This document shows positions 1-64,000 of a stretch of 64,000 nt of DNA, piece after piece. The translations under genes were made by a program, and so were the position numbers. The notes under the pieces are model-generated. The model saw only the letters and a list, made by a program, of their open reading frames with translations. It was not told where the DNA came from and ran no database searches. This stretch comes from a virus. Position 1 is the first letter of the stretch. The number at the start of each line of letters is the position of its first letter. The stretch covers positions 42,362 to 106,361 of the IMG/VR virus record IMGVR_UViG_3300034407_002547. One strand, given 5' to 3'.

Positions 1-793
1 ATGATGCAAAGATATCTTTATAGCCCTTACGACTAATCATTTTCTTTGCTTTGCGTTTAAGGTCTTTATAGTGCCTAACTGCATCTTCAGCAATGCTTAC
101 TGCATCAACATTTTGACCAAACGATTTACTTTTAGTAGCTCTGATAAATTTACTTAATGTTGCTATTTCATTAACTGTGTCACTGATGTGTTGACCAATC
201 TGATCGTATGGATTACCACCTTCAGTTACATGCCTTGCCATTGCTTTACCGCCGCTTATACTACGGAATGGCATCTTAAATCTTTCGCCTTGACTGTTTT
301 CAACAAACAAACTTTCAATGTTTCTAAAACGTGCTTCGCCTTCGCCTAGTTTTCTTGAATGTTTGATAATAAGCTTTGCTGGGCCTTGTTTATTATAACT
401 AGTTTTGTTTGTACCGTTCCAGCCTTCAGCTAACTGGGCCATACTTTTCATTGAATACTTTAATCTATTCATGTTGTTAAGGCTAAATGTATACAAGTTA
501 CGCTTTGCTATATTTCTAATAACTGCAAGAAAATCATACCAATCACCGCGGTCATCACGCTCCATTGTGCGTCCGATACTGTCGCCGTAGTATACTTCAA
601 TTTTGTCTTCGCCGTCTATTAGAATGACTACTGTCCCGTAATCTTTGTTTTCAGTTTTAAAATTAAACGAAATCAAGTCAGCATCAGCTGCATTCACAGT
701 AGGCTTGCCCATAGCGTTAAGTGCTTTAGGGTCAAAGTCTCGTGTTACTATTGTGTCAAAAATTTGTTGTGCTGCGTTGTTATCTTGTGCCAT
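1..793 (-). CDS. Conserved marine T4-like phage protein, C-terminus beyond the window
   Basis: The frame is open from an ATG at 793 to the left edge (about 264 codons seen) and begins MAQDNNAAQQIF. It is soluble, with no membrane segment. A central part reads like a conserved phage family (IIKHSRKLGEGE, then RFKMPFRSISGGKAMARH), followed by a basic helical stretch near the window edge. I know similar sequences only as uncharacterised virion-associated proteins of marine T4-like phages, so no function is given. An AATAAATA late promoter ends five bases before the ATG, which fixes this start and suggests late expression without a leader. The next upstream gene is the large terminase. Confidence 0.8.
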   Translation of the reverse strand, partial: MAQDNNAAQQIFDTIVTRDFDPKALNAMGKPTVNAADADLISFNFKTENKDYGTVVILIDGEDKIEVYYGDSIGRTMERDDRGDWYDFLAVIRNIAKRNLYTFSLNNMNRLKYSMKSMAQLAEGWNGTNKTSYNKQGPAKLIIKHSRKLGEGEARFRNIESLFVENSQGERFKMPFRSISGGKAMARHVTEGGNPYDQIGQHISDTVNEIATLSKFIRATKSKSFGQNVDAVSIAEDAVRHYKDLKRKAKKMISRKGYKDIFAS

Positions 794-798
794 AATAC

Positions 799-806
799 TA
801 TTTATT
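799..806 (-). promoter_or_regulatory. Late promoter (AATAAATA) of the left-edge gene
   Basis: AATAAATA on the minus strand differs from the T4 late consensus TATAAATA at the first base only. Exactly five bases separate it from the ATG at 793, so the expected start of transcription is the A of the start codon. Confidence 0.6.
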
Positions 807-2376
807 AAAACATTGCCACAAACGGCAAAGGTTCAATTTGATCCTCTCCAAAATCAGTCATGTGTGTATCCAGTTCCTTGTGATACCCTGTTAAAATTTG
901 CAACATACGAATAGCTAATATGGTAGACATAACCAAATCATCTGTTTCTCCTGGTTTAGCTGCATAGCTAGTGCCATGGGCTACGAAATTTTTAAATTCG
1001 CTTATCAAGCTTCTGCTACGAACTGTCATTTTGTCTGTTTCTACAAGTGTTTTTAACTTTGCACACGCCGAAACTTTACTCTTATTGGTAGTGTTAAATC
1101 CTTTGCGATATCGTCTGCTACTGCCACTAACAACACTGTTGTCGCTTAGGAAGTAACCAGGTATGTTTTGTTCTCCGTATTGCTCAATAGTAATCAATGC
1201 AGCTTCACCTAATGTGTTGTTTTCAACCGAGTAGTATATACTCTGTGCATCTTGAACCTCATCGTTAATATGTTTAATAATATCAACTAGTATACGAATT
1301 TGGTCTGGAATAGGAGTTTTATTGTGTCGCCATTCTGCTATCTGTTCTGTTGTGTTAGCCTCAAACACTTGGATAGCACTTGGGTCGCCGCCTGTGCCCA
1401 GACTTGGATCTAATGCTACTACATAGATTCTATTTTTCTGTGGCTTTTTATACCAGCGAACTTGTCCAGTTTTGTACAACGGCTCTATACCTTCAAGGTC
1501 GATCAGTTTGGTTGGAGCAATAAGTGTTTCGTCGTTAATAATGAATTCACAATCCATTTCTCGCCGAAAACGCTCAACTCCTAATATCGCACGTTGCTCA
1601 TCTGCCCATTCTTCGTCTCTGTCAGGATGCTCGGCCCAATATGCTCGATATGCTTTAAATCCATTAATACCCAAGTCTTTGGTATTTCCAAACTCGTCTT
1701 CGGTTTTGTTTGCACCTTTCCATATGTATGCAAACTGATCCTCATCACTATTCGGTGTACTAGTAATAATAGCTCCACCACCTGTACTCAATGTAGGCGA
1801 TATACTAGTCCAAAATTCTTTAGCAATAGTAGGTCGAACAAATGCAAACTCGTCACAATATAAAAGTGTAATACTCATACCACGTCCGGTATTTTCAGTT
1901 GTTGTTTGTGCTACAATACGACTTCCGTTGTCAAATTCAATACTGCCTTTATTATAACTTACTACACCGGCTCGTATGTGATTTGGACATGCTTCATATG
2001 CATACCTTACACGTTGCATAATCTCCTGAGCACCTGCATACTTGTGCGCTGCAACAAGAATTGTACTGTCGGGCTTGAACATACCAAACCAAAGAAGATA
2101 ACCAGCAGCACTTGTGCTCTTACCGGTTTGTCGAGGCATCATTGATATTGAAAATCTGTTTTCATGATAGGTTTGAATCAAGCGTTCTTGAAATTCCCAT
2201 GGATCGTATTGCATTTTTCCTTGCACAGGGTGTTGTATGAAGAAAAAGTTCTTCATAAAGTATTCAGCACCCTTTACTGGATCAGCACACAACACAAATT
2301 CTTGAATTTGCTGCTCGGTGTATTCTTCTTTTTTATGGGGACTTTTAATTAGTACCCCGTCAAGTGATTTACTCAT
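805..2376 (-). CDS. 17: Terminase large subunit, gp17 (packaging ATPase/nuclease)
   Basis: This is the motor that translocates DNA into the prohead and cuts concatemers. The N-terminal ATPase has a Walker A-like PRQTGKST at about residues 81-88, a Walker B LLYCDEF at about 171-177, and a coupling motif TSTPN near 206. The C-terminal RNase H-fold nuclease shows ALDPSLG near 321, the VENNTLGE block, and a final acidic DDLVMS. It has 523 residues against 610 in T4 gp17, and no intron or intein is visible. The start is supported by a GATAAGTA element five bases upstream. Its small subunit (gp16) lies about 6 kb away at 8272-8793 rather than adjacent as in T4. Confidence 0.96.
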   Translation of the reverse strand: MSKSLDGVLIKSPHKKEEYTEQQIQEFVLCADPVKGAEYFMKNFFFIQHPVQGKMQYDPWEFQERLIQTYHENRFSISMMPRQTGKSTSAAGYLLWFGMFKPDSTILVAAHKYAGAQEIMQRVRYAYEACPNHIRAGVVSYNKGSIEFDNGSRIVAQTTTENTGRGMSITLLYCDEFAFVRPTIAKEFWTSISPTLSTGGGAIITSTPNSDEDQFAYIWKGANKTEDEFGNTKDLGINGFKAYRAYWAEHPDRDEEWADEQRAILGVERFRREMDCEFIINDETLIAPTKLIDLEGIEPLYKTGQVRWYKKPQKNRIYVVALDPSLGTGGDPSAIQVFEANTTEQIAEWRHNKTPIPDQIRILVDIIKHINDEVQDAQSIYYSVENNTLGEAALITIEQYGEQNIPGYFLSDNSVVSGSSRRYRKGFNTTNKSKVSACAKLKTLVETDKMTVRSRSLISEFKNFVAHGTSYAAKPGETDDLVMSTILAIRMLQILTGYHKELDTHMTDFGEDQIEPLPFVAMF

Positions 2377-2381
2377 GTTAA

Positions 2382-2389
2382 TACTTATC
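2382..2389 (-). promoter_or_regulatory. Late promoter-like GATAAGTA upstream of gp17
   Basis: GATAAGTA matches the T4 late box at six of eight positions and is again exactly five bases from the ATG at 2376. It is one base weaker than the other sites, so confidence is moderate. Confidence 0.45.
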
Positions 2390-2410
2390 TACTGTGTGTG
2401 GCCTTATGCA

Positions 2411-2418
2411 GTTAAATA
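2411..2418 (+). promoter_or_regulatory. Late promoter GTTAAATA of the HNH gene
   Basis: GTTAAATA on the plus strand lies eight bases before the ATG at 2427. It is back-to-back with the gp17 promoter (2382-2389), forming a compact divergent late-promoter pair. It rules out the in-frame ATG at 2406, which would precede the promoter. Confidence 0.55.
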
Positions 2419-2426
2419 CTGTTAGC

Positions 2427-2972
2427 ATGGAAAGTACATTAATACTAGCACCCGACTACCAACCAGTAAGTTTCTTGCCACTATCAACAATTAGTTGGCA
2501 AACAGCAATTAAGTTGTTTTTCCTCGACAGGGTAACTGTACTGGAATGGCACGATGACTGGGTGGTACACAGTACAAAGTTGGACATACGAGTACCAGCA
2601 GTTGTTGTGTCCAATCGAGGATTTAAACGTTCTAGAAAAAAACCACGTTTTACCAGGCAAGGATTGTATCTTAGAGATGTATACACTTGCCAATATTGCG
2701 AAGAAGTTGTTGGAAAAAAAGATTTAACGTTGGATCATGTTATACCAATTAGCCGAGGTGGCAAAACAACATGGGAAAACAGTGTAACTGCATGTGGATC
2801 GTGCAACTCGAGAAAGGGCAGTGCTCTGTGGAAACCAATCAAGCAACCAGTTGCACCAGATTATTGGGATATTGCAAATCGTATTAGAAATATCCCAATG
2901 AAAATACGTCACGAAAGTTGGCAAAAATACATTGGTGCAACAAATGTAACTGTTACTCGTCTATCTGCTTAG
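2427..2972 (+). CDS. HNH endonuclease
   Basis: A free-standing HNH nuclease of 181 residues beginning MESTLILAPDY. The HNH core is DHVIPISRGGKTTWEN, flanked by two zinc-binding pairs, CQYC before it and CGSCN after it, the usual layout of the PF01844 type. The N-terminal part resembles the domain found in many cyanobacterial and phage HNH proteins. The frame extends upstream to 2394, but the promoter at 2411-2418 favours 2427. It lies opposite to its neighbours and its 3' end overlaps a small minus-strand gene by 20 bases. Phage HNH proteins near terminase genes are often homing or packaging-associated; which applies here cannot be told. Confidence 0.88.
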   Translation: MESTLILAPDYQPVSFLPLSTISWQTAIKLFFLDRVTVLEWHDDWVVHSTKLDIRVPAVVVSNRGFKRSRKKPRFTRQGLYLRDVYTCQYCEEVVGKKDLTLDHVIPISRGGKTTWENSVTACGSCNSRKGSALWKPIKQPVAPDYWDIANRIRNIPMKIRHESWQKYIGATNVTVTRLSA

Positions 2973-3090
2973 GCTGAACGTTTCTTACAAACTGCTCTGC
3001 ACTGACTGCGTACTCAACCGGAGCTGGCGCAACCCTAGGAGCAGGCTTGGGGGCAGGTTGAAGCCCGCCAATTTTAATACTGTTAATCAT
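2953..3090 (-). CDS. Small proline/alanine-rich protein (45 aa)
   Basis: A short frame beginning MINSIKIGGLQPAPKP and ending KQIDE. A Pro/Ala-rich stretch covers residues 12-24. A purine-rich AGAGAG lies just before the ATG. Its start overlaps the end of the next upstream small gene by eight bases, typical of coupled phage genes. Its end overlaps the HNH gene on the other strand. Function unknown. Confidence 0.5.
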   Translation of the reverse strand: MINSIKIGGLQPAPKPAPRVAPAPVEYAVSAEQFVRNVQPKQIDE

Positions 3091-3238
3091 CTTCTCTCTT
3101 TACAAGTTCTATTTTAATGGCATCTTCTGCTCGTAGTATATTATAACGCTGTTGCACATCCTGTGTTATATGATACACTAGATCAAGTTTTTGCAACTTT
3201 GCTTCAAGAGCAGGTGTTGACACATTTGATAATTGCAT
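3083..3238 (-). CDS. Small coiled-coil-like protein (51 aa)
   Basis: The frame begins MQLSNVSTPALEAK and is rich in charged, heptad-like residues (KLQKLDLVYHI, KIELVKRED), so a short helical or coiled-coil protein is likely. AGGA lies about ten bases before the ATG. It follows the thermonuclease gene by eight bases and overlaps the 45-residue gene downstream. No homologue recognised. Confidence 0.5.
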   Translation of the reverse strand: MQLSNVSTPALEAKLQKLDLVYHITQDVQQRYNILRAEDAIKIELVKREDD

Positions 3239-3246
3239 ACATTGTC

Positions 3247-3693
3247 CTAAACTTCAACCACGCCTTCGGCAATAAGTTTGGCCCTGTTAGCCATGTGATG
3301 TTCTAGTAATTCTTCTTTGCTGCCACCCATGTAAGGAACTGCATGTCCTTCTAGCATCATTATCTCTGTAACAGGCATTGTCCTATCCTGTGGTGCATAG
3401 TATACACTAAAGTCGCCTAGGATACGTCCAAATTTGCCTTTCATGTCTTCGCCGTCTCGTGCTATCTGTGTTTTAAGCACAAGGTTTGGCGCTTCTAGTA
3501 GTTCTATCATACGCTTTTTTGCTGCTAATCCAAACTTTTTTTCTACTAAATCTCTTGTGCGGCTTTCGGGTGTGTCGATACCCATGATTCTCACACGTTC
3601 ATCTCTCATCCAAATACCAAAACCCAAGTCAATGTCAACATCAACTGTGTCACCGTCAACGACATTTACCAATTTGGCCTTATATTCGTACAT
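3247..3693 (-). CDS. Thermonuclease-like (SNase fold) endonuclease
   Basis: An OB-fold nuclease of the staphylococcal nuclease family (PF00565), 148 residues, with no signal peptide. Visible catalytic elements are VDGDTVDVDIDLG (calcium-binding aspartates), RVRIMGIDTPESR (first catalytic Arg plus Glu/Asp) and GKFGRILGD (second catalytic Arg). Related genes are common near the terminase in T4-like cyanophages, where degradation of host DNA or trimming is presumed. AGGAG precedes the ATG. The start is firm. Confidence 0.9.
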   Translation of the reverse strand: MYEYKAKLVNVVDGDTVDVDIDLGFGIWMRDERVRIMGIDTPESRTRDLVEKKFGLAAKKRMIELLEAPNLVLKTQIARDGEDMKGKFGRILGDFSVYYAPQDRTMPVTEIMMLEGHAVPYMGGSKEELLEHHMANRAKLIAEGVVEV

Positions 3694-3720
3694 GTTGTGC
3701 TCCTGTTATGGTATTATCTA

Positions 3721-4584
3721 TTAAGAAAGATCGTCGTATAAGATGAGGTTAAAAGTGCTACTCACTAAACTGTTGTTTGTAGTACTGTATGCACGAACTT
3801 CGATGTCACAACCTGCAACTATTTTTAATGGAATTGTGTAATTTTTTGAATATGTTGTTGCACTCACTGTGATAATGTCACGAGCATTCCAAGAACCATT
3901 TCCTGCTGCATTAGGGTCACGTGTCATAAACATTGCAATTGCATCTGTATTTTGCTTACCAGCGCCAACAGTCCATTGTGTTACATATCCGGTTTTGCCT
4001 TCAGGTATTGTGTACAATGCCATAAATGTTTGTCCACGTCCGGATGCAGTAATGCCTACGCCGTCTAAGCCAATGATTGCTAACACTGTGCTAGTGTCAT
4101 CACTGGTAATACTGATTGTTCCTTCGTTAACACCTGATGTGCCTGCTGAAAGAACCTTTACACGAAACACCCGCCTGAACGCAGCAACTGATGTACTACC
4201 AAGATTAACTATTTCTTCAATAATTGCACCTGCTTGGCTTAGACCTTGAATTTCTACATTTCTTGCGCCTGTACCAGTTGGATTGTCTTGGACTGCACTA
4301 CTAGTTACTGTTACGGTTTCCGCAGTTTCGATGTATGTGTAAATTCCGCCGCCATCCCAGATAGTTTCTTTGTTGCTGTCAACATCTATATTCATACCAA
4401 ACTTTTCAATGTAGCTTACGCCATCAACATCTCCCGCACTGATATTGATTGCCCAACTGAATGTATCACCAGATGTTCGGAGTATAGGTTGCCCGGCGGC
4501 ATTGTAATCCATTGCCTGGTGTATATCATTTAATTGATAGTTTGGATGTTGATGTACGTATGATGTAGGACCAATAATTGACAT
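3721..4584 (-). CDS. Virion structural protein of a widespread marine phage family
   Basis: 287 residues, beta-rich and glycine/threonine-rich without membrane segments. The pattern IEKFGMNIDVDS...ETIWDGGGIYTY, then NPTGTGARNVEIQGL, and later MALYTIPEGKTGYVT is one I recognise from many marine siphovirus and myovirus structural proteins annotated only as virion proteins. GAGGT lies just before the ATG. It belongs to a run of minus-strand genes from 8793 to 3247 that is probably transcribed late. The exact position in the particle is unknown. Confidence 0.75.
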   Translation of the reverse strand: MSIIGPTSYVHQHPNYQLNDIHQAMDYNAAGQPILRTSGDTFSWAINISAGDVDGVSYIEKFGMNIDVDSNKETIWDGGGIYTYIETAETVTVTSSAVQDNPTGTGARNVEIQGLSQAGAIIEEIVNLGSTSVAAFRRVFRVKVLSAGTSGVNEGTISITSDDTSTVLAIIGLDGVGITASGRGQTFMALYTIPEGKTGYVTQWTVGAGKQNTDAIAMFMTRDPNAAGNGSWNARDIITVSATTYSKNYTIPLKIVAGCDIEVRAYSTTNNSLVSSTFNLILYDDLS

Positions 4585-4588
4585 TGTA

Positions 4589-4966
4589 TTACCTCGGATA
4601 TCCTTTAAATGCTATAACTGGGCTTTCGGTGTGAACACCGTCAGGTTCTCGACTGCCTGTGTGCGACCCGTCTTCTTTACTAACCATCCCAAGTGCAGCA
4701 AACGCTTTCTTTGCCATATCTCTTTCTACATCAGAGAACGGGCTAATAAGACCATCGCCGCCAATCCAACTTTCTGGATCTGGCATGTTTTCATTGTTTC
4801 CTTCAGCGTCCATTCCGGCCATGGCGATAGTAGCACGATACATATCGTAGTAGCCTTTGCTTCTCACATGGCCAGGACTTGCTGCTTGATGCACATGGGG
4901 CGCTTTGCCTTTCCTGTGCTTAAAACGCAAGCCTCTTTCTTCCTGTAGGAATTCAATAGCTCTCAT
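4589..4966 (-). CDS. Putative internal head protein with capsid-targeting N-terminus (125 aa)
   Basis: It begins MRAIEFLQE|ERG, which resembles the T4 internal-protein targeting peptide (MKTYQEFIAE|A) that the prohead protease cuts after Glu. The next 25 residues are basic and histidine-rich (RFKHRKGKAPHVHQ), compatible with contact with packaged DNA after cleavage. The remainder (SPGHVRSKGYYDMY, then DVERDMAKKAF) is unknown to me. It begins in a TAATG overlap with the stop of the preceding gene. The targeting role is inferred from the N-terminus alone. Confidence 0.6.
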   Translation of the reverse strand: MRAIEFLQEERGLRFKHRKGKAPHVHQAASPGHVRSKGYYDMYRATIAMAGMDAEGNNENMPDPESWIGGDGLISPFSDVERDMAKKAFAALGMVSKEDGSHTGSREPDGVHTESPVIAFKGYPR

Positions 4967-5256
4967 TAGATATTATAAACTCCGCTGTTTGCACTTGAAG
5001 CAGTGCCTACTTCGGCAGCTGTAGAATTACTACCAACAATAGTAAGCTGATTGCCGACACCTATATACATGTATCTTGTGTTGTTTGCAGGAATAACTAT
5101 TGGCGCACTATAGATAGTGTCTGCATTTTCATTTGGCTTACCTGCAAGAATAACTTGTGCTGTTACGCTGTTACTGCCAGTTGAGATCATTGCTTTATCT
5201 GTAGCCCAGGCTTGTGCTGAAATTGCACCTGCGTATACTGTTGATTGACTAGCCAT
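4966..5256 (-). CDS. Small beta-rich virion protein (96 aa)
   Basis: Begins MASQSTVYAGAI; rich in Ala, Ser, Thr and Val with the appearance of a small beta-sandwich (IVIPANNTRYMYIGVG near residue 54). No cysteines or signal peptide. AAGGA precedes the ATG. Located between putative internal head proteins in the same transcription unit, so a structural or decoration role is the best guess. No specific family recognised. Confidence 0.6.
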   Translation of the reverse strand: MASQSTVYAGAISAQAWATDKAMISTGSNSVTAQVILAGKPNENADTIYSAPIVIPANNTRYMYIGVGNQLTIVGSNSTAAEVGTASSANSGVYNI

Positions 5257-5266
5257 TTATTTTTCC

Positions 5267-6193
5267 TTATGATGTAATCTTGCTTACTGGTTTTTTACTC
5301 CACATACGGCAACTCCAGTAGCCTGCTTTTGTTCTATCTTTTTTATCTGAGCAATTGTGTCTGGCACGGAAGTTCTTACGAGCGTCTGGGTTGTCTCTGC
5401 GGATTTCCATGTTAGGATCGCCAAAGTTTACTTTTTTAACATTTCCTGTTTTAGGATCTTTTACATACACTTTAAACTTTTTAACATCGCCCCTTGATGG
5501 CTTGCCAAGCTTAACTTCACGTCCTTGGTATTTGGCTTCATTGGTTTTGCCATACTCCAAGGTTTGCATCACATTGTTAACCATTGCGCTAACATCACTT
5601 GAGCCCATTTCTTCATCATCAGCATGAAGTTCAGCTTCTTGTTCAATTGCGTCAATCATACGGTCAACACCGTACTGTCTCACCAGATCGCTAAATCCCC
5701 CCATGGTCATGAGTCTACGCTTGATAATGTCTGCTACATCGTCTGAATCTTCAACAAGTTCAAAACTTTCAGCAAGTGCAGTGTGATGTTTTTTCATATA
5801 GAATGCAGCAGTATCTTTGTTACCCATGCGTTCGTGAAATTTTGCTTGATCAGAATAGTTAGTTGTAACCTCGGCTGATTCAAAATAATTTGTTGCTGCT
5901 TCTCTACCGTGCTTTTTAATGAACTCTGCTTTACTCATGTTTTCAGCATCGTCAAGTTGAGAATCTTTCATCTTGCCTTCGGATACTTCGTCGTCGTCAC
6001 TCATTGTGCAGCCGCAGCCTTCGAGCACCGATAGTCCATATTCATCTGCTTCAATAACCACACCATCATCGTTGTGACTTGCAACATCAAACTCTAGTGC
6101 TAGTTCTTCGTTAACAACAGCGACAAATACATCGCCCTCAATCATAAACGACTGTGCTCTTTCGCTTTCGGAGATGTATTTTGTTAAACTCAT
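5267..6193 (-). CDS. Head-associated protein with targeting N-terminus and C-terminal FRARH/YWSC domain
   Basis: 308 residues. The N-terminus MSLTKYISE|SER fits the capsid-targeting pattern. A long acidic, helical middle follows (EADEYGLSVLEGCGC, then DDDEVSEGK). The C-terminal ~75 residues contain VYVKDPKTGNVKKVNFGD, then KNFRARHNCSDKKD and YWSCRMW. This arrangement, with conserved His and two Cys that could bind zinc, recurs at the end of phage head or portal-associated proteins in several marine phages. It overlaps the upstream gene by four bases (ATGA), implying coupled translation. Confidence 0.7.
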   Translation of the reverse strand: MSLTKYISESERAQSFMIEGDVFVAVVNEELALEFDVASHNDDGVVIEADEYGLSVLEGCGCTMSDDDEVSEGKMKDSQLDDAENMSKAEFIKKHGREAATNYFESAEVTTNYSDQAKFHERMGNKDTAAFYMKKHHTALAESFELVEDSDDVADIIKRRLMTMGGFSDLVRQYGVDRMIDAIEQEAELHADDEEMGSSDVSAMVNNVMQTLEYGKTNEAKYQGREVKLGKPSRGDVKKFKVYVKDPKTGNVKKVNFGDPNMEIRRDNPDARKNFRARHNCSDKKDRTKAGYWSCRMWSKKPVSKITS

Positions 6194-7614
6194 TTTGTTT
6201 TAAACTCTTGATAAAGTGACATTAGGTGACTTTCAGTGATATCTTCAAGATTGACTGTGTTATTACCCATACCCTGCATAGCCAATGCATTGTCGCCAGG
6301 GTTGTTAGGATTAACTTGCTGCTTCTGTCTGTTAAGACCACCACTAATTGTATTAACAAGTGTTTCGGTATCAGCTGTTGCAGTATCGTCAGCAGCATTA
6401 GCAAAATCTTGATCTTCGGCAACAGCTTCGTGTTGCATACCAAGCGAACCAAGTCCTGCTAGCTGTAGCAATGAACCAAGTTTGGCTGCATCTTCGTCTG
6501 TTGCAGTAACAGTTAGGCTTGGGCCGCTTTGATCATTCATACTAACGTTGATATTCATACCTTCCATTAGTCTCATTGCATTTTGAGCAATATCGTTGCC
6601 TTCGTACACACTTGCATGTTTGTACAATGATTTACCGTTGCCACTTGCATCTGTTGCAACTGCGCCGGCTGTTGTTGTTTCTTCAACTTTTTCTTCCTCG
6701 TCGACTTGTACATCATCATCTAATTTGTGTGCTGTGTCTTTACTCATTGTAGTTTTGTGTGTTTTGCCGCCAAACTCGAAATCTTTTTTACCTGCACGTG
6801 CTGCCGCCGCTGCCGCTTGATTAAATGCATTTTCGTCAATGTCATCTTCGTTAACTGCATCTTCGTTCATGTCATTGTGTCTACGGAAGTCTGCCACGAA
6901 GTCTTGTAGTGTATCGCCATCTAGGTAGCGCACTAATTCGCTGAAGACTGGGTGAGCTGCACAGTCTAATTCGTCGCATAACTCCCAAATAGACTCAGCA
7001 CTATCGCCCACTGCTTCTTCAACTGACTCTTCCCATGGTGCTTTCTTTAGAGATACTTTTTTTCTTTCTTCGCCACGCTCTGGTTCGGATGCTTTTGCTA
7101 ATGCCTGCATGTGTGCACGTTCATCTTCATCTGATGATTCGCTTACTGCATTACAATTGCAATGCTTGCAATCTGGTGGACAGTTACAGTCTTCTGCTTT
7201 AACATCACTGCCGCAGCACTTGTCCGAACAATGTGTGTCTTTTGCTTCCGCAACATCTTCATCATCTAACACTACTTCGCTTGCAATTCTACTAGCAGCA
7301 GATTCGGCAGTTTCGCTTTCGCCGGCCGCTTCTTCAATTTCACTTAGAGGCACACCTGCTAGTTCAGCTAAACGTGACATCATAGCATCTTTAAGCTCAG
7401 CTTTGATAGTCCCAGCAGTTTCTTTAACTTCTTTGAGTTTGGCAAGGTTGTCCATGCTTAGTGCAGTGTCTGCAAAAATACTGTCATCTTCGGATATAGC
7501 TTTAGTTGATTCTTTTTTGAGGTTTTCAATATTACCAGCTGTGTCACTTTCCATGATAGGAGTTTTATTAGCAACGTCTTGTAATTTTGCGAGTGTTGTG
7601 TAAATGTTGTCCAT
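6190..7614 (-). CDS. Large acidic virion/internal protein with a cysteine cluster
   Basis: 474 residues, strongly acidic and low in hydrophobic segments. Residues about 130-156 hold a dense Cys cluster (HCSDKCCGSDV, then CNCPPDCKHCNC), ten cysteines in under 30 residues, which suggests a metal-binding knuckle. The rest is Glu/Ala/Ser-rich helical sequence with a DNPGDNALAMQGMG tail. No known family recognised. It is flanked by genes with capsid-targeting N-termini and overlaps the next gene by four bases. A role as a prohead-core or internal head protein is inferred from context only. Confidence 0.65.
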   Translation of the reverse strand: MDNIYTTLAKLQDVANKTPIMESDTAGNIENLKKESTKAISEDDSIFADTALSMDNLAKLKEVKETAGTIKAELKDAMMSRLAELAGVPLSEIEEAAGESETAESAASRIASEVVLDDEDVAEAKDTHCSDKCCGSDVKAEDCNCPPDCKHCNCNAVSESSDEDERAHMQALAKASEPERGEERKKVSLKKAPWEESVEEAVGDSAESIWELCDELDCAAHPVFSELVRYLDGDTLQDFVADFRRHNDMNEDAVNEDDIDENAFNQAAAAAARAGKKDFEFGGKTHKTTMSKDTAHKLDDDVQVDEEEKVEETTTAGAVATDASGNGKSLYKHASVYEGNDIAQNAMRLMEGMNINVSMNDQSGPSLTVTATDEDAAKLGSLLQLAGLGSLGMQHEAVAEDQDFANAADDTATADTETLVNTISGGLNRQKQQVNPNNPGDNALAMQGMGNNTVNLEDITESHLMSLYQEFKTK

Positions 7615-7625
7615 GTGTTTGTTCC

Positions 7626-8234
7626 TTAACTATCTGCTTTACCAGCGGAACTTTTCACCGTTGGAATTTTGTTTTTACCCATAATTGGGCTGTCTTTACC
7701 AGCTGGAGTATCGGTGTTGTAAACTGCTGGTGCAGTTTTACCGCCTGCAATTGTGTAATCACTTGCATACTCGTTGCCTACTACTTCACGCTGATAGGGG
7801 TCAGCACTGTAGTATTCGCTAGCTTCTTTAGACTCAGCACTATTTGGCCCGTATTCAGTACCAAGTAGCGGATTTGTTTGATCGTCATATCCATCACGCT
7901 CGTTGTCAACGCTGTCAGCATATCCAGCTTGTTGAATAATCATATGGTTTGGATCCATACCCATTAACCTGGCAATCTGCATAATCTGTGGCGGAGTTGC
8001 TGGATAGTTAAACGATACGTCAAAGAACGACATGCCTTCGTTTTCAACACCTGGAAAATCTTGAAGTGTTTTTTGAATTGGTAATCTTTTTACATCGGAC
8101 ATAGTAATAACGTCAAACTGTTGAAGTTTTTCTTCTAGTGCGTTAATAAACTTTGCATCCGTATCACCGAGTATTTTGATTCTATAATCAAAAGTTTTTT
8201 TAGACTCGGTTAGATAGCTTGCGAATGATTTCAT
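7626..8234 (-). CDS. Putative internal head protein with capsid-targeting N-terminus (202 aa)
   Basis: Begins MKSFASYLTE|SKK, the closest match in this window to the T4 IPIII targeting peptide, with Leu-Thr-Glu before the presumed gp21 cut. The following ~80 residues (FDYRIKILGDTDAKFI, then DVSFNYPATPPQIMQIARLMGM) look like a small alpha/beta domain of ferredoxin-like size. The C-terminal half is hydrophilic and probably disordered. Preceded by a GCTAAATA late promoter and an AGGGGA ribosome site, so it has a proper leader. Confidence 0.65.
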   Translation of the reverse strand: MKSFASYLTESKKTFDYRIKILGDTDAKFINALEEKLQQFDVITMSDVKRLPIQKTLQDFPGVENEGMSFFDVSFNYPATPPQIMQIARLMGMDPNHMIIQQAGYADSVDNERDGYDDQTNPLLGTEYGPNSAESKEASEYYSADPYQREVVGNEYASDYTIAGGKTAPAVYNTDTPAGKDSPIMGKNKIPTVKSSAGKADS

Positions 8235-8255
8235 CTTGTTAATCCCCTATGACAG

Positions 8256-8263
8256 TATTTAGC
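8256..8263 (-). promoter_or_regulatory. Late promoter GCTAAATA
   Basis: GCTAAATA on the minus strand, 21 bases before the ATG at 8234, with AGGGGA between them. It lies in the gap after gp16 and would drive the internal-protein genes down to about 3.2 kb. Confidence 0.6.
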
Positions 8264-8271
8264 CAAATATG

Positions 8272-8793
8272 TTACTTTTCGTCTTTGTCTGTGTTCAATA
8301 AACGATCTAATAGCGCATTGCGGTCCAGTATCATTCCTGTGCCTGTAGTAGTATCGTTTTCATCGTTGCTGTTAGAAGCCGCTTGGGCCGCTTTAGCATC
8401 CAATGCGGCTTTCTTTAGTTGTAAATCAACCATTTTAAGCTTTTTGTTTAACTTTGCTGTTTTTGCAGTAATAGCATGCCCAAGCATGGTACTTGCTACA
8501 CTGAACACATCACTAGCCCACCGACTGTCTATGTTCATGCCAAGATCCATTAAGTCGTCAAAGCTTTTAGTTGCCTTGTCTGACAACTCATCCATTTCTT
8601 GGTCACTAGCATCAAGCCCTCTTACTTGAGGCAGAGCAGCTTGTACTTTATCAAGCTCACTAAGTGCATTTTGCATTACCGGCATGTTATCAGGCGTTGG
8701 ATCTGGAACATTGTCGGGTACTACTTCGTTAGCAAGCCCATCATCGGTGTCAGAATCAGGTAGTTCAAATAATTCTTCGAGTTTACGTGTCAT
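8272..8793 (-). CDS. 16: Terminase small subunit, gp16-like
   Basis: The small packaging subunit recognises DNA and stimulates the gp17 ATPase. This 173-residue protein (T4 gp16: 164) has an acidic N-terminus (LEELFELPDSD), a central helical region with DLMDLGMNIDSRWA, VASTMLGHAITAKTAK and LKMVDLQLKKA, and ends with MILDRNALLDRLLN, closely like the T4 gp16 C-terminus. The order gp16 then gp4 matches a head-completion cluster. A perfect TATAAATA lies four bases upstream of the ATG. Confidence 0.82.
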   Translation of the reverse strand: MTRKLEELFELPDSDTDDGLANEVVPDNVPDPTPDNMPVMQNALSELDKVQAALPQVRGLDASDQEMDELSDKATKSFDDLMDLGMNIDSRWASDVFSVASTMLGHAITAKTAKLNKKLKMVDLQLKKAALDAKAAQAASNSNDENDTTTGTGMILDRNALLDRLLNTDKDEK

Positions 8794-8797
8794 GCTG

Positions 8798-8805
8798 TAT
8801 TTATA
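8798..8805 (-). promoter_or_regulatory. Late promoter TATAAATA of gp16
   Basis: Perfect T4 late consensus on the minus strand with only four bases (CAGC) before the ATG at 8793. The gene either has a leaderless mRNA or is mainly translated from longer upstream transcripts. Confidence 0.7.
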
Positions 8806-8824
8806 ACCTTAAAACTCAGTGTTT

Positions 8825-9265
8825 TTATTTGCGTTTTTTACCTTGATGGAAAATATCATCCTCTGTAATAACTCTGAAAGTAATACCACTTCGTTTGCAC
8901 CAAGCTTGTGCCGCTGCCCACTTAGCATAGTTAACAGCAACAACAGCTTTTTCTTTATTTGATGCTTTGCTTTCAAGCACACTTTGTTTCTTGGGCTTGA
9001 TTTCGATTAGTTCAGTAATAACTTTGTTGTGTCGATTTTTATATTGTATAAGAAAATCCGGGATGTAGCGTGATTGCTTTCCAGTAAGTGGATTTCTATA
9101 CGGAATAGCAAGACTTTCGCTTGCCCAACTTACAATGTTGTCATTGGTATCGCAGAATCGCATAAATGCTAATTCCCACCCACTGCGATATTTAGGCACG
9201 CCTTTGCCTGAATATTTAGATTGATTTAGTACTGTGTAGTAGCCTTGTTGGTACTTATTGGCCAT
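8825..9265 (-). CDS. 4: Head completion protein, gp4-like (TnsA-type nuclease fold)
   Basis: 146 residues (T4 gp4: 150). The conserved pattern is visible: YRSGWELAFMRFCD, then VSWASESLAIPYRNPLTGK, RYIPDFLIQY and ELIEIKPKKQ. The last two blocks carry the PD-(D/E)xK acidic and Lys residues of the TnsA/gp4 endonuclease fold. In T4, gp4 (gp50) is needed to finish DNA-filled heads before tail joining. It is adjacent to gp16, as expected for late head maturation. Confidence 0.9.
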   Translation of the reverse strand: MANKYQQGYYTVLNQSKYSGKGVPKYRSGWELAFMRFCDTNDNIVSWASESLAIPYRNPLTGKQSRYIPDFLIQYKNRHNKVITELIEIKPKKQSVLESKASNKEKAVVAVNYAKWAAAQAWCKRSGITFRVITEDDIFHQGKKRK

Positions 9266-9272
9266 GGCTTAC

Positions 9273-9632
9273 CTATATAACTATGTTGCGAGCGGCGTAT
9301 TGATTTGGAGTAGCTGTAGTTGAAATACCTAGTAGTGTTGCATTACTACGTAGATTGTTAAGATAATATGCTAACGTGGCAGTAATCTGTACTTGATTTT
9401 GATTGCTTAGGTCATTAAGAATGGTTTCAACTGGTGTGTTGCTGTCACGTGCAATTTGAAAAACATTTAGTGTGAAATTTCTAGCGGCCATTTCGTCAGC
9501 AAATATAGGAGTAAAAAAACTCAACACGACATCGTAATCGTTGCTATTAATGTTAAGTTCACGTCCGTAGAAATCGTTAAACACTCTCACAGTTGGATCT
9601 GTATTTGGATTTACATAGTTTACAGTTGCCAT
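9273..9632 (-). CDS. Conserved small virion protein next to the tail tube initiator (119 aa)
   Basis: Begins MATVNYVNPNTDPTVRVFNDFYGREL, alpha/beta in appearance, with a central helical part (FADEMAARNFTLNVF) and an NNLRSNATLLG motif. Two bases separate it from the gp54-like gene, so it is in the same tail operon. I do not recognise a T4 equivalent; a tail or head completion role is possible from location. Confidence 0.65.
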   Translation of the reverse strand: MATVNYVNPNTDPTVRVFNDFYGRELNINSNDYDVVLSFFTPIFADEMAARNFTLNVFQIARDSNTPVETILNDLSNQNQVQITATLAYYLNNLRSNATLLGISTTATPNQYAARNIVI

Positions 9633-9634
9633 TA

Positions 9635-10849
9635 CTAGTATATTCCTCCGCCGCCATTGGTCTGTGTTGGAATAGTTGATGGACCGTTTGGGTTTATCGG
9701 ATCAGCTGGTTTTAATGTTGAAGGACTGTTTTGACTGGTTATTGCACTCTGTTGACTAGCCTGGTTAGGAAACAAAACGCCTCGTGTTATGCCTGGTAGT
9801 TGAGATTTGATTGTGCTTGTTAGCATATCAATTGATTCTGTTTTGAGTATACTCACTAAATCTTTACCTTTAAATGTTTGATATGCGGTGCCGGCTCCTT
9901 GTATTGCTCCAACAACACCAGCAAGATTACCTGCACTTAAATCAGTCATAATACCCGATGCTGCATCAATAAGTCCACCGTTACCTAGTATGTTTGACGT
10001 ACTACCTGTGCGAGCTAGCGGGCTTGTAACTGCATCATAATTTCCTGGATTTGCAAATGATGGTATGCCACCATCTGGTTTACTGCCTGTTAGTGCTCCG
10101 TTGTAATATTTAACTGTTTCATACTCAAAAGTAAAAGTATTTTGCATAATACCGGCATCGTCAGCATAACTGTACGTGTCATGATCAAATGAAGTAATAA
10201 TTGGATTAATAAGGGTGTAGGCTGCCCATTTGTGCTGATCAAAACCAAACACAGTGATATCACGAAAAAACGGTGGTTTGCCGCCTCTGGTGCCATCAGT
10301 GTAACTTTCGCCTATGTATCCCCAGTCGTTAATTTCTCTGTCTTGTGTGTAAATATCTCGATAGTTGTAAGGATATGCTGCACCAGGATCGACCCCTTGT
10401 GCATTTTGTCCCAAACTGCCATTGGTAACAGAGGCATCAAAATATTTCTGGCTAGCATCTTTGTAATAGTATGCATAATAGTTGTACCACAATGCACGAG
10501 ATAGGTCGCTGGCATCATCGTGCATTGTACAAACAATAGGATCATATTCAATTTGAGTCTGAACCTTGCGTTTTCTATTGTATTGATTCATAGTTTCAAC
10601 ACTAAATTTATAGCTAGGAAGCTTAACTTCTTTGACTAGCAAACTTAGGTTGTTTAAATCTTGTGTTTGGAAAACATTTCGTAGTTGAGGTATTTGCTGC
10701 ACATTCAAATTGAATACAACATGATATAGGAACTTACGCCGCGGTGCAAGAGCATAACCATCGCTACGAAATGTCTTGCTTGCGTGTGTATAGTCCTTAA
10801 GGAAATCGTTACCGAAAAATCCTTTTAAGAAATCTTCACCAAAGGCCAT
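9635..10849 (-). CDS. 54: Baseplate tail tube initiator, gp54-like
   Basis: 404 residues (T4 gp54: 320). The N-terminal half has the tail-tube-like signature of marine T4-like gp54 proteins: KDYTHASKTF, RRKFLYHVVFNLN, LLVKEVKLPSYKFSVETMNQYNR split by short gaps, and VQTQIEYDPIVCTMHDD. The C-terminal ~130 residues are Gly/Ser/Asn-rich and low in complexity. In T4, gp54 caps the baseplate hub and nucleates the gp19 tube. Its position directly downstream of gp19 supports this. An alternative is another tube-fold structural protein. Confidence 0.7.
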   Translation of the reverse strand: MAFGEDFLKGFFGNDFLKDYTHASKTFRSDGYALAPRRKFLYHVVFNLNVQQIPQLRNVFQTQDLNNLSLLVKEVKLPSYKFSVETMNQYNRKRKVQTQIEYDPIVCTMHDDASDLSRALWYNYYAYYYKDASQKYFDASVTNGSLGQNAQGVDPGAAYPYNYRDIYTQDREINDWGYIGESYTDGTRGGKPPFFRDITVFGFDQHKWAAYTLINPIITSFDHDTYSYADDAGIMQNTFTFEYETVKYYNGALTGSKPDGGIPSFANPGNYDAVTSPLARTGSTSNILGNGGLIDAASGIMTDLSAGNLAGVVGAIQGAGTAYQTFKGKDLVSILKTESIDMLTSTIKSQLPGITRGVLFPNQASQQSAITSQNSPSTLKPADPINPNGPSTIPTQTNGGGGIY

Positions 10850-10862
10850 AAGTTACTCCTTA

Positions 10863-11480
10863 TTAGCCGGAAACTACATCACCTAGTGTTCTACCTACGG
10901 CTGCACCTACACCGGATCCAATTGGTGTTTGTATAGCATTGTCGAAACGCATTGTCATACCAATAGTTACTGGCTCATTTGAACCATAGTTTAGATCACC
11001 ATAGTTTGCTTCAGTAATAAAGCAACCATACATTTCCCATGTTTCTAGTACAACTGGTTCGCTTGTGCCGTTGCCACCATCGAGAATTTCACAACGTGTA
11101 GTGAATTTATAATCAATGCCAGAACTTGCAGAAGCTTGTTCCATAAAGTCTAGTTGTTTCTGTAGCTGTTCGCCAATTAGTTTGCTTACGTTTCCGCCAG
11201 CATCGTCACGGAAGTTAGCACTTGTTGTAGCCCAAGTATGCTTGCCAGCTAGGTACATTCTACTGTTGTAGATCTCAATTGGAATTTCTTCAAAAGACAC
11301 ACTAGGACGAGTGAAATCCATTACTTGCTTGGTTAGCTCTGTTCTTGGGGTTGATACACCTAAGTTTTCAAATACCACTCTAAATCGGTATTTTAGTTTA
11401 GGCATTAACAGTCCCTGTGTCGGACTACTCTGGTCACTAGCCAAAGGCACTGTCATTCTTGATAGCGATGATACGGCCAT
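10863..11480 (-). CDS. 19: Tail tube protein, gp19
   Basis: 205 residues (T4 gp19: 163). It has the T4 tube pattern: LKYRFRVVFENLG, the TRPSVSFEEIPIE segment, YLAGKHTWATTSANFRDD, and a C-terminal region beginning ETWEMYGCFI with ANYGDLNYG, which recalls the tube and hub inner-barrel strands. It forms the hexameric DNA-conducting tube inside the sheath. AGGAG lies before the ATG and a GATAAATA late promoter 23 bases upstream. A terminator separates it from the sheath gene, so the abundant tube protein has its own promoter. Confidence 0.93.
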   Translation of the reverse strand: MAVSSLSRMTVPLASDQSSPTQGLLMPKLKYRFRVVFENLGVSTPRTELTKQVMDFTRPSVSFEEIPIEIYNSRMYLAGKHTWATTSANFRDDAGGNVSKLIGEQLQKQLDFMEQASASSGIDYKFTTRCEILDGGNGTSEPVVLETWEMYGCFITEANYGDLNYGSNEPVTIGMTMRFDNAIQTPIGSGVGAAVGRTLGDVVSG

Positions 11481-11503
11481 TCTTTATTCTCCTATTACGT
11501 ACT

Positions 11504-11511
11504 TATTTATC
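11504..11511 (-). promoter_or_regulatory. Late promoter GATAAATA of gp19
   Basis: Minus strand GATAAATA, 23 bases before the tail tube ATG at 11480, with AGGAG in the leader. It follows a hairpin terminator (11528-11551). Confidence 0.7.
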
Positions 11512-11527
11512 TTAATTATGTCACAAG

Positions 11528-11551
11528 AAAATGGAACCGAGGCTCCATTTT
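11528..11551 (-). terminator. Stem-loop after gp18
   Basis: Inverted repeat AAAATGGA / TCCATTTT with an eight-base loop, 18 bases after the sheath stop codon. Minus-strand T residues fall at the 3' foot of the stem. Probably a modest rho-independent terminator insulating gp18 from gp19. Confidence 0.6.
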
Positions 11552-11568
11552 CATGTATTTTAATAGTA

Positions 11569-14500
11569 TTAAACAGCCGATGAAGATGCTACATTACCAG
11601 CAGCAATCTCGCCTGTGTTCTTGATTCTAACCGGAATGTAGATAAACTCAACAGCTTTAACCGGCTCAATTGCAACATCAACGTATAGTTCGTTTCTGTC
11701 AATTCTAGCTGGCGTGTTGTTTGATTCATCACAAACTACCAAGTAATCATAAAGACCACGTTTTGCAACCAAGTCGATCATCAAGCTTTCAATTGAGTTC
11801 TTGATTTCGTCTCTTGTGAGTTTATCATTTGGTTCAAACACAAAGCCTTTAGCAATAACTTCAAGTCTACCACGGATAAACGCTACTAGTCTTGCAACGT
11901 TAATTCTATCTAGTGCAGTCTCACTAGATGTTGTCTTGTTACCATAGTTAAGTATCCCGCTACCCGGAATGAACGTAATTGGGTTAATGTTGTTCTCGTA
12001 TAGTGTATCACGTAATCCTTGGCGAATTGCTGTTTGTGTAAATGCGCCTGTTTGTGCATTTACATAACCAAGTGCATTAGCGTTATCAACTGTGCCTCTA
12101 CGAGTGCCAGCTGGTGCTAACCAAGGATATGCAACATCATCGCTGCGAACAACTGTGCGTAACATCATGTGCGACGAAGGAGCAACTACTACTTGACCGC
12201 TTAGGTCAGTTGTTTGACAACTTGGATAAAACACACCGTAATATGGATCTGCTACAGACAACCCGTCGCCATTTGCATTAGTTGCCCAATTAACAATATC
12301 TGTACTATTATCTGCTAGACGCATCGGAGTGTCGCCAATGACAAATGCTGTGTTGTTACGCTCGTTGTTTAGTGCAATCATATTGCTTGCAAGTTCTTCG
12401 TAGTTTGGACATGCAATCAAATTATACTGTCTTTGCTCTTCACGAAGTTCTTGTGCACCATCAATGCTAGATTTTAATGCAGCAACAACCATTGCTCTTA
12501 CTGCTTTGCGACCTGCATACATAGAACCATCTGATTGGTTACCACTGGCTGTTACCCAAGCGGCTGTCTCAGTTGGTAGTACATCATTTGGGAAATCAGA
12601 GTAATTAAAGTAATTAACTTCGTAGCTCTTAACATTAAAGCCACTACGTCTGGTATTCCAAAGCAACATGCCTTCCGGATATAGTGTAGCATCCGGTGCA
12701 TCAATGTCAAGATAGTCGCTTGTTAGCAAGCTCTTGATTGTTGGGATAGCATCTGTGATTGGATCAGTTGTGCCATTTGTTGCCCAACGTGCGTCCAAGA
12801 ATGCAATACCATTTTGTGTTGTTTGGTCAGTGTTATCAAGTAGTACCCACTGATCCACAGCGTTAACTGACTGCCAACGATATATTGTTGGGTAGTTGTC
12901 TAGGTCTGCGGTCGAAACCCACAAGTCACCATATACTAATGCACTGTCGTCACTTTGTTTTGTTGGTGCAGTTACAGAAACAATTGGACCGTTTGGCGAA
13001 CATGCACTTAGGTTGTAACCACGTTGATCGCTTGAAACATTTTGATAACCTTTCCAAGCGCCGCCACTGTTAACTAGGATGTCAACTTGGTCTATTGCGC
13101 TGTAATACCAGTTTGTACCATCTACTGGATCAGTGCTTGGCGGTGTTGCATTTGCTGTATAGCTGTTAACACTTCCACCAAGTGGTTCCCATCCGCTTAG
13201 TAAAATGTCACTGTTGTTGCCAGCAGTTACACCTTGTACAGTAGTAATAAAGCCGGCATTATTTACCGGAGTACCTGTTGTATCTTTAAGAGTGATATTT
13301 CCGCCCAATGTATGTTCAATTTGAACTGCGCCAGTTGACAATACTCTTGCAGTGGTGTTTGGAACATTGGCTGCAAGGAATGCTGTTACAAAATCTGTTG
13401 CAGTAGTACCACCTAGTGTTGCTGTTACTGCGGTAGTCATTGTTGTACTATTAGCAGCACTGGCTTGAATAGTAAACTGATCTGCACTAATAAAAAATGG
13501 AGATGTGTCATCACCAGTAATCAATGTTGCACCAGTGGAATAACGTTCAAACACTTTGTAAGTAAATGTATTGTTTTCTTGTACATCATTTCTTACATAT
13601 AGTGCGCCGATTGCAATATTTTTTCCGCCGCCTGATGGGTCAAGAGCTTTTTGTGCTGCTTGATCACTTGCATACACCGGAGTGTTTTGTGTAATAAATG
13701 TATCTGTTGCAATGTCGTATTTTCTAACAACAATATTAGCGCCAGCATTAACGTTTGTCGTTTTTGCCCAGACACTTCCTGTTGGGTGTGGTTCTGCACC
13801 TGTTGCAGCCCAGCTTGGGTTTTGATAGTGCGGCGACATTTGTAGCACAGGAGCATAATACTGGCGGGCTGTGATGCCTAGCTCAGTAAGCAACGTTGTG
13901 CTATTGCCATTTTCCACCATACAGATACCGTTGCCGTCATCTGTAGATCCGTCATTGGAGCCGTTACTGTCAATGTAAATATTTAACTTACCATTGGATA
14001 CGTTGGCACTAATACCTGCAATGGCTGCGTTATTGATATCGGTTGCTAATTGGGCAACAGTTGTGCCACTTAGCGTAACTTGAACATCGTTAAGATAAAT
14101 GCTTTGGGCAGTTGTAAGTGTTGGGTTAGTTGTTGTGCTTGTAATTGAAGGCCAACTGTTTTTCCAGTCATCACTGCCGACTAGCACCCAAGTGTTAGCT
14201 ACTACTGCTGGGCTACTGTCTGCGTTGCCGGCAGTTTTATAATACACTGGGTTGTTTTTATTAGTTGCTACAACTGCATAATCTCCGATGCTGCCAATTG
14301 AATCAAGAGGTATACCGGCTGCAAGGTCGCTTGTGTTAGTAATAACAATCGGAGTTTTAGCTGTAAATGTTTCAGTAGATTCGCTCCACTGGAATGCACC
14401 CCATGCTGTTGTGCCAGTGTCTAGCCAATATGCACCATCTGATGGATCACCTGTTGGGCGTGTTGTTGTTGCTGTTAATGCAGCCAGGTCAATGTCTGCT

Positions 14501-14832
14501 CTTTGTACATACGCTCTATTACTGATACCCAAAACTGAGTATGCAGCAAGCAATCCATATTCGTTAAGTTCGTATCCGTTAATACTTGTTCCAGCACTTG
14601 TGCTGTAGAAAAACGGTGTACCAAATGTTGCTGCTAGATCTCGTTGTGAAGTGATCAAGTAAGGTTTGTTTGCATTTGCTGCTGTGGTGCCGGCTGCTAC
14701 GCCAACACCTGCTCCGCTTACTTTATTCTGTGCTGTTGCAACAAGAATAAACGGAACTGAATTAGTTGGGGCTGGAAGATAGTTACTTTCGTCGATGATT
14801 GTAACTTCTACGCCTGGAGATGTTAGTGCCAT
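11569..14832 (-). CDS. 18: Tail sheath protein, gp18 (enlarged)
   Basis: The contractile sheath subunit. The N-terminus (MALTSPGVEVTIIDES) and C-terminus (LTRDEIKNSIESLM, LYDYLVVCDESNN, RNELYVDVAIEPVKAVEFIYIPV) are typical, as is the GTRRGTVDNANALGYVN region upstream of them. It is 1087 residues long against 659 in T4. The extra length lies in the middle (about residues 120-660), a Thr/Ser/Asn-rich beta region with 'DGAYWLDTGTTAWGAFQW' type modules that probably form surface-exposed domains. Preceded by a perfect TATAAATA and AAAGGA. Confidence 0.95.
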   Translation of the reverse strand: MALTSPGVEVTIIDESNYLPAPTNSVPFILVATAQNKVSGAGVGVAAGTTAANANKPYLITSQRDLAATFGTPFFYSTSAGTSINGYELNEYGLLAAYSVLGISNRAYVQRADIDLAALTATTTRPTGDPSDGAYWLDTGTTAWGAFQWSESTETFTAKTPIVITNTSDLAAGIPLDSIGSIGDYAVVATNKNNPVYYKTAGNADSSPAVVANTWVLVGSDDWKNSWPSITSTTTNPTLTTAQSIYLNDVQVTLSGTTVAQLATDINNAAIAGISANVSNGKLNIYIDSNGSNDGSTDDGNGICMVENGNSTTLLTELGITARQYYAPVLQMSPHYQNPSWAATGAEPHPTGSVWAKTTNVNAGANIVVRKYDIATDTFITQNTPVYASDQAAQKALDPSGGGKNIAIGALYVRNDVQENNTFTYKVFERYSTGATLITGDDTSPFFISADQFTIQASAANSTTMTTAVTATLGGTTATDFVTAFLAANVPNTTARVLSTGAVQIEHTLGGNITLKDTTGTPVNNAGFITTVQGVTAGNNSDILLSGWEPLGGSVNSYTANATPPSTDPVDGTNWYYSAIDQVDILVNSGGAWKGYQNVSSDQRGYNLSACSPNGPIVSVTAPTKQSDDSALVYGDLWVSTADLDNYPTIYRWQSVNAVDQWVLLDNTDQTTQNGIAFLDARWATNGTTDPITDAIPTIKSLLTSDYLDIDAPDATLYPEGMLLWNTRRSGFNVKSYEVNYFNYSDFPNDVLPTETAAWVTASGNQSDGSMYAGRKAVRAMVVAALKSSIDGAQELREEQRQYNLIACPNYEELASNMIALNNERNNTAFVIGDTPMRLADNSTDIVNWATNANGDGLSVADPYYGVFYPSCQTTDLSGQVVVAPSSHMMLRTVVRSDDVAYPWLAPAGTRRGTVDNANALGYVNAQTGAFTQTAIRQGLRDTLYENNINPITFIPGSGILNYGNKTTSSETALDRINVARLVAFIRGRLEVIAKGFVFEPNDKLTRDEIKNSIESLMIDLVAKRGLYDYLVVCDESNNTPARIDRNELYVDVAIEPVKAVEFIYIPVRIKNTGEIAAGNVASSSAV

Positions 14833-14868
14833 GTTAATTGCTTCCTTTGTAAAAGTATTCGCTAATGA

Positions 14869-14876
14869 TATTTATA
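14869..14876 (-). promoter_or_regulatory. Late promoter TATAAATA of gp18
   Basis: Perfect consensus, minus strand, 36 bases before the sheath ATG at 14832, with AAAGGA in the leader. Paired with an oppositely directed TATAAATA at 14926-14933. Confidence 0.78.
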
Positions 14877-14925
14877 AAAATATACGAATTCCAGCTCCTT
14901 AGAGTGCCCTTTGCAAAGGTTTTAA

Positions 14926-14933
14926 TATAAATA
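14926..14933 (+). promoter_or_regulatory. Late promoter TATAAATA of the zinc-finger/HNH-like gene
   Basis: Perfect consensus on the plus strand, exactly five bases (ATTGC) before the ATG at 14939. The predicted first transcribed base is the A of ATG; no ribosome-binding sequence lies between them. Confidence 0.75.
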
Positions 14934-14938
14934 ATTGC

Positions 14939-15283
14939 ATGAATAGACCTATATGCGCCGCATGCAACCGACGATTAGTTGCTGTTAACTATAAAAAAGA
15001 AGGCAAAACACATTATCGCACAAGATGCGATAATTGCACAAGAAGAAATCGTCGCAAAAAAACGCCTGTGCCCAGGTGGCAACAGAACGGATTTAAAAAA
15101 AGTACAACATGTGATCGTTGTGGATTTAATGCTGTTAGTGGAGCACAGATTCTAGTATATCATATGGATGGTAATCTAAACAATAGCAACCTTGCTAATT
15201 TGAGATGTGTTTGTTTAAACTGCACAGTTGAAATTAATAGATTAGATTTACCATGGAAGGTTGGAGATCTAGTAGCAGATTAA
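14939..15283 (+). CDS. Zinc-binding HNH-like protein (114 aa)
   Basis: Begins MNRPICAACNRR. It has two CxxC pairs in the N-terminal half (CAAC, CDNC) and two more in the C-terminal half (CDRC, CLNC). The segment YHMDGNLNNSNLANLRCV looks like the His-Asn-Asn core of an HNH endonuclease fold. A strongly basic linker (TRRNRRKKTP) suggests nucleic-acid binding. Similar small proteins occur in many T4-like cyanophages. It is an isolated plus-strand gene driven by its own late promoter and ends two bases from a convergent minus-strand gene. Confidence 0.8.
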   Translation: MNRPICAACNRRLVAVNYKKEGKTHYRTRCDNCTRRNRRKKTPVPRWQQNGFKKSTTCDRCGFNAVSGAQILVYHMDGNLNNSNLANLRCVCLNCTVEINRLDLPWKVGDLVAD

Positions 15284-15284
15284 A

Positions 15285-15791
15285 TCACTGACTCATTAAG
15301 TGCAACATTAACTGATCTAGATTAAACTTTAAATCTTCTAGTGTGCCATTATTATCGATTGTAAAGTCAGCCATCCATTGTTCTAAACTCATTGAGTCTC
15401 TTGATTCAGGCATTAGGTATTTGCTACGATCAACCCAAATACAGTAATCAAACACACCAGTGTTTTTCATTGCAAAGAATTCACGTTTGTTGCGTAGCCC
15501 ACAATAGATATCATACGCAGCAAACATTTCTCTTCCTAGAGTCGCTGCATCAGGAACATTATAATTGCAGATAGCATCATACCATTCTGCTCTGTGATTA
15601 TGCCTGTCAGCATAGCACTCTTCTTCATCAGCATATCCATACTTGTCCTTTAGATCATTGTATATAAAATGTTTACTACAAAATTTCGAGCTCGATTCAA
15701 ATGTATATCCATAATCGTCGCGAAGAATTTCGCATACAGTATCTTTACCGTGTCTACCGTGACCTATTACTAATAGTTTAAACTTGCTCAT
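15285..15791 (-). CDS. Deoxynucleoside monophosphate kinase-like P-loop protein
   Basis: 168 residues with an N-terminal P-loop GHGRHGKDT at about residues 10-18, the form seen in phage dNMP kinases such as T4 gp1. It is followed by an EILRDDYGYTFESSS segment where the family binds the nucleotide base. A possible Walker B is YCIWVDRS near residue 115. The substrate is not proven by sequence. It is the last gene of a three-gene unit (exonuclease, methyltransferase, kinase) with ATGA overlaps and a host-type promoter, which suits early nucleotide metabolism. Confidence 0.62.
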   Translation of the reverse strand: MSKFKLLVIGHGRHGKDTVCEILRDDYGYTFESSSKFCSKHFIYNDLKDKYGYADEEECYADRHNHRAEWYDAICNYNVPDAATLGREMFAAYDIYCGLRNKREFFAMKNTGVFDYCIWVDRSKYLMPESRDSMSLEQWMADFTIDNNGTLEDLKFNLDQLMLHLMSQ

Positions 15792-16393
15792 ATTAACTTT
15801 AATTCCACTGTCCTATGTTTTTTACTTTGTGCAATTACATCAACAATTTCATAATCTATCCCAATGCTGTTAAACGTATCTTGCCCGTTGCGCAAATCAA
15901 AAATTAATCTTGTGTTTTTGTTGCTGTGCTTGCGAATAAAGTTAGTGTAGGTACTCATTGGATAGTGTGCACCACAACTTTTAAAACTAAAGATTAAATC
16001 AAATATTGTAGACTTCTTTAGTTTACTACAGTTTTCAGGAGTAAGGTGTGTTCTTTGTAACTCTAGTCTATCCCATTCGGCATTTAGTTCAGCTTTGCTA
16101 TGATAGTAAACAAAATTATCAGCTTGTCCAAACTTTGCGTCCCGAGATTGTTCTTTGTTGTTTTTCTCACTAACACCTTCGATTAGATAAACTTCAGTTC
16201 CGTATGCTTGTTGAAACCAAAAACTGTCGTATGCTTGGCCACAACCAATTTCGCAACTAATATCAACTGCCTGATTGAGATATTGATCAACTATGTTCCA
16301 TTGCAAACGTTTACTGTCGTTGTATTCTTTGGTTTCCCAGAGTTCCATCCAAGATTGATCGTTGGTTCCGTTTACAATTGGTATCTGTGTCAT
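15788..16393 (-). CDS. SAM-dependent methyltransferase-like protein
   Basis: 201 residues. A class I methyltransferase motif I appears as ISCEIGCGQAYDS at about residues 45-57, followed by an acidic residue at the end of strand 2 (VYLIEG) and a motif IV-like FDLIFSFKSCGAHYP near 133. The target (DNA, protein or small molecule) cannot be told. The first glycine-rich loop is well formed, so it is probably active. It overlaps its neighbours by four bases on both sides. Confidence 0.6.
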   Translation of the reverse strand: MTQIPIVNGTNDQSWMELWETKEYNDSKRLQWNIVDQYLNQAVDISCEIGCGQAYDSFWFQQAYGTEVYLIEGVSEKNNKEQSRDAKFGQADNFVYYHSKAELNAEWDRLELQRTHLTPENCSKLKKSTIFDLIFSFKSCGAHYPMSTYTNFIRKHSNKNTRLIFDLRNGQDTFNSIGIDYEIVDVIAQSKKHRTVELKLI

Positions 16394-16914
16394 CGTAATT
16401 TTTTAACTCCAAGGTGTGCTAGTGTTTGCTGTAGTAAATCAATTTGCCGTTTGCAATCTTCTAGTGCATGATGGCTTGCTTTAGGTTTAGGCAAGTCTGG
16501 ATACAAACTATATACCGTTCTTGCATCACGAACACGCCAAAACTGCCACGGGAGTTGCATGCCATAGCTCTTGTATGCATGTTCTAGTATGTTCATATCA
16601 AACGTTGGTCCGTTTGCCCATATAAGATTACAATGAAAAATAATTTTACTCAACTCTTCTAGTGACTGTTTAAGAGGGATGCGGCCTTCTTCACCGAATG
16701 CTTCTGCTTGTGCTTCGGCTGGCTGAGTTGCCCACCAAGCAACTGTAGCATCATCAACATCTCTGTCAGGCTGACTGTCGACATCAATCCTTGCATAATA
16801 ATCTTGTGGGAGATACCCTGACCCAGCTGGATCAAATGTTTGGGCTGCGATTGTAAGCACACAGGCGTTAGGGCCTGTACCTACAGTTTCAATATCAATC
16901 ATTATATCTGTCAT
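16390..16914 (-). CDS. DexA-like 3'-5' exonuclease (DEDD family)
   Basis: 174 residues of the DnaQ/RNase T superfamily. The four acidic residues are visible: DIET near residue 7 (Asp and Glu), FDMNI near 109 (Asp), and HHALEDC near 148 (His and Asp, the DEDDh form). The ANGPTFDMNILEHAY block matches phage exonucleases of the DexA/Rv2179c type. T4 DexA degrades single-stranded DNA. It starts the three-gene unit and has a host-type promoter whose -10 box ends only six bases before the ATG. Confidence 0.85.
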   Translation of the reverse strand: MTDIMIDIETVGTGPNACVLTIAAQTFDPAGSGYLPQDYYARIDVDSQPDRDVDDATVAWWATQPAEAQAEAFGEEGRIPLKQSLEELSKIIFHCNLIWANGPTFDMNILEHAYKSYGMQLPWQFWRVRDARTVYSLYPDLPKPKASHHALEDCKRQIDLLQQTLAHLGVKKLR

Positions 16915-16920
16915 AATTTT

Positions 16921-16948
16921 AGTATAACAGATTTAACACTGTTGTCAA
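16921..16948 (-). promoter_or_regulatory. Host sigma-70-type promoter of the exonuclease unit
   Basis: Minus strand TTGACA (16943-16948), 16-base spacer, TATACT (16921-16926). The expected start of transcription falls at or next to the ATG at 16914, so this early mRNA may also be leaderless. Confidence 0.8.
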
Positions 16949-17326
16949 CTATTTTTTTGGTTTAACTGTTTTTTTAGTTCCAGTTGTGCCTTTAAGGCTA
17001 CTCTTAGGCGGCTTGTATGCTTTTTGAACTTTGCCGCCGCTAGTAACACTAGACTTGCGCATCTTGTTGAGCATGCTTAATAACTTGCTTGCCGGATTTA
17101 CACGTTTAGTCTTCTTGGCTTTGCGAGCTGCTTGAGCACTCTTGGTCTTGCGAGTCTTCTTCATTTGAGCTCGCTTGGCTTGATCAATCGGAGCATCGCA
17201 ATCTTTTGCATTGCTAACAACACGACCGTTTCGTGGGCCGCTAGTACAACGCCATTTGGTTTTCAGTTTGTTACCTGTACGACTAAAAACCATTTCGTGT
17301 TCGGTGATAAATTCTTCTGCTCTCAT
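16949..17326 (-). CDS. Very basic internal head protein with capsid-targeting N-terminus (125 aa)
   Basis: The start at 17326 is set by a TAATG overlap with the stop of gp13; the frame is open a few codons further upstream inside gp13. It begins MRAEEFITE|HEM, matching the targeting/gp21 cleavage pattern. A short zinc-like or basic region (KWRCTSGPRNGRVVSNAKDC) is followed by about 80 residues dominated by Lys, Arg, Ala and Thr (MKKTRKTKSAQAARKAKKTK), like a histone tail. It is likely a nucleoid-type protein packaged with DNA, comparable in principle to T4 internal proteins. Confidence 0.75.
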   Translation of the reverse strand: MRAEEFITEHEMVFSRTGNKLKTKWRCTSGPRNGRVVSNAKDCDAPIDQAKRAQMKKTRKTKSAQAARKAKKTKRVNPASKLLSMLNKMRKSSVTSGGKVQKAYKPPKSSLKGTTGTKKTVKPKK

Positions 17327-18099
17327 TATCCAATTACCCAAGTAAGAGGCTGTGAGCCGTCAACATAGTTTTTAAGCTCTTCAATTTTTTCAGCCATGAT
17401 AGCAGATCCCTCGGCTTTCATCTGTGCACCGTTTAGTGCAGTGCCGCCTTGTGGACCTGCAATAGTAGCAAACTTTTCTCTAGCTTCGCCGATCATTAAT
17501 TTACAATTGCCAATCATATAATCCTTTATCCATTGCGAGATAGAAAAATCACTGAGTAGTTGTGCTTCGGGACGCAGATTGTAACACCAAAGTAATACAA
17601 CTTCTCCACTGCCTTTGATATCACGCATTAGTGTTATCTCTTTAGATGCACTATTGTAAGTGTAATTCAAAAATCCACCAAACATCTTAGCAGTAAGCTC
17701 AACATACTGGCTATAAAAATCATAGGTAGCAAGTCCGCCCATGGTGTTACCATTTAACAAATATGTGTTAAGTGCAGCTGAACTAAATGGTTCGAACGCA
17801 CTGCCTTCTCCGCCGTTGTCCCAACCAATGGTTCTTCTGAACACTTGTCTAACAGTTTGTATTTCGCTGGGCAAGGTATAAACATTTACACCATCCTGTA
17901 ATTTTAGAAAGTTGTAGCTTTCCTCAAACGCATTTTCGGCTCGTTGGCGATATGTGCCGATAGCTCGCTGATACGATGCTTCGTAGTGCTCTGCATCAAG
18001 TTCTAAGTCAATCATCCCGTCGCCAAGTTGAAGCTTTACATAGTCAATTGTTTGCTGCTTGAGCGTTTCAAGAGTTTGATTAAGTGTTACTGTTGCCAT
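17326..18099 (-). CDS. 13: Neck protein, gp13
   Basis: 257 residues (T4 gp13: 309). Recognisable neck features of marine T4-like gp13 are VYTLPSEIQTVRQVFRR, ATYDFYSQYVELTAKMFGGFLNYTYN, and the C-terminal QWIKDYMIGNCKLMIGEAREKF, each quoted in part. gp13 joins the portal vertex after packaging and prepares it for the tail. Its partner gp14 is the first gene of the plus-strand unit at 20716. Preceded by a GCTAAATA late promoter and AAGGA. Confidence 0.88.
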   Translation of the reverse strand: MATVTLNQTLETLKQQTIDYVKLQLGDGMIDLELDAEHYEASYQRAIGTYRQRAENAFEESYNFLKLQDGVNVYTLPSEIQTVRQVFRRTIGWDNGGEGSAFEPFSSAALNTYLLNGNTMGGLATYDFYSQYVELTAKMFGGFLNYTYNSASKEITLMRDIKGSGEVVLLWCYNLRPEAQLLSDFSISQWIKDYMIGNCKLMIGEAREKFATIAGPQGGTALNGAQMKAEGSAIMAEKIEELKNYVDGSQPLTWVIG

Positions 18100-18121
18100 T
18101 TATACTGCCGTCCTTATACAG

Positions 18122-18129
18122 TATTTAGC
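18122..18129 (-). promoter_or_regulatory. Late promoter GCTAAATA of gp13
   Basis: Minus strand, 22 bases before the ATG at 18099, with AAGGA in the leader. It lies between gp13 and the preceding early-promoter gene. Confidence 0.62.
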
Positions 18130-18133
18130 ATTA

Positions 18134-19390
18134 TCACCAAGCCTTGAGTATTACTACATGATCATTTCCTCGACCGTTGTACTTTACTTCAGTAGCTTTG
18201 ATGTCTTGAAAAATCTTACGACAAGCAGGTTTACCGCCCTTTAAGAATGCTTTAAGTTGTTCTGCTGGTTTGCGCAACGTTTTACTCACACTCTTACTAG
18301 GATCATACCCAATAACTGTATTGCTCTTAATAGTATACGTTTGAGTCATATCGTCTGCAATAAGATGTATCAACTTTCGTGTTGATGTATTGTACAGCCA
18401 AGCTTCGCTACCATTTACTAGTTTTTCTGCACTAACACTGGTTAACTTTAGATCTGCAAACTCTTTAAGATACTTGAACTTGCGTACAATTTGTGCTGGC
18501 GTCTTTTGCTTGATTGCACGTGGCTTGCGTTCTACTTTTTTAACTTGTACATAACTTGCACAGTCGGCAATTGCTTTTTCAAGAAACTTGTGTATTGCAC
18601 GAATTTGTAGTTTTCCTAAATGTGCATATCCTTCTTTGAGCTGTTCGTGCATGTCTTTTTCGTGTTCGCTCATTTTCTTTAGTTTTGCAGGTGTAGGTGT
18701 ATTCATCAACTCTGTTAACTCAGATAGCTGATTTTTAAGTGGCTCCGAAATTATATCAATTGTCTGCGGTGGGCAACTTTTGCTTCTTAGCAAACTCATA
18801 ACTGAGAACTTTTCAGGATTTTTGTATTCACTAGCAGCAAATTCATCAAAAAGTTCATCAATTTCTCCACCAATTTCCATGGTTTTATCTCGCATGTTTT
18901 CTTGTACCGTGCGGCGGGCAGTTTCTGGTTTAACAACTTCGTCCTCTTCGTCCAGGCCCGATGTATCAATTTTAGAAAGTGCTTCGTCAATTTTTTTGCG
19001 TATAAAAATCGAGATTGGTTGCAGGTCTCCAACAGTCCCGGGTAACGTTTGCCAATATGCATTGTGTTCTGGATGCAAATCAGGCATACCGTTACGCAAA
19101 CATCTTGTGTAGATTCCAATTAGCACAAGACCAACAGAACCGTGTTTGCGCATACGTTTAATATCGTTGTTGTTGTAGCCAGAATCTTTCATCCATTCAA
19201 TTAGGTCAGGAAAAACATCTGCTGCTTTTTTATCTGCATAGTAAGAATCAAACACACGACGGCGATATTTGTGATATGCAGCACCGCTCATTTTTAGTGC
19301 ATCATCCCATGCTGCATCTACTTTGCTACGCTTTCTACGAGCCACTGGTGCTTTCTTTGGAGGAAGTTTAATACCTGCTACTTTTGCCAT
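18134..19390 (-). CDS. Conserved T4-like phage protein, basic termini (418 aa), function unknown
   Basis: The N-terminus is basic and Ala/Pro/Lys-rich (KLPPKKAPVARRKRSK), and the C-terminal third is also lysine-rich (KKVERKPRAIKQKT), suggesting nucleic-acid contact. The middle is helical and acidic (LDEEDEVVKPE). I recall similar proteins in marine T4-like phages without an assigned function. It has a strong host-type promoter (TTGACA/TATAAT) and AGGAG, so it is probably an early gene although it sits among late neck genes. It contains no catalytic motif I can identify. Confidence 0.65.
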   Translation of the reverse strand: MAKVAGIKLPPKKAPVARRKRSKVDAAWDDALKMSGAAYHKYRRRVFDSYYADKKAADVFPDLIEWMKDSGYNNNDIKRMRKHGSVGLVLIGIYTRCLRNGMPDLHPEHNAYWQTLPGTVGDLQPISIFIRKKIDEALSKIDTSGLDEEDEVVKPETARRTVQENMRDKTMEIGGEIDELFDEFAASEYKNPEKFSVMSLLRSKSCPPQTIDIISEPLKNQLSELTELMNTPTPAKLKKMSEHEKDMHEQLKEGYAHLGKLQIRAIHKFLEKAIADCASYVQVKKVERKPRAIKQKTPAQIVRKFKYLKEFADLKLTSVSAEKLVNGSEAWLYNTSTRKLIHLIADDMTQTYTIKSNTVIGYDPSKSVSKTLRKPAEQLKAFLKGGKPACRKIFQDIKATEVKYNGRGNDHVVILKAW

Positions 19391-19414
19391 TGTTTATCTC
19401 CTATCAACAATTTT

Positions 19415-19442
19415 ATTATAGCACAACTAGTCTACGTGTCAA
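19415..19442 (-). promoter_or_regulatory. Strong host sigma-70-type promoter (minus)
   Basis: Consensus TTGACA (19437-19442), 16-base spacer and consensus TATAAT (19415-19420) on the minus strand, 24 bases before the ATG at 19390. Part of a divergent early-promoter pair. Confidence 0.85.
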
Positions 19443-19476
19443 CCTAATCTTTTTTTGTTCTAATACAAGAAAACGG

Positions 19477-19505
19477 TTGACATTGTGATATGTTAATGCT
19501 ATATT
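19477..19505 (+). promoter_or_regulatory. Host sigma-70-type promoter (plus) of the small early genes
   Basis: TTGACA (19477-19482), 17-base spacer, TATATT (19500-19505). It drives the four small genes at 19.5-20.7 kb. It lies 34 bases from the opposing promoter's -35 box. Confidence 0.82.
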
Positions 19506-19535
19506 ATATATAAGTTAGCAAGCATGGAGCATACA

Positions 19536-19787
19536 ATGTTTAGAATTCCTAGTTTTTATAAGTTTGATACTTCCTTTGAAGATGCTAAAACAACAATCTC
19601 CTGTTACGGACGTGGTGATTTACTCGAAGGAATGCAAGCAATGAATCGTGTGTGGGACGAACATTGCGCTAGTTACACAAGTGACAATGCTCGATTTGAT
19701 GATGATTCAGATTTTTACGAATTCTACGAAGCAGAAGTAAATGCTTACAACAAAGTTTACGAAACAATGCAACCACTTTTTGCGTAA
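19536..19787 (+). CDS. Small acidic early protein (83 aa)
   Basis: Begins MFRIPSFYKFDTSFED and is rich in Asp, Glu and Tyr (FDDDSDFYEFYEAE). GGAG sits six bases before this ATG; an in-frame ATG at 19524 is possible but overlaps that ribosome site. No recognised family. As the first gene after a strong early promoter it may act against a host function. Confidence 0.65.
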   Translation: MFRIPSFYKFDTSFEDAKTTISCYGRGDLLEGMQAMNRVWDEHCASYTSDNARFDDDSDFYEFYEAEVNAYNKVYETMQPLFA

Positions 19788-19798
19788 GGAGATATAAA

Positions 19799-20203
19799 AT
19801 GGAAACTTTTACATACAGCGATGATGGTTTCTCAGACCTTCACAAAGATGTTTACGGATTTCGCCCACGTGGCATTATCCTTAGCAACTGGAACATTCTG
19901 CCACCTGCTGAAAAGAAAGTTCGTTGGGATCAACTTTGTGAAGAGCTTGAAGCAAATACTAAGTTTAAAAACGAACAAGAAGTTAAGGCAGTAGCTCGGT
20001 TTGAAGATCGGATTCAAGATGCAATTAGTCTTGGTGCTAGTAACCGTGTTGAGGCTCTTCGCTGGATTACTGGCTCTGAAACTTTTTATCACGGACAAGA
20101 TGTAGAGCATTTTGTTTGGGAGCAAGGTATTTTATTTACTAAGTATGGTAAGCAATTAGTAAAAGATCTTTTACTAGTTGTTGAATATAAGGAGTGTGCA
20201 TAA
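19799..20203 (+). CDS. Conserved phage protein of the 'DLHKDVYGFRP' type (134 aa)
   Basis: The N-terminus METFTYSDDGFSDLHKDVYG followed by FRPRG is a pattern I know from many unrelated phages and some plasmids, always annotated as hypothetical. The remainder is helical and charged (ELEANTKFKNEQEVKAVARFEDR), with a tyrosine/tryptophan-rich end. AAGGAG lies before the ATG. It is the second gene in the early unit. Confidence 0.75.
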   Translation: METFTYSDDGFSDLHKDVYGFRPRGIILSNWNILPPAEKKVRWDQLCEELEANTKFKNEQEVKAVARFEDRIQDAISLGASNRVEALRWITGSETFYHGQDVEHFVWEQGILFTKYGKQLVKDLLLVVEYKECA

Positions 20204-20392
20204 ATGAGCATGAATCACGATGCAAAGCCTATAGACGAAGAACTAGAACGTATGAAGGCCGAGTTTCTTGCTAAAGGCGGCGAAGTTACCAAAGGAAAAA
20301 CCAAAGCTATGGCAAGTGAACTTGGCATCAGCAACAATACATGGAATAACAAACTGACCAAAGCTGAAAAAGATGCAAAGGCAGGTAAATGA
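20204..20392 (+). CDS. Small basic helix-turn-helix-like protein (62 aa)
   Basis: It starts directly after the previous stop codon, with AAGGAG upstream. Residues 33-55 (TKAMASELGISNNTWNNKLT) look like a short helix-turn-helix, and Lys-rich flanks support DNA binding. It could be a small regulator, but the fold is inferred by eye only. Confidence 0.5.
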   Translation: MSMNHDAKPIDEELERMKAEFLAKGGEVTKGKTKAMASELGISNNTWNNKLTKAEKDAKAGK

Positions 20393-20673
20393 TCAAGAGT
20401 TTGTTATTAATAGGAATGTTAGGATCAGCAGCTGATGCCAGAGAAGCAATAGTTATCGGTAGTGGTGTTGATGATAAAGGATTTAGGTGGTCTACTGGAT
20501 ACACCGATGAGTATAGTTCATGTGGTGATGTACTTGAAAAATTAAATAAAGATTTCTCAAATTTTCAAATCGAATACACTTATAATTATCGCACATACGA
20601 TCAAGGATTTGTGGTATATTATACTGACAATGGTGGTACCACACTCTGGATGTGCCATCACAATTCGTTTTAA
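20389..20673 (+). CDS. Small secreted or periplasmic protein with signal peptide (94 aa)
   Basis: The N-terminus MIKSLLLIGMLGSAADAREA has a Lys, a hydrophobic core and an Ala-Asp-Ala cleavage site typical of Sec signal peptides. The mature part is about 76 residues, aromatic-rich, with one Cys near each end (SSCGD and WMCHHN) that could form a disulfide. It overlaps the previous gene by four bases. An envelope role such as superinfection exclusion or lysis control is possible but not shown. Confidence 0.6.
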   Translation: MIKSLLLIGMLGSAADAREAIVIGSGVDDKGFRWSTGYTDEYSSCGDVLEKLNKDFSNFQIEYTYNYRTYDQGFVVYYTDNGGTTLWMCHHNSF

Positions 20674-20689
20674 TCAATAGCATGCAAGC

Positions 20690-20697
20690 GATAAATA
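20690..20697 (+). promoter_or_regulatory. Late promoter GATAAATA of gp14
   Basis: Plus strand, 18 bases before the ATG at 20716 with GAGGAAT in between. It separates the early small genes from the late neck/sheath-terminator genes. Confidence 0.68.
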
Positions 20698-20715
20698 CAT
20701 GCAGAGGAATACTGT

Positions 20716-22041
20716 ATGCCACGCTTGAGTTTATATCGACCAAATCGCCAAAACGATTACAAATTTATTGACCGTACTATATCTGAAATGTATCAGGTTG
20801 GCGGAGTTGATATGTTTGTCCACAAATACCTTGGGCCACAACCGCACGGCGATGATAGCTCAAGTGTTAGCGGTGGTACACAAGATGCTACACAACCGGC
20901 ATACAGCACTGAATCGCCACTGTTTATCGAAGATTTATTCCTGCTTGAAAACAGAGATCGCAAATACGACGATGATGTTTACGAGATGCGGGGCGTTTAC
21001 AATTCACAAGATGTTGATTTTGACTTGAGCCAATTCGGTTTGTTTTTAAACAATGACACATTGTTCATTACATTCCATTATAACTTTATGATCGACACGC
21101 TGGGACGCAAACTGATGAACGGTGACGTTCTTGAGCTGCCTAACCTTAAGGATTTTCATCCTCTTGACAGTGGCATTGCTAAAGCAATACCCAAGTATTA
21201 TGTAATACAAGATGCTTCGTTTGCCAGTGAAGGGTTTAGTCAAACTTGGCTACCTCACTTGTGGCGTGTTAAAGCAACTCCTCTAGTTGGCGCACAAGAA
21301 TACAACGATATTCTCAAAAAGCCATTTGAAGTTGACAATATTTGGGACAATGGAAATTATTACCCAAGTGGTAGTATTGTGTTGTTTGGCAATCAGTATT
21401 ACCAAGCAAAGATTGACACACCAGTTGGTACCGAAATTACCAATACTGTGCATTGGAAAGAGATTGAGCCTAAGAGTGAACTCGCAACATTTGGTACAGT
21501 TACTAAAGATCTCGAAATCAACAATGCTATTCTTACACAAGCAGAGTACGAAGTTCCACTAAGCGGATACGACACTGTAGAGTTTTATATTGTACCTACA
21601 AACGAAGATGGTACACCTGCTGACCCTGATAGCTACACAGTTGACGAAACTGGTATCACAGTCGACACAACAGATGTTAATGTCGACGGGCAACCCCAGT
21701 CCCCGAGAGCCAATGGATACACGCTAGGATATCTAACCGGTGACGGTATTGCACCAAACGGATTACCAGTTACACCTGGTATCAGCTTTCCTCCTGGGCC
21801 ACACGAAGGAGACTTTGCTTTGAGACTTGATTACTTTCCTAATAGACTTTTTCGCTACAACGGCACACGCTGGGTTAAGTACGAAGACAATGTAAGAACT
21901 GATCTTACTCCAGGTGCGTCAAACCAGACACTTCGTAGTAGTTTTGTTAACAATACAAACGAAACGCAAACATTGGATCGCGGAGAAATACCAGAGCGCC
22001 AGGGTCTTAACCACTTACTAAAACCACAGGCTGATAATTAA
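20716..22041 (+). CDS. 14: Neck protein, gp14-like
   Basis: 441 residues (T4 gp14: 256). The N-terminal half has the gp14 pattern: IDRTISEMYQVGGVDMFVHKYLG (quoted in part), VDFDLSQFGLFLNNDTLFITF, a GDVLELPNLKDFHP turn, then AIPKYYVIQDASFAS and the LPHLWRVKATP strand. Extra modules lie toward the C-terminus (IWDNGNYYPSGSIVLFGNQY and a PGPHEGDFALRLDYFPNRLF segment), reminiscent of small carbohydrate-binding or fibre-type domains. It sits directly upstream of gp15, as in T4. Confidence 0.75.
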   Translation: MPRLSLYRPNRQNDYKFIDRTISEMYQVGGVDMFVHKYLGPQPHGDDSSSVSGGTQDATQPAYSTESPLFIEDLFLLENRDRKYDDDVYEMRGVYNSQDVDFDLSQFGLFLNNDTLFITFHYNFMIDTLGRKLMNGDVLELPNLKDFHPLDSGIAKAIPKYYVIQDASFASEGFSQTWLPHLWRVKATPLVGAQEYNDILKKPFEVDNIWDNGNYYPSGSIVLFGNQYYQAKIDTPVGTEITNTVHWKEIEPKSELATFGTVTKDLEINNAILTQAEYEVPLSGYDTVEFYIVPTNEDGTPADPDSYTVDETGITVDTTDVNVDGQPQSPRANGYTLGYLTGDGIAPNGLPVTPGISFPPGPHEGDFALRLDYFPNRLFRYNGTRWVKYEDNVRTDLTPGASNQTLRSSFVNNTNETQTLDRGEIPERQGLNHLLKPQADN

Positions 22042-23429
22042 TGCAACAGTTTTTTTATGACGAGCAAATACGAAGATTTTTACTTCAAGTTACAAGAGTT
22101 TTCAGTAACTTCCAAGTTGAATACGGGCGTGACGAGTCAACAAATGCAGCCAGCTTGTATCGAGTACCTGTGCGCTATGGCGATGCAAGTCGAAATGCAG
22201 CAACTATTATGCAGCAAAACAGTGCCAATTCTTTACCAAGCACCCCTTTAATTACATTCCATGTTACCAATTTAAACTATGCTCGTGACCGCATGCAAGA
22301 ACCTTATTTTGTTGAAAAGCAAAATGTAAGGCAACGCTATTGGGATACAGACACTGAATCATACGAAACAACCCAGGGCACAGCTTTTACTGTTGAAAAA
22401 CTCATGCCTGTGCCGTACGATCTTGAAATTAATGTAGATATATGGACGTCTAATACCAATCAAAAATTGCAGTTGCTAGAACAAATACTAACACTGTTTA
22501 ATCCAAGTTTGGAAATTCAAAGCACAGATAATTTTATTGACTGGACGAGCCTTAGCGTAATGTATCTTGAGCAGGTTTCGTGGAGTTCTCGATCGGTCCC
22601 GCAGGGCACAGACAACCCAATTGATATAGCAACTCTTAGATTTAAGATGCCTATTTGGATTAGTCCACCAGCTAAAGTTAAAAAACTTGGTGTTGTTCAA
22701 AAAATTATTGCTAGTGTACTTGATGCAAATGGCGATTATGCAGAAGCAATACACAACAACGATTTGCTATTAGGAACAAGACAAAAGTTTACTCCTTACA
22801 ATTATCAAGTGTTGTTATTAGGAAACCAGTTACAAGTGCTAGAAACCAAAGCAGTAGTAACCAACAACGACGGAACAGAAGTTCCAACATCACCACCAAG
22901 TAATCTTATGTGGCACACTGTAGTTGACTTGTACGGTTCTTTACGCAACGGCATCAGTCAAGTCCGCATCGACAATCCATACGACGATACTGTTATTGTT
23001 GGCACAGTAGCATATCATCCATCTGACGATAGATTTTTGTTGTTTACTGTAGACACTGACACTATCCCACAGAACACATTAGATGCAGTTTCATCTATAG
23101 TTGATCCTCAACGAAACGGACCAGGTGCAGGACTTGATGCTGCCGCAACTGGACAAAGATACTTGTTTATTAATAACGCAACTGGTAGTTCTAAAGGCAA
23201 CGCTGCGGCATGGAGAGGAACCGATGGTGCCCCACTGGTAGCTGTTGCAAATGATATTGTTGAGTACGATGGCACACGCTGGAATGTTGTGTTTGATAGT
23301 TCAAACCCAAGCGGAGTGCAATACACAACAAACATAACCACTGGTATACAATATCGATGGGCTAACAACGAATGGCTCAAGAGTTACGAAGGATTGTACC
23401 CAGAAGGTGAATGGAGCTTGGTACTTTGA
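22041..23429 (+). CDS. 15: Tail completion/sheath stabiliser, gp15-like
   Basis: The N-terminus FFYDEQIRRFLLQVTRVFSN then FQVEYGRD and YRVPVRYGDASRNAA closely follows T4 gp15, which terminates the tail and docks it to the neck. The region through WISPPAKVKK (about residue 225) covers the core. It is 462 residues against 272 in T4; the added C-terminal ~200 residues contain modules with 'ATGQRYLFINNAT' and 'EYDGTRWNVVFD' shared in style with tail fibre and neck extensions. Its start overlaps the gp14 stop (TAATG). Confidence 0.85.
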   Translation: MQQFFYDEQIRRFLLQVTRVFSNFQVEYGRDESTNAASLYRVPVRYGDASRNAATIMQQNSANSLPSTPLITFHVTNLNYARDRMQEPYFVEKQNVRQRYWDTDTESYETTQGTAFTVEKLMPVPYDLEINVDIWTSNTNQKLQLLEQILTLFNPSLEIQSTDNFIDWTSLSVMYLEQVSWSSRSVPQGTDNPIDIATLRFKMPIWISPPAKVKKLGVVQKIIASVLDANGDYAEAIHNNDLLLGTRQKFTPYNYQVLLLGNQLQVLETKAVVTNNDGTEVPTSPPSNLMWHTVVDLYGSLRNGISQVRIDNPYDDTVIVGTVAYHPSDDRFLLFTVDTDTIPQNTLDAVSSIVDPQRNGPGAGLDAAATGQRYLFINNATGSSKGNAAAWRGTDGAPLVAVANDIVEYDGTRWNVVFDSSNPSGVQYTTNITTGIQYRWANNEWLKSYEGLYPEGEWSLVL

Positions 23430-23869
23430 TTAGCGCCGTTGGTGTTTGGTTTTACAGTATACAAACCAATCGGTATCTTTATTTACTACGCAACGATCCT
23501 AAAAATCCTGGATGCTGGGGGTTGCCTGGGGGTAAAGTCGAAGCTGGTGAAAGTTTAAGTAATGCTATTCAGCGAGAATGCCAAGAAGAAATTGGTATGT
23601 GGCCAGAGATAGTTAAACTCGTGCCAATTGAACAGTTTACAAGTGCTGACGAAAATTTTAGTTATCATACATTCTTTTGCTTGATTAATGAAGAATTTGT
23701 CCCTGTGCTTAACAACGAGCATCACGGGTATTCGTGGATTGATTCGGGAGTTAGACCAAGGCCATTGCATCCTGGGTTATGGACTACTATTAAATTTGAA
23801 GAAGTATTAGAAAAAATTAATACTGTAAAGAAATTTTATATATCACAGAGTGAAACGAACTTAGCATAA
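23411..23869 (+). CDS. Nudix hydrolase
   Basis: 152 residues with a complete Nudix box GGKVEAGESLSNAIQRECQEEIGM (about 40-63; the Gly, Glu, Arg-Glu and Glu-Glu residues are all present). Such enzymes hydrolyse nucleoside diphosphates linked to another group; the substrate here is unknown (T4 NudE or a mutagenic dNTP-type activity are examples). Its start lies 19 bases inside gp15, and its end overlaps the convergent minus gene by 34 bases. Confidence 0.9.
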   Translation: MELGTLISAVGVWFYSIQTNRYLYLLRNDPKNPGCWGLPGGKVEAGESLSNAIQRECQEEIGMWPEIVKLVPIEQFTSADENFSYHTFFCLINEEFVPVLNNEHHGYSWIDSGVRPRPLHPGLWTTIKFEEVLEKINTVKKFYISQSETNLA

Positions 23870-24525
23870 TCCCATCTTTCCACATTTCTATTATTACGCC
23901 ACACGTCCGGAGTAGGAATGTTGTCGCTTACGTGCACAAACTTTACCGCCGGGTATGTTAGCATAACATTGTTTATTTGTGATATCGAAGTTTCATCTTT
24001 TTCAAATTTAGGATTTGTGCCGTCAACACCGATTAGAAATATTTCTTTATGTCCATCAAAGCATGCTAACCAGATTGCAACCGCAACTGATCGTCCCCTA
24101 TACCCGTAAGGAACAAGATAAAATTCCCCAGGGGTTGTGATACAATTTCGTGCGTTACTGTACACACTGGTTTTTTCAGTGTATTTTTCCTTAACTAATT
24201 CATCTAATACCGGAATATCAAAGTCAACATAAAAATCACACTGTATCTCTCTCCAAGAGTCCTGGCAACCATAACTCTGCAAACGTTTACGTGATAAGTG
24301 GCCGCCGCTATGCCTCTGTATGTGATTTTTTAGATCAAATTTTCCGCCTGCGCTTGTATAAAAACGGCTTTCGCCGTGTCCAATTACTGCGGCACGACCT
24401 GAAATGTGTTGATTTTCAATTGGGTTATCAATCCATTCACGTTCTTGATGTTTTTTACCATCTTTGATTGTGTTGCTGATAATAACAAATTCCCCATCGT
24501 AATCTGTGCGATATCTTTCAGACAT
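23836..24525 (-). CDS. MptE-like/DUF115-type glycan-associated protein (229 aa)
   Basis: The C-terminal half has ITTPGEFYLVPYGYRG, AIWLACFDGHKEIFLIGVDG and VKFVHVSDNIPTP, the Rossmann-like pattern of the MptE/DUF115 and sialyltransferase-like group. A related gene is at 38811-39398 (shared LIDGHSDIYLIGMD-type strand). In marine phages these genes accompany tail fibres and may glycosylate or otherwise modify fibres or host surface sugars. The N-terminal 60 residues include GRAAVIGHGESR, a possible nucleotide-sugar loop. Located just downstream of the 24.5-26.2 kb fibre. Confidence 0.6.
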   Translation of the reverse strand: MSERYRTDYDGEFVIISNTIKDGKKHQEREWIDNPIENQHISGRAAVIGHGESRFYTSAGGKFDLKNHIQRHSGGHLSRKRLQSYGCQDSWREIQCDFYVDFDIPVLDELVKEKYTEKTSVYSNARNCITTPGEFYLVPYGYRGRSVAVAIWLACFDGHKEIFLIGVDGTNPKFEKDETSISQINNVMLTYPAVKFVHVSDNIPTPDVWRNNRNVERWDYAKFVSLCDI

Positions 24526-24540
24526 TTTTTATTATTACCT

Positions 24541-26166
24541 TTATATTTTTAACACGCACTCGACTAATTTTTCAGCGATGTTTGTATTCGATTCAAGTGC
24601 AATACCAACTAAACAGCAACCAGTAAATTCTGCACTTGCGGTACCATTGTCGCTGCAATAAACTGCATCACCTTTTTTAACTGCACCAACTACTCTAACC
24701 GGAACACGACCTTTAAGTCCAATTGCTTGCCCTTCACTGTCGCTATTCATTAAGTATGCTGGTTCAAACGAAATAACACCAATTGCAATACTGTTTAACA
24801 TAGCTGCATCAGTTTCATAATTATTATGTGTACTTACTTTCATAACTGTACCAATTGGATATTCTTGATCAGTTGTGTATTTTTCTGCCAAGTCAGCATA
24901 CTGTGCTGATGTTGATGTTGCTGTGATTGTGCCGGCACTAAAGTTGCCACTGCCATCACGTGCAACAATTGTACTTGCTGTGTTAGCACTAGTAGCATTT
25001 GATGTAACAGTAAATGTTCCACCTTCACTACTTGAACTACCACTTAACCCGACACCGCTAACTGCACCTGTTGCAACATAGTTGCCAGTTGTATCTGTTC
25101 CAAGGGCAACTGAATTGGACGCAATAGTAGTAGAAATACTAGCAGTATCTCCTGCGCTAGTAAATGTAGCACTACCTGTTACATCGCCTGTGAGAGAGAC
25201 TGTAACTGCACTGCTCAAACCGCCAGCAGTACCGGTTGTATTTTGATTAAGTGTTGCCACACGTGCCGCTGCCACTGTGCCTGTGCTTATATTACTTCCA
25301 TTCAACGCAGTTAAACTTGCGCCGCTGCCGCTAAATCCAGCCGAAGTCAACAAACCAGTGCTAGGATTGTATGTTAATCCACTGTCTTGTGTTACTGCAC
25401 TTAGCGTGCCTGTTGTCGTCGAACCAACATAAATTAATCTTTCTGCATTAGTAGTTGTGTCACTACTTACGCTTGCGCCTCCACTTATAGAAGAAAAACT
25501 TAATGTTCCGCTGCCGTTTGTACTTAAAACTTGGCCACTTGAACCATCCGAGGTTGGATAAGCCAACCCTGAAGCAGTTAAGTTACCAGCAATGGTTACA
25601 TTACCACTTGCAGTAAGTGATGTAACTGCTGGTGTAAGACTTGGTGTGATAGTAAGTGTGTCAGTACCATCATTAGTTGTGAGTTCAATGTTTGTTCCGG
25701 CAACCAGGGTTAACGTGTCGCCGACCGCATCAGCAACAATACTGTTTTGTCCTGCTACTGCAAAAACTCCGTATGCTGCGGTACCATTCCTTGCAAATGT
25801 TAGTGCAGTTGTACCAACTGTAATTGGATCATCTGTTGTTAGTTTCCACTGAGTATCAGCATAGGTTGTACCTTCGGTGACCATAATAACTGTGCCAGCA
25901 CTAATTTCACCAGTTGCATTTGCATCTAAGCTACGTGACCAAGTCCCGTTTGACCCAGATCCTAGTGTGGTTACATAATAAATTCCGTTTTGACTGCCGT
26001 CAGTTTGCCCAGTAACTAAAATTCTATCGTTAACTAATAAAGTTACACCATCAATTACTACCGGAGTTCCGCCACTAAGTGTAATATTGGAGTTGGTCAG
26101 AGCTCTAGCAGTTTGTTTATAATCAATGTCTTGTAATTGGTGTGCCCGAGGCCTAGTTAATCCCAT
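24541..26166 (-). CDS. Tail fibre protein with C-terminal 'YADLAE' domain (about 541 aa)
   Basis: The start is chosen at MGLTRPRAHQLQD, which agrees with related fibres and gives a leader with AAGGA after a GGTAAATA late promoter. An earlier frame start (26232, TTG) lies in the upstream terminator and is unlikely; ATG 26193 is an alternative. N-terminal module: NDRILVTGQ, NGIYYVTTLG, VTEGTTYADTQW. The middle is Thr/Ser/Gly-rich beta sequence. The last ~120 residues, from YADLAEKY to VECVLKI, form a domain (GTVMKVST, AYLMNSDSEG, LKGRVPVRVVG) shared with the giant fibre next door. Confidence 0.82.
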   Translation of the reverse strand: MGLTRPRAHQLQDIDYKQTARALTNSNITLSGGTPVVIDGVTLLVNDRILVTGQTDGSQNGIYYVTTLGSGSNGTWSRSLDANATGEISAGTVIMVTEGTTYADTQWKLTTDDPITVGTTALTFARNGTAAYGVFAVAGQNSIVADAVGDTLTLVAGTNIELTTNDGTDTLTITPSLTPAVTSLTASGNVTIAGNLTASGLAYPTSDGSSGQVLSTNGSGTLSFSSISGGASVSSDTTTNAERLIYVGSTTTGTLSAVTQDSGLTYNPSTGLLTSAGFSGSGASLTALNGSNISTGTVAAARVATLNQNTTGTAGGLSSAVTVSLTGDVTGSATFTSAGDTASISTTIASNSVALGTDTTGNYVATGAVSGVGLSGSSSSEGGTFTVTSNATSANTASTIVARDGSGNFSAGTITATSTSAQYADLAEKYTTDQEYPIGTVMKVSTHNNYETDAAMLNSIAIGVISFEPAYLMNSDSEGQAIGLKGRVPVRVVGAVKKGDAVYCSDNGTASAEFTGCCLVGIALESNTNIAEKLVECVLKI

Positions 26167-26194
26167 GTTAGACGCAATCCTTGTTCGTTGCATG

Positions 26195-26202
26195 TATTTA
26201 CC
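26195..26202 (-). promoter_or_regulatory. Probable late promoter GGTAAATA
   Basis: Minus strand GGTAAATA, 28 bases before the chosen ATG at 26166. It follows the terminator at 26231-26259, so the second fibre would have its own transcript. Confidence 0.42.
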
Positions 26203-26230
26203 TTTGTAGCACACACAAGAGTTTCCAGCC

Positions 26231-26259
26231 AAAAAAATAGCAGGGCGAACCCTGCTATT
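26231..26259 (-). terminator. Rho-independent terminator after the giant fibre
   Basis: On the minus strand, AATAGCAGGG, loop TTCG, CCCTGCTATT followed directly by seven T residues. A 10-bp stem with a TTCG tetraloop makes this a strong terminator, 20 bases past the stop codon of the 2060-residue fibre. Confidence 0.9.
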
Positions 26260-26279
26260 CTTAATATTTTAAGTAATGA

Positions 26280-29200
26280 TTACATCATTAGTGCTAGTAC
26301 TTCGATAACGCCTTCTCCGCCTTCGTGAGCTTCGATTGCTTTACCAATTACTGTACCCATTGCTGCATCGTTGTTAGCCATTGCACGACCATTACCAGCT
26401 GATACCATCAAGTCACCTGCTGCTACTGGACCTGTTACCTTACAAGGAACACGACCTGCTAGTGCAAGAGCAACACCTTCTTGTGTGCTGTTCATCAAGT
26501 GAGCTGGATCAGTTGAGATAATGCCTGCTACTGCACGACAGTTTTCACTGTCACATGCTGCAACTTTGCCTTCTCCGCCAAACATTACAACAGTACCTGC
26601 TTCAATGTCTGCATCAGCTGCATACATCTCTGCCAAGTCAGCGTATTGTGCTGAAGTTGCTGTTGCTGTGATTGTACCGGCACTAAAGTTACCACTACCA
26701 TCGCGGAATACAATTGTATTAGCTGTGCTTGCGCTTGTAGCGTTTGATGTAACAGTAAATGTTCCACCTTCACTACTTACACTACCACTAATACCACTAC
26801 CTGATGTAGCACCTGTACCAACATAGTTACCAGTTGTATCAGTACCTAGTGCAACCGAGTTAGCTGCAATAGTTGCTGTTAGTGTAGCATTACCAAGGTT
26901 AGTAAGTGTTGCACTACCAGTCAAGTCACCAGCAAGTGTAATTGTTGGATCAGCAGTATTTGTAGTTGCAATAGTAATACCTGAACTACCATCAAAGTTA
27001 GCAGTACCAGTTACAGCGCCACTGAGTGCAATTGCTCTAGGTGTAGTTAATTTTGCAGCACTACCAGTTGTGTTTTGGTTAAGTGTACCAACTGTTGCTG
27101 TTAGTGTAGCATCACCTAGGTTAGTAAGTGTTGCACTACCAGATAGATCACCAGCAAGTGTAATTGTTGGATCACTTGTTGCAGTTGTTGCAATAGTAAT
27201 ACCTGAACTACCATCAAAGTTAGCAGTACCAGTTACAGCACCACTAAGTGCAATTGCTCTAGCAGTTGAAAGTGTGTCAGCACTACCAGTTACATCACCT
27301 ACTACGTCACCAGTCATACCAGCCGCAGTAAAGGTTGCACTTAATGTGCCGCCTCTTGTAACTGTAACATCGCCATTTAAGGCAGTAGCAACACTAGTTG
27401 TGCCATTTTGGATCTGTGTAGCGTCAATGCCGGTTAGCTGACTACCGTCACCAATAAAGCTGGTTGCCGCAATGTTACCACTAGCAGTTAAGTTACCAGT
27501 TACATTAGCACCGTCTGTTGTAGCAATCATAGATGCTACACCACCAGCAGTAATGTTAACGTTACCGTTTGCACCTGCAAAATCAACAAGCGAACTACCA
27601 CTTTGGATACTATCACCAGCAATTTCAACTGCGTCATCAATTACACCTGGTGTTGTACCATCTGGGCCAAAGAAGCCGATAGCATTACCGCCTGTGTTTT
27701 TAATAACAACGTTACCAAGTGTGATTGTACTACCTGCTAGGAACAATTCGTTCCAGCGTTTAGTATCACTACCAAGGTTTTGTGCTACGTTTGCTGCTGG
27801 CAACAAGTTACCAGTAACTTCAACAGTTGGTGCACCACTTAGTGCTTCAACTATTGCAGTTGCATCACCGTTTGATAGAGAAACAATACTCGTTGTGGTT
27901 GTGATTTCACGAACTTCAATTGTATCGCCTGTTGCCGGAGCTTCAGTAAATGTCAATGCTGTTCCGCTAACACCGTATGCTGTAGTTGGTAGCTGTACCA
28001 CACCGTTAATACTAACAATAACACTAGCAGTTGTTTGAGTTGACTGTAGCGTAAATGCTACTGTACTATCATCACCTGAGAATGTTTCACTAGCAATAAC
28101 TGTGAATTCAACACCAGCTGTTGCCCAGCTGTCATTATCGTAGAATTCAAACTGATCCAATGAAGTATTGAAACGAATCATACCAGTTGCTGGGGTACCA
28201 GGTCGTTGTGCTGTAGAACCAACCGGAATCATCATACTTTCAGTGCCTGTTACTTTAAGCGTAGCACCTGCGGTTTGAGTAGCGTTTTCACCGATAGCAA
28301 CTGTTGAAGTACCTGCATCTGCTAGTACATATGCATTACCTGCTGCGTTCTCAATGAGAACATCAACATCTTGACTGTCAGTGTTTAGTGTAATAGTTTC
28401 ACCAGCACTATCAATACTATCAGTATTAACGGTAATGTTACCGAAAGTACCTGCATCTGCAAAGACACCAGTAGTATTGACATTACCTGAGTCAACATTG
28501 CCACTGAATGTAGCAGCAACACCACCTGTGATTGTACCAGCTGTTGAACTCAATGTTCCATCAGTTAGTGTACCACCTGTTACAGTACCACTTGCTGTTA
28601 GTGTAGTTGCATCAACCAATGTTGTGTTAACATTACCTGAGTCAACATTGCCACTGAATGTAGCAGCAACACCACCTGTTAGTGTACCGGCAGTAATACT
28701 TGCAGTACCGTCTGTTAGTGTGCCACCTGTTACAGTGCCACTTGCAGTTACAGTAGTTGCATCAACCAATGTTGTGTTAACATTACCACTATCAACGTTA
28801 CCACTGAATGTAGCAGCAACACCACCTGTGATTGTACCACCAGTTGAACTTAGTGTACCATCAGTTAGTGTACCACCAGTTACAGTACCACTTGCAGTCA
28901 ATGTAGTTGCATCAACCAATGTTGTGTTAACATTACCTGAATCAACATTGCCACTAAATGTAGCAGCAACACCACCTGTAATACTACCAGCATTTAGACT
29001 TGCAGTACCATCAGTTAGTGTAGCACCTTCGACAGTACCTGACGCTGTTACAGAGACAGTTGTTACATCTGCTTGTGATACAATATTACCACCAGTTACA
29101 TTACCGACTGCTGTTAGTGCCTGTGCTTCAAGTGCACCACCTGTAATCAAGTTACCAGCAGTTACATTACCACTAAACGTAGCAGCAACACCACCTGTAA

Positions 29201-32200
29201 TACTACCAGCAGTAATACTTGCAGTACCGTCTGTTAGTGTGCCACCTGTTACGGTGCCACTTGCAGTCAATGTAGTTGCATCAACCAATGTTGTGTTAAC
29301 ATTACCTGAATCAACATTGCCGCTGAATGTAGCAGCAACACCACCTGTGATTGTACCAGCTGTTGAACTTAGTGTACCATCAGTTAGTGTACCGCCTGTT
29401 ACAGTGCCACTTGCATCTACAGTAGTTGCATTGACTCTAGTTGTGTTAACATTGCCCGAGTCGACATTACCACTGAATGTAGCAGTTACGCCACCTGTGA
29501 TACTACCTGCGTTAAGACTTGCTGTGCCATCAGTTAATGTGCCAGCTTGTACTTGACCACTGAATGTAGCAGCTACGCCACCAGTTACAGTACCACCAGT
29601 TGAACTTAGTGTTCCGTCAGTTAGTGTACCACCTGTTACAGTGCCACTTGCATCTACAGTAGTTGCAGCAACTCTAGTTGTATTAACGTTACCACTGTCA
29701 ACATTACCACTAAATGTAGCAGCAACACCACCTGTAATACTACCAGCATTTAGACTTGCAGTACCATCAGTTAGTGTAGCACCTTCAACTGTGCCTGTTG
29801 CAGTTAGACTTGTACCAGTAGCAGCACCAATATCTGGTGTTACAAACTGTGCACCTGCTTTAACAACAACTGCATCAGCAGTGATTGTAGTTGTAGTTTC
29901 GTCAACATTTACAGATAGCTCATTACCTGCTTTAGATAGACCGTCGCCTGCTACAATCGAACCAGCACCTGAGAACTGACTCCAGGTAATAGCAGTTGTA
30001 CCCATAGTAACCGGAGCGTTTGTTGTACAAACCCAACCACTATCAAGGTATACTGTGCCTTCTTCAACAAAAGTAAACGCACCTGGAATTTCACTAGTAG
30101 GTGAACCATCCATGTCTTCTGCACGAGTTAGAACGTAGGCAGTGCCTGCGTCACCTAGTGTAGTAACAACATAGATACCATTGTTTGCGGCAGTAGCTTC
30201 GTCTTTAACGAGTAGTCTGTCGCCTTGTGCCATTACAACATCATCTTGATCAGCTAGTGCACCGTTTGCATTACCTGTTAGTGTAGCGCCTACACCAGCT
30301 GTGCCGTTGTCGTATGTGTTAGCTGGCAGGGCAGAAGCAGTTGCGGCTCTAGTTGAACCTTTAACGTCAAGACCTTCTGCAACACTGTCAACATAGCCTT
30401 TATTGGCTGCGTCACTGTCTTGTACTGGATCTGCAAGAGAAACAATTTTTGCACTACTTGCATCAATAACGCCTGTGCCACTTGGAAGAAGAACAATGTC
30501 TTCATTTGTGCCAGTTGCAGTAAGAGTTACCGAAGTACCTTTAACGTCAGTTGTGTTAACCACACTAGCATTTACGTTGCCAGTTGCAGTTACGTCTAGT
30601 CCTTGTACTGTACCAGTAAATGTAGCATCGGTTCCGCCTGTGATTGCACCAGAGTTGATACTCAATGTGCCATCAGTTAGTGTACCAGCTTGTACTTGAC
30701 CACTGAATGTAGCAGCTACGCCGCCTGTTAGTGTACCAGCATTAAGACTTGCAGTACCATCAGTTAGTGTACCACCAGTTACAGTACCACTTGCTGTTAG
30801 TGTAGTTGCATCAACTAGTGTTGTGTTAACATTACCACTGTCAACATTACCACTGAATGTAGCAGTTACGCCACCTGTGATACTACCACCAGTTAGTGTA
30901 GCAGTGCCATCAGTTAGTGTGTCGCCAGTTATAGTACCACTTGCATCCACAGTAGTTGCATTGACTCTAGTTGTGTTAACATTACCCGAATCAACATTAC
31001 CACTAAATGTAGCAGCAACTCCACCTGTTAGTGTGCCACTAGTAATACTTGCGGTGCCATCAGTTAGTGTACCGCCTTCAATTGTGCCGCTTGCGGTTAC
31101 AGATACTGTTGTTACGTCTGCTTGTGATACAATATTACCACCAGTTACGTTACCAACGGCTGTTAGTGCTTGTGCTTCAAGTGCGCCACCTGTAATCAAG
31201 TTACCGGCAGTTACGTTACCACTGAATGTAGCAGCTACGCCGCCTGTTAGTGTACCAGCAGTAATACTTGCTGTGCCATCAGTTAGTGTACTACCTGTTA
31301 CAGTGCCACTTGCATCTACGGTAGTTGCATTGACTCTAGTTGTGTTAACATTACCACTGTCAACATTACCACTGAATGTAGCAGTTACACCGCCTGTGAT
31401 ACTGCCACTATTAAGACTTGCTGTGCCATCAGTTAGTGTACCACCTGTTACAGTGCCACTTGCAGTCAATGTAGTTGCATCAACTAGTGTTGTGTTAACA
31501 TTACCACTGTCAACATTACCACTGAATGTAGCAGCAACACCACCTGTTAGTGTGCCACTAGTAATACTTGCAGTGCCATCAGTTAGTGTACCACCTGTTA
31601 CAGTGCCACTTGCAGTTACGCTAACAGTTGTTACATCTGCTTGTGATACAATATTGCCACCAGTTACGTTACCAACGGCTGTTAGTGCTTGTGCTTCAAG
31701 TGCGCCACCTGTAATCAAATTACCAGCAGTTACGTTACCACTGAATGTGGCACTCACGCCACCTGTAATTGCGCCGGCAGTAATACTTGCTGTGCCATCA
31801 GTTAGTGTGCCACCTGTTACAGTGCCACTTGCATCTACGGTAGTTGCATTTAATGTAGTTGCATCAACTAGTGTTGTGTTAACATTACCTGAATCAACAT
31901 TACCACTGAATGTAGCAGTTACACCACCTGTGATTGCACCCGAGTTGATACTCATTGTGCCATCTGTTAGTGTCGGTGCTGTAACAGAAGTACCAGCTTC
32001 GATTGTAGCATCAACGTTTAGTGCTGTTGTTACGTTACCACTTGGTGCCATGTTGACCAATGTAAGGTCTGCAACTTGTGCATCAGCATAACTTGATAGC
32101 GCAACCACGTTGCCACTTGCATCTGCTGATGTGAACCCTGCTGCAAATTCACTTGCACTTTCGTCCCAAATCCATGCGATGTTAGTTGAATCCCCACGTT

Positions 32201-32462
32201 CGCCAACAAAGCCAATGTCAAAAACTGGCGAGCCAGTTTGATCTTTAGCTAATAGCAAGATTGGATCTTCAATTAGTGTGTTTACAGTATCAAGTGTTGT
32301 ACTTGTACCTTGTACTGTTAGATTTCCTGTTACGGTAAGGTTACTACCGTAGACCAGATTATCTGCCAGCTTACCTGCACTAATACTATTATCAACTAGT
32401 TTAGAACTAGCAACGATAGCACCGTCGGTAATCTGGTTATTCTTAATTCTGGTTATAGCCAT
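26280..32462 (-). CDS. Giant repeat-containing tail fibre (2060 aa)
   Basis: The N-terminus (MAITRIKNNQITDGAIVASS) and the DSTNIAWIWDES segment are typical of marine T4-like fibre attachment regions. About 20 units of a roughly 50-residue repeat follow, built from TLTDGTAS, GGVAATFSGNV, DSGNVNTT and VDASGTVTGG. A non-repeat insertion (about residues 610-890; DAANKGYVDS, NNGIYVVTTLG) interrupts the array. Near residue 1490 is a FTEAPATGDTIEV module shared with neighbouring genes. The last ~120 residues are the YADLAE domain ending VIEVLALMM. It probably forms a trimeric beta-helical shaft. GGAGA precedes the ATG. Confidence 0.9.
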   Translation of the reverse strand: MAITRIKNNQITDGAIVASSKLVDNSISAGKLADNLVYGSNLTVTGNLTVQGTSTTLDTVNTLIEDPILLLAKDQTGSPVFDIGFVGERGDSTNIAWIWDESASEFAAGFTSADASGNVVALSSYADAQVADLTLVNMAPSGNVTTALNVDATIEAGTSVTAPTLTDGTMSINSGAITGGVTATFSGNVDSGNVNTTLVDATTLNATTVDASGTVTGGTLTDGTASITAGAITGGVSATFSGNVTAGNLITGGALEAQALTAVGNVTGGNIVSQADVTTVSVTASGTVTGGTLTDGTASITSGTLTGGVAATFSGNVDSGNVNTTLVDATTLTASGTVTGGTLTDGTASLNSGSITGGVTATFSGNVDSGNVNTTRVNATTVDASGTVTGSTLTDGTASITAGTLTGGVAATFSGNVTAGNLITGGALEAQALTAVGNVTGGNIVSQADVTTVSVTASGTIEGGTLTDGTASITSGTLTGGVAATFSGNVDSGNVNTTRVNATTVDASGTITGDTLTDGTATLTGGSITGGVTATFSGNVDSGNVNTTLVDATTLTASGTVTGGTLTDGTASLNAGTLTGGVAATFSGQVQAGTLTDGTLSINSGAITGGTDATFTGTVQGLDVTATGNVNASVVNTTDVKGTSVTLTATGTNEDIVLLPSGTGVIDASSAKIVSLADPVQDSDAANKGYVDSVAEGLDVKGSTRAATASALPANTYDNGTAGVGATLTGNANGALADQDDVVMAQGDRLLVKDEATAANNGIYVVTTLGDAGTAYVLTRAEDMDGSPTSEIPGAFTFVEEGTVYLDSGWVCTTNAPVTMGTTAITWSQFSGAGSIVAGDGLSKAGNELSVNVDETTTTITADAVVVKAGAQFVTPDIGAATGTSLTATGTVEGATLTDGTASLNAGSITGGVAATFSGNVDSGNVNTTRVAATTVDASGTVTGGTLTDGTLSSTGGTVTGGVAATFSGQVQAGTLTDGTASLNAGSITGGVTATFSGNVDSGNVNTTRVNATTVDASGTVTGGTLTDGTLSSTAGTITGGVAATFSGNVDSGNVNTTLVDATTLTASGTVTGGTLTDGTASITAGSITGGVAATFSGNVTAGNLITGGALEAQALTAVGNVTGGNIVSQADVTTVSVTASGTVEGATLTDGTASLNAGSITGGVAATFSGNVDSGNVNTTLVDATTLTASGTVTGGTLTDGTLSSTGGTITGGVAATFSGNVDSGNVNTTLVDATTVTASGTVTGGTLTDGTASITAGTLTGGVAATFSGNVDSGNVNTTLVDATTLTASGTVTGGTLTDGTLSSTAGTITGGVAATFSGNVDSGNVNTTGVFADAGTFGNITVNTDSIDSAGETITLNTDSQDVDVLIENAAGNAYVLADAGTSTVAIGENATQTAGATLKVTGTESMMIPVGSTAQRPGTPATGMIRFNTSLDQFEFYDNDSWATAGVEFTVIASETFSGDDSTVAFTLQSTQTTASVIVSINGVVQLPTTAYGVSGTALTFTEAPATGDTIEVREITTTTSIVSLSNGDATAIVEALSGAPTVEVTGNLLPAANVAQNLGSDTKRWNELFLAGSTITLGNVVIKNTGGNAIGFFGPDGTTPGVIDDAVEIAGDSIQSGSSLVDFAGANGNVNITAGGVASMIATTDGANVTGNLTASGNIAATSFIGDGSQLTGIDATQIQNGTTSVATALNGDVTVTRGGTLSATFTAAGMTGDVVGDVTGSADTLSTARAIALSGAVTGTANFDGSSGITIATTATSDPTITLAGDLSGSATLTNLGDATLTATVGTLNQNTTGSAAKLTTPRAIALSGAVTGTANFDGSSGITIATTNTADPTITLAGDLTGSATLTNLGNATLTATIAANSVALGTDTTGNYVGTGATSGSGISGSVSSEGGTFTVTSNATSASTANTIVFRDGSGNFSAGTITATATSAQYADLAEMYAADADIEAGTVVMFGGEGKVAACDSENCRAVAGIISTDPAHLMNSTQEGVALALAGRVPCKVTGPVAAGDLMVSAGNGRAMANNDAAMGTVIGKAIEAHEGGEGVIEVLALMM
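28490..31960 (-). repeat. Array of ~150-bp coding repeats inside the giant fibre gene
   Basis: The DNA repeats follow the ~50-residue protein unit. Stretches such as the codons for GGVAATFSGNV recur with only a few base changes, in two blocks (about 28.49-29.79 kb and 30.64-31.96 kb) around the non-repeat insertion. Some units are near identical, others carry short-form units (AQALTAVGNVTGGNIVSQ). High identity makes the array prone to unequal recombination and to misassembly. Edges are approximate. Confidence 0.85.
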
Positions 32463-32621
32463 ATTTTTTTAATCTCCAAATATTAAACCGGTTTTAATAT
32501 AAGGGTATCTTCAGCTATGCTACTCACCCGCGGGCTTTCACATCGCCAGTCACTCTTACTTTAAGTTACTGAGTGTAAAAGATCCAAGCAGCATACATGC
32601 ACCTGAAACTCTTATCAATGT
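32463..32621 (-). other. Long structured 5' leader of the giant fibre mRNA
   Basis: About 155 bases lie between the late promoter (32622-32629) and the fibre ATG, with no credible gene. They hold inverted repeats: CACTC...GAGTG (32551-32575), CCCGCGGG (32527-32534), and TATTAAACC/GGTTTTAATA (32481-32499) ending three bases before the GGAGA ribosome site. Other late leaders in this window are 15-40 bases, so this one is exceptional. Confidence 0.5.
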
Positions 32622-32629
32622 TATTTATT
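32622..32629 (-). promoter_or_regulatory. Late promoter AATAAATA of the giant fibre
   Basis: Minus strand AATAAATA, the only late box in the 214-base gap between the 32677 gene and the fibre ATG. Confidence 0.55.
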
Positions 32630-32676
32630 GGATATTAAAAAAAATACAGTTGCACATAAAACTGCTTATAACAGCG

Positions 32677-33954
32677 TTATACGGCGCTAATATTACCGGA
32701 TAACAAAACTTTTTTCCAGTTATCTACGCTGTATACTGCTAAGCTTGGACTGCCGCCGTCACCGTCAGTGACATAAATTATCTGCCCGTTTGCAACATTA
32801 GCAATGTTCGCCGCTGTAGCTACTGTATAAGTTGGTAATTGTAAACTTTGTACAGTGCTTATATCAGCAACACCGTTTGTTAACACTTCGATTCGATTGG
32901 TGCCGCTAATATTTGTAATACTAGACACTGTGGTAACAGCACTAATGAATCTTACTTCAATTGTGTCCCCTGTAGCAGGAGCTTCTGTGAATGTTAATGT
33001 AGTTCCGCTAACACTGTATGCAACTGTGGGTTCTTGAATAGTACCATTGATACTAATAATAACACCAGCAGTGCTTGATGAGGCGTTCAGTGTAAATACA
33101 GTTGTACTACTATCGCCGTTTAGTATTTGGCTGGTAATATTTCCAAATTCACTGCCGCCAACATTGTCCCAGGTAGCCCCATCATACACTTCAACAAATC
33201 CAGTTGTTGTGTTAAATCGTAAATCGCCAGTCTCTGGCGACCCTGGACGCTGCGCTGTGTTGCCAACAGCAATGCCAAGGGCGGTTGTTGTATCAATTTG
33301 TACTGTACCGTTTCCTGTGACTTCAAGAATAATATCTGCGCCCGATGCAGATGTGCCAATAGTAGTATCTGTAATTACAAGATTACCAATTGATCCGTCT
33401 GAGCCGACACCAAATGGACCAACATATCTAGCACCTACAATGTAAATACTTTTACCAGTAACGCCTGTATCAATTTGGCTTGGAATATTTTCGCCATTGA
33501 AGTTAAGAACGCCTGCTTGATAATCAAAGAACCAACCGTCTTCGTTACCAGAGCCACTTTGGAATAATTGAGTTCCTGTACTTTGCGGAGTTGCTGAGCC
33601 AGTGGTGTCAACATAAACTTTAACAAGATAGGTTGATCCAAATTCAGTTGGGATCCAATCTGTTAAGTTGGTTTTCCATGTTTGGTTATCAGGTGCTGTT
33701 AAATCCTCAGTGCACTCAACAGTTGCAGTACCACCTGCGGCATCTTGATACACTTCAACGATACTACTAGTTGCACTTGGTTTAACGCTAGGTATTACGC
33801 CCGAGCTCTGCCATACTTTGTCCCCACGCATTAACAAAGGTGATGGTATACTTTCGTTAAATGCTTCTTTATTTGAAGGAGGAGCAGTTTTGGCAACACC
33901 AAACCCTAGTTTTTTCCAAAGAAAATCAACTTTTGTGCTATCTGCGAGTGCCAT
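32677..33954 (-). CDS. Tail fibre-associated structural protein (425 aa)
   Basis: Begins MALADSTKVDFLWKKLGFGV followed by AKTAPPSNKEAFNES, a start I recognise from marine T4-like fibre-region proteins. It contains WFFDYQAGVLNFNGENIP and YVGPFGVG in the middle. Around residues 230-340 it carries the module FNTTTGFVEVYDGATWDNVG ... FTEAPATGDTIEVRF that also occurs in the giant fibre and in the gene at 37388. It likely links or adapts fibres at the baseplate. Its start overlaps the stop of the PKD protein gene (TAATG). Confidence 0.75.
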   Translation of the reverse strand: MALADSTKVDFLWKKLGFGVAKTAPPSNKEAFNESIPSPLLMRGDKVWQSSGVIPSVKPSATSSIVEVYQDAAGGTATVECTEDLTAPDNQTWKTNLTDWIPTEFGSTYLVKVYVDTTGSATPQSTGTQLFQSGSGNEDGWFFDYQAGVLNFNGENIPSQIDTGVTGKSIYIVGARYVGPFGVGSDGSIGNLVITDTTIGTSASGADIILEVTGNGTVQIDTTTALGIAVGNTAQRPGSPETGDLRFNTTTGFVEVYDGATWDNVGGSEFGNITSQILNGDSSTTVFTLNASSSTAGVIISINGTIQEPTVAYSVSGTTLTFTEAPATGDTIEVRFISAVTTVSSITNISGTNRIEVLTNGVADISTVQSLQLPTYTVATAANIANVANGQIIYVTDGDGGSPSLAVYSVDNWKKVLLSGNISAV

Positions 33955-36900
33955 TAGCTTGCTACTCCTACACTAACACTGGTAAGTGATTGTCCGCTTG
34001 CTAGTGCAATGCGAACTAATACGTTGTTACCGGTTGAATTTGAACTGTTTTCACTACCTAATGTCATAGTGTACGCAGCATTAATTGTACTACCTGTTGG
34101 TATTACATCAGCGCCAGTGAGTGCACAGCCCAATGATCCGTTGCCACCATTGCCGGTGTCGTCCCCGGGCACACCCGAACCTGCATATTGCACAGTACCA
34201 TCAACCCAGCCGTTTGCAGTGCTTGCATCGTCGATAGTAGTACCAGGTGCAGCAATCCAAAGTCCAGTAATACCTGTTGAACTGTTTAAACTAATGTCAA
34301 AGTTGGCCATTGTTGCTCTACGGAATGCAAATGTAAAATATTGTGTGCCACTTCGTCCTGTGTTAAGGTCTGGACCAGATGGCAAATAGCCGCTACTAAA
34401 GTCTGTAGTAAAGTGATCTAACGTGCCCCAGCGCACAACTGCTTCTTGTGTTCCGGCAATTGTCTCTGCACCGCTCCAGGCATTGGAAGTATAATAGTTT
34501 GTTGCACTATTAAATGCAGGATTGTCTGCTGCACTCCCTAATCCAGTAATTCGCAACCCGTCGTCGTCGTATACACTTCCTAATGCATCTGCAACAGGAA
34601 TATTCTGTTCATCAAATCCTGATAAACTTGCACTGTAGATTTGAATATATTGATTAGTTATGTTTACTACACTACTAGATCCGTTAACATTGAACATCTG
34701 ACTATCAACATACCCAACTGCTCTTGCGCTACCGTTTACACTCAGTGTAATATTACCCATTGGTTGCGGGCTTGCAACACCAACGTCTGCATTAACAATG
34801 CCGGCAGTAACAAAACTTGGAGTTCCGTCGATATCACTGTAGGTTTTTGTTTGTGTGTTGATAATACTGCCGCTCGTGCCCTCAGCTAATGTGCCTGTAG
34901 TAAACTGTATAGGCTGACTGGTATTTCTGTATGTCTGTCCTGTTAGGTTAGATACTTCTAATCCTTGAATTTGAATAGCAGGACTACCTGTATTGTAATA
35001 CGGTACACCCGAAATGTATCTGTAAGTGCCAGCAGTTTGTTCTACAATAACTGCATTGCCTTGCACCACTGTTGGTACATCAAACATGTCATCTTTAACA
35101 AAATCAACAAGATTAGTGTCGCCAGTTGTAGTATGACTCAATTTTGCATCGTTGTAACCTACACTAATGCCACTAAGGGCACGTTGCCACCGTGCATCAA
35201 ATACTTTAGCAAATCCACTTGGGTAAGTGCTTGCACTAATTTCATCGTGCGCATCTCCATCTGCAACAACAATCAAATCTGTGTATGTCCCTGATGCATC
35301 ACCGCTGCTAGTAAATGTAACATTGCCTGCTGCTGATCCGTTAAACTGTGCTGACAGTGTTCCTGATATAGCAGTATTTGCATTTGTAACATTGTTTGTA
35401 TTAATAGTTGTAGTAGTTGTATAGCGTGTAACACTTGATCCAGCTGCAACAATGTTGCCGCTACTGTTATCCGTAGCATTGGCTGCCAACAATGGAGACG
35501 TCCCTTGACTCGAATCTGCTAAACTCAGTGTCTTGGTACTTAATGCACCTGGTTGTGCAGGATTTGCATTAATTTGAATATAATTACTCTTGACTTCGCT
35601 ATCCGATTGTGCTATAGTAGCAGGAGTTCCGTAAACATCTAGCTCAACTGTATAGTTGCCTGTGCTCGAATAGGTGTTGGTAATGTTACCATTACCAGGT
35701 GTACCAGCTCCGCTGGTAATGTTACCGGTTGTGTTGCCGTCGCCGAACGCCCAATCAAATATTGTTGCATTTTGACTGGTATTGTCAAATGTAAATAATG
35801 CTCTGTCTGCACCGTCACGATAGTCTGTAAACACATAACCATCTTGTGCATTATCGCCTGTTCTGTCACTGAGTGTAACTGCAGACCCGGTGTAGATTGC
35901 TCTCACATCTGGTTCAATTGTAATTGTAGTAGTACCACTTACAAAAGGTGAATTGGTGCTGCCGTTTCTTACTTGTAAGGTAACATCAAATGTTTGGCTC
36001 GTGCCGCTTGCTTGGTTACCCGAGCTAAGAGCAAACGTGTGATTAATAGTAGATCCTGGATTACCAGCAACTCCACTTTGTATATTAACATTAGCAACTG
36101 ACCCATCATCCCATGTCCAAAGATATTTTTGCTGACTACCAAACACCGCAGTAGACCCTGGATCAGTGGCAACAGTGTTTGTAAATGTTACCACACCACC
36201 GGAGGTTGCTTCTTCGTTGACTAATGTAGTTGCACTAGCAGTAAACTGACTAGTGTGATCACTGTACACACTTACTGTCCCTGGCGCACTGTATACTGTA
36301 ACCGGGGTTGGTCCGGCAGTGCTTGACGTACCGGCTAGTACAATTGTGTACTGCTCATCGCCGCCCGAGTTGGTATAGGTATTTGTAAGTGTTGTCCAAC
36401 CCAATGCTGGGTTTGTATTTGCAACACCATCTCCCCAATCAAGTTCGTAACTTGATGTTACATTTGTTGATGTGTTATTAATCTCAGCTAATGCACCACT
36501 GTCGATGCTGTTGTCTGTTATAGTAAATGCCGGTACAGGATTCGGAGTGTAAAGTGTAATATAGTTTGTTCTAGTTCTAGTGTCAACTGAACCTTTTGCG
36601 CCAAGAGAAACATTTCCTTGGTAAGTGCCATCAGAGTTAAATGCTGTCAGTGACACAGTAAATTGTCCGCCAGCATCATCGTTGTACGTATGACTAACAT
36701 TAAGTCCACTGGTTGATGTATTACCGTCGCCAAAGTCCCAGAGATAGTTATCAGCAGTGCCCACTAAACTTCCACTAAATGTTACAGTTTGTGGACTTGG
36801 ACCTGCAAGAGGTGTACCAGTAAATTCAACTTGGCCAACATATGTACCATTGGCAATGTTTAGTGCAACTTGGTTGAGATCATCAAGACCATCGGTTACA

Positions 36901-37340
36901 AACGTGTTAGTCGTCCAATCATTGTACGCTACGTTGGTTGTTAGATCCCCGTCAGTTGGTGTGCCAAGGCTAATAACATTACCTGTTAGTCCTCCAACAT
37001 TACTGATAGGAATAAAACTTAGAACGCCGCTACCGTCAGTGCTCAACACTGTGCCGCTTGAGCCGCCAGTGATTGTTATATCTTCAACTGCACCTAAGTT
37101 AAGCTCTGACCCTGACAGGTCGAGGTTCCCAAGATCGGACGTGATACTATTACCGGTGATTACAACATTACCAATTGAGGCATCGTCGGGTGTTGTAATA
37201 GCATGAGTAGTCGATGTAGTGTTAACACCAATTCTGCTGTTAGCCACGTCGATGTACAACGCATCTGTGCTAATTGCTAAATTAGTGCTCCGTTGTAAAT
37301 CGTTTGCTAATGCATTACCAGAAACCCGTGCAATTGCCAT
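33954..37340 (-). CDS. PKD-repeat adhesin / tail appendage protein (1128 aa)
   Basis: At least four PKD-type beta-sandwich repeats are visible by their WDFGDGN-like motif: DNYLWDFGDGNTS with SHTY, SYELDWGDGVANT, LWTWDDGSVANV with INHTFA, and FDWAFGDGNTTG with TNTYSSTGNYTVELD. The N-terminus (ARVSGNALANDLQRSTNLAI) resembles the fibre attachment regions of the neighbours. The C-terminal ~400 residues are unique beta-rich sequence (TGLWIAAPGTTIDDAS). PKD domains commonly bind glycans or act as spacers, so a role in host-surface recognition is likely. A perfect late promoter and GAGGA precede it. Confidence 0.85.
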   Translation of the reverse strand: MAIARVSGNALANDLQRSTNLAISTDALYIDVANSRIGVNTTSTTHAITTPDDASIGNVVITGNSITSDLGNLDLSGSELNLGAVEDITITGGSSGTVLSTDGSGVLSFIPISNVGGLTGNVISLGTPTDGDLTTNVAYNDWTTNTFVTDGLDDLNQVALNIANGTYVGQVEFTGTPLAGPSPQTVTFSGSLVGTADNYLWDFGDGNTSTSGLNVSHTYNDDAGGQFTVSLTAFNSDGTYQGNVSLGAKGSVDTRTRTNYITLYTPNPVPAFTITDNSIDSGALAEINNTSTNVTSSYELDWGDGVANTNPALGWTTLTNTYTNSGGDEQYTIVLAGTSSTAGPTPVTVYSAPGTVSVYSDHTSQFTASATTLVNEEATSGGVVTFTNTVATDPGSTAVFGSQQKYLWTWDDGSVANVNIQSGVAGNPGSTINHTFALSSGNQASGTSQTFDVTLQVRNGSTNSPFVSGTTTITIEPDVRAIYTGSAVTLSDRTGDNAQDGYVFTDYRDGADRALFTFDNTSQNATIFDWAFGDGNTTGNITSGAGTPGNGNITNTYSSTGNYTVELDVYGTPATIAQSDSEVKSNYIQINANPAQPGALSTKTLSLADSSQGTSPLLAANATDNSSGNIVAAGSSVTRYTTTTTINTNNVTNANTAISGTLSAQFNGSAAGNVTFTSSGDASGTYTDLIVVADGDAHDEISASTYPSGFAKVFDARWQRALSGISVGYNDAKLSHTTTGDTNLVDFVKDDMFDVPTVVQGNAVIVEQTAGTYRYISGVPYYNTGSPAIQIQGLEVSNLTGQTYRNTSQPIQFTTGTLAEGTSGSIINTQTKTYSDIDGTPSFVTAGIVNADVGVASPQPMGNITLSVNGSARAVGYVDSQMFNVNGSSSVVNITNQYIQIYSASLSGFDEQNIPVADALGSVYDDDGLRITGLGSAADNPAFNSATNYYTSNAWSGAETIAGTQEAVVRWGTLDHFTTDFSSGYLPSGPDLNTGRSGTQYFTFAFRRATMANFDISLNSSTGITGLWIAAPGTTIDDASTANGWVDGTVQYAGSGVPGDDTGNGGNGSLGCALTGADVIPTGSTINAAYTMTLGSENSSNSTGNNVLVRIALASGQSLTSVSVGVAS

Positions 37341-37368
37341 TTATAATGCTATCCTCTAAATCTTATTG

Positions 37369-37376
37369 TATTTATA
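37369..37376 (-). promoter_or_regulatory. Late promoter TATAAATA of the PKD adhesin
   Basis: Perfect consensus on the minus strand, 28 bases before the ATG at 37340, with GAGGA in the leader. Confidence 0.78.
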
Positions 37377-37387
37377 CTAGTTTTGAT

Positions 37388-37822
37388 CTAGGTTCCAGGT
37401 ACTGTTCCCAGCCCGTGAATTACATGAATTGGCTCAGCATCAAGCGGTGCTGCACTAAACGTAATGTCATTTCCTCCGCCAGTGATGGTATACACACCCA
37501 CAGGTTGCTGATAAATGTTTGAAACAAAAGTAATAACTTGATCTTCGTTACTCACTGATGTACTAAGCGTAAATGAAAGCGTAGACCCATCACCTGTAAA
37601 TGCATCAACTACTAAATTTGCTTCTCCAGCAACGCCAACTGACTTGAATACAGTTCCATCAAAATATTCCATACCGCCAGTGCTAGTGTTAAACCTAAAA
37701 CTACCAAATATCGGAGCAGTAGGTCGATCAGCGGTTGCTCCGCCCGGAATAATCACACTCGAGGTGCTCGCCGGTATTCTGTGATTTTTTAAAAATTGCC
37801 CCGAGCTTGGATTAGCAGCCAT
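37388..37822 (-). CDS. Small tail-fibre module protein (144 aa)
   Basis: It consists mainly of the module also seen in the giant fibre and the 32677 gene: a proline-rich entry (PGGATADRPTAPIFGSFRFN), FNTSTGGMEYFDG, then GDGSTLSFTLS and a hydrophobic end (EPIHVIHGLGTVPGT). The N-terminus (SSGQFLKNHRIP) differs from the others. It is probably a small baseplate or fibre cap component. Adjacent genes are one base apart, so the unit is co-transcribed. Confidence 0.65.
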   Translation of the reverse strand: MAANPSSGQFLKNHRIPASTSSVIIPGGATADRPTAPIFGSFRFNTSTGGMEYFDGTVFKSVGVAGEANLVVDAFTGDGSTLSFTLSTSVSNEDQVITFVSNIYQQPVGVYTITGGGNDITFSAAPLDAEPIHVIHGLGTVPGT

Positions 37823-37823
37823 A

Positions 37824-38138
37824 TTAGATACCAGTATACGAAATTACTGAATTCACTCCTGTTGCAACATTTGCAACAGCACTAATAAAATCATTGTTAC
37901 CAAGCAATAGTTTTTCACCGCCTGCATATAATTGATATGTGTCAGTTGCCGTGATTTCTAATGATTTTGTAATACAATTAACATTTCCTACGCTATCTCC
38001 ACTTGGGACAACATGTATATCTATACTAATAGTAGAACTAGTATAATTTGTAAACGCTGCATATGTAATTGCACTGTTATCCGAGCTTGTGTACACTGTG
38101 GTATCTGAGTTTACAACTTCGGTTGTTTGAATTGCCAT
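37824..38138 (-). CDS. Small beta-rich structural protein (104 aa)
   Basis: Begins MAIQTTEVVNSDTTVYTSSDN, all-beta in appearance, with YQLYAGGEKLLLGNNDFISA near residue 73 characteristic of small marine phage tail or decoration proteins. AAGGA precedes the ATG. No T4 equivalent recognised. It belongs to the tail-appendage operon. Confidence 0.6.
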   Translation of the reverse strand: MAIQTTEVVNSDTTVYTSSDNSAITYAAFTNYTSSTISIDIHVVPSGDSVGNVNCITKSLEITATDTYQLYAGGEKLLLGNNDFISAVANVATGVNSVISYTGI

Positions 38139-38148
38139 TTTTTAATCC

Positions 38149-38814
38149 TTAAAATATAATGCCATAAACGATGGCCTTGCTTTTGCTTACTAGTTCGTCG
38201 GATGTGGAGCCATCAACAAAATAAACACCAGTTCCGCCACTGCCTACTGTGTTTGCATACAAAACTGTGGTATTTGCTACTGAGGCAGGGGCACTACTCT
38301 GATCAGAAAGTTGAATTGCGCCGTCAACAGCAACATTGCCAGTGGCGCTAACAATTCCTGTAATCGAAAGTGTATCAGTGGCTTGATCCCAGGTGAATTC
38401 TGCCTCACCGCCGAACGTACCTGCATTATTAAATTGGATAGCAGTATTAGGACCACCTGGTGAACCAGCTGATGCTGTCCCGATTGCATCCCAAGTGCCA
38501 GTTTCTCCGCTTGCACTAGTAGAAGTACTCAATTCCCAGCGGCCGTTATCAACACTATATCTAATTCCAGCGTAGTTGCTTGCTGTTTTGTGAGTTAATA
38601 CACCTGCATTAGCAGCATAAGTTGCTGTGTTACTACTGTTTAAAACAATAAACGGATCTGATACATTAAGTTCTTCAGTATTAATATACGTTAAGTTGCC
38701 GCTAACCACCAAGTTACCGTCAACTTCAAGAGTATCTGTATCAATGTATACTCTGTCATCGGCATTTATTGTTTCAATATAGTAATCGCCGTCAATTCTT
38801 TTTTTTGTGTTCAT
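38149..38814 (-). CDS. Short tail fibre protein (221 aa)
   Basis: The N-terminal LEVDGNLVVSGNLTYINTEEL followed by NVSDPFIVLNSSN is the same attachment-type motif as in the giant fibre (NLTVTGNLTVQG ... IEDPILLLAKD). RYSVDNGRWELSTS and GPNTAIQFNNAGTFGG come next. It ends hydrophobically (KAIVYGIIF). It may be a short fibre or connector sharing its N-terminal fold with the long fibre. It overlaps the upstream MptE-like gene by four bases. Confidence 0.7.
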   Translation of the reverse strand: MNTKKRIDGDYYIETINADDRVYIDTDTLEVDGNLVVSGNLTYINTEELNVSDPFIVLNSSNTATYAANAGVLTHKTASNYAGIRYSVDNGRWELSTSTSASGETGTWDAIGTASAGSPGGPNTAIQFNNAGTFGGEAEFTWDQATDTLSITGIVSATGNVAVDGAIQLSDQSSAPASVANTTVLYANTVGSGGTGVYFVDGSTSDELVSKSKAIVYGIIF

Positions 38815-39398
38815 AGTGGACCTCTAGCAGTATTTACCTTCTCTAGAAACTTGCCCATAGACATTATCCTCATATTTTGTATTTTATTAAACCTAGGCAC
38901 AAATGCTGATTCTGGACCTTCTATTCTCCAGAATTGCCTGGTGCTAAAGTCCTCAGTAAGCTTGATGATTTGATTAATCCAGTTACCCGGGTATGTTGGT
39001 GGGTCGAGATCTTTTTTGTAAAATTTTGTATTTGTATAGATATTGTTAACCATACCGTTGGTAGTCCCAAGATCCATGCCAATTAAGTATATGTCACTGT
39101 GGCCGTCAATTAACGCTAAACTAGCAGCATTTGGGCCACTGCTAAATCCTTTGTAGTCTTTAGCAAGAAACCGACCACCTAAATCCACGATAGGTTTTCG
39201 GGTGTGGAATCTATGTTTTTTTGCATATCCAGAATTTTGTATTTCTTCAGCAATTGGCCTATCAGTGGCTACCAAGCAATGAGGTGTGCACTCTTGATAC
39301 AATCTATTGCATCCAAATACTGTACCAATTTCCATCAATTTACTAGGATTAACTGCTAGCCTGCTTTTGCCGTTTCCTAGTATAAATGCTGCACTCAT
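38811..39398 (-). CDS. MptE-like/DUF115-type glycan-associated protein (195 aa)
   Basis: It has the hallmark N-terminus FILGNGKSRLAV, then FGCNRLYQECTPHCLVATD and ASLALIDGHSDIYLIGMD, a Rossmann-like layout found in MptE-like and phage sialyltransferase-like proteins. A paralogue lies at 23836. It begins directly after the T-tract of a terminator (39399-39431), so its ribosome site is the hairpin's 3' GGGGG arm. It may act on sugars attached to fibres or be a host-envelope modifier; activity is not shown. Confidence 0.68.
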   Translation of the reverse strand: MSAAFILGNGKSRLAVNPSKLMEIGTVFGCNRLYQECTPHCLVATDRPIAEEIQNSGYAKKHRFHTRKPIVDLGGRFLAKDYKGFSSGPNAASLALIDGHSDIYLIGMDLGTTNGMVNNIYTNTKFYKKDLDPPTYPGNWINQIIKLTEDFSTRQFWRIEGPESAFVPRFNKIQNMRIMSMGKFLEKVNTARGPL

Positions 39399-39431
39399 AA
39401 AAAACCCCCATTGTAGTTATTACAATGAGGG
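39399..39431 (-). terminator. Terminator abutting the next start codon
   Basis: Minus strand CCCTCATTGTA, five-base loop, TACAATGGGGG with one G-T pair, then six T residues immediately followed by the ATG at 39398. It terminates the 39454 gene and also occupies the ribosome-binding zone of the MptE-like gene. Confidence 0.85.
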
Positions 39432-39453
39432 CTAGCAAGTTAAAAAATTAATC

Positions 39454-40104
39454 TTAACCGTATTGTGGGTTCTCAATCTGTACTAGATTAATAGTTGTTG
39501 TTGATCCTTCGGCACCTGATTTTTCAATTGTGTCATCAAGAACATTAAAGTAGTTAACCAATACTTTTGCGTTAGCAAAGTTGATTGCATACTTGTTAGT
39601 CATACGCTTGATACGCACTAGAGAAGAACCTTCGTCAGCATAAGTTACTGTCATAGTATTAGCTGTTAATGCTGCATCAGCTAAATCAGCTAGTACACAA
39701 ACACCGATTGTATCTGCTGTGCCTGTACCTGCACCTACACCGGTTGCTTTAAATGTACTACCAACGCCTGCATCTGGGCCTGCACCAATTGATTGCCAGT
39801 CAGTATTGCCAAGTGCTGTAATGATGTATAGATTGTCAACAATAAACGAACCAGCTGTAACGCCAGTCGAATCGCCAACTAGGTATTTTGTTGAACCTTT
39901 TTGACGAATAATATAGCCGTCTGCTTCAGCAACTGTGCCGATTTTAACACGACATGTTGTTGTTGGAAACTCTCCACTTGATAGATTTGAATTACCGCCA
40001 ACTTGACCGAAGTATAGCTCGCCTGCTGGTGTACCATTTCCGTCTGGATTGTTAAAGCCAGCGTCTCTAGTATCAGAAATTTTAATTTTGAGAGGACGTC
40101 CCAT
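39454..40104 (-). CDS. Virion protein next to the major capsid gene (216 aa)
   Basis: Begins MGRPLKIKISDTRDAGFNNP. It contains a module AGSFIVDNLYIITALGNTDWQSIGAG followed by GSTFKATGVGAGTGTA (quoted in parts), a repeat-like element seen in many marine phage virion proteins. The C-terminus (RIKRMTNKYAINFANAKVLV) is more basic. It has its own late promoter immediately after the capsid terminator and a strong AAGGAG, so it is probably abundant. A capsid decoration or a tail protein are both possible. Confidence 0.7.
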   Translation of the reverse strand: MGRPLKIKISDTRDAGFNNPDGNGTPAGELYFGQVGGNSNLSSGEFPTTTCRVKIGTVAEADGYIIRQKGSTKYLVGDSTGVTAGSFIVDNLYIITALGNTDWQSIGAGPDAGVGSTFKATGVGAGTGTADTIGVCVLADLADAALTANTMTVTYADEGSSLVRIKRMTNKYAINFANAKVLVNYFNVLDDTIEKSGAEGSTTTINLVQIENPQYG

Positions 40105-40193
40105 GTTGTTTTCTCCTTGTAGAAGTCCGATGTAGGTTCTAGCCTACTACGCGGATGGTGTTCCGCATAAAACGCAGTATTACGTTAGAAAAG

Positions 40194-40201
40194 TATTTAG
40201 C
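40194..40201 (-). promoter_or_regulatory. Late promoter GCTAAATA downstream of the capsid terminator
   Basis: Minus strand GCTAAATA, starting two bases beyond the T-tract of the capsid terminator and 89 bases before the ATG at 40104. The leader contains an additional imperfect hairpin and AAGGAG. Confidence 0.65.
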
Positions 40202-40202
40202 C

Positions 40203-40230
40203 AAAAAAACAGCACCCGAAGGTGCTGTTT
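40203..40230 (-). terminator. Strong terminator after major capsid gp23
   Basis: Minus strand AAACAGCACC, loop TTCG, GGTGCTGTTT and a T-run: 10-bp stem with a C(TTCG)G tetraloop, 37 bases past the gp23 stop. It ends the head operon. Confidence 0.92.
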
Positions 40231-40267
40231 TCTCTTCCCTGCATAATACAGGTTGTAATGATAAAGC

Positions 40268-41479
40268 TTATGAGAACGAAAGGTTCTGTACAGCAATTTC
40301 ACCAACATAGTCACCGGCGTTGCCGAAGGACGATGCTGTGTTTGTTAGCTCAATATAGCCATAACGTGTCATAAAGGACACTACTGGCTCAAAGCTGGAC
40401 GGATCAAGAACAACGCCTGAACTCATTAGCGGTACGTATGGGCAATAGAACGCTGGTGCGTCTGTTTCACTTGCGCCTTTGTAGCCAACTAGTACTGGAG
40501 TTGTGTCGCCTGCGTATGAGTCACAGAATACACGCATTGTGCCATTCAATGTACCAACGAATTTAGTATTTGTTGGTGCTTCAAATGTGCCTTCTGTTGT
40601 GCGAGCAAATGCACTTGTTGTTGCACTCTGTAGCACTGTAAGTGCAGCAGGGGAAACAACAGCATAGTTGCCTGCGCCACGACGTGTACGCTGAGCGATC
40701 AAGTTAGCTGTGCGGTTGATTAGAACTGCAAGAGCTGCATGCTCGTCACCAACAAATGTTGCTGTACCTGATACTGTGGCTTGGTTGTATGTAAACTCAG
40801 TTGCTGCTAGCGAACGTAGAGAAAGTAGAATCTCTTGGTCGATTTCAGCAGTAATCTCTTGAGCAAGTGCTGCCATGATTTCAGCTTCAACGTCAATGCC
40901 GTGCATGGCTTGTGCGTCTTGTGCTGCTTCAAAAGTCCAGCGAGCTTGTAGCTTACGTGTTTTTGCTTCAACAGCTTGCTTGAGGATTTGTACGGAAATC
41001 TGACGACCGCCGGAACCTTCAAGTACTGCTGTGTTTGCACCTTGGTATGTGTTCTGTGCATTTTGTACAACGCCTGCTGTCACTGTGGACGCAGAGGAGT
41101 AAGCTTGTGCAATTTTAAATGGTGATAGAGCTTCGTCACCAGCGGCTGTACTTGTTGCGGCTGCTGAGTTATCTGTCATTGCGTTTGCATAACGAACACG
41201 TAGTGTGTGGATTTGGCCAACTGGACCAGTCATTGGCTGAACGCCGACTAGTTCGTTAGCAATAACAGTTGGCATAACACGTCTGATAACTGGTAGGATA
41301 ACACGGTTAAGTGTTGCTACGTTACCGGAAGAAGTTGAACCTGCTGTTGCGTTCTCTGCCAAGTGCTTGCGAGTGTTTTCTAGGATAACACCCATTGTTG
41401 AACGGCGTGAACCTTGAAGGCCTTCTAGGAGGGCTTCCTTGGTCTCACTCCATCTGTTTTCTAGTAGTTCTTGTGACAT
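40268..41479 (-). CDS. 23: Major capsid protein, gp23
   Basis: 403 residues (T4 precursor: 521). The T4-like pattern is clear: LNRVILPVIRRVMPTVIANELVGVQPM near residue 57 (quoted in part), GPVGQIHTLRVRYA, later RGAGNYAVVSPAALTVLQS and VLVGYKGASETDAPAFYCPYVPL. It forms the HK97-fold hexamers of the head. In T4 the N-terminal ~65 residues are removed by gp21; here a site near residues 39-42 (HLAENATAG, Leu-Ala-Glu) fits. GGAG lies before the ATG. No separate late promoter is seen, so it is transcribed with gp22, gp21 and the core genes. Confidence 0.97.
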   Translation of the reverse strand: MSQELLENRWSETKEALLEGLQGSRRSTMGVILENTRKHLAENATAGSTSSGNVATLNRVILPVIRRVMPTVIANELVGVQPMTGPVGQIHTLRVRYANAMTDNSAAATSTAAGDEALSPFKIAQAYSSASTVTAGVVQNAQNTYQGANTAVLEGSGGRQISVQILKQAVEAKTRKLQARWTFEAAQDAQAMHGIDVEAEIMAALAQEITAEIDQEILLSLRSLAATEFTYNQATVSGTATFVGDEHAALAVLINRTANLIAQRTRRGAGNYAVVSPAALTVLQSATTSAFARTTEGTFEAPTNTKFVGTLNGTMRVFCDSYAGDTTPVLVGYKGASETDAPAFYCPYVPLMSSGVVLDPSSFEPVVSFMTRYGYIELTNTASSFGNAGDYVGEIAVQNLSFS

Positions 41480-41500
41480 TTCTGTCTCCTTTTTCTTTTT

Positions 41501-42592
41501 TTAAAGCCCTGCTAGGCGCTTAAGATCGATAACGTTATTAGCGTCATTTGTTTGTGATCTTTGTTGTTCGGCCTTAACAGTTTTGTTACCAGTAGATTCA
41601 ACAAGTGCTTCAGCTTTTTTAGTTGCTTTAGCTTCACTGAGTACTGCTGGCAAATACTTCTCAAATGCGTTCTTTAGACGAGATGTTTGAACGTTTTCAA
41701 GAAGATTAATCATTACTTCTCTCTTTTGATCGTTAAGAGGAGATAGTAGTTCGTCTAATGTAGCTTCCCGCTCATTAGCTTCACGAATGATTTTAATTTC
41801 ATGATTTTTGCTCTCAACAAGCTTTGCGGCTTGTTTTTGAGCAGTAACGGCTTCTGCCAACTTAATATCTTTATCTTCAATAGTAGCTAATAGCTTGCGT
41901 ACTTCTGCATTCTCATTGAGATGCGTGGCACCAAACTCTGTAGCATATGCTTCAAATATACGGCGACCAAAATTGTTCTCACGAGCAACCTTGATATCCT
42001 CTTTAAGTTGACTTAGTTCTTGCGTAAGATGAGTAGCAACAGTTGTTGACATCTTTTTAGCAGATTCTTTTACAAATTTACTTTTTAGACTATCAAGTTG
42101 TCCACGTGCTTCGCTGACAAGTTTTACTTTAGTTTCAACTAAGTCTTTCTTGTCTGCTGCGAATTCCTTGATTTCTTCGGCCAAAGCACTTACAATAAAA
42201 GATTCTAGCTTACCAAAACCTTCTGCTTGTACTTTGCGATCTGTGCGTAGTTCGCGAAGCTCTTCGGAAAGTTTTGATACCATAAAGTTATTAAATTTAT
42301 TAGCATTTTCTTTCATTGCTTTTGCGGCTTTTACACGGTCCTCTGCAAGCGCCTTTTTCTCTTCGTTAAGTTGAGCAATTTCTTCTTGCAGGCCTTCTGT
42401 TACCATTTTATCTAGGGCTTCTACCATCACTGTTTTATCATGATCATAGCGTTGTGCAAACTCCTCACGAAGTTCTGCACGAACTGTTTCTTTGGTCTCA
42501 TTCAACTTTGCTGCCCATTGTTCAGCAATAGCATTACGAGTATCCTCATTAACCAGGTCGCTATCTAGTAGTGGTTTAATAGCATCTAACAT
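41501..42592 (-). CDS. 22: Prohead core scaffold, gp22
   Basis: 363 residues (T4 gp22: 269), almost entirely charged helix with Lys/Glu heptads (QLNEEKKALAEDRVKAAKAM, TKVKLVSEARGQLDSLKSKF in pieces), the expected nature of the scaffold. The C-terminus ends in NDANNVIDLKRLAGL, like other gp22 proteins. It lies in the conserved order 21-22-23. AGGAG precedes the ATG, ten bases after gp21. It is degraded by gp21 during head maturation in T4. Confidence 0.9.
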   Translation of the reverse strand: MLDAIKPLLDSDLVNEDTRNAIAEQWAAKLNETKETVRAELREEFAQRYDHDKTVMVEALDKMVTEGLQEEIAQLNEEKKALAEDRVKAAKAMKENANKFNNFMVSKLSEELRELRTDRKVQAEGFGKLESFIVSALAEEIKEFAADKKDLVETKVKLVSEARGQLDSLKSKFVKESAKKMSTTVATHLTQELSQLKEDIKVARENNFGRRIFEAYATEFGATHLNENAEVRKLLATIEDKDIKLAEAVTAQKQAAKLVESKNHEIKIIREANEREATLDELLSPLNDQKREVMINLLENVQTSRLKNAFEKYLPAVLSEAKATKKAEALVESTGNKTVKAEQQRSQTNDANNVIDLKRLAGL

Positions 42593-42601
42593 GCGATTCT
42601 C

Positions 42602-43228
42602 CTAAATCTTTAGGTCCCTAATCAAACGAGATACTTCGTCTGTTAGGTACTTCTGTATTTTGTCGTTTGACCCTGACTCCCTAGCCATTTCAAGAACCGA
42701 ATGACCATGTTTCATGTTCAAAAGTCCTTCGTAAATAGCTTTAGGGTAAGCATTTGGAGCACTGGGCTGTGCGACTACATCGACAGTAACAATTTCAAAG
42801 TCACTGACGTGTCCGTTGTGTGGATCTACATTACCTGATCCACGACTAGATACTCCCAATCGTACACCTGACTGAAGCATAGTTTTAACTAGCTCACCCA
42901 TTGGTGTTGGAAGTATTTTTAGTTTTCCGTATCCATTTGGACCGTCCATCCACATACTAGTAATCATGTGACATACACGGTCTAAATTAATCTTAAGGTC
43001 ATCCGGGTGATCAACTTCACCAAGGACGCTATTGCCTTCTTTGATCTGTTCATTAAGAGTTTTAACTGCGTTAGAAATCTCACTCACAGGGTATATTCGC
43101 TCATTAGCGTTCTTAACACCACCTTGTATGCAGATGCCTTCCATAAAGAGTTCCTTACCGTCTTTCCCTTCAACAAGTTGAATTTGTGCGGTTTCGAAGG
43201 TAAGGTTTTCTCTAAGATAAAGAGCCAT
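42602..43228 (-). CDS. 21: Prohead protease, gp21
   Basis: 208 residues (T4 gp21: 212). The catalytic His is in NSVLGEVDHPDD at about residue 73, and the catalytic Ser in RLGVSSRGSGNV at about residue 126, as in the S78/U9 assemblin-like group. In T4 it cuts after Glu in (Leu/Ile)-X-Glu sites, which is the basis for the targeting-peptide predictions elsewhere in this window. AAAGGA precedes the ATG. Confidence 0.94.
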   Translation of the reverse strand: MALYLRENLTFETAQIQLVEGKDGKELFMEGICIQGGVKNANERIYPVSEISNAVKTLNEQIKEGNSVLGEVDHPDDLKINLDRVCHMITSMWMDGPNGYGKLKILPTPMGELVKTMLQSGVRLGVSSRGSGNVDPHNGHVSDFEIVTVDVVAQPSAPNAYPKAIYEGLLNMKHGHSVLEMARESGSNDKIQKYLTDEVSRLIRDLKI

Positions 43229-43242
43229 ACTTGGTTATCCTT

Positions 43243-44040
43243 TTAGTCAATAACGCTTTTGGTATTCACACCAGACGCTTGAGCTAGTTGCGGTTTTGGC
43301 GCAGCTTTCATGTCTGGTCTTGTTGTGTTACCTTGGTCTTGTGCTTTTGGAGCAGGACGACCTTTTTCTGGAGCAGTGTCTGTGTCAACTGGTTTTGCTA
43401 CAGCACCTTTTGCGCCACTGTTTGCAGCCACAGTACTATGTGTTTGAGTACCAGCTGGTTCAGTAGTAACAGCTTTAGGAGCAGCAGTTAGGTCAACATT
43501 TTCTTCTAGACCTTCCATTTCCATGTCAACTTCGACTGTTTCGTCGTCCATGTCCATTTCTTCATGGTCATCTTCAACATCGTCGATGTCGTCGGTGTTG
43601 TCATCAACTTGACCCATGAGTTCTTCAAACTCGGACATAAGTTCGTCTAGTTTGTCTTCTAGGCCAACAACACGATCTTCAAGTTCTTCATCGTCGTCAT
43701 CATCTTCAACGTCGACGTCAACCATTTCGATTTCGTCTTCATCTTCAAAAGTAACACCTTGCTCTTCGGCTTCAATTTCGTCAATAAGATTATCAACTTG
43801 TGATCCGCCAAGTTCTGACTCGTCAATGGACTCGTCCATTTTGTCATCATACTCGATGTCTTTTTTAACTTCATCACCAGCTTTTTCAGCATGGTCATCT
43901 TTTTCTGCGTCTGATTCTTCAGACATAATGTCTTCATAGATTGTTTTAGATTGCTCTACAACGATCTCATGAAAGAGAGCTTTTGCTTTATCTTCTTCGT
44001 CGTTAATAACGAATTCGATAAGTTGTTCAAATTTATTCAT
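43243..44040 (-). CDS. Acidic prohead core protein (gp68/gp67-type)
   Basis: The start is MNKFEQLIEFVINDEEDK at 44040, preceded by GGAGGA and a late promoter at 44073; the longer frame to 44082 would begin above that promoter. 265 residues, with a conserved N-terminal ~45-residue helical motif (DKAKALFHEIVVEQS), a very acidic middle rich in Asp/Glu/Val (VDVEDDDDDEELEDR) and a Pro/Ala/Thr tail. It corresponds by position to the T4 core proteins between gp20 and gp21. Assignment to gp67 or gp68 is not possible. Confidence 0.78.
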   Translation of the reverse strand: MNKFEQLIEFVINDEEDKAKALFHEIVVEQSKTIYEDIMSEESDAEKDDHAEKAGDEVKKDIEYDDKMDESIDESELGGSQVDNLIDEIEAEEQGVTFEDEDEIEMVDVDVEDDDDDEELEDRVVGLEDKLDELMSEFEELMGQVDDNTDDIDDVEDDHEEMDMDDETVEVDMEMEGLEENVDLTAAPKAVTTEPAGTQTHSTVAANSGAKGAVAKPVDTDTAPEKGRPAPKAQDQGNTTRPDMKAAPKPQLAQASGVNTKSVID

Positions 44041-44072
44041 ATTGGTTCCTCCAAAGTATGGGCTCAGTATAA

Positions 44073-44080
44073 TATTTAAC
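44073..44080 (-). promoter_or_regulatory. Late promoter GTTAAATA of the core-protease-scaffold-capsid unit
   Basis: Minus strand, 32 bases before the ATG at 44040, with GGAGGA in the leader. It is the nearest promoter upstream of gp21, gp22 and gp23. Confidence 0.6.
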
Positions 44081-44134
44081 ATAGAATTAAAAAACTATGC
44101 AGTTATAGGAGTAAAATGGGTAGAAAACGATAAA

Positions 44135-44165
44135 TTTATTAGACTAAAAGAAAAAGTCTAATAAA
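44135..44165 (-). terminator. Stem-loop after the small core gene
   Basis: Perfect 11-bp inverted repeat TTTATTAGACT / AGTCTAATAAA with a nine-base A-rich loop (T-rich on the minus strand), directly past the stop codon at 44169. It lacks a clean T-tract after the stem, so it may be a weak terminator or a 3'-end protecting hairpin. Confidence 0.55.
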
Positions 44166-44168
44166 GTA

Positions 44169-44384
44169 TCACATTTGTGGCGGCGCTGGTGCATATTGTG
44201 CTTGCACCTTTTTCAGCTCTTCCTTTTTTTCATAATTTCGCATGTCATACATTTTACGCAATTTTGAAATTTGTTTAAGAGTTAGTTTAGTTTTGCGCAG
44301 TTCGCCGAGTTGCGGTGTAGAATTGTCATCCTCTACATCTTGGTATCCTTCTGGTGCTGCTTCAAAAAATTCAAATAGTTTCAT
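44169..44384 (-). CDS. Small head-core protein with targeting-like N-terminus (71 aa)
   Basis: Begins MKLFEFFEA|APEGYQDVEDD, similar to the other capsid-targeting N-termini (Phe-Phe-Glu before the likely cut). A basic helical second half follows (LRKTKLTLKQISKLRKM). It is conserved in size and position in marine T4-like phages, next to the core proteins, and may be the gp67 equivalent. A GATAAATA promoter that overlaps the stop of the radical SAM gene ends exactly five bases from its ATG. Confidence 0.7.
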   Translation of the reverse strand: MKLFEFFEAAPEGYQDVEDDNSTPQLGELRKTKLTLKQISKLRKMYDMRNYEKKEELKKVQAQYAPAPPQM

Positions 44385-44389
44385 AATAA

Positions 44390-44397
44390 TATTTATC
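44390..44397 (-). promoter_or_regulatory. Late promoter GATAAATA overlapping a stop codon
   Basis: Minus strand GATAAATA includes the TAA stop of the radical SAM gene and is exactly five bases (TTATT) before the ATG at 44384, giving a predicted leaderless transcript. Confidence 0.65.
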
Positions 44398-45415
44398 CAA
44401 AATCTATATCTATAGGATCAATCCTTCCTGCACCTAGAACTGATCCTTTTGAGCAGTTTCCTATACAAATGTTATGACAGGTTTTTATACTATCAAAACT
44501 ATTTTTAAGTTTAAATTTGTAAAAATCTGACTGTGCAATATCACTTATACTGTGAATATTCAAATTTATATCGTTGAGGTTGCCAATTATTTTTCTAAAA
44601 AGCCTATCAGACATTGTGTTTTTCCAAGTTGTTCCGGACGTCATACAGCACGGCAATACATACCCTTCATGATTTATGTACATATCCCCGTGTTGATTCC
44701 AGGAGCACTGAGGGCTTGTAAACTCGTTGATACTGTTTGCTACGCTGTGAGACTTAGTAACAAATTCTATTCCGTCTGCCATTTCTAAATCATACTGAAA
44801 CTCCCCGTCGATATACACAGGCCAAATAGTAGTTCCAAAGAAATTTCTATTAGAGTATTGAACTTGAAAGTCTATAAATCCAAGATCTTTTGCCAATTGT
44901 CTAGCTTCCTCAATTTGATGTTGATTGTGTTTGAAAACTATGTATTTCCAAGTTGCATTTCCTCCGGCTGAAATAAAACTTTTTGCATTTTCAATAGTTT
45001 TTTCCCAGTTAGCATTTATTCTATAGATGTGATTTGTATCTTCTAATCCATCTAGTGCAAATACAACATGCACATTCTTATAGGCTGCTATCTCTGAAAA
45101 CCACTTTTTATTGCGTATACTTCCATTAGTATTAATGTCAACCCGGTTGATGTCTTTAAAAAAGTCAACAAAATTTCCAATTTCAGGATTCATTACTGGA
45201 TCGCCGTAATCGCCTTCAAACTTCATATATTTTAAGTTAGGCAAATACTTTAAATCGAAATTTTTTGAAAAATTATCAAAACTTAAATGCCCCGGAGTAA
45301 GATTTTTATCTAAAAATCCATGTTCGTCAAATCTAGGACATTGTGGGCAGTGCAAGTTGCAAAAACTAGATGATTCGATTGTTAGTTGTTTAATTTTATT
45401 TAAATCTAAGAACAT
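44393..45415 (-). CDS. Radical SAM enzyme with SPASM-like C-terminus
   Basis: 340 residues. The iron-sulfur motif is CNLHCPQC (Cys 19, 23, 26; CxxxCxxC), with a following KFEGDYGDPVMNPE that corresponds to the family's GGEP-type motif, and VFALDG on a later strand. The C-terminal part has CSWNQHGDMYINHEGYVLPCC and CHNICIGNCS, a cysteine pattern of SPASM/twitch auxiliary-cluster enzymes, which often modify peptides. It sits inside the head operon between portal and core genes and overlaps the 148-residue gene by ten bases. The substrate is unknown. Confidence 0.85.
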   Translation of the reverse strand: MFLDLNKIKQLTIESSSFCNLHCPQCPRFDEHGFLDKNLTPGHLSFDNFSKNFDLKYLPNLKYMKFEGDYGDPVMNPEIGNFVDFFKDINRVDINTNGSIRNKKWFSEIAAYKNVHVVFALDGLEDTNHIYRINANWEKTIENAKSFISAGGNATWKYIVFKHNQHQIEEARQLAKDLGFIDFQVQYSNRNFFGTTIWPVYIDGEFQYDLEMADGIEFVTKSHSVANSINEFTSPQCSWNQHGDMYINHEGYVLPCCMTSGTTWKNTMSDRLFRKIIGNLNDINLNIHSISDIAQSDFYKFKLKNSFDSIKTCHNICIGNCSKGSVLGAGRIDPIDIDFG

Positions 45416-45852
45416 TTGCTGTTAAACCAGTGCCACATGGGCGTATAAAAGTCTATACGCACTTCGCCGTTAAGTCCAATAAAACCGTAAAACTCGTCAG
45501 TTAAGGTTGGACCATTTTGATTGTTGTTACTACCCACATGATAATAACAGGGATTTCCGTTAACGTATAAATCAGTTACATCAATTTCATCAAGTACAAT
45601 TTTCTGCACAATTGCATGAACATTGTAAACAATGTTGTCTTGTTCGTCAACAATTGTGTGTTCTTCAGTTTTTCCCCGCATCACTACCCGAATACATTGT
45701 TCAGTGTGCTCGGCGGTATCTTCGTATTCAATAGTATATTGTGTTACACCTTCATTAAATGAATTACTTGTAACAAGTTTATTGTTTTGGTATACATCAA
45801 TAAAAATTTCCGGAACAGTTTCACTGCACTCGATATCTATTGTTGAAATCAT
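45406..45852 (-). CDS. Beta-rich protein coupled to the radical SAM gene (148 aa)
   Basis: Begins MISTIDIECSETVPEIFIDVYQ. The N-terminal ~80 residues are strand-rich and acidic (YTIEYEDTAEHTEQ); the C-terminal part has IDVTDLYVNGNPCYYH, YGFIGLNGEVRIDFYTP and ends MWHWFNSKCS. The second part resembles a small domain (weakly 'NGxxY...GxNGEWxxxFxxP.xxW') found in marine phage structural proteins, perhaps carbohydrate-binding. It follows gp20 by three bases and overlaps the radical SAM gene, so it is a candidate partner or substrate. Confidence 0.6.
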   Translation of the reverse strand: MISTIDIECSETVPEIFIDVYQNNKLVTSNSFNEGVTQYTIEYEDTAEHTEQCIRVVMRGKTEEHTIVDEQDNIVYNVHAIVQKIVLDEIDVTDLYVNGNPCYYHVGSNNNQNGPTLTDEFYGFIGLNGEVRIDFYTPMWHWFNSKCS

Positions 45853-45855
45853 TTG

Positions 45856-47577
45856 TTATGCTAGAGGCGTTTCTGCTGCAACTGCACCAGCATCGATGTC
45901 CACATCAATTTCCTCACCGCCTGCTTCGATGTCACCGCCGGTTTCAATATCTGCATCAAAATCAGCAGGACTAACACCAACTGTGCGTAAATCTTTGCCC
46001 ATTGGTTCAAGTTCACTTGGTTGTCCAGTTTCTTCACTCCACAATTTCGAGTTTTCTTGCAACTCGTCGTCAGTGAGACCCAGGTAACGTTTCATAAGAA
46101 AACGCTTGCTCATGTAGGGAATTTGCTCTAATGTGCTAAACGCTTGCATACGAGTTGTATCAAGTTCAGCTTGGCGATAACTAGCAAAATTCTGTGGTGG
46201 TGCAAACTTGATGTTAAACAACCCACTGTCAATATTAAAGCCTCTCCAGCGCAAAAACATTTTAAATTCATCATCAAGTTTTTGACAAATTTGCTTTTGC
46301 AGTCTTTCACAATACTGATTAAATCTGTATTCTTGTATAAGTGCAGTACCAACACGCCCATCGTTCATTGGGCGATCACTGTCGTCTGGGCCAGTTGGAA
46401 GGTAACTGCTTGGAACACGAAGTCCTCTGCACATCTTGTTGTTAAAGTATTTTAAGTCATCAATTTGACCTAAGTTCTCGCCGCCTGGAAGTGTTTCAAC
46501 TTTAGAACCACGACCTTCTGCTGTTTGTGGGAAGAAGTAGTCTTCGTTGATTGACAATGGATTGTATGTAGTATCCATTGTAGTACCAGCTTGTCCGCCT
46601 TGTTGATTAGGAATACGTCTTTGGTGCACTTCATTTTTAACACGTTCAACAAACTGCATAGCAAGGTGACTTGGCATGTTGCCTACATCAATATAGAATA
46701 CTCTGCGCTCTGGTGCACGTTGTACACGATAGATTAGAATCGAGTCTTCAAGTAGTTCTTTTTGTTTGAATACTTTGAAAATCATTTCAAGTATACTTTG
46801 ACTAAACGGCCAATAAAAATCCAAGCCTTCACTAAGTCCAAGGTGAACTATGTTTTTAGCATCAATCACTGTTTCGTTTATAGTGTGTTCAAATCTACTT
46901 TGTCCACCAGCAAGAGGCGCATTTGGGATAGTGTAGTTTGAATTTGATCCACCGCTGCCCCCAATTGACCCTGCATTAGGATTTGATCCATAATCTGTAG
47001 TGCTTTTAGGAGCAATGCTTAAATTTTGAAAGTTGGGATTAATATCACGAATAACGTATTGTTCGGGTTTCTTGCCTTCGTTTTCGTTAACAATAACTCT
47101 TACTACTTTGGTCATGTCGACCCAGTATAGTTCAAAGGTTTCTGGATCTCTAACAAAAACCTGATCGCCGTACTTCAACGTGTTTCGGAAGAGACGGAAT
47201 ATGCGTTGATCAAACTTGTTGAGTTTAGTCCACTGTTGTAGTTGTTTTCTAATAATCTCAATTTCGTTGTTTGTAGGAGTGTCAGCGTAATCAACTTCAA
47301 ACGGTGTGCCGTTGCTTTCATTGGTTTGTGTTGCAAACTCAGCAATAATATCTAAACACGCATTGATTTCACTGTCACAATCCATATTTTCATATTGATT
47401 ATAACGTTCAATTCTGTTTGGATGTCCCGAATACACTTCTGGCAAGTGGCTTTGATAGTTTTTAAAACCAAACTGACCACCAGACCCCGATTGCCCTCGT
47501 GCAGTTTGCCCGCTTATAGGAGAAAGTTGCCCACCTTCGTTTCCTACTACTTTAAAGTATTTTTTCCATCCAGCCAT
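45856..47577 (-). CDS. 20: Portal vertex protein, gp20
   Basis: 573 residues (T4 gp20: 524). Recognisable portal blocks include NQYENMDCDSEINACLDIIAEF (in part), FWPFSQSILEMIFKVFKQKELLEDS, IYRVQRAPERRVFYIDVGNMP, and LPTGPDDSDRP. It forms the dodecameric portal through which gp17 pumps DNA and initiates head assembly with the core. The N-terminal QLSPISGQTARGQSG is low-complexity and the C-terminus is acidic. A late promoter lies 36 bases upstream. Confidence 0.95.
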   Translation of the reverse strand: MAGWKKYFKVVGNEGGQLSPISGQTARGQSGSGGQFGFKNYQSHLPEVYSGHPNRIERYNQYENMDCDSEINACLDIIAEFATQTNESNGTPFEVDYADTPTNNEIEIIRKQLQQWTKLNKFDQRIFRLFRNTLKYGDQVFVRDPETFELYWVDMTKVVRVIVNENEGKKPEQYVIRDINPNFQNLSIAPKSTTDYGSNPNAGSIGGSGGSNSNYTIPNAPLAGGQSRFEHTINETVIDAKNIVHLGLSEGLDFYWPFSQSILEMIFKVFKQKELLEDSILIYRVQRAPERRVFYIDVGNMPSHLAMQFVERVKNEVHQRRIPNQQGGQAGTTMDTTYNPLSINEDYFFPQTAEGRGSKVETLPGGENLGQIDDLKYFNNKMCRGLRVPSSYLPTGPDDSDRPMNDGRVGTALIQEYRFNQYCERLQKQICQKLDDEFKMFLRWRGFNIDSGLFNIKFAPPQNFASYRQAELDTTRMQAFSTLEQIPYMSKRFLMKRYLGLTDDELQENSKLWSEETGQPSELEPMGKDLRTVGVSPADFDADIETGGDIEAGGEEIDVDIDAGAVAAETPLA

Positions 47578-47612
47578 GTATTATTTTTCCAATATGAACA
47601 TCGTAACTGAAG

Positions 47613-47620
47613 TATTTATC
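47613..47620 (-). promoter_or_regulatory. Late promoter GATAAATA of gp20, overlapping the tape-measure stop
   Basis: Minus strand GATAAATA begins at the TGA stop of the tape-measure gene and lies 36 bases before the portal ATG at 47577. Confidence 0.68.
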
Positions 47621-49796
47621 ACCCTCGACGGGTTGCATTTAGTATTTCCTGGCTGGTGTTGTTAGCACGTTGCATAGCAGTTACAAGTTCAGTTAATTTT
47701 TCAATGGTTAGATCCGACACTTCTTTTCTTGCTAGACTATCTGCATGCTGGCTTGCCAATTGATTGTTTGCTACTTTGAGATTTTCATTTAATACATCTG
47801 ACAAATTGCTGCTGTTTTGTAACGTGCCGGCTGGGCCTGCTGTTGAAGGTACAGCATCTGATGTTCCTGGTGGAGCATATTTTTTTCTACTTTCTTCAAG
47901 TAGTTTTAATAAATCACTATTGTTTCCGTAATCTGGTGCTGCACTTGTTGGCGAAGTACCGTCACCTCCAGCTGGCATTGTTCCACTATCGCCACCAACA
48001 AATCTTCCAAAAAACATCTTTTTGATGCTTTCCCATGTCTCTGCGTTTTGTTTTCTAGAGTTTTCAAGTCTTTCTTGAATTTGTTGTTGCGCTATCTCTC
48101 TTTCTTCTGGACTCATACCTGTAAAATCTACAATTCCAGTACCAGATTCTGGCATTATTTGTTCAGTAACTGCTGACTTTAATCCTCCTACACCGCCTTC
48201 GGAAAATATTTGTAGCATTTTAAGCATTTCGGTATTTGATTTTTGTACTATTTCGGCAAATTGTTTAACTGCACTAGCTGCTGGGCCCATAAGCTCTTTG
48301 GCCATTTTATCAGCTTCAATTGCTGCTCTTTGTAAAGCAACCTGTGCAGAAATTAAGTCAGCAGTTGTAGTATCCGTTGCTGTTGTTAAACTATCTTGTG
48401 ATGTTTTTAATTTTTCTAAGTCGTCAGCTGTTAAATTAGCACGTTGGGACACATTAAACATACCTTCAAACACTGCATCCAATGGTGTGCCAAGCCCAAC
48501 TAGTCTAGCAATTCCTGCTGATCCTCCTAGAGAATCAAATCTATTGTTAATGCCTTGCATGATTAATGCTGTTGCATCAAGATCACTTATAGTACCTGCA
48601 CGTAGTGCAGCAACCGCAGCAACACCTTCTTGCCCAGCTGCAAGAACAAACCCTTGTGCAGCTTCGGTACCGAGGTTGCCTGCCATTGCATCACGCAAAC
48701 CATCAGCAATTTCTTTACTTGCAACAGTTTCAATAGCTGCTGATGTGGTTTGCATGGCTAGTGCAGCTCGACGACCTTCGTCGCCGCCTAGTCTTTCTTG
48801 GATATCAGCAGCGGCACCCATTAAACGTATGTTTCGTGTTTGTGCATCCATTATGGCTTGTTGATCGTCGATACTTCTACCAGTTATCCTCGAAAGAGTG
48901 GACAGTTTACGAATGTATTCTTCGCTGCCTTGTGCAAGTGCCCTTGCTGACATTGTTTCAACTCTACCAGTTCTTGCTTGTAACAACAAATATTTTGTTG
49001 TTAGTTCATTTTGTTTTTCGGCGCCCACACCCAAAGCTATCAAGCCTTGTCTAAATGGTTCCATGTCTGCTGAGACTCGAGAAAATCTCTCAATACCTTC
49101 GCTTGCATCGCCAAACGCAAATGCAAGACCTTCAGCACCTTTGGACGCTACAGCACTAAACTGTGTAAAACTAAGTCCAGCATCAATACTTTGATTCATT
49201 AGCTCAGTTAATCCGCTAGCAGTTAACCCGCCAACTTGCCCTACTGTGCGAAATGCTTCACTTGCACGTTGTACTTCGGCTGTTACTTGCTGGCCTACTG
49301 TGGTAAGGATGTCAGCAACTGCTTCAGTAATTGCAGCGGCAAACTTGCCCACTGCATTGATTGCGCCTCCGATAACGCCGCCAACAACAGGAATACCGTC
49401 AGCAAGCCCGCCTAGTGCTTCACCAGCTACTCCTGCTAGTTTTCCTGTTGTTTTTAGTGCCGAGCCAGCTAGGTTTATCGATGGGTTCAAGCTGGTAAAG
49501 TCTTCCCTACTTTGCCTAACTGCACTAGCTGCTTCTGCAAAAGACGATCCGGCCTTAACAGCGCCAACTGCCATTTTACCTACAGCGGCAGTTCCTTTGC
49601 CGACTGAATTAGCAAACGACTCTTGGGAGGATATTATTGCTTTGTACTTGTTTTGAACATTGCTTAACTGGCTGTTGATTTTATTCCATTGAGAACTGCC
49701 TACTTGCTGACTGTTAGCCAGTTGCAACATAGACTGTTGCAATCGAGAGATTTCATCATTCAATCTCTGTAGGTCTTGATCATCAAAATCTGCCAT
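47619..49796 (-). CDS. Tail tape measure protein (gp29-like)
   Basis: The start MADFDDQDLQRLNDEISRLQ at 49796 is preferred; the open frame extends 36 codons further but that part covers the late promoter. About 725 residues: an N-terminal coiled coil, hydrophobic/glycine segments (GIPVVGGVIGGAINAVGKF; AVGKMAVGAVKAGSSFAEA) at about residues 55-150, long Ala-rich helices, and a C-terminal helical tail (LTELVTAMQRANNTSQEI). This fits tape-measure proteins that set tail length and sit in the tube lumen (T4 gp29: 590). Direct identity with gp29 is by role rather than detailed similarity. Confidence 0.78.
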   Translation of the reverse strand: MADFDDQDLQRLNDEISRLQQSMLQLANSQQVGSSQWNKINSQLSNVQNKYKAIISSQESFANSVGKGTAAVGKMAVGAVKAGSSFAEAASAVRQSREDFTSLNPSINLAGSALKTTGKLAGVAGEALGGLADGIPVVGGVIGGAINAVGKFAAAITEAVADILTTVGQQVTAEVQRASEAFRTVGQVGGLTASGLTELMNQSIDAGLSFTQFSAVASKGAEGLAFAFGDASEGIERFSRVSADMEPFRQGLIALGVGAEKQNELTTKYLLLQARTGRVETMSARALAQGSEEYIRKLSTLSRITGRSIDDQQAIMDAQTRNIRLMGAAADIQERLGGDEGRRAALAMQTTSAAIETVASKEIADGLRDAMAGNLGTEAAQGFVLAAGQEGVAAVAALRAGTISDLDATALIMQGINNRFDSLGGSAGIARLVGLGTPLDAVFEGMFNVSQRANLTADDLEKLKTSQDSLTTATDTTTADLISAQVALQRAAIEADKMAKELMGPAASAVKQFAEIVQKSNTEMLKMLQIFSEGGVGGLKSAVTEQIMPESGTGIVDFTGMSPEEREIAQQQIQERLENSRKQNAETWESIKKMFFGRFVGGDSGTMPAGGDGTSPTSAAPDYGNNSDLLKLLEESRKKYAPPGTSDAVPSTAGPAGTLQNSSNLSDVLNENLKVANNQLASQHADSLARKEVSDLTIEKLTELVTAMQRANNTSQEILNATRRG

Positions 49797-49821
49797 TAAA
49801 TTCTTACCCGTTTTTACGCTG

Positions 49822-49829
49822 TATAAGTA
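49822..49829 (+). promoter_or_regulatory. Late promoter-like TATAAGTA of the gp26-like gene
   Basis: Plus strand TATAAGTA, one base from consensus, 30 bases before the ATG at 49860, with TAGGA in the leader. It is interleaved with the opposing tape-measure promoter at 49840-49847. Confidence 0.5.
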
Positions 49830-49839
49830 CAGTATCATA

Positions 49840-49847
49840 TATTTATG
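49840..49847 (-). promoter_or_regulatory. Late promoter CATAAATA of the tape measure
   Basis: Minus strand CATAAATA, 43 bases before the ATG at 49796. Confidence 0.58.
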
Positions 49848-49859
49848 GTAGGAAAAAAC

Positions 49860-50705
49860 ATGGATCACAACAACCCAAACCCACTTGCAAAACACTTTAG
49901 GCAACCTGCAATTTATGTCACGTTGCCAAGCAATGGGGTGTACTACGACGAAAATATTCTAGTAATGCCAGAGAATAAAGAAATTCCAATTTACCCAATG
50001 ACAGCACTAGATGAAATTGCATATAGAACTGCTGACGCATTGTTCAACGGCGCTGCTATTGCTAATGTAATAAAAAGTTGCATCCCTGCTTTTGTAGACA
50101 CTTGGCAGGTCAGCACACTTGATTTGGATACGTTGTTAATTGCTATAAGAATTGCAAGTTACGGACACGAAATGGAATTTACCAGCAAGTGTCCAAAGTG
50201 CAGCGAAACCAATGAGTTTGGCATTGACTTGAGAAGCATTATGGATCGAATCAAGACTCCAGATTTTTCTCAACCGGTTGTCAACGGAGACATTGAAATA
50301 CATTTTAGACCGTTGACGTACACAGAACAAAATCGCAACAACATGTTGCAGTTCCAAGATCAAAAAATGTTGGAAGCATTACCTGATGCTGACCTTGATG
50401 AAGCTGAAAAGCTTAGATTGTTAACTGAAGCATTCCAAAGTCTCAGCGAGCTTACTGTAAATGCAATCAGTGACAGTATCAGCATGATCAAAGCAGGCGA
50501 TGATATTGTAGTAGACAAGGAACACATTACAGAATATATTAAAAACTGCGAATCTAAAGTTTTTTCAAAAGTACGCAAAAAAATTGAAGAAATTAAAAAA
50601 CTAGGCGAAATTGACCCTCTTAACATTACTTGCGCCGATTGCAAGCACCAATACGAAACGCCGTTTACTATGAATGTTGCAAATTTTTTCGAATCAGGCT
50701 CTTAA
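49860..50705 (+). CDS. 26: Baseplate hub protein, gp26-like (T4_baseplate family)
   Basis: The start is placed at MDHNNPNPLAKHFRQ (TAGGA seven bases upstream); the frame is open to 49845. 281 residues (T4 gp26: 208). The family pattern is IYVTLPSNGVYYD, IPIYPMTALDEIAYRTADALFNG, and HEMEFTSKCPKCSETNEF. A second pair, CADCKHQYETPF, is near the C-terminus; the two CxxC pairs may bind zinc. It is divergent from the tape measure. Just before the stop is A AAT TTT TTC, a possible -1 frameshift site into the next frame. Confidence 0.8.
   Translation: MDHNNPNPLAKHFRQPAIYVTLPSNGVYYDENILVMPENKEIPIYPMTALDEIAYRTADALFNGAAIANVIKSCIPAFVDTWQVSTLDLDTLLIAIRIASYGHEMEFTSKCPKCSETNEFGIDLRSIMDRIKTPDFSQPVVNGDIEIHFRPLTYTEQNRNNMLQFQDQKMLEALPDADLDEAEKLRLLTEAFQSLSELTVNAISDSISMIKAGDDIVVDKEHITEYIKNCESKVFSKVRKKIEEIKKLGEIDPLNITCADCKHQYETPFTMNVANFFESGS
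50681..50687 (+). other. Candidate -1 ribosomal frameshift heptamer A AAT TTT
   Basis: In the gp26 frame the codons read GCA AAT TTT TTC. The heptamer A-AAT-TTT fits the X XXY YYZ rule. Slippage by -1 leads straight into the open frame that continues to 50920. An imperfect hairpin (GACGAGATTG / CAATCGTC, about 50716-50737) lies downstream. This is a prediction. Confidence 0.45.
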
Positions 50706-50743
50706 CATCAGCTCCAGACGAGATTGAAGCAATCGTCGAGAAG

Positions 50744-50920
50744 ATGGAAAAAGAAGTTAAGGGCCTAAAAGAGGATATGATGAAGATATGCTGGTACATG
50801 CGTGGCGGTATTAGCTACTCTGAAATCACACAGATGAGTGGTCCAGAACGAGACATCCTGGGAAGCATCATCAAGGGCAACTTGGAAACAGCAAAGAAAA
50901 CAGGAAGAGACTTTTGGTAA
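50744..50920 (+). CDS. Small conserved baseplate/tail-assembly protein, or frameshift extension of gp26
   Basis: From the first ATG (50744) the protein has 58 residues: MEKEVKGLKEDMMKICWYMRG then GISYSEITQMSGPERD and a C-terminal TAKKTGRDFW. A similar small protein with the WYMRGG(I/V)SY motif follows gp26 in marine T4-like phages. The frame is open upstream through LLTSAPDEIEAIVEK, which looks equally protein-like but has no ATG, GTG or TTG start after the gp26 stop. Either translation begins at 50744 (GAG nearby) or it is reached by -1 frameshift at 50681. Confidence 0.6.
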   Translation: MEKEVKGLKEDMMKICWYMRGGISYSEITQMSGPERDILGSIIKGNLETAKKTGRDFW

Positions 50921-51417
50921 TCGATGAAGTAAAAGCCAACATCGAAGAATGGTTGATCAACTTTCTTGAAGTTCCACATCCTGCATTAGGCAATTGGTCA
51001 CCATGCCCGTATGCTAGAAAAGCACGACTAGCCAACAAATACAGTGTGCGCATTGGCACTTCTCTAGCACAAGACATGATAAATGTTGCCGAAGAAGGCA
51101 TGGGCAACCAAGATGTGTACATTTATGTGTACAACCCTGATGATTACGATCCTGAAGAATTTGAAGACACAATTGATAATGTCAACGAAGAAACACTAGT
51201 ACCTATTGACATGCTAGCACTGTCAGACCATCCAGGTGTTCCTGAAGTAGTTAATGGTGTGAAATTCAATCACGGAAAGTATGCACTAGCACTAGTACAA
51301 AGTCGCAGCAAGTTACACAGTCATGCAAAGATATTAGGTAAAAAAGGTTTCTACAACGGCTGGGACGAAGAGTATCTTACTGGTCTATTTTCAAATCGTG
51401 AAGATCCACGACTTTAG
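50914..51417 (+). CDS. Conserved marine phage protein with a TTG start (167 aa)
   Basis: The start is a TTG overlapping the previous stop, with AGGAAGAG just upstream. The N-terminal part has LEVPHPALGNWSPCPYARKARL, a pattern I associate with unassigned phage and bacterial proteins, followed by an acidic segment (YNPDDYDPEEFEDTID) and a C-terminal SRSKLHSHAKILGKKGFYNGW. No catalytic motif can be named. Co-transcribed with the gp26 genes. Its 3' end overlaps the convergent transferase-like gene by 41 bases. Confidence 0.62.
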   Translation: MVIDEVKANIEEWLINFLEVPHPALGNWSPCPYARKARLANKYSVRIGTSLAQDMINVAEEGMGNQDVYIYVYNPDDYDPEEFEDTIDNVNEETLVPIDMLALSDHPGVPEVVNGVKFNHGKYALALVQSRSKLHSHAKILGKKGFYNGWDEEYLTGLFSNREDPRL

Positions 51418-52063
51418 AATTTAACAGCTTGGTGTCTCTCTTGCACAACCACACATAGTGATCAACATCAGTGCTCCATTGTTGTCCCGTCCACCACTCA
51501 AATCCGTCAACTCGGCTTTTGTAAGTGCATATCTTCTCATATCCACTTCCCATGTACACATGCGAATACCCAGATTGTTTAGCCCAGGCAATTTCGTGAT
51601 GCATTGTGCGTTCGCCTAAACGCAAATGCGGCTCATTATAGTCCCACGCAAATAATGCTGTTTCAATACTGTTGGGACTGTATCTACGTAACTTACTCCA
51701 TGCAACCAGCTCAGCATCGTGGTGATACTGAACATAGATATCCCAACTGAGTTGGTCATCAAGAGTGTACATTTTCTTAAAGCCTTTTTTCAAACAGTAG
51801 GCACTGTACACATGATCCATTTCGCTTGTAGAACTGTCAGTGATTTGGTAATTGTTTATTAGACTATAATCAGTGTTAGCAACATTTACTCTGGTACTAC
51901 GACTTTGATACCAAATTTTTTCACCGTTGTCTACTGTTAATAACCATCCTTGAGCCAGCGCCTCATCGTGTTCACTGATGTCAACATCAACTAATTTTGG
52001 TATATTGTAGTTTATATCAGCTTGGCTCAGTGTGCCAAAAACATTATCGAATACTATTTTCAT
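51377..52063 (-). CDS. Putative aminoacyl-tRNA-protein transferase-like (ATE/GNAT-type) protein
   Basis: 228 residues. Visible pattern: ALAQGWLLTVDNGEKIWYQSRSTRVNV (in part) at the N-terminus, then YSPNSIETALFAWDYNEPHLRLGERTMHHEIAWAKQSGYSHVYMG (in part), then YEKICTYKSRVDGFEWW. The C-terminal half resembles the GNAT-fold core of arginyl/leucyl-tRNA-protein transferases (short 'DP...SLG...EI..A...G..Y.YLGY...YK.R..P' pattern). It lacks the N-terminal CxxC region of eukaryotic ATE1. Such an enzyme would add an amino acid to a protein N-terminus and mark it for degradation. Isolated on the minus strand. Confidence 0.5.
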   Translation of the reverse strand: MKIVFDNVFGTLSQADINYNIPKLVDVDISEHDEALAQGWLLTVDNGEKIWYQSRSTRVNVANTDYSLINNYQITDSSTSEMDHVYSAYCLKKGFKKMYTLDDQLSWDIYVQYHHDAELVAWSKLRRYSPNSIETALFAWDYNEPHLRLGERTMHHEIAWAKQSGYSHVYMGSGYEKICTYKSRVDGFEWWTGQQWSTDVDHYVWLCKRDTKLLNSKVVDLHDLKIDQ

Positions 52064-52094
52064 TACTAACTATATATAGAAATAAGGAAACCCA

Positions 52095-52418
52095 ATGGAC
52101 ATTTACACTATCTACTCTGACGTCAATGAAGGCGTTAATGCACACGAATTTGTAACTAAAATGAGTGCGTTCTTAGATGAACTACCTACATTGCACAGCT
52201 ATCGCATCACTAGAATGAAACTTGGATTTCGTAGTATGGATTTGCCAGAGTTTCGAATTGACATGGAATTTAAAAACATGCAAGATCTCGACGATGCAAT
52301 GAAGCATGTAGTTACGGACACAAATGACATTGAAGTTAAGCACCATGCATTCAATCAACTGGTTGATGTGGAAACTATACAACATTTTCTGTATAGAGAC
52401 TTCCCAGACCAGTACTAA
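52095..52418 (+). CDS. Small ferredoxin-like-fold protein (107 aa)
   Basis: Begins MDIYTIYSDVNEGVNAHEFVTKM and has FRIDMEFKNMQDLDDAMKHV near residue 58, a beta-alpha-beta layout typical of small dimeric ferredoxin-like proteins (marine phages carry such DUF proteins). AAGGAA is upstream of the ATG. It overlaps the next gene by one base (TAATG). Function unknown; it may be an accessory to the pyruvyl transferase-like enzyme downstream. Confidence 0.6.
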   Translation: MDIYTIYSDVNEGVNAHEFVTKMSAFLDELPTLHSYRITRMKLGFRSMDLPEFRIDMEFKNMQDLDDAMKHVVTDTNDIEVKHHAFNQLVDVETIQHFLYRDFPDQY

Positions 52419-53239
52419 TGCGCATCCTGCTGTTAAATGATACTTCTAAATATCACAGCGGATGCAAACAGGTAATTAAAAACCTTAAATTACAAATGCA
52501 ACCACATACCGCTGTGGTTAGCATTCCAGTGACTGTACCTTATATACAATACAACGACTGGGATAACATTGATGCTGTTGTTGTTAACGGCGAAGGTACT
52601 ATGCATAACAATCGCCAAGGTGCAGTTAGCTTACTAAACTTTGTAAACTTAGCCCAACAACAAAATAAACCCACAGTGCTGCTGAATTCAATTTGGCAGA
52701 ACATGGACACTAGTTGGAAAAGTGTAACTGATAATTTGCAGCAATGGAGTGTAAGAGATGTGTATAGCCAACAACACGCTCAACACGATTTTGGAAGAAC
52801 TCCAGACTTGTGCCCAGACATTAGTTATATCAATTGCCCAGATGTGTCAACTGTTGAAACACAACACAACATCACACTAGGGCAATATGCATTTGACAGT
52901 GTACACAACCACACCAAACACACGCAACGAATAAACATATTCAAACAATCATGGCATGATGTAGTTAATCAGTTGCGCAACAGCAATCTATGTGTTACTG
53001 GACGCTTTCATGAGGTTATGGCATGTATCTGTGCAGAAACACCATTTGTTGCAGTTGAAGGTAACAGTTGGAAAATGCAAGCACTCATTGCAAGTGCTGG
53101 TGCAGATATACCTGTACTCAATGATTTTCCAACAGACTTACAAGATGTTGAGCATTTTTCCAGAACATACCATTTAGAATATGCTAAAGTATTTAAGTGG
53201 CATAAGCAAACAATATCAAAGTTTTCTTTAACATTATAA
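52418..53239 (+). CDS. Polysaccharide pyruvyl transferase-like protein
   Basis: 273 residues. Two parts of the PF04230 family are clear: AVVVNGEGTMHNNRQGA at about residues 53-69 and, near the C-terminus, LCVTGRFHEVMACICAETPFVAVEGN. The family transfers pyruvate to sugars or, in related proteins, makes glycan ketals. Length and motif order agree with the family, though it is shorter than the usual 300-350. In a phage it may modify host surface polysaccharide or virion glycans. It is the last plus-strand gene before the non-coding interval. Confidence 0.78.
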   Translation: MRILLLNDTSKYHSGCKQVIKNLKLQMQPHTAVVSIPVTVPYIQYNDWDNIDAVVVNGEGTMHNNRQGAVSLLNFVNLAQQQNKPTVLLNSIWQNMDTSWKSVTDNLQQWSVRDVYSQQHAQHDFGRTPDLCPDISYINCPDVSTVETQHNITLGQYAFDSVHNHTKHTQRINIFKQSWHDVVNQLRNSNLCVTGRFHEVMACICAETPFVAVEGNSWKMQALIASAGADIPVLNDFPTDLQDVEHFSRTYHLEYAKVFKWHKQTISKFSLTL

Positions 53240-53806
53240 GATGTCTAAAGACATCTATTAATTCGCTATCGCTCTTAATAGTTTTTTTATACAAGTGATT
53301 AATATTATTAAGCACGAGAGAATCGAGTGTTTCATTATCATCTAGATTTTTTGGTCATACTTGCCCTTGCACAGGGCAAGCATAACCGAACATACATCAT
53401 CATCTGAGTCGTGTCAGTCACTTGAATAAAGAGATTTGTAATAGTTACAACGGATGCGGTTACGCTTTACACCCTACTCTAGCCTTGTCTCGCAACGGAG
53501 CCCTGTAATATACTCATTCAAGCAAGTATATCGAGAGCACAGGTTGTATCTGTTTCACAGAGCCTGTATCATTTTAGCCTTAAGTTAGCCTGTCCTTGGA
53601 ACTCACTATATCTGTTCATGCAATTACTACATGTTCTCATAGTGGGTCGAGGTGCCTCGACCAAACAATGTTCCTATAATAGCTGGGGAATTTTAAAAGG
53701 GAAAGTTAAAAAGAAGTTTGAGCATTGCTCTGTTTATTTGCCTGTGCATAGTGTTTATGCGAATATTTTGTATGTAGTAAATTTATGTATATAGTAAAGC
53801 ATTATG
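53240..53806. other. 567-base non-coding interval rich in hairpins; candidate structured RNA
   Basis: No open frame of useful length exists on either strand, in a genome whose other gaps are below about 215 bases. It lies between convergent genes. It contains perfect or near-perfect inverted repeats: GATGTC/GACATC (about 53240-53255), a 14-bp stem around TTGCACA (53353-53387), TTGTAA/TTACAA (53436-53450), ATATACT/AGTATAT (53508-53531), ACAGG/CCTGT (53539-53567), ACTCACTAT/ATAGTGGGT (53601-53647) and GGTCGAGG/CCTCGACC (53645-53662). No tRNA, tmRNA or group I intron signature was recognised. Strand is undetermined. Confidence 0.5.
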
Positions 53807-54796
53807 TTAACTTTGTAAACTGTCTAGTATTTCTTTTGCATACTTTTGGTGTGTTAGCGGCCCAGGGTGCATGTTGTTTGTGCCTAAATCTAAAAACTCT
53901 TCGTATAAACCCTGTATGTCTTCAAAATTTGGCGTAAATTTTCTAATAACATTGCATGTCTTGTTGAATAGAAAGCGGTCTAGTGCACTATTTCCAGGAA
54001 ACATGTTGTAGCATTTTAATGTAGCACCAATTTTTTTGCAATAATTTTCTACTTGTAAGATTGAACACAACTGGCGGTGTAGGTTATTTTCTGAAAAAAG
54101 CTCATAACGTGAAAAATGTAATTTTTTTGATAGTTTTAAATTTTCCTTTGGCCTTGGTGGCCATCCTGGTCTTATAAAATGCAATTCGCCTTCGTGTGCA
54201 TGGTAAAAACGTTCCCAGTGTGTTATACCCCAAACAACAATATCTCCAGAGATAATATTACTTCTAAGTATTTGGTCAGCTGACCAAGATATATCGGTTC
54301 CGCCTTTTGCAATATTTGTAACCGGCATATCCAAGTGCTTGCCAAGTAGGTATCCATAGTTTTCTGTTTCACTTACACCAGTTGCAGAACTAAAACTACA
54401 TCCTGCCACCCATAGCTGATTTTTGTCAGTTTGTCTTTCTTTTATCGTTGGAATTGTGCAGTGTAAACCGTTAATATGTTCAAGTCCATATGTTTTTGTA
54501 AAATTACTTCCGTGTAACAAGAGTGGTTCGAGTACATATTTCTCGTTTTCAGTATACAAATTATTATCTGTTTCCCAACCGTGTTGCGGTGAATAGTGTA
54601 CAATATCGCTAGTAATTATGCAATTCCATATCTTTGATTCTGCTTTAGACAGATCTGCTATGCTTGTATAACCACTTTCTGGTGAAGCAAGCCACGATGT
54701 ATAGTTTGAATCATTTACTAGTACACTGTCTGGATCAACAAATTTAGCCAATCTTGCTAGATATTCGTTGCTGCTCCCAATCCAAAGTTGTTTCAT
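53807..54796 (-). CDS. SGNH/GDSL-type hydrolase-like protein (329 aa)
   Basis: The SGNH blocks appear in order: WVAGCSFSSATG (block I Ser, about residue 134), AKGGTDISWSAD (block II Gly), VVWGITHWERFY (block III), and DLGTNNMHPGPLTHQKYA (block V Asp/His, near the C-terminus). This family includes esterases acting on acylated sugars. The N-terminal ~110 residues are a separate domain (MKQLWIGSSNEYLARLAKFV). It is the last gene of the gp55 unit and overlaps the GIY-YIG gene by four bases. It may deacylate or otherwise modify surface glycans. Confidence 0.72.
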   Translation of the reverse strand: MKQLWIGSSNEYLARLAKFVDPDSVLVNDSNYTSWLASPESGYTSIADLSKAESKIWNCIITSDIVHYSPQHGWETDNNLYTENEKYVLEPLLLHGSNFTKTYGLEHINGLHCTIPTIKERQTDKNQLWVAGCSFSSATGVSETENYGYLLGKHLDMPVTNIAKGGTDISWSADQILRSNIISGDIVVWGITHWERFYHAHEGELHFIRPGWPPRPKENLKLSKKLHFSRYELFSENNLHRQLCSILQVENYCKKIGATLKCYNMFPGNSALDRFLFNKTCNVIRKFTPNFEDIQGLYEEFLDLGTNNMHPGPLTHQKYAKEILDSLQS

Positions 54797-55200
54797 TCTT
54801 TTAGTATGCCTTTTTGATGTACACGCACCTGTATGTGTCCATTGTACCAGTCTTTGCTTTCTAGCACTCGATGTGCAAATTGTTCTCTAGCTTCGATGTA
54901 GCTAAGTTCGCTTTTGCTACTACACCAAAACATTATTTCACGTTTAAATTTGTCTTTGCCTAGCAATTCTACATCAGCTGATAATGCATCACTACTTCCA
55001 TAGTAGTCTTTCCAGTCGCTTTCTACAGTGTATCTACGTTTGTTAACTCTGCCTTTAAGCGGCTTTCGGCTGCGTTTAAATTGTGCAAGTTTCTTACCAA
55101 TATACTTTCGGTTGTTTGTTGTATTTGTGATCAAATATACAAACCCAATTGCGCCCTCTGGAATGTCTTCTACTTCGGTGTCTTTGTAATACCATGTCAT
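54793..55200 (-). CDS. GIY-YIG endonuclease-like protein (Seg-type)
   Basis: 135 residues. The GIY-YIG core is GFVYLITNTTNNRKYIGKK at about residues 19-37, followed by basic residues (RSRKPLKGRVNKRR) and DYYGSSDAL, with the conserved Glu in LSYIEAREQF. This layout is common to small phage nucleases of the Seg group and may reflect a homing or host-DNA-attacking enzyme. It follows gp46 by 11 bases. The first Tyr of GIY is retained as VYL, so activity is plausible. Confidence 0.82.
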   Translation of the reverse strand: MTWYYKDTEVEDIPEGAIGFVYLITNTTNNRKYIGKKLAQFKRSRKPLKGRVNKRRYTVESDWKDYYGSSDALSADVELLGKDKFKREIMFWCSSKSELSYIEAREQFAHRVLESKDWYNGHIQVRVHQKGILKE

Positions 55201-55211
55201 ATAAACATTTA

Positions 55212-56969
55212 TCAGATTATTTCCACATCGTTGCTATAACTTGTAAAGCCGTTTTCCTTGACAACTTTAAGCAAATTATTTACACGACCTGCAAGTTCAT
55301 CCTTGTGGGAAACAAGCCATATACTCTTGTTGCGTTCTCGTGCCATCTTTTTAAGCAATGCTAAACTTGCTTCGACTCCTGATGTGTCCATGCCTGAATC
55401 AACTAACTCGTCGATAAACAACAAGTTAATTGAGCCATACAAGCTTTCCCACACATCGCGAAACGCCCAGCTCATACTGAGTATAAGTCTGTTGCGCTCA
55501 CCACGTGACAAGTTATCAAAATCCAAGTCTCTGCCTAGTTCTTGAATCTCCACTGTGAGATCGTTTTGGAATATAACAGTGTGGGGTAAACCTATCCGAT
55601 CTAGGTAATGTGTTAATCTAGAATTTAGATAAGAAAGATTTTGGTCAATAATGCGTTTTCTAACAAAACTATCTTTGTTTGTTAACAACTTCAGCAAGAA
55701 GTCTTGGTGTTCTTGCAATCGTGTTAAGTCGTTCACTTTGTCGTAACTAATTTCTTGTAATGCCGAAGTTTCCATATCGGCTATCTGATCAACATAAGGA
55801 TCAGTTTCGTCCTTCTTGTTTTCCAGTTGTGTTTCAAGAGAGCTCAGTGTTGATTTGTGATTGTGAGCATCGGTTAAGTTGTCGTAAAATGTCTTGGGCT
55901 TTGCGGGCACATCTTTCTTCTCGATTAACAGTGTAGCAATGCCTTGCTCTAATTCTGCTAGGAAGTTAGCTGCATCCAGGTGCTCTTTTTTTGCATCAAT
56001 CATTTGTTGTTTGTGTGTTTCGAGGTGATCAACACTTTGTCCACATGCGCTACAAGTACCATCTTCGATGCTGTCAATTGACTTTTTAGTTCTTTTGAAA
56101 TCTCTATCAGCTCGGCTAACTTGTGCCTGTAGCGCAGCAATGTCTTTTTGTAATTGCGATTGTTCATTGTCGACTACAGTCCAGTTAACTAACTGTTCGT
56201 GTGCTTCGAGTTCAGATTCGATATTAACATGTGCTAAATCACTAATAGCACGTTCGATGTTGCTGATTTCTTCTTTGTTTTTATTCAACCAAAGAGTTTG
56301 TCTACGTTTGAGTGCATCAACTTGCTCACCAATTTTTTCATTGGCATTTTGTAATGCCCGAATTGACATTTCTTCTTCTTTGATTAAATCTTTGGTATTT
56401 TTACTTAGTTCTTTGATTTTATCAGCACGTTCACTAAGCAATGTGATACCCAGCAGTTGCTCGATTATCTCACGTTGATCGTTTGTTTTGAGACTTAAAA
56501 ACGGTTCGGTGTACGTGTTTAGTGCTACCAAGTGTTTGAACATGGTGTGACTCATATTCAAAAGTTTGTTGATAGCACCTTGTGTTTCTCTACTATCGCC
56601 TTGTGCATTGTCATCAGCTTCTTGTTCGCTGTTGTTGATATAAAACTTCAACACATTAGGGCTACGACCACGTTCGATTCTATAGCACTTTTCTCCTATG
56701 CAAAAGTCTAAACTGACCAACATACCTTTGCTGTTAGTCTTGTTGATTAGATTGTTGCGTTTGATATTAGTAAGTGCTTGACCGTACAGTGCATAGCTAA
56801 GTGCATTGATAATAGTAGTCTTACCAGTGCCATTGCGACTGCCGTCACCGCCGAGATCAAGATTTTCGCCTAGTACCAATGTAAGGTCTTGCCTGTCAAA
56901 GTTAATTGCTTGCGTGGCATTACCTACACTCATGAAGTTCTTGACAGTAAGGTCTTTGAGCTGAATCAT
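55212..56969 (-). CDS. 46: Recombination endonuclease subunit, gp46 (Rad50/SbcC-type ATPase)
   Basis: 585 residues (T4 gp46: 560). Walker A: SRNGTGKTTIINALSY at about residues 45-60; long coiled coils flank a zinc-hook CSACGQ near residue 305; ABC signature LSRGERNRLILSMSW; Walker B LLFIDELVDSG. With gp47 it resects DNA ends for recombination-dependent replication and degrades host DNA in T4. In this phage gp46 and gp47 are separated by two inserted genes (56966-58095) instead of adjacent as in T4. Confidence 0.96.
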   Translation of the reverse strand: MIQLKDLTVKNFMSVGNATQAINFDRQDLTLVLGENLDLGGDGSRNGTGKTTIINALSYALYGQALTNIKRNNLINKTNSKGMLVSLDFCIGEKCYRIERGRSPNVLKFYINNSEQEADDNAQGDSRETQGAINKLLNMSHTMFKHLVALNTYTEPFLSLKTNDQREIIEQLLGITLLSERADKIKELSKNTKDLIKEEEMSIRALQNANEKIGEQVDALKRRQTLWLNKNKEEISNIERAISDLAHVNIESELEAHEQLVNWTVVDNEQSQLQKDIAALQAQVSRADRDFKRTKKSIDSIEDGTCSACGQSVDHLETHKQQMIDAKKEHLDAANFLAELEQGIATLLIEKKDVPAKPKTFYDNLTDAHNHKSTLSSLETQLENKKDETDPYVDQIADMETSALQEISYDKVNDLTRLQEHQDFLLKLLTNKDSFVRKRIIDQNLSYLNSRLTHYLDRIGLPHTVIFQNDLTVEIQELGRDLDFDNLSRGERNRLILSMSWAFRDVWESLYGSINLLFIDELVDSGMDTSGVEASLALLKKMARERNKSIWLVSHKDELAGRVNNLLKVVKENGFTSYSNDVEII

Positions 56970-57526
56970 ATAGCTGACAATCTTTCTTTGACTTTTTGTA
57001 ATTCGAGTTTTTCTAAATTCATAACTGTTGTGAAGTTTGAATCTAAAACATCTTTATATTGTAACACAGCATTGCGTACTTCGTCAATTGGTAATGTTAC
57101 CAATCGATCAATCTCGGATAGTATAGCTTTCATGCGATCAATTGGATCAGTGATGCTATCATACGTTTCGTCTATAAAAGGACTAAACGTTTTGAATCCT
57201 TTGGTTTTTAAAAACTTCAAAGTATTTGCAGGACCAACAATTAAAAACATCCGTTTGTTTACAATCGGTCTGAGTATTTTTTCTGTAACAGCAGGATATG
57301 GATGCGCGAATACAGATTCAGTAACAATGTCAATGCCAATTTTTTGATAAAAATCTTGCTGAAGGGAGGAAGTACGATCGTCAGTGCCCCATATCCAGTC
57401 AAGCGGCTTGCCAGTGATTAGCGGATCTTTAAAAGAGTTTATATCTGGATTAGTTTCTAGTTCGCCGTAGTGGTTCCAGTTTTCGTTCACTTTAGTGCTA
57501 TTATTGGTATAAATTCTAACTTTCAT
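56966..57526 (-). CDS. Glycosyltransferase/exostosin-like C-terminal half (186 aa)
   Basis: It has the pattern VTESVFAHPYPAVTEKILRPIVNKRMFLIVG followed by LKFLKTKGFKTFSPFIDETYDSI (quoted in part), which I associate with the C-terminal part of glycan-synthesis or exostosin-like proteins (TEK.F(K/R)P(I/L) ... GFKTF ... IDE.YD). It begins in an ATGA overlap with the upstream gene, whose product looks like the matching N-terminal half. The two may be one split protein. Inserted between gp47 and gp46. Confidence 0.55.
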   Translation of the reverse strand: MKVRIYTNNSTKVNENWNHYGELETNPDINSFKDPLITGKPLDWIWGTDDRTSSLQQDFYQKIGIDIVTESVFAHPYPAVTEKILRPIVNKRMFLIVGPANTLKFLKTKGFKTFSPFIDETYDSITDPIDRMKAILSEIDRLVTLPIDEVRNAVLQYKDVLDSNFTTVMNLEKLELQKVKERLSAI

Positions 57527-58095
57527 TTGTCATCAACATTTTTAGATTTTTGATATTTGTATGAAGTTGCAATCATATCAAAATAATTTTGTTTTTTAAT
57601 ATGATTGTATAATGCATTACGGTGAACTCGACTTGATCCCATCATTGATACACAATGTTTTTCAATTTTATCACTGTTTATGTCGATATTGTTCCATTTT
57701 GGATTAGACATAGAAGCATTGTAGTAAGGAACCGACATACAATCATCGAATACAATAGGCAGATCGTATTGGTGTAATCTGTTAGGAATCAACAGCTTGA
57801 ATTCATTAAGATATCCTGGATTGTTTGTAAATATTATTGTTCTTCCTAGGGATATGTCGACTTCCTGGAATGTTCGAATTAAGTTAAATGTTGTTAAACC
57901 GTATCCACAATGTGGCAGATAGTATTGCAGGTCAAAATGTTCAATTACATAAAAATCGTTAGGTGCATAAACTTCTTTTTTTGTTTGAATCAATTTGTTT
58001 TTGAGTAAGTCAAAATTTTGATCAAACATATTAATATCCAGCATATCAATAATATTAATATTCTCGTTAATTGTGTTGATAAATTTTTTGTTCAA
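57523..58095 (-). CDS. Possible N-terminal half of the split glycan-type protein (190 aa)
   Basis: 190 residues, AT-rich codons, Asn/Ile/Tyr-rich (INENINIIDMLDINMFDQNF), with FYVIEHFDLQYYLPHCGYG and NNPGYLNEFKLLIPNRLH. The C-terminus (RVHRNALYNHIKKQNYFDMI) is typical of the middle of glycan-type proteins. Translation is coupled to the next gene (ATGA). Its AT-richness exceeds that of gp46/gp47, so it may be acquired. Function not established. Confidence 0.5.
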   Translation of the reverse strand: MNKKFINTINENINIIDMLDINMFDQNFDLLKNKLIQTKKEVYAPNDFYVIEHFDLQYYLPHCGYGLTTFNLIRTFQEVDISLGRTIIFTNNPGYLNEFKLLIPNRLHQYDLPIVFDDCMSVPYYNASMSNPKWNNIDINSDKIEKHCVSMMGSSRVHRNALYNHIKKQNYFDMIATSYKYQKSKNVDDK

Positions 58096-58096
58096 A

Positions 58097-59110
58097 TCAC
58101 AAACTCCTGTAAATTTCTAGCAAAAGTTTATTGTCGTAAAACTCGCTGTCAATTGCAATAATCTGCTCAGTGATAATTTGATCAACACTTTCAAACTTAA
58201 TATCACCGGGATTCATTTCTTCTTCTAGTGCACTTTGCTTGTTAGGAATCAATGCCATTTCTCGCAATTGGTACTTGGTAATGTATTGCTCTTTGATGTA
58301 GTTTGCTTCTTCGTAAGAAATTTCAATATCCAAGTTAACACGAACATGCATTCTCGGCTTAAGTCGTTTGTCAGCAAAGTCGATTACATCGCTAAGATTC
58401 ATAACACTGTACAAAGGCTGATTGGGCCAAGAGATGTATTCCTTGGTACCATCCCAATCTAGTATCATCACTCCACGCTGATCGTCACCGGCATCAGAGA
58501 AGTTATGCGGAAACGCATTACCAATGTAGTTGATGTTGTTCTTCTTTTGCCGCAAATGGAAGTGCCCACTGAAAACTTCTCCGTAGCCAGTAAAATGTTC
58601 TGCGTTAATATCACCATGATCTGGCATCTCTACCATTGCATTCATCTTAAAGTGGGGAAGTTCAAAGTGTCCAAACATGTATCTAGCACTAGCATTTTTA
58701 ACACGTTTATAATCATCACCAACCAGCCACGGAACAAGTATAACATCGTCTTGTTCAAACCATTCGTTGTGGATGTGCACATTTGGAATATGCTGTGCCC
58801 ACTCGTAACTGTAAATGTCACGCTTGTCTCTATAATACAAGTCGTGATTGCCTGTTATAAAATGTGTGTTGTCAAATCCTGAACTTAGTTTTTCTAATGC
58901 TCTCAAACTATGATGCATTGTTTGCAAACTCAAACTTGCTCTATGATGATGCCAATCTCCCATAAAGATGCAAGTTTCGCAACCGTGTAATTTGCCTTGT
59001 TCTACTGCCCACTCAACAAACTCCTCACAATCTTGATTGTGAAGAGCACTGTTACTTTTCATGCCAAAGTGGATGTCAGTAAAGACCAAGGCTTTCTTGA
59101 ACAAACCCAT
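58097..59110 (-). CDS. 47: Recombination nuclease subunit, gp47 (Mre11/SbcD-type)
   Basis: The start is placed at MGLFKKALVFTDIHFG (59110); an earlier in-frame ATG overlaps the gp55 gene. About 337 residues (T4: 339). The calcineurin-like phosphoesterase motifs are FTDIHFG (motif I), IFMGDWHHHR (motif II, Asp and His), ITGNHDLYY (motif III) and GEVFSGHFHLRQ (motif V). It forms the nuclease partner of gp46. Position directly after gp55 is consistent with an early/middle replication operon. Confidence 0.95.
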   Translation of the reverse strand: MGLFKKALVFTDIHFGMKSNSALHNQDCEEFVEWAVEQGKLHGCETCIFMGDWHHHRASLSLQTMHHSLRALEKLSSGFDNTHFITGNHDLYYRDKRDIYSYEWAQHIPNVHIHNEWFEQDDVILVPWLVGDDYKRVKNASARYMFGHFELPHFKMNAMVEMPDHGDINAEHFTGYGEVFSGHFHLRQKKNNINYIGNAFPHNFSDAGDDQRGVMILDWDGTKEYISWPNQPLYSVMNLSDVIDFADKRLKPRMHVRVNLDIEISYEEANYIKEQYITKYQLREMALIPNKQSALEEEMNPGDIKFESVDQIITEQIIAIDSEFYDNKLLLEIYRSL

Positions 59111-59120
59111 GTATAAGTCC

Positions 59121-60035
59121 TTATTTGGTTTTAGTTGCTTTAGTTTCTGCAATAAAACGTTTTGATTCTGCTGAGTTGTTAAACTGTCGTGTCCAACTCG
59201 GATTCAAACCTGCATTTTCTAGAATATCATCACGAATGTTTTGATTTTTCTTTTCAATGTTTAGTACCCTAGTAAAACTGTTGGTAATAGCAGCGGTATA
59301 GTATGCAAACGGATTTTGCGATTTGCTTTCGTCAAATTGTAAACCAATTTGGCTGAGCTGCAACAATGCCTGTCCACGCATTTCTTCGTTGTAAGTATAC
59401 CCACGCCAGTTTGAACGTGTAGCATAGCGTTCGCACAACTTGATAAACATGTGTGCTAGTTTGTCTGTCATTTTACCGTGATCTTTTGAGAAGTGACCAT
59501 TGTCTAGTCCGCCGACCCAGTGACTTTTGCCCACAACATACGGAACTTTGTTATCGTCGATCATGTAATGCCAAAATGGTGGAAAATTCAACTTTATATA
59601 GTTGAGATCTTGTTCTACTTCGGTCATAAGCTCTTGTAGTCCGTCGTCGGAATAATCAACATCATCCATTTCTAGAATTTCTTCTAGTTTGGATTTCTTC
59701 TTTTCTTGTGCTTTGGTTAGCTTTTTTGGCACCATTGGGATGTGATCCCAGGTGGTAATGCGAAATACAAGCTCTTGGTTGCTGAGTTTTGTCGGATCAA
59801 CTATTTCGCCTGTTTCTCGTTTGATGCGATCGGCTTTGTTACGCCGTGCTTCTGCAACCGTGCGCTGATTGATTTTGTCCACACTGGGCAAAATAATGTC
59901 ATACTGCGCTTGACCCGGCTCTAGGTATGAACAATATGTGCTTTTACTTTTGTAAATTTCTTTGAGAATATCTCGGTTGTTAAGATAGTTAACTTTTTTA
60001 GGTTTTTTAACAGGTGTTTTTTTAGCTAATGCCAT
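59121..60035 (-). CDS. 55: Late-transcription sigma factor, gp55
   Basis: 304 residues (T4 gp55: 185). The C-terminal third has the sigma-like region: RGYTYNEEMRGQALLQLSQI, then FDESKSQNPFAYYTAAITNS and FTRVLNIEKKNQNIRDDIL, the gp55 counterpart of region 2. The N-terminal ~190 residues (basic start ALAKKTPVKKPKKV, then FRITTWDHIPM) are extra and unassigned. gp55 directs host RNA polymerase to TATAAATA promoters, matching the sites found across this window. Its own promoter is host-type, so it is expressed before late genes. GGAGA precedes the ATG. Confidence 0.88.
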   Translation of the reverse strand: MALAKKTPVKKPKKVNYLNNRDILKEIYKSKSTYCSYLEPGQAQYDIILPSVDKINQRTVAEARRNKADRIKRETGEIVDPTKLSNQELVFRITTWDHIPMVPKKLTKAQEKKKSKLEEILEMDDVDYSDDGLQELMTEVEQDLNYIKLNFPPFWHYMIDDNKVPYVVGKSHWVGGLDNGHFSKDHGKMTDKLAHMFIKLCERYATRSNWRGYTYNEEMRGQALLQLSQIGLQFDESKSQNPFAYYTAAITNSFTRVLNIEKKNQNIRDDILENAGLNPSWTRQFNNSAESKRFIAETKATKTK

Positions 60036-60058
60036 TTAAGTTCTCCATAATTGTACTT

Positions 60059-60087
60059 AGTATAAACGATGTAGAGGTGGTTGTCAA
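60059..60087 (-). promoter_or_regulatory. Host sigma-70-type promoter of the gp55-47-46 operon
   Basis: Minus strand TTGACA (60082-60087), 17-base spacer, TATACT (60059-60064), 24 bases before the ATG of gp55. It faces away from a late promoter at 60114-60121. Confidence 0.85.
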
Positions 60088-60113
60088 TCATTAAGTTAGC
60101 CGTTTTTGATCGC

Positions 60114-60121
60114 CATAAATA
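60114..60121 (+). promoter_or_regulatory. Late promoter CATAAATA of the transglycosylase-gp48 gene
   Basis: Plus strand CATAAATA, 16 bases before the ATG at 60138, with AGGAGT in the leader. Confidence 0.66.
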
Positions 60122-60137
60122 ATGCATAGGAGTCAAC

Positions 60138-61736
60138 ATGCCGTACAATCAAAAATTAGCTGATCTATACAACGAATTAGCAGAGCAATATCCTGGGCTT
60201 AGTGAAAATGGTCTTAGATCTCTTGCCGGTATAGCAATAAGTGATGGGGATTACACACTTGATACAACCGGCACTGCATCTCGTAACAATAGTTATGGTC
60301 GGCTTGTTGACACAGCATCTCTGCAAACTTCGTGGGTAACAGACGACTTGCTTGATGCGCTAGCAGTTGTTGAGTCAGGTAACGATCCTAATGCAGTGTC
60401 TCCAGCAGGCGCATTAGGTGTGTACCAAATTATACCAGAGACCGCAGCTGATCCTGGGTTTGGTGTTGAGCCTATCACTCTTAGAGAAGTGCTTGATCCG
60501 GTAAGAGCTAGAGAATTTGCTAGGCAGTATCTCGAAGGACTTAGGAAAGAATATCCGAACTACACGCCTGCAGAAATTCTTCAAGCATATAACGCCGGTC
60601 CCGGAAGAATAGAAAAGTACAAGCTTGGGCTAGGCCCACCTCTAACAGAAGAAACTATATTATATCCTGGAAAAATACTTGACCAGCTTCCTGGCTTCCA
60701 AGACAATCCTTACACAGTATCACCAACAGATGCCGATATTCTAGAAACAGTATTCAGAGATAAAGTTGCACCCGATTTTAACGATCCGGAAGTTGCAAGG
60801 TTAATAAATGAAGAACGTGTCGCCAGGGGTTTAGAGCCTTACACAGACATGGAAGAAATGCAGAGAGCAATAGATGCTAACCAATTGCTTATTAAAGCAC
60901 GTAACCAGCAAACTGTTAGTGCACAACGAGAAGCAAGCGGTGTTAAAAATGCCGATGGCGATTGGCGTGTTAAGTTAAGACTTGCGCCTCAAGCAAATTA
61001 CCTGTACAAAGCAAGTAACCCAGGAATACTTGCTCCGTTGGCAGTCACTGACGGTGTTATATTTCCATATACTCCTCAAATTGATTTACAATACAGATCA
61101 GACTACAACAGTTATCAGCCCACGCATAGTAACTATATGCACTATTTCTACAAAGGATCAAATGTTCAAACTATACAAGTTACTGCTGAATTTACAGCAC
61201 AAGACACTGTTGAAGCAGAATATTTGTTGGCAGTCATGCACTTCTTTAAAAGTGCAAGTAAAATGTTTTACGGACAGGATGCAGAACGTGGATCTCCACC
61301 TCCGTTATTATACCTATCGGGCTTGGGTGAATACCAATTCAATGAGTCACCTTGTGTGATAGCAGAGTTTAACTTGAACTTGCCTTCTGATGTTAACTAT
61401 ATCAGAGCTAGAAGCCGACACATAACAGGCGCAGATAATTTACAATATCAAAAGCCTCTAGCAACAAGTGCAACCAATGGTAACTTTTCTAGTTTAACTA
61501 GATTGTCCACGGCAGCTACAAGATTGTTTGGCGGCGGAACACAGCCGCTCCAGGTTGGTGCAAAACCATTCACGCCATCACCTGGCCCATTGGGAAGCAA
61601 AGGTGCAACATACGTACCAACTAAGATGTCAATGACTCTTAACTTACTTCCAATTGCAAGTAGACGACAAGTCAGTCAAGATTTTAGTCTCAAGGAATAT
61701 GCAAACGGTAACTTAATTAAGAAAGGAATGTGGTAA
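60138..61736 (+). CDS. Lytic transglycosylase fused to gp48-like baseplate tail-tube cap
   Basis: 532 residues against 364 in T4 gp48. Residues about 66-165 form an SLT-type transglycosylase domain: ALAVVESGNDPNAVSPAGALG with the catalytic Glu (about 79), GVYQIIPETA and ILQAYNAGPGRI. Residues about 290-520 match the gp48 family: GVIFPYTPQIDLQYRSDYNS, PTHSNYMHYFYKG, TAEFTAQDTVEAEYLLAVMHF, KMFYGQD and PPPLLYLSGLGEY. It therefore seems to combine peptidoglycan cutting with capping the baseplate-tube junction. The gp53 gene overlaps its stop. Confidence 0.8.
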   Translation: MPYNQKLADLYNELAEQYPGLSENGLRSLAGIAISDGDYTLDTTGTASRNNSYGRLVDTASLQTSWVTDDLLDALAVVESGNDPNAVSPAGALGVYQIIPETAADPGFGVEPITLREVLDPVRAREFARQYLEGLRKEYPNYTPAEILQAYNAGPGRIEKYKLGLGPPLTEETILYPGKILDQLPGFQDNPYTVSPTDADILETVFRDKVAPDFNDPEVARLINEERVARGLEPYTDMEEMQRAIDANQLLIKARNQQTVSAQREASGVKNADGDWRVKLRLAPQANYLYKASNPGILAPLAVTDGVIFPYTPQIDLQYRSDYNSYQPTHSNYMHYFYKGSNVQTIQVTAEFTAQDTVEAEYLLAVMHFFKSASKMFYGQDAERGSPPPLLYLSGLGEYQFNESPCVIAEFNLNLPSDVNYIRARSRHITGADNLQYQKPLATSATNGNFSSLTRLSTAATRLFGGGTQPLQVGAKPFTPSPGPLGSKGATYVPTKMSMTLNLLPIASRRQVSQDFSLKEYANGNLIKKGMW

Positions 61737-62041
61737 TGGATAACATATATACAAGCAACAGTCCGTACTTTGACACAAGTGTGGTTAATCAGACATATCT
61801 TGGTGTAATGGTTAATCGACCTATTCCTAAATTAGCAGACGACTTATTAATGACTATCAATGAAACTTACAATCTACGTCCCGACTTGTTAGCATTTGAC
61901 TTGTACGGAGATGCAGCCTTGTGGTGGGTTTTTGCACAAAGAAATCCAAATCAACTGCAAGATCCGCTAGGCGACTTTACGACCAATACATCAATATACC
62001 TACCACAAAAAGCAACTTTATCCCAAGTATTAGGAATCTAG
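61736..62041 (+). CDS. 53: Baseplate wedge subunit, gp53-like
   Basis: 101 residues from MDNIYTSNSPYFD (T4 gp53: 196). The conserved block is LADDLLMTINETYNLRPDLLAFDLYG followed by DAALWWVFAQRNPNQLQDP, typical of gp53 baseplate wedge proteins. The start ATG overlaps the stop of the previous gene (TAATG); a GTG six bases upstream is less likely. AAAGGA lies just before it. It is shorter than T4 gp53, lacking the C-terminal LysM-like part. Confidence 0.88.
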   Translation: MDNIYTSNSPYFDTSVVNQTYLGVMVNRPIPKLADDLLMTINETYNLRPDLLAFDLYGDAALWWVFAQRNPNQLQDPLGDFTTNTSIYLPQKATLSQVLGI

Positions 62042-62042
62042 C

Positions 62043-64000
62043 ATGACCACCTCAGCAGAAATTAACCGCGCAAGGGGAGGCATACAGCAGAATATCAATA
62101 ACATGACAGCTGCCGTAGAGGCCCTGGAGTTTGATGTTGATGATGGAGCCACGTGGCCAGAAATTGAAGACAGATGGAACAGAGCCTATACCTTCTCCGT
62201 TAATAATTTACGTTCAGACTTGATCAATCTGCAACGTCAAAACGACGGCATGCCACCAACTGATCCTGACAAATCTGCAACAACATTTAGGATATCTGAA
62301 AACATAGCAGACGTTGATGCTCTTATTGTTAGGTTGGATGCAATTAAAGTGCAAGCTCTTGCTAACGCAGGCGAAGTTGCCCGAATAGACAATTTGCCAA
62401 CAGACAGTGCAGGAACGCAAGTTGCTAGAGATCAAGCCGGCGGCACTGAAGATAGTAGAGTTAGTAGCCCGTCAACCGGAACTGAGGTATTAGAAGGCAA
62501 CACAATTGTATCTTCTGATTCAGTTAGCAACACTCCTACAAATGCAAGGTTAGCAACACTGAGTGGCCCTGACGGAGAATTTGCTAGTCTAGGTGCCGAC
62601 GATGGTGGAACAATCAGCACAGTAGGTGCTGCTAATGACGTAGTCAGTGTTACTAATACCCAAACCCCAGACGGCAGAATTGCTTCTGATGGGTCAGTTA
62701 GTGCAAGCGATGATTCGTATGATCGACGCAGCTCTAATGTTGAAGGTCGTGCAGCCATTGCCAATGAATTCTTAGAAACCATTGAACCTACGCCAAATCA
62801 ACTTATAAACCTTGCTTCGCAGACTTATACTATTTCGGTATACCTTATGGACATCGACGAATACACTCGGATGATCCAGTCCGACAGGAAAACATTACCA
62901 AGCAATCAGTTGTTGTTTCAAAGTGGCGGTGCTACAATTGGTGAACGCAACAAACATTTCGACTTGGATTTTTATCCAGAAAACGTTGAGCTTAAATGCT
63001 TAGTTGGTACCCAGGGAGTTGGAAGCCCCCATAATGCTGTTACACTTGAATTTGATGTGCTTGAACCCCAGGGTATAACATTCTTAGAAAGATTGCGCCT
63101 AGCAGTCTGGGATCACACTGGAGTACCTGGTGCTACTATTAACGGTCAAAATTATCTTATGGTTATACGATTTTACGGCTACGACGAAAATGGAAACTTA
63201 GTCAGTGGCCAGGGTAGGGAGTTTACAAGTGATCCAAATGCTTTGGTAGAAAAGTTCATTCCTTTTCAAATAGCAATGCTTAGATATAAACTTGCTGCAC
63301 AAGTTGTTGAGTATCAGCTGCAATGCATGATACCTCAAACAACAGTTGGATTTAGTACGTCTAGAGGATCAATACCTTTTAACTTCCAACTTACTGCACC
63401 CGATGTAGGCACATTGTTCAATGGTAATATGCAAGTTTCAGCAGGTGCGGCTGCACAAGAAGATTTTGCAGGAGGCGCAGCTGGCGGAGAGTTTAGCAGC
63501 GGCAATCGTAAAGCTGGCGGAGGATCGCCGACTATAACCCAAGGGCTAACAGATGCATTAAACCAGAATCAACGTGAACTGGTAAAAAAAGGTGCACAGG
63601 AAATTGCAGATGTGTACAAGATTATATTAGAAGACATCCCGGCTTTTCGCGATGCTAAAATGAAAAAGCAAGGAACAACCAACAAGCCTTACACCCCAAT
63701 GACTACTACCGGTGATCCAAATATAAAACTGAATACACAAAAACAAAACTTTGACAACCAAGGAAGAACCTACAGTATCTCAGCAGGTACGCAAATCACA
63801 CAGTTGATTGATCAGGTAATGAAAAACAGCGAATATATTACTGCGCAACAAACCATAGTGTTTGACGAAGTAACCAAAGCTGAAATTTCAAACCCTCCAG
63901 TTGGAACTACAATGTGGTACAAGATTACACAACAGTCCAGACCAATTGGGTGGGATAATCTTAGAAAAGACTACGCATATGAGATTACCTACAAAGTAAA
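62043..64000 (+). CDS. Very large baseplate protein, C-terminus beyond the window
   Basis: The open frame starts MTTSAEINRARGGIQQN one base after the gp53 stop and runs to the right edge (652 codons seen). The N-terminal ~220 residues are acidic and low in complexity (SDSVSNTPTNARLA, DGSVSASDDS). From about residue 250 there is beta-rich sequence (SVYLMDIDEYTRMIQ, FDLDFYPENVELKCLVG, GVGSPHNAVTLEFDV). Near the edge, MWYKITQQSRPIGWDN and KDYAYEITYKV are reminiscent of the large VrlC-like/baseplate proteins of marine T4-like phages. It probably forms a hub or wedge component. Confidence 0.75.
   Translation, partial: MTTSAEINRARGGIQQNINNMTAAVEALEFDVDDGATWPEIEDRWNRAYTFSVNNLRSDLINLQRQNDGMPPTDPDKSATTFRISENIADVDALIVRLDAIKVQALANAGEVARIDNLPTDSAGTQVARDQAGGTEDSRVSSPSTGTEVLEGNTIVSSDSVSNTPTNARLATLSGPDGEFASLGADDGGTISTVGAANDVVSVTNTQTPDGRIASDGSVSASDDSYDRRSSNVEGRAAIANEFLETIEPTPNQLINLASQTYTISVYLMDIDEYTRMIQSDRKTLPSNQLLFQSGGATIGERNKHFDLDFYPENVELKCLVGTQGVGSPHNAVTLEFDVLEPQGITFLERLRLAVWDHTGVPGATINGQNYLMVIRFYGYDENGNLVSGQGREFTSDPNALVEKFIPFQIAMLRYKLAAQVVEYQLQCMIPQTTVGFSTSRGSIPFNFQLTAPDVGTLFNGNMQVSAGAAAQEDFAGGAAGGEFSSGNRKAGGGSPTITQGLTDALNQNQRELVKKGAQEIADVYKIILEDIPAFRDAKMKKQGTTNKPYTPMTTTGDPNIKLNTQKQNFDNQGRTYSISAGTQITQLIDQVMKNSEYITAQQTIVFDEVTKAEISNPPVGTTMWYKITQQSRPIGWDNLRKDYAYEITYKV

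Follow-up and report, generated by a model that had tools for sequence, protein, structure and literature searches.

The window, a 64,000-nucleotide stretch of the 106-kb IMG/VR record IMGVR_UViG_3300034407_002547, belongs to a marine, jumbo-type phage. Five of its genes encode proteins, here called A to E, that an initial annotation had described as sharing a capsid-targeting N-terminus (Table 1). All five N-termini are present, on the minus strand, and BLASTP clustering (1670 proteins into 691 families) placed the five bodies in separate families, in agreement with the claim that they are otherwise unrelated. A gp21 orthologue, also claimed, is encoded upstream of genes for a major capsid protein and for a protein in the scaffold position. 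Comparisons drew on a set of five records, in which the sister record of the window spans 300 kb. Starts are approximate because genes in the window and in the records were called with a simple caller of our own; for D, the list of open reading frames begins at a TTG (17341), and our caller prefers the ATG at 17326. At the DNA level, no named phage matched window positions 15000 to 38000.

Table 1. Features of the window discussed in the text
Feature	Coordinates	Strand	Length (aa)	N-terminus or other detail
Protein A	4589..4966	-	125	Tag MRAIEFLQE at 4940-4966, then ERG
Protein B	5267..6193	-	308	Tag MSLTKYISE at 6167-6193, then SER
Protein C	7626..8234	-	202	Tag MKSFASYLTE at 8205-8234, then SKK
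Protein D, strongly basic	16949..17326	-	125	Tag MRAEEFITE at 17300-17326, then HEM
Major capsid protein gp23	40268..41479	-		Predicted cut after HLAE; LAE codons 41354-41362
Protein in gp22 (scaffold) position	41501..42592	-		phrog_10922, without function; between gp21 and gp23
gp21-type prohead protease	42602..43228	-		Peptidase_S77, E 5.5e-26
Acidic protein in gp67 position	43243..44040	-		Start MNKFEQL by reading; adjoins gp21
Protein E	44169..44384	-	71	MKLFEFFEA, then AP

In phage T4, gp21 cuts after L/I-X-E; in the internal protein IPIII, residues 4 and 7 serve targeting and residues 8 and 10 serve processing, and Asp at position 10 blocks processing with targeting unaffected (PMC9026906, in excerpt). 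The start MKTYQEFIAE, attributed by the initial annotation to T4 internal proteins in general, belongs to IPII and IPIII and not to IPI, which carries TITE at residues 16 to 19; excerpts of PMC3012670 report a mature IPI of 76 residues (95-19) that blocks a restriction enzyme. The tag of C agrees with MKTYQEFIAE exactly in length, in hydrophobic residues at 4 and 7, in an aliphatic residue at 8 and in Glu10. Tags A and B agree as 9-mers, since their targeting positions fit solely when counted in nine residues (3/4 and 6), and tag D agrees in its processing residues only, having Ala and Glu at 3/4 in place of a hydrophobic residue. The tags of A to D occupy the extreme N-terminus and are 9 to 10 residues long; those of A, B and D, at 9 residues, fall one short of the T4 CTS range (10-19). 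Here as in T4, the tag is found on unrelated proteins and a gp21-type protease is encoded. The cargo bodies of T4 are unlike those of A to D, where cleavage is predicted: the sole PHROG matched in common, 'internal head protein', links IPII, IPIII and some family C members through weak N-terminal matches (E 0.0015-0.009). The T4-type tag in this phage is best read, from the sequences compared, as sitting on new cargo families.

The likeness could be due to chance, in that N-termini that are short, hydrophobic and contain a Glu would be frequent and the five were chosen by eye. We used internal sequence positions and column shuffles as controls. The window's own record has 110 proteins with 60 aa or more, and 4 of these have [FY][ILVM]xE with its Glu at residue 9 or 10; other position pairs averaged 0.25 (Poisson p 1.3e-4; column shuffle 1/1000). 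A four-position rule derived from T4 was matched by 3 of 116 proteins (A, B and C; D fails), a count that 199 of 2000 column shuffles equaled or exceeded. The same rule was matched by 10 of 362 proteins in the sister record (reached by 1/2000 shuffles), was not significant in the three other records (152, 81 and 418 of 2000 shuffles), and in T4 itself gave a count reached by 145/2000 shuffles, so that T4 does not clear the same test. It also picked out ClpP-like proteins (identity by reading), which are clear false matches. We also compared 217 families, each found in three or more of four large records; for 4 of them, [hydrophobic][ILVM]xE stands at residues 8 to 11 in every record, compared with 0-3 in 20 internal windows; the looser [ILVM]xE gave 7 compared with 1-7, which is no clear excess. 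Within one genome, the tag motif is weak evidence. We consider the tags to go beyond chance because of position-specific conservation in relatives, described below, and not because of the motif itself; the functional positions kept in distant members of family C and the migrating cut site of family D make a chance likeness very improbable.

Aligning N-termini across relatives, a check suggested with the initial annotation, revealed that the predicted processing site is kept in A to D. In the five records, a tag pattern was present in 6/6 copies of A, 5/5 of B, 4/4 of C (the G007 copy, missed by our caller, was found on reading) and 3/4 of D, the fourth of which carries a moved site. In protein A, the tag is followed by a linker that varies and then by a conserved domain whose last residues are AFKGYPR. 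Across nine aligned members of its family, M1, R2, E5 and F6 are invariant and E9 is present in eight, the ninth (L013) having LDE at 13 instead; a relative with 26% identity (L015), whose start as read is quite different, was excluded from this alignment. A search for phage relatives of A with E up to 0.1 returned no match, and its structure model was poor (pLDDT 52). The C-terminal domain of B is phrog_7595, present also in 26 phage records; by eye, 10 of 76 proteins with this domain have a clear tag and most others lack one. The 474-aa protein at 6190-7614 was considered as a further tagged protein and rejected, its start not being conserved among 6 sequences; BLASTP found no likeness between it and the PA5oct gene in the same place.

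Family C provides the broadest comparison. No tag-C pattern was used to retrieve its 14 members, although they were recognized by whole-protein BLAST. A hydrophobic residue is present at positions 4 and 7 in all 14; 13 have an aliphatic residue at 8, and 12 have Glu10. Among the ten distant members, positions 4, 7, 8 and Glu10 are kept in 10, 10, 9 and 8. Eighteen of 80 further C loci carry the downstream retrieval pattern, and all 18 keep [ILVM]xE at 9/10. The bodies of the PA5oct, 121Q and Atu_ph07 proteins are orthologous to that of C in the window; the 121Q and Atu_ph07 (start re-read) proteins keep LTE. The 121Q gene lies two genes after a gp4-like head completion gene, and the C gene of the window likewise follows such a gene (8825-9265, by reading). 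Six of ten family C members match phrog_14802, 'virion structural protein', and relatives bear a structural annotation in 121Q and PBECO4. The structure model of C (pTM 0.53) places a helix at residues 4-10 ahead of a compact alpha/beta domain, the first ten residues having pLDDT 74. With this model, a PDB search returned weak ferredoxin-like/S6 matches (best E 4e-4), and a BFVD search returned phage proteins without names.

Two of the 14 members, from PA5oct (MKSFRDYYDA) and Phosso (MKNFYEYLSS), lack Glu10, so cleavage in family C is not universal. Both retain targeting positions 4 and 7, and the PA5oct protein, which lacks the processing residues and keeps the docking ones, looks like a naturally occurring parallel to the T4 mutants. 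Such proteins would fit a model in which the N-terminal helix docks to the core or shell and persists in the virion, the Glu being incidental or cut in some phages only. The presence of Glu10 in the other 12 members speaks against that model, as does family D.

In all 65 family D stretches (62 loci, three read twice), [IV]xE stands immediately ahead of HEMVF. In 38, ITE directly precedes HEMVF; this subset is partly tag-selected because one of the six retrieval patterns crossed the old junction. The remaining 27, which do not match that pattern, contain a six-residue insertion, and all 27 have [IV]xE ahead of HEMVF at the new junction, with the old Glu gone in 22. The site thus appears to be maintained next to the mature protein even where the first one is lost. 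These variants, with VNE, INE or ISE at residue 15, are reminiscent of T4 IPI with its later site, although the mature proteins differ, D being strongly basic. Mature D (116 residues) has a pI of 11.4 and 35 K+R compared with 4 D+E; the initial annotation's description of a histone-like basic protein suits D by composition alone. A phage search with D returned one match, Salicola SCTP-2 gp12, whose annotated start, MAKLIYGRSG, lacks the tag.

The site motif of A to D also agrees with the gp23 site of the clade itself, where [LIV]xE is present at the predicted cut in 31/31 variants (68 sequences) despite small indels. Together with the conservation in families C and D, this agreement makes docking without processing an unlikely account of A to D. 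An S77 protease was detected in 8 of 14 records with relatives of B, C or D, and in 8 of the 10 exceeding 100 kb; the tally excludes two more records because gp21 itself had served to retrieve them. The acidic protein in the gp67 position was considered as a sequence relative of T4 gp67 and rejected, as BLASTP showed no likeness.

Protein E differs from the other four: the proposal of a cleavable T4-type tag on all five proteins is supported for A, B, C and D, whose tags end in [IL]-x-Glu, and not for E. Its N-terminus has no [IL]xE, and Glu8 is not conserved: of 58 relatives, 22 have D at residue 8, 20 have E, 9 have N and 7 have Q. A cleaved tag on E was rejected on these grounds. Glu12, the aligned counterpart of Glu9 in PA5oct E (MKINDIITE, then GYY), was also rejected as a site; no aliphatic residue lies two before it, and by reading some variants lack it. 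Residue 7 is F or Y in 25 of 26 variants, and on this account E could be an uncleaved head protein, an arrangement that would again match docking without processing. The gene lies between the portal gene and an acidic core-like gene (phrog_13986).

Packaging of A to E, as predicted, is supported only indirectly, because the PA5oct orthologues of C and E (the latter at 82921-83142, with 36% identity over 55 residues) bear an ESI-MS/MS note, which for C indicates presence in the virion. N-terminal motifs were compared with this note across 439 PA5oct coding sequences (EST35_0334 to 0339 excluded). A strict T4-like pattern was rejected as a predictor (0/92 MS-noted proteins, 1/347 others), and neither a looser motif (3/92 and 9/347, p 0.48) nor the four-position rule (2/92 and 2/347, p 0.19) separated the groups. 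A looser rule framed post hoc, which requires K/R at 2 and hydrophobic-x-E with Glu at 8-11, did so (6/92 and 4/347, p 0.007); we give it little weight because p rose to 0.07 inside 44-247 kb and to 0.56 without K/R at 2.

The tagged proteins might instead be scaffold or core parts that are degraded and lost from the head like T4 gp22 and gp67. The genes for A, B and C have late structural genes around them, and T4 core proteins are likewise cut after L/I-X-E (PMC9026906, in excerpt). Loss from the head is at odds with the MS note on family C in PA5oct virions, though a core protein can evidently be detected in those virions because gp21 is MS-noted there as well. The compact conserved domain of C and the basic character of D also count against this interpretation, which we judge improbable.

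We thus favor, with a probability of about three in four, the reading that the N-termini of A to D are T4-type capsid-targeting propeptides cut by gp21, with the mature proteins kept with the DNA. The initial annotation is in this way partly confirmed in its observation of five shared N-termini and partly supported in its interpretation. The short amphipathic tag would bind the prohead core (gp22-type scaffold), by which A to D would be built into the prohead. The gp21-type protease would then cut after [ILV]-x-Glu, as expected in gp23; the tag would leave, and the mature proteins would stay with the packaged DNA and probably enter the host along with it. D would serve as an internal protein that is basic and binds DNA, and E is a possible head component whose N-terminus is not a conserved gp21 substrate. 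In the phiKZ-type phage SPN3US, a prohead protease likewise cuts head proteins after Glu, as proposed for A to D. In phiKZ-type giant phages, several propeptides exceed 100 residues and, in the part of PMC5694885 drawn on here, a gp22 counterpart was not confirmed; unlike these, the phage of the window has S77, gp23 and a gene in the gp22 position.

More tentatively, and with somewhat less than even confidence, we suggest that T4-type jumbo phages use the tag as an address label that moves between fast-changing small effector-like proteins and loads them, with targeting and cleavage evolving separately: the cut site could migrate, as in D, or vanish, as in PA5oct C, while docking residues stay. 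If the favored reading of the tags is right, the N-terminus would help to predict head-borne uncharacterized proteins in uncultured jumbo phages, such proteins would be candidates for first-minute host takeover or anti-defense, and 'hypothetical proteins' would become testable packaged cargo. A cluster in the sister record joins the tag to CWKGY, DCSGH.AGY and DUF5872-like domains. In DUF5872-like proteins from three records, the tag-like start is kept and the remainder is swapped, one of them having a subthreshold GNAT match.

The window covers bases 42362 to 106361 of an IMG/VR phage record that is 106,361 bases long. The initial annotation proposed that five of its proteins, here called A to E and all on the minus strand, share a cleavable N-terminal tag resembling the capsid-targeting sequence (CTS) of T4 internal proteins. 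All five N-termini are as it gave them (A, MRAIEFLQE; B, MSLTKYISE; C, MKSFASYLTE; D, MRAEEFITE; E, MKLFEFFEA), the fifth lacking a gp21 site at its end, and when the starts are aligned across relatives, A, B, C and D keep the site and E does not. The gp21 orthologue it called is present as a Peptidase_S77 within a T4-type head module, ordered portal, radical-SAM-like gene, E, acidic protein at the gp67 position, gp21, protein at the gp22 position and gp23. Named phages closest by gp21 include Sinorhizobium phage Phosso, the PA5oct group, Atu_ph07, Salicola SCTP-2 and Vibrio phage 2.275.O. The long near records are contigs of 300 to 345 kb, and A, B, C and D are all 100% identical in the sister record G001 (IMGVR_UViG_3300035070_002626, 299,910 bases). 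Elsewhere in the window, a 2060-aa protein with many near-identical repeats (ASGTVTGGTLTDGTAS...) is perhaps a tail fibre.

Coordinates of features discussed in the text
Feature	Location	Remark
Portal	window 45856-47577	by reading
Radical-SAM-like gene	window 44393-45415	by reading; lies in the head module, flanked by portal and gene E
2060-aa repeat protein	window 26280-32462	
180-aa protein	window coordinates -35918 to -35376	own record
Four small ORFs	G001 63605-65499 (L236:3605-5499)	minus strand
Large DUF5872-like protein, MRATEFIVE start	G003 80772-82220 (L285:772-2220)	sub-threshold GNAT match
Large DUF5872-like protein, MKYFDLFE start	G002 19482-20993	
Family C gene, start region	Atu_ph07, L299 2501-2590	
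T4 gene 61.1	NC_000866 18966-19130 (L301:18966-19130)	annotated hypothetical

According to PMC9026906, residues 4 and 7 of T4 IPIII control targeting and residues 8 and 10 processing, Asp at position 10 blocks cutting and leaves targeting intact, and gp21 cleaves after L/I-X-E. These four positions agree in 14/14, 14/14, 13/14 and 12/14 members of family C, none of which was retrieved with the tag C pattern. Four of the 14 are close or identical to the window's C; among the other ten, with ∼25 to 45% identity to it or to a relative used as query, the positions are kept in 10, 10, 9 and 8. The Atu_ph07 and Phosso starts were re-read rather than taken as annotated. In the Agrobacterium phage Atu_ph07, the annotated start looks too far downstream, and an upstream ATG gives MKTLQDYLTE/SKK (slash, predicted cut). 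A wider, partly tag-biased scan of 80 loci found [ILVM]xE kept in 18/18 with the downstream pattern. Glu10 is lost and the targeting positions are kept in PA5oct (MKSFRDYYDA), where the protein is annotated with an ESI-MS/MS note, and in Phosso (MKNFYEYLSS). Since PA5oct gp23 retains an FLVE site, the sequences give no sign of altered protease specificity there. The predicted model of C has a helix at residues 4 to 10, followed by a compact domain.

In family D (65 stretches representing 62 loci, three read twice), 38 stretches read ITE/HEMVF and 27 carry six extra residues; [IV]xE immediately precedes HEMVF in all 27, and in 22 of these K or N replaces the first Glu. The conserved feature is a predicted cutting site where tag and body meet. 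The variants resemble T4 IPI, which has TITE at residues 16 to 19 and a reported mature length of 76 (95 − 19). The targeting half of D is less T4-like because a hydrophobic residue is absent at 3/4. The histone-like label fits D in composition only, and a putative DNA-binding internal role is likewise read from composition.

Among nine members of family A (excluding L015, a divergent relative), residues 1, 2, 5 and 6 are invariant and residues 10 to 20 are variable with gaps, a pattern that resembles a detachable tag. In B, [IL]xE is retained in 5/5, and gp23 of the window's clade has [LIV]xE in 31/31 variants. E fails this conservation test, as residue 8 is Glu in only 20/58 relatives; its PA5oct orthologue, MKINDIITE/GYY, is MS-noted, so E may belong to the head and be cleaved in certain lineages.

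Chance expectation was evaluated with a T4-only pattern, [FY][ILVM]xE with E at 9 or 10, which matched 4/110 own-record proteins, where other position pairs averaged 0.25. With one random member per family it matched 7/613, where the average was 1.25 (Poisson P = 3e-4), but this second count was also attained in 20/1000 column shuffles. The T4-derived four-position rule (IPIII targeting residues 4/7, processing residues 8/10) matched 10/362 proteins in G001 (1/2000 shuffles), was not significant by shuffle in the own record and three others, and was borderline on family representatives (52/2000). As a calibration on T4, a wider regex selected 9/263 called genes (IPII, IPIII, gp24, gp22, gp21, 61.1, gp2, inh and cd.2), the first five being named in the T4 papers as gp21 substrates or likely ones; T4's own four-position count was not significant either (145/2000). 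Given these shuffle outcomes, single-genome statistics cannot decide for or against a tag. T4 gene 61.1 itself starts MKTFKEFIKE/D, a near-match to the IPII/IPIII CTS.

By analogy with T4, the N-terminal helix would direct each protein to the core, and gp21 would cut after Glu, as the motif, its conservation and gp23 suggest. The protein would then remain in the head; for C, its PHROG names and the annotation of its PA5oct orthologue support this step. Injection into the host is putative. The mechanism is already known. Judged by titles and text passages, the capsid-targeting papers found concern T4, P1, P22 and phiKZ-type phages, and PMC9026906 already raises the possibility that T4-like phages use the CTS generally to load various proteins. 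The new elements are the cargo families and, in PA5oct, targeting that has become separate from cutting. Those titles and passages, from journals outside subscription, gave no description of tags in marine T4-type jumbo phages; the CBB paper's main text lacks "capsid targeting," "internal head," "internal protein" and "cleaved," and the phAPEC6 paper lacks "cleav-" and "propeptide."

Further candidate cargo is encoded in G001, where each of four small ORFs has a 9-residue [ILV]xE start peptide, followed in three by recognisable compact motifs (DCSGH.AGY, CWKGY, DUF5872-like). Four CWKGY proteins were found, one per large record, each with Glu one residue ahead of the motif. DUF5872-like proteins, assigned below the Pfam cut-off and grouped by BLAST, have tag-like starts in three records (MKINDVLNE, MRATEFIVE, MKYFDLFE) and differing remainders; the one in a fourth record, G007, has no tag. 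The retention of such starts, in few sequences, suggests a loading label common to changing cargo. A 180-aa own-record protein starting MKSKAQLIQE/N possibly carries a further tag; a G002 protein, of unestablished orthology to it, starts MRSNEQLVQE/A.
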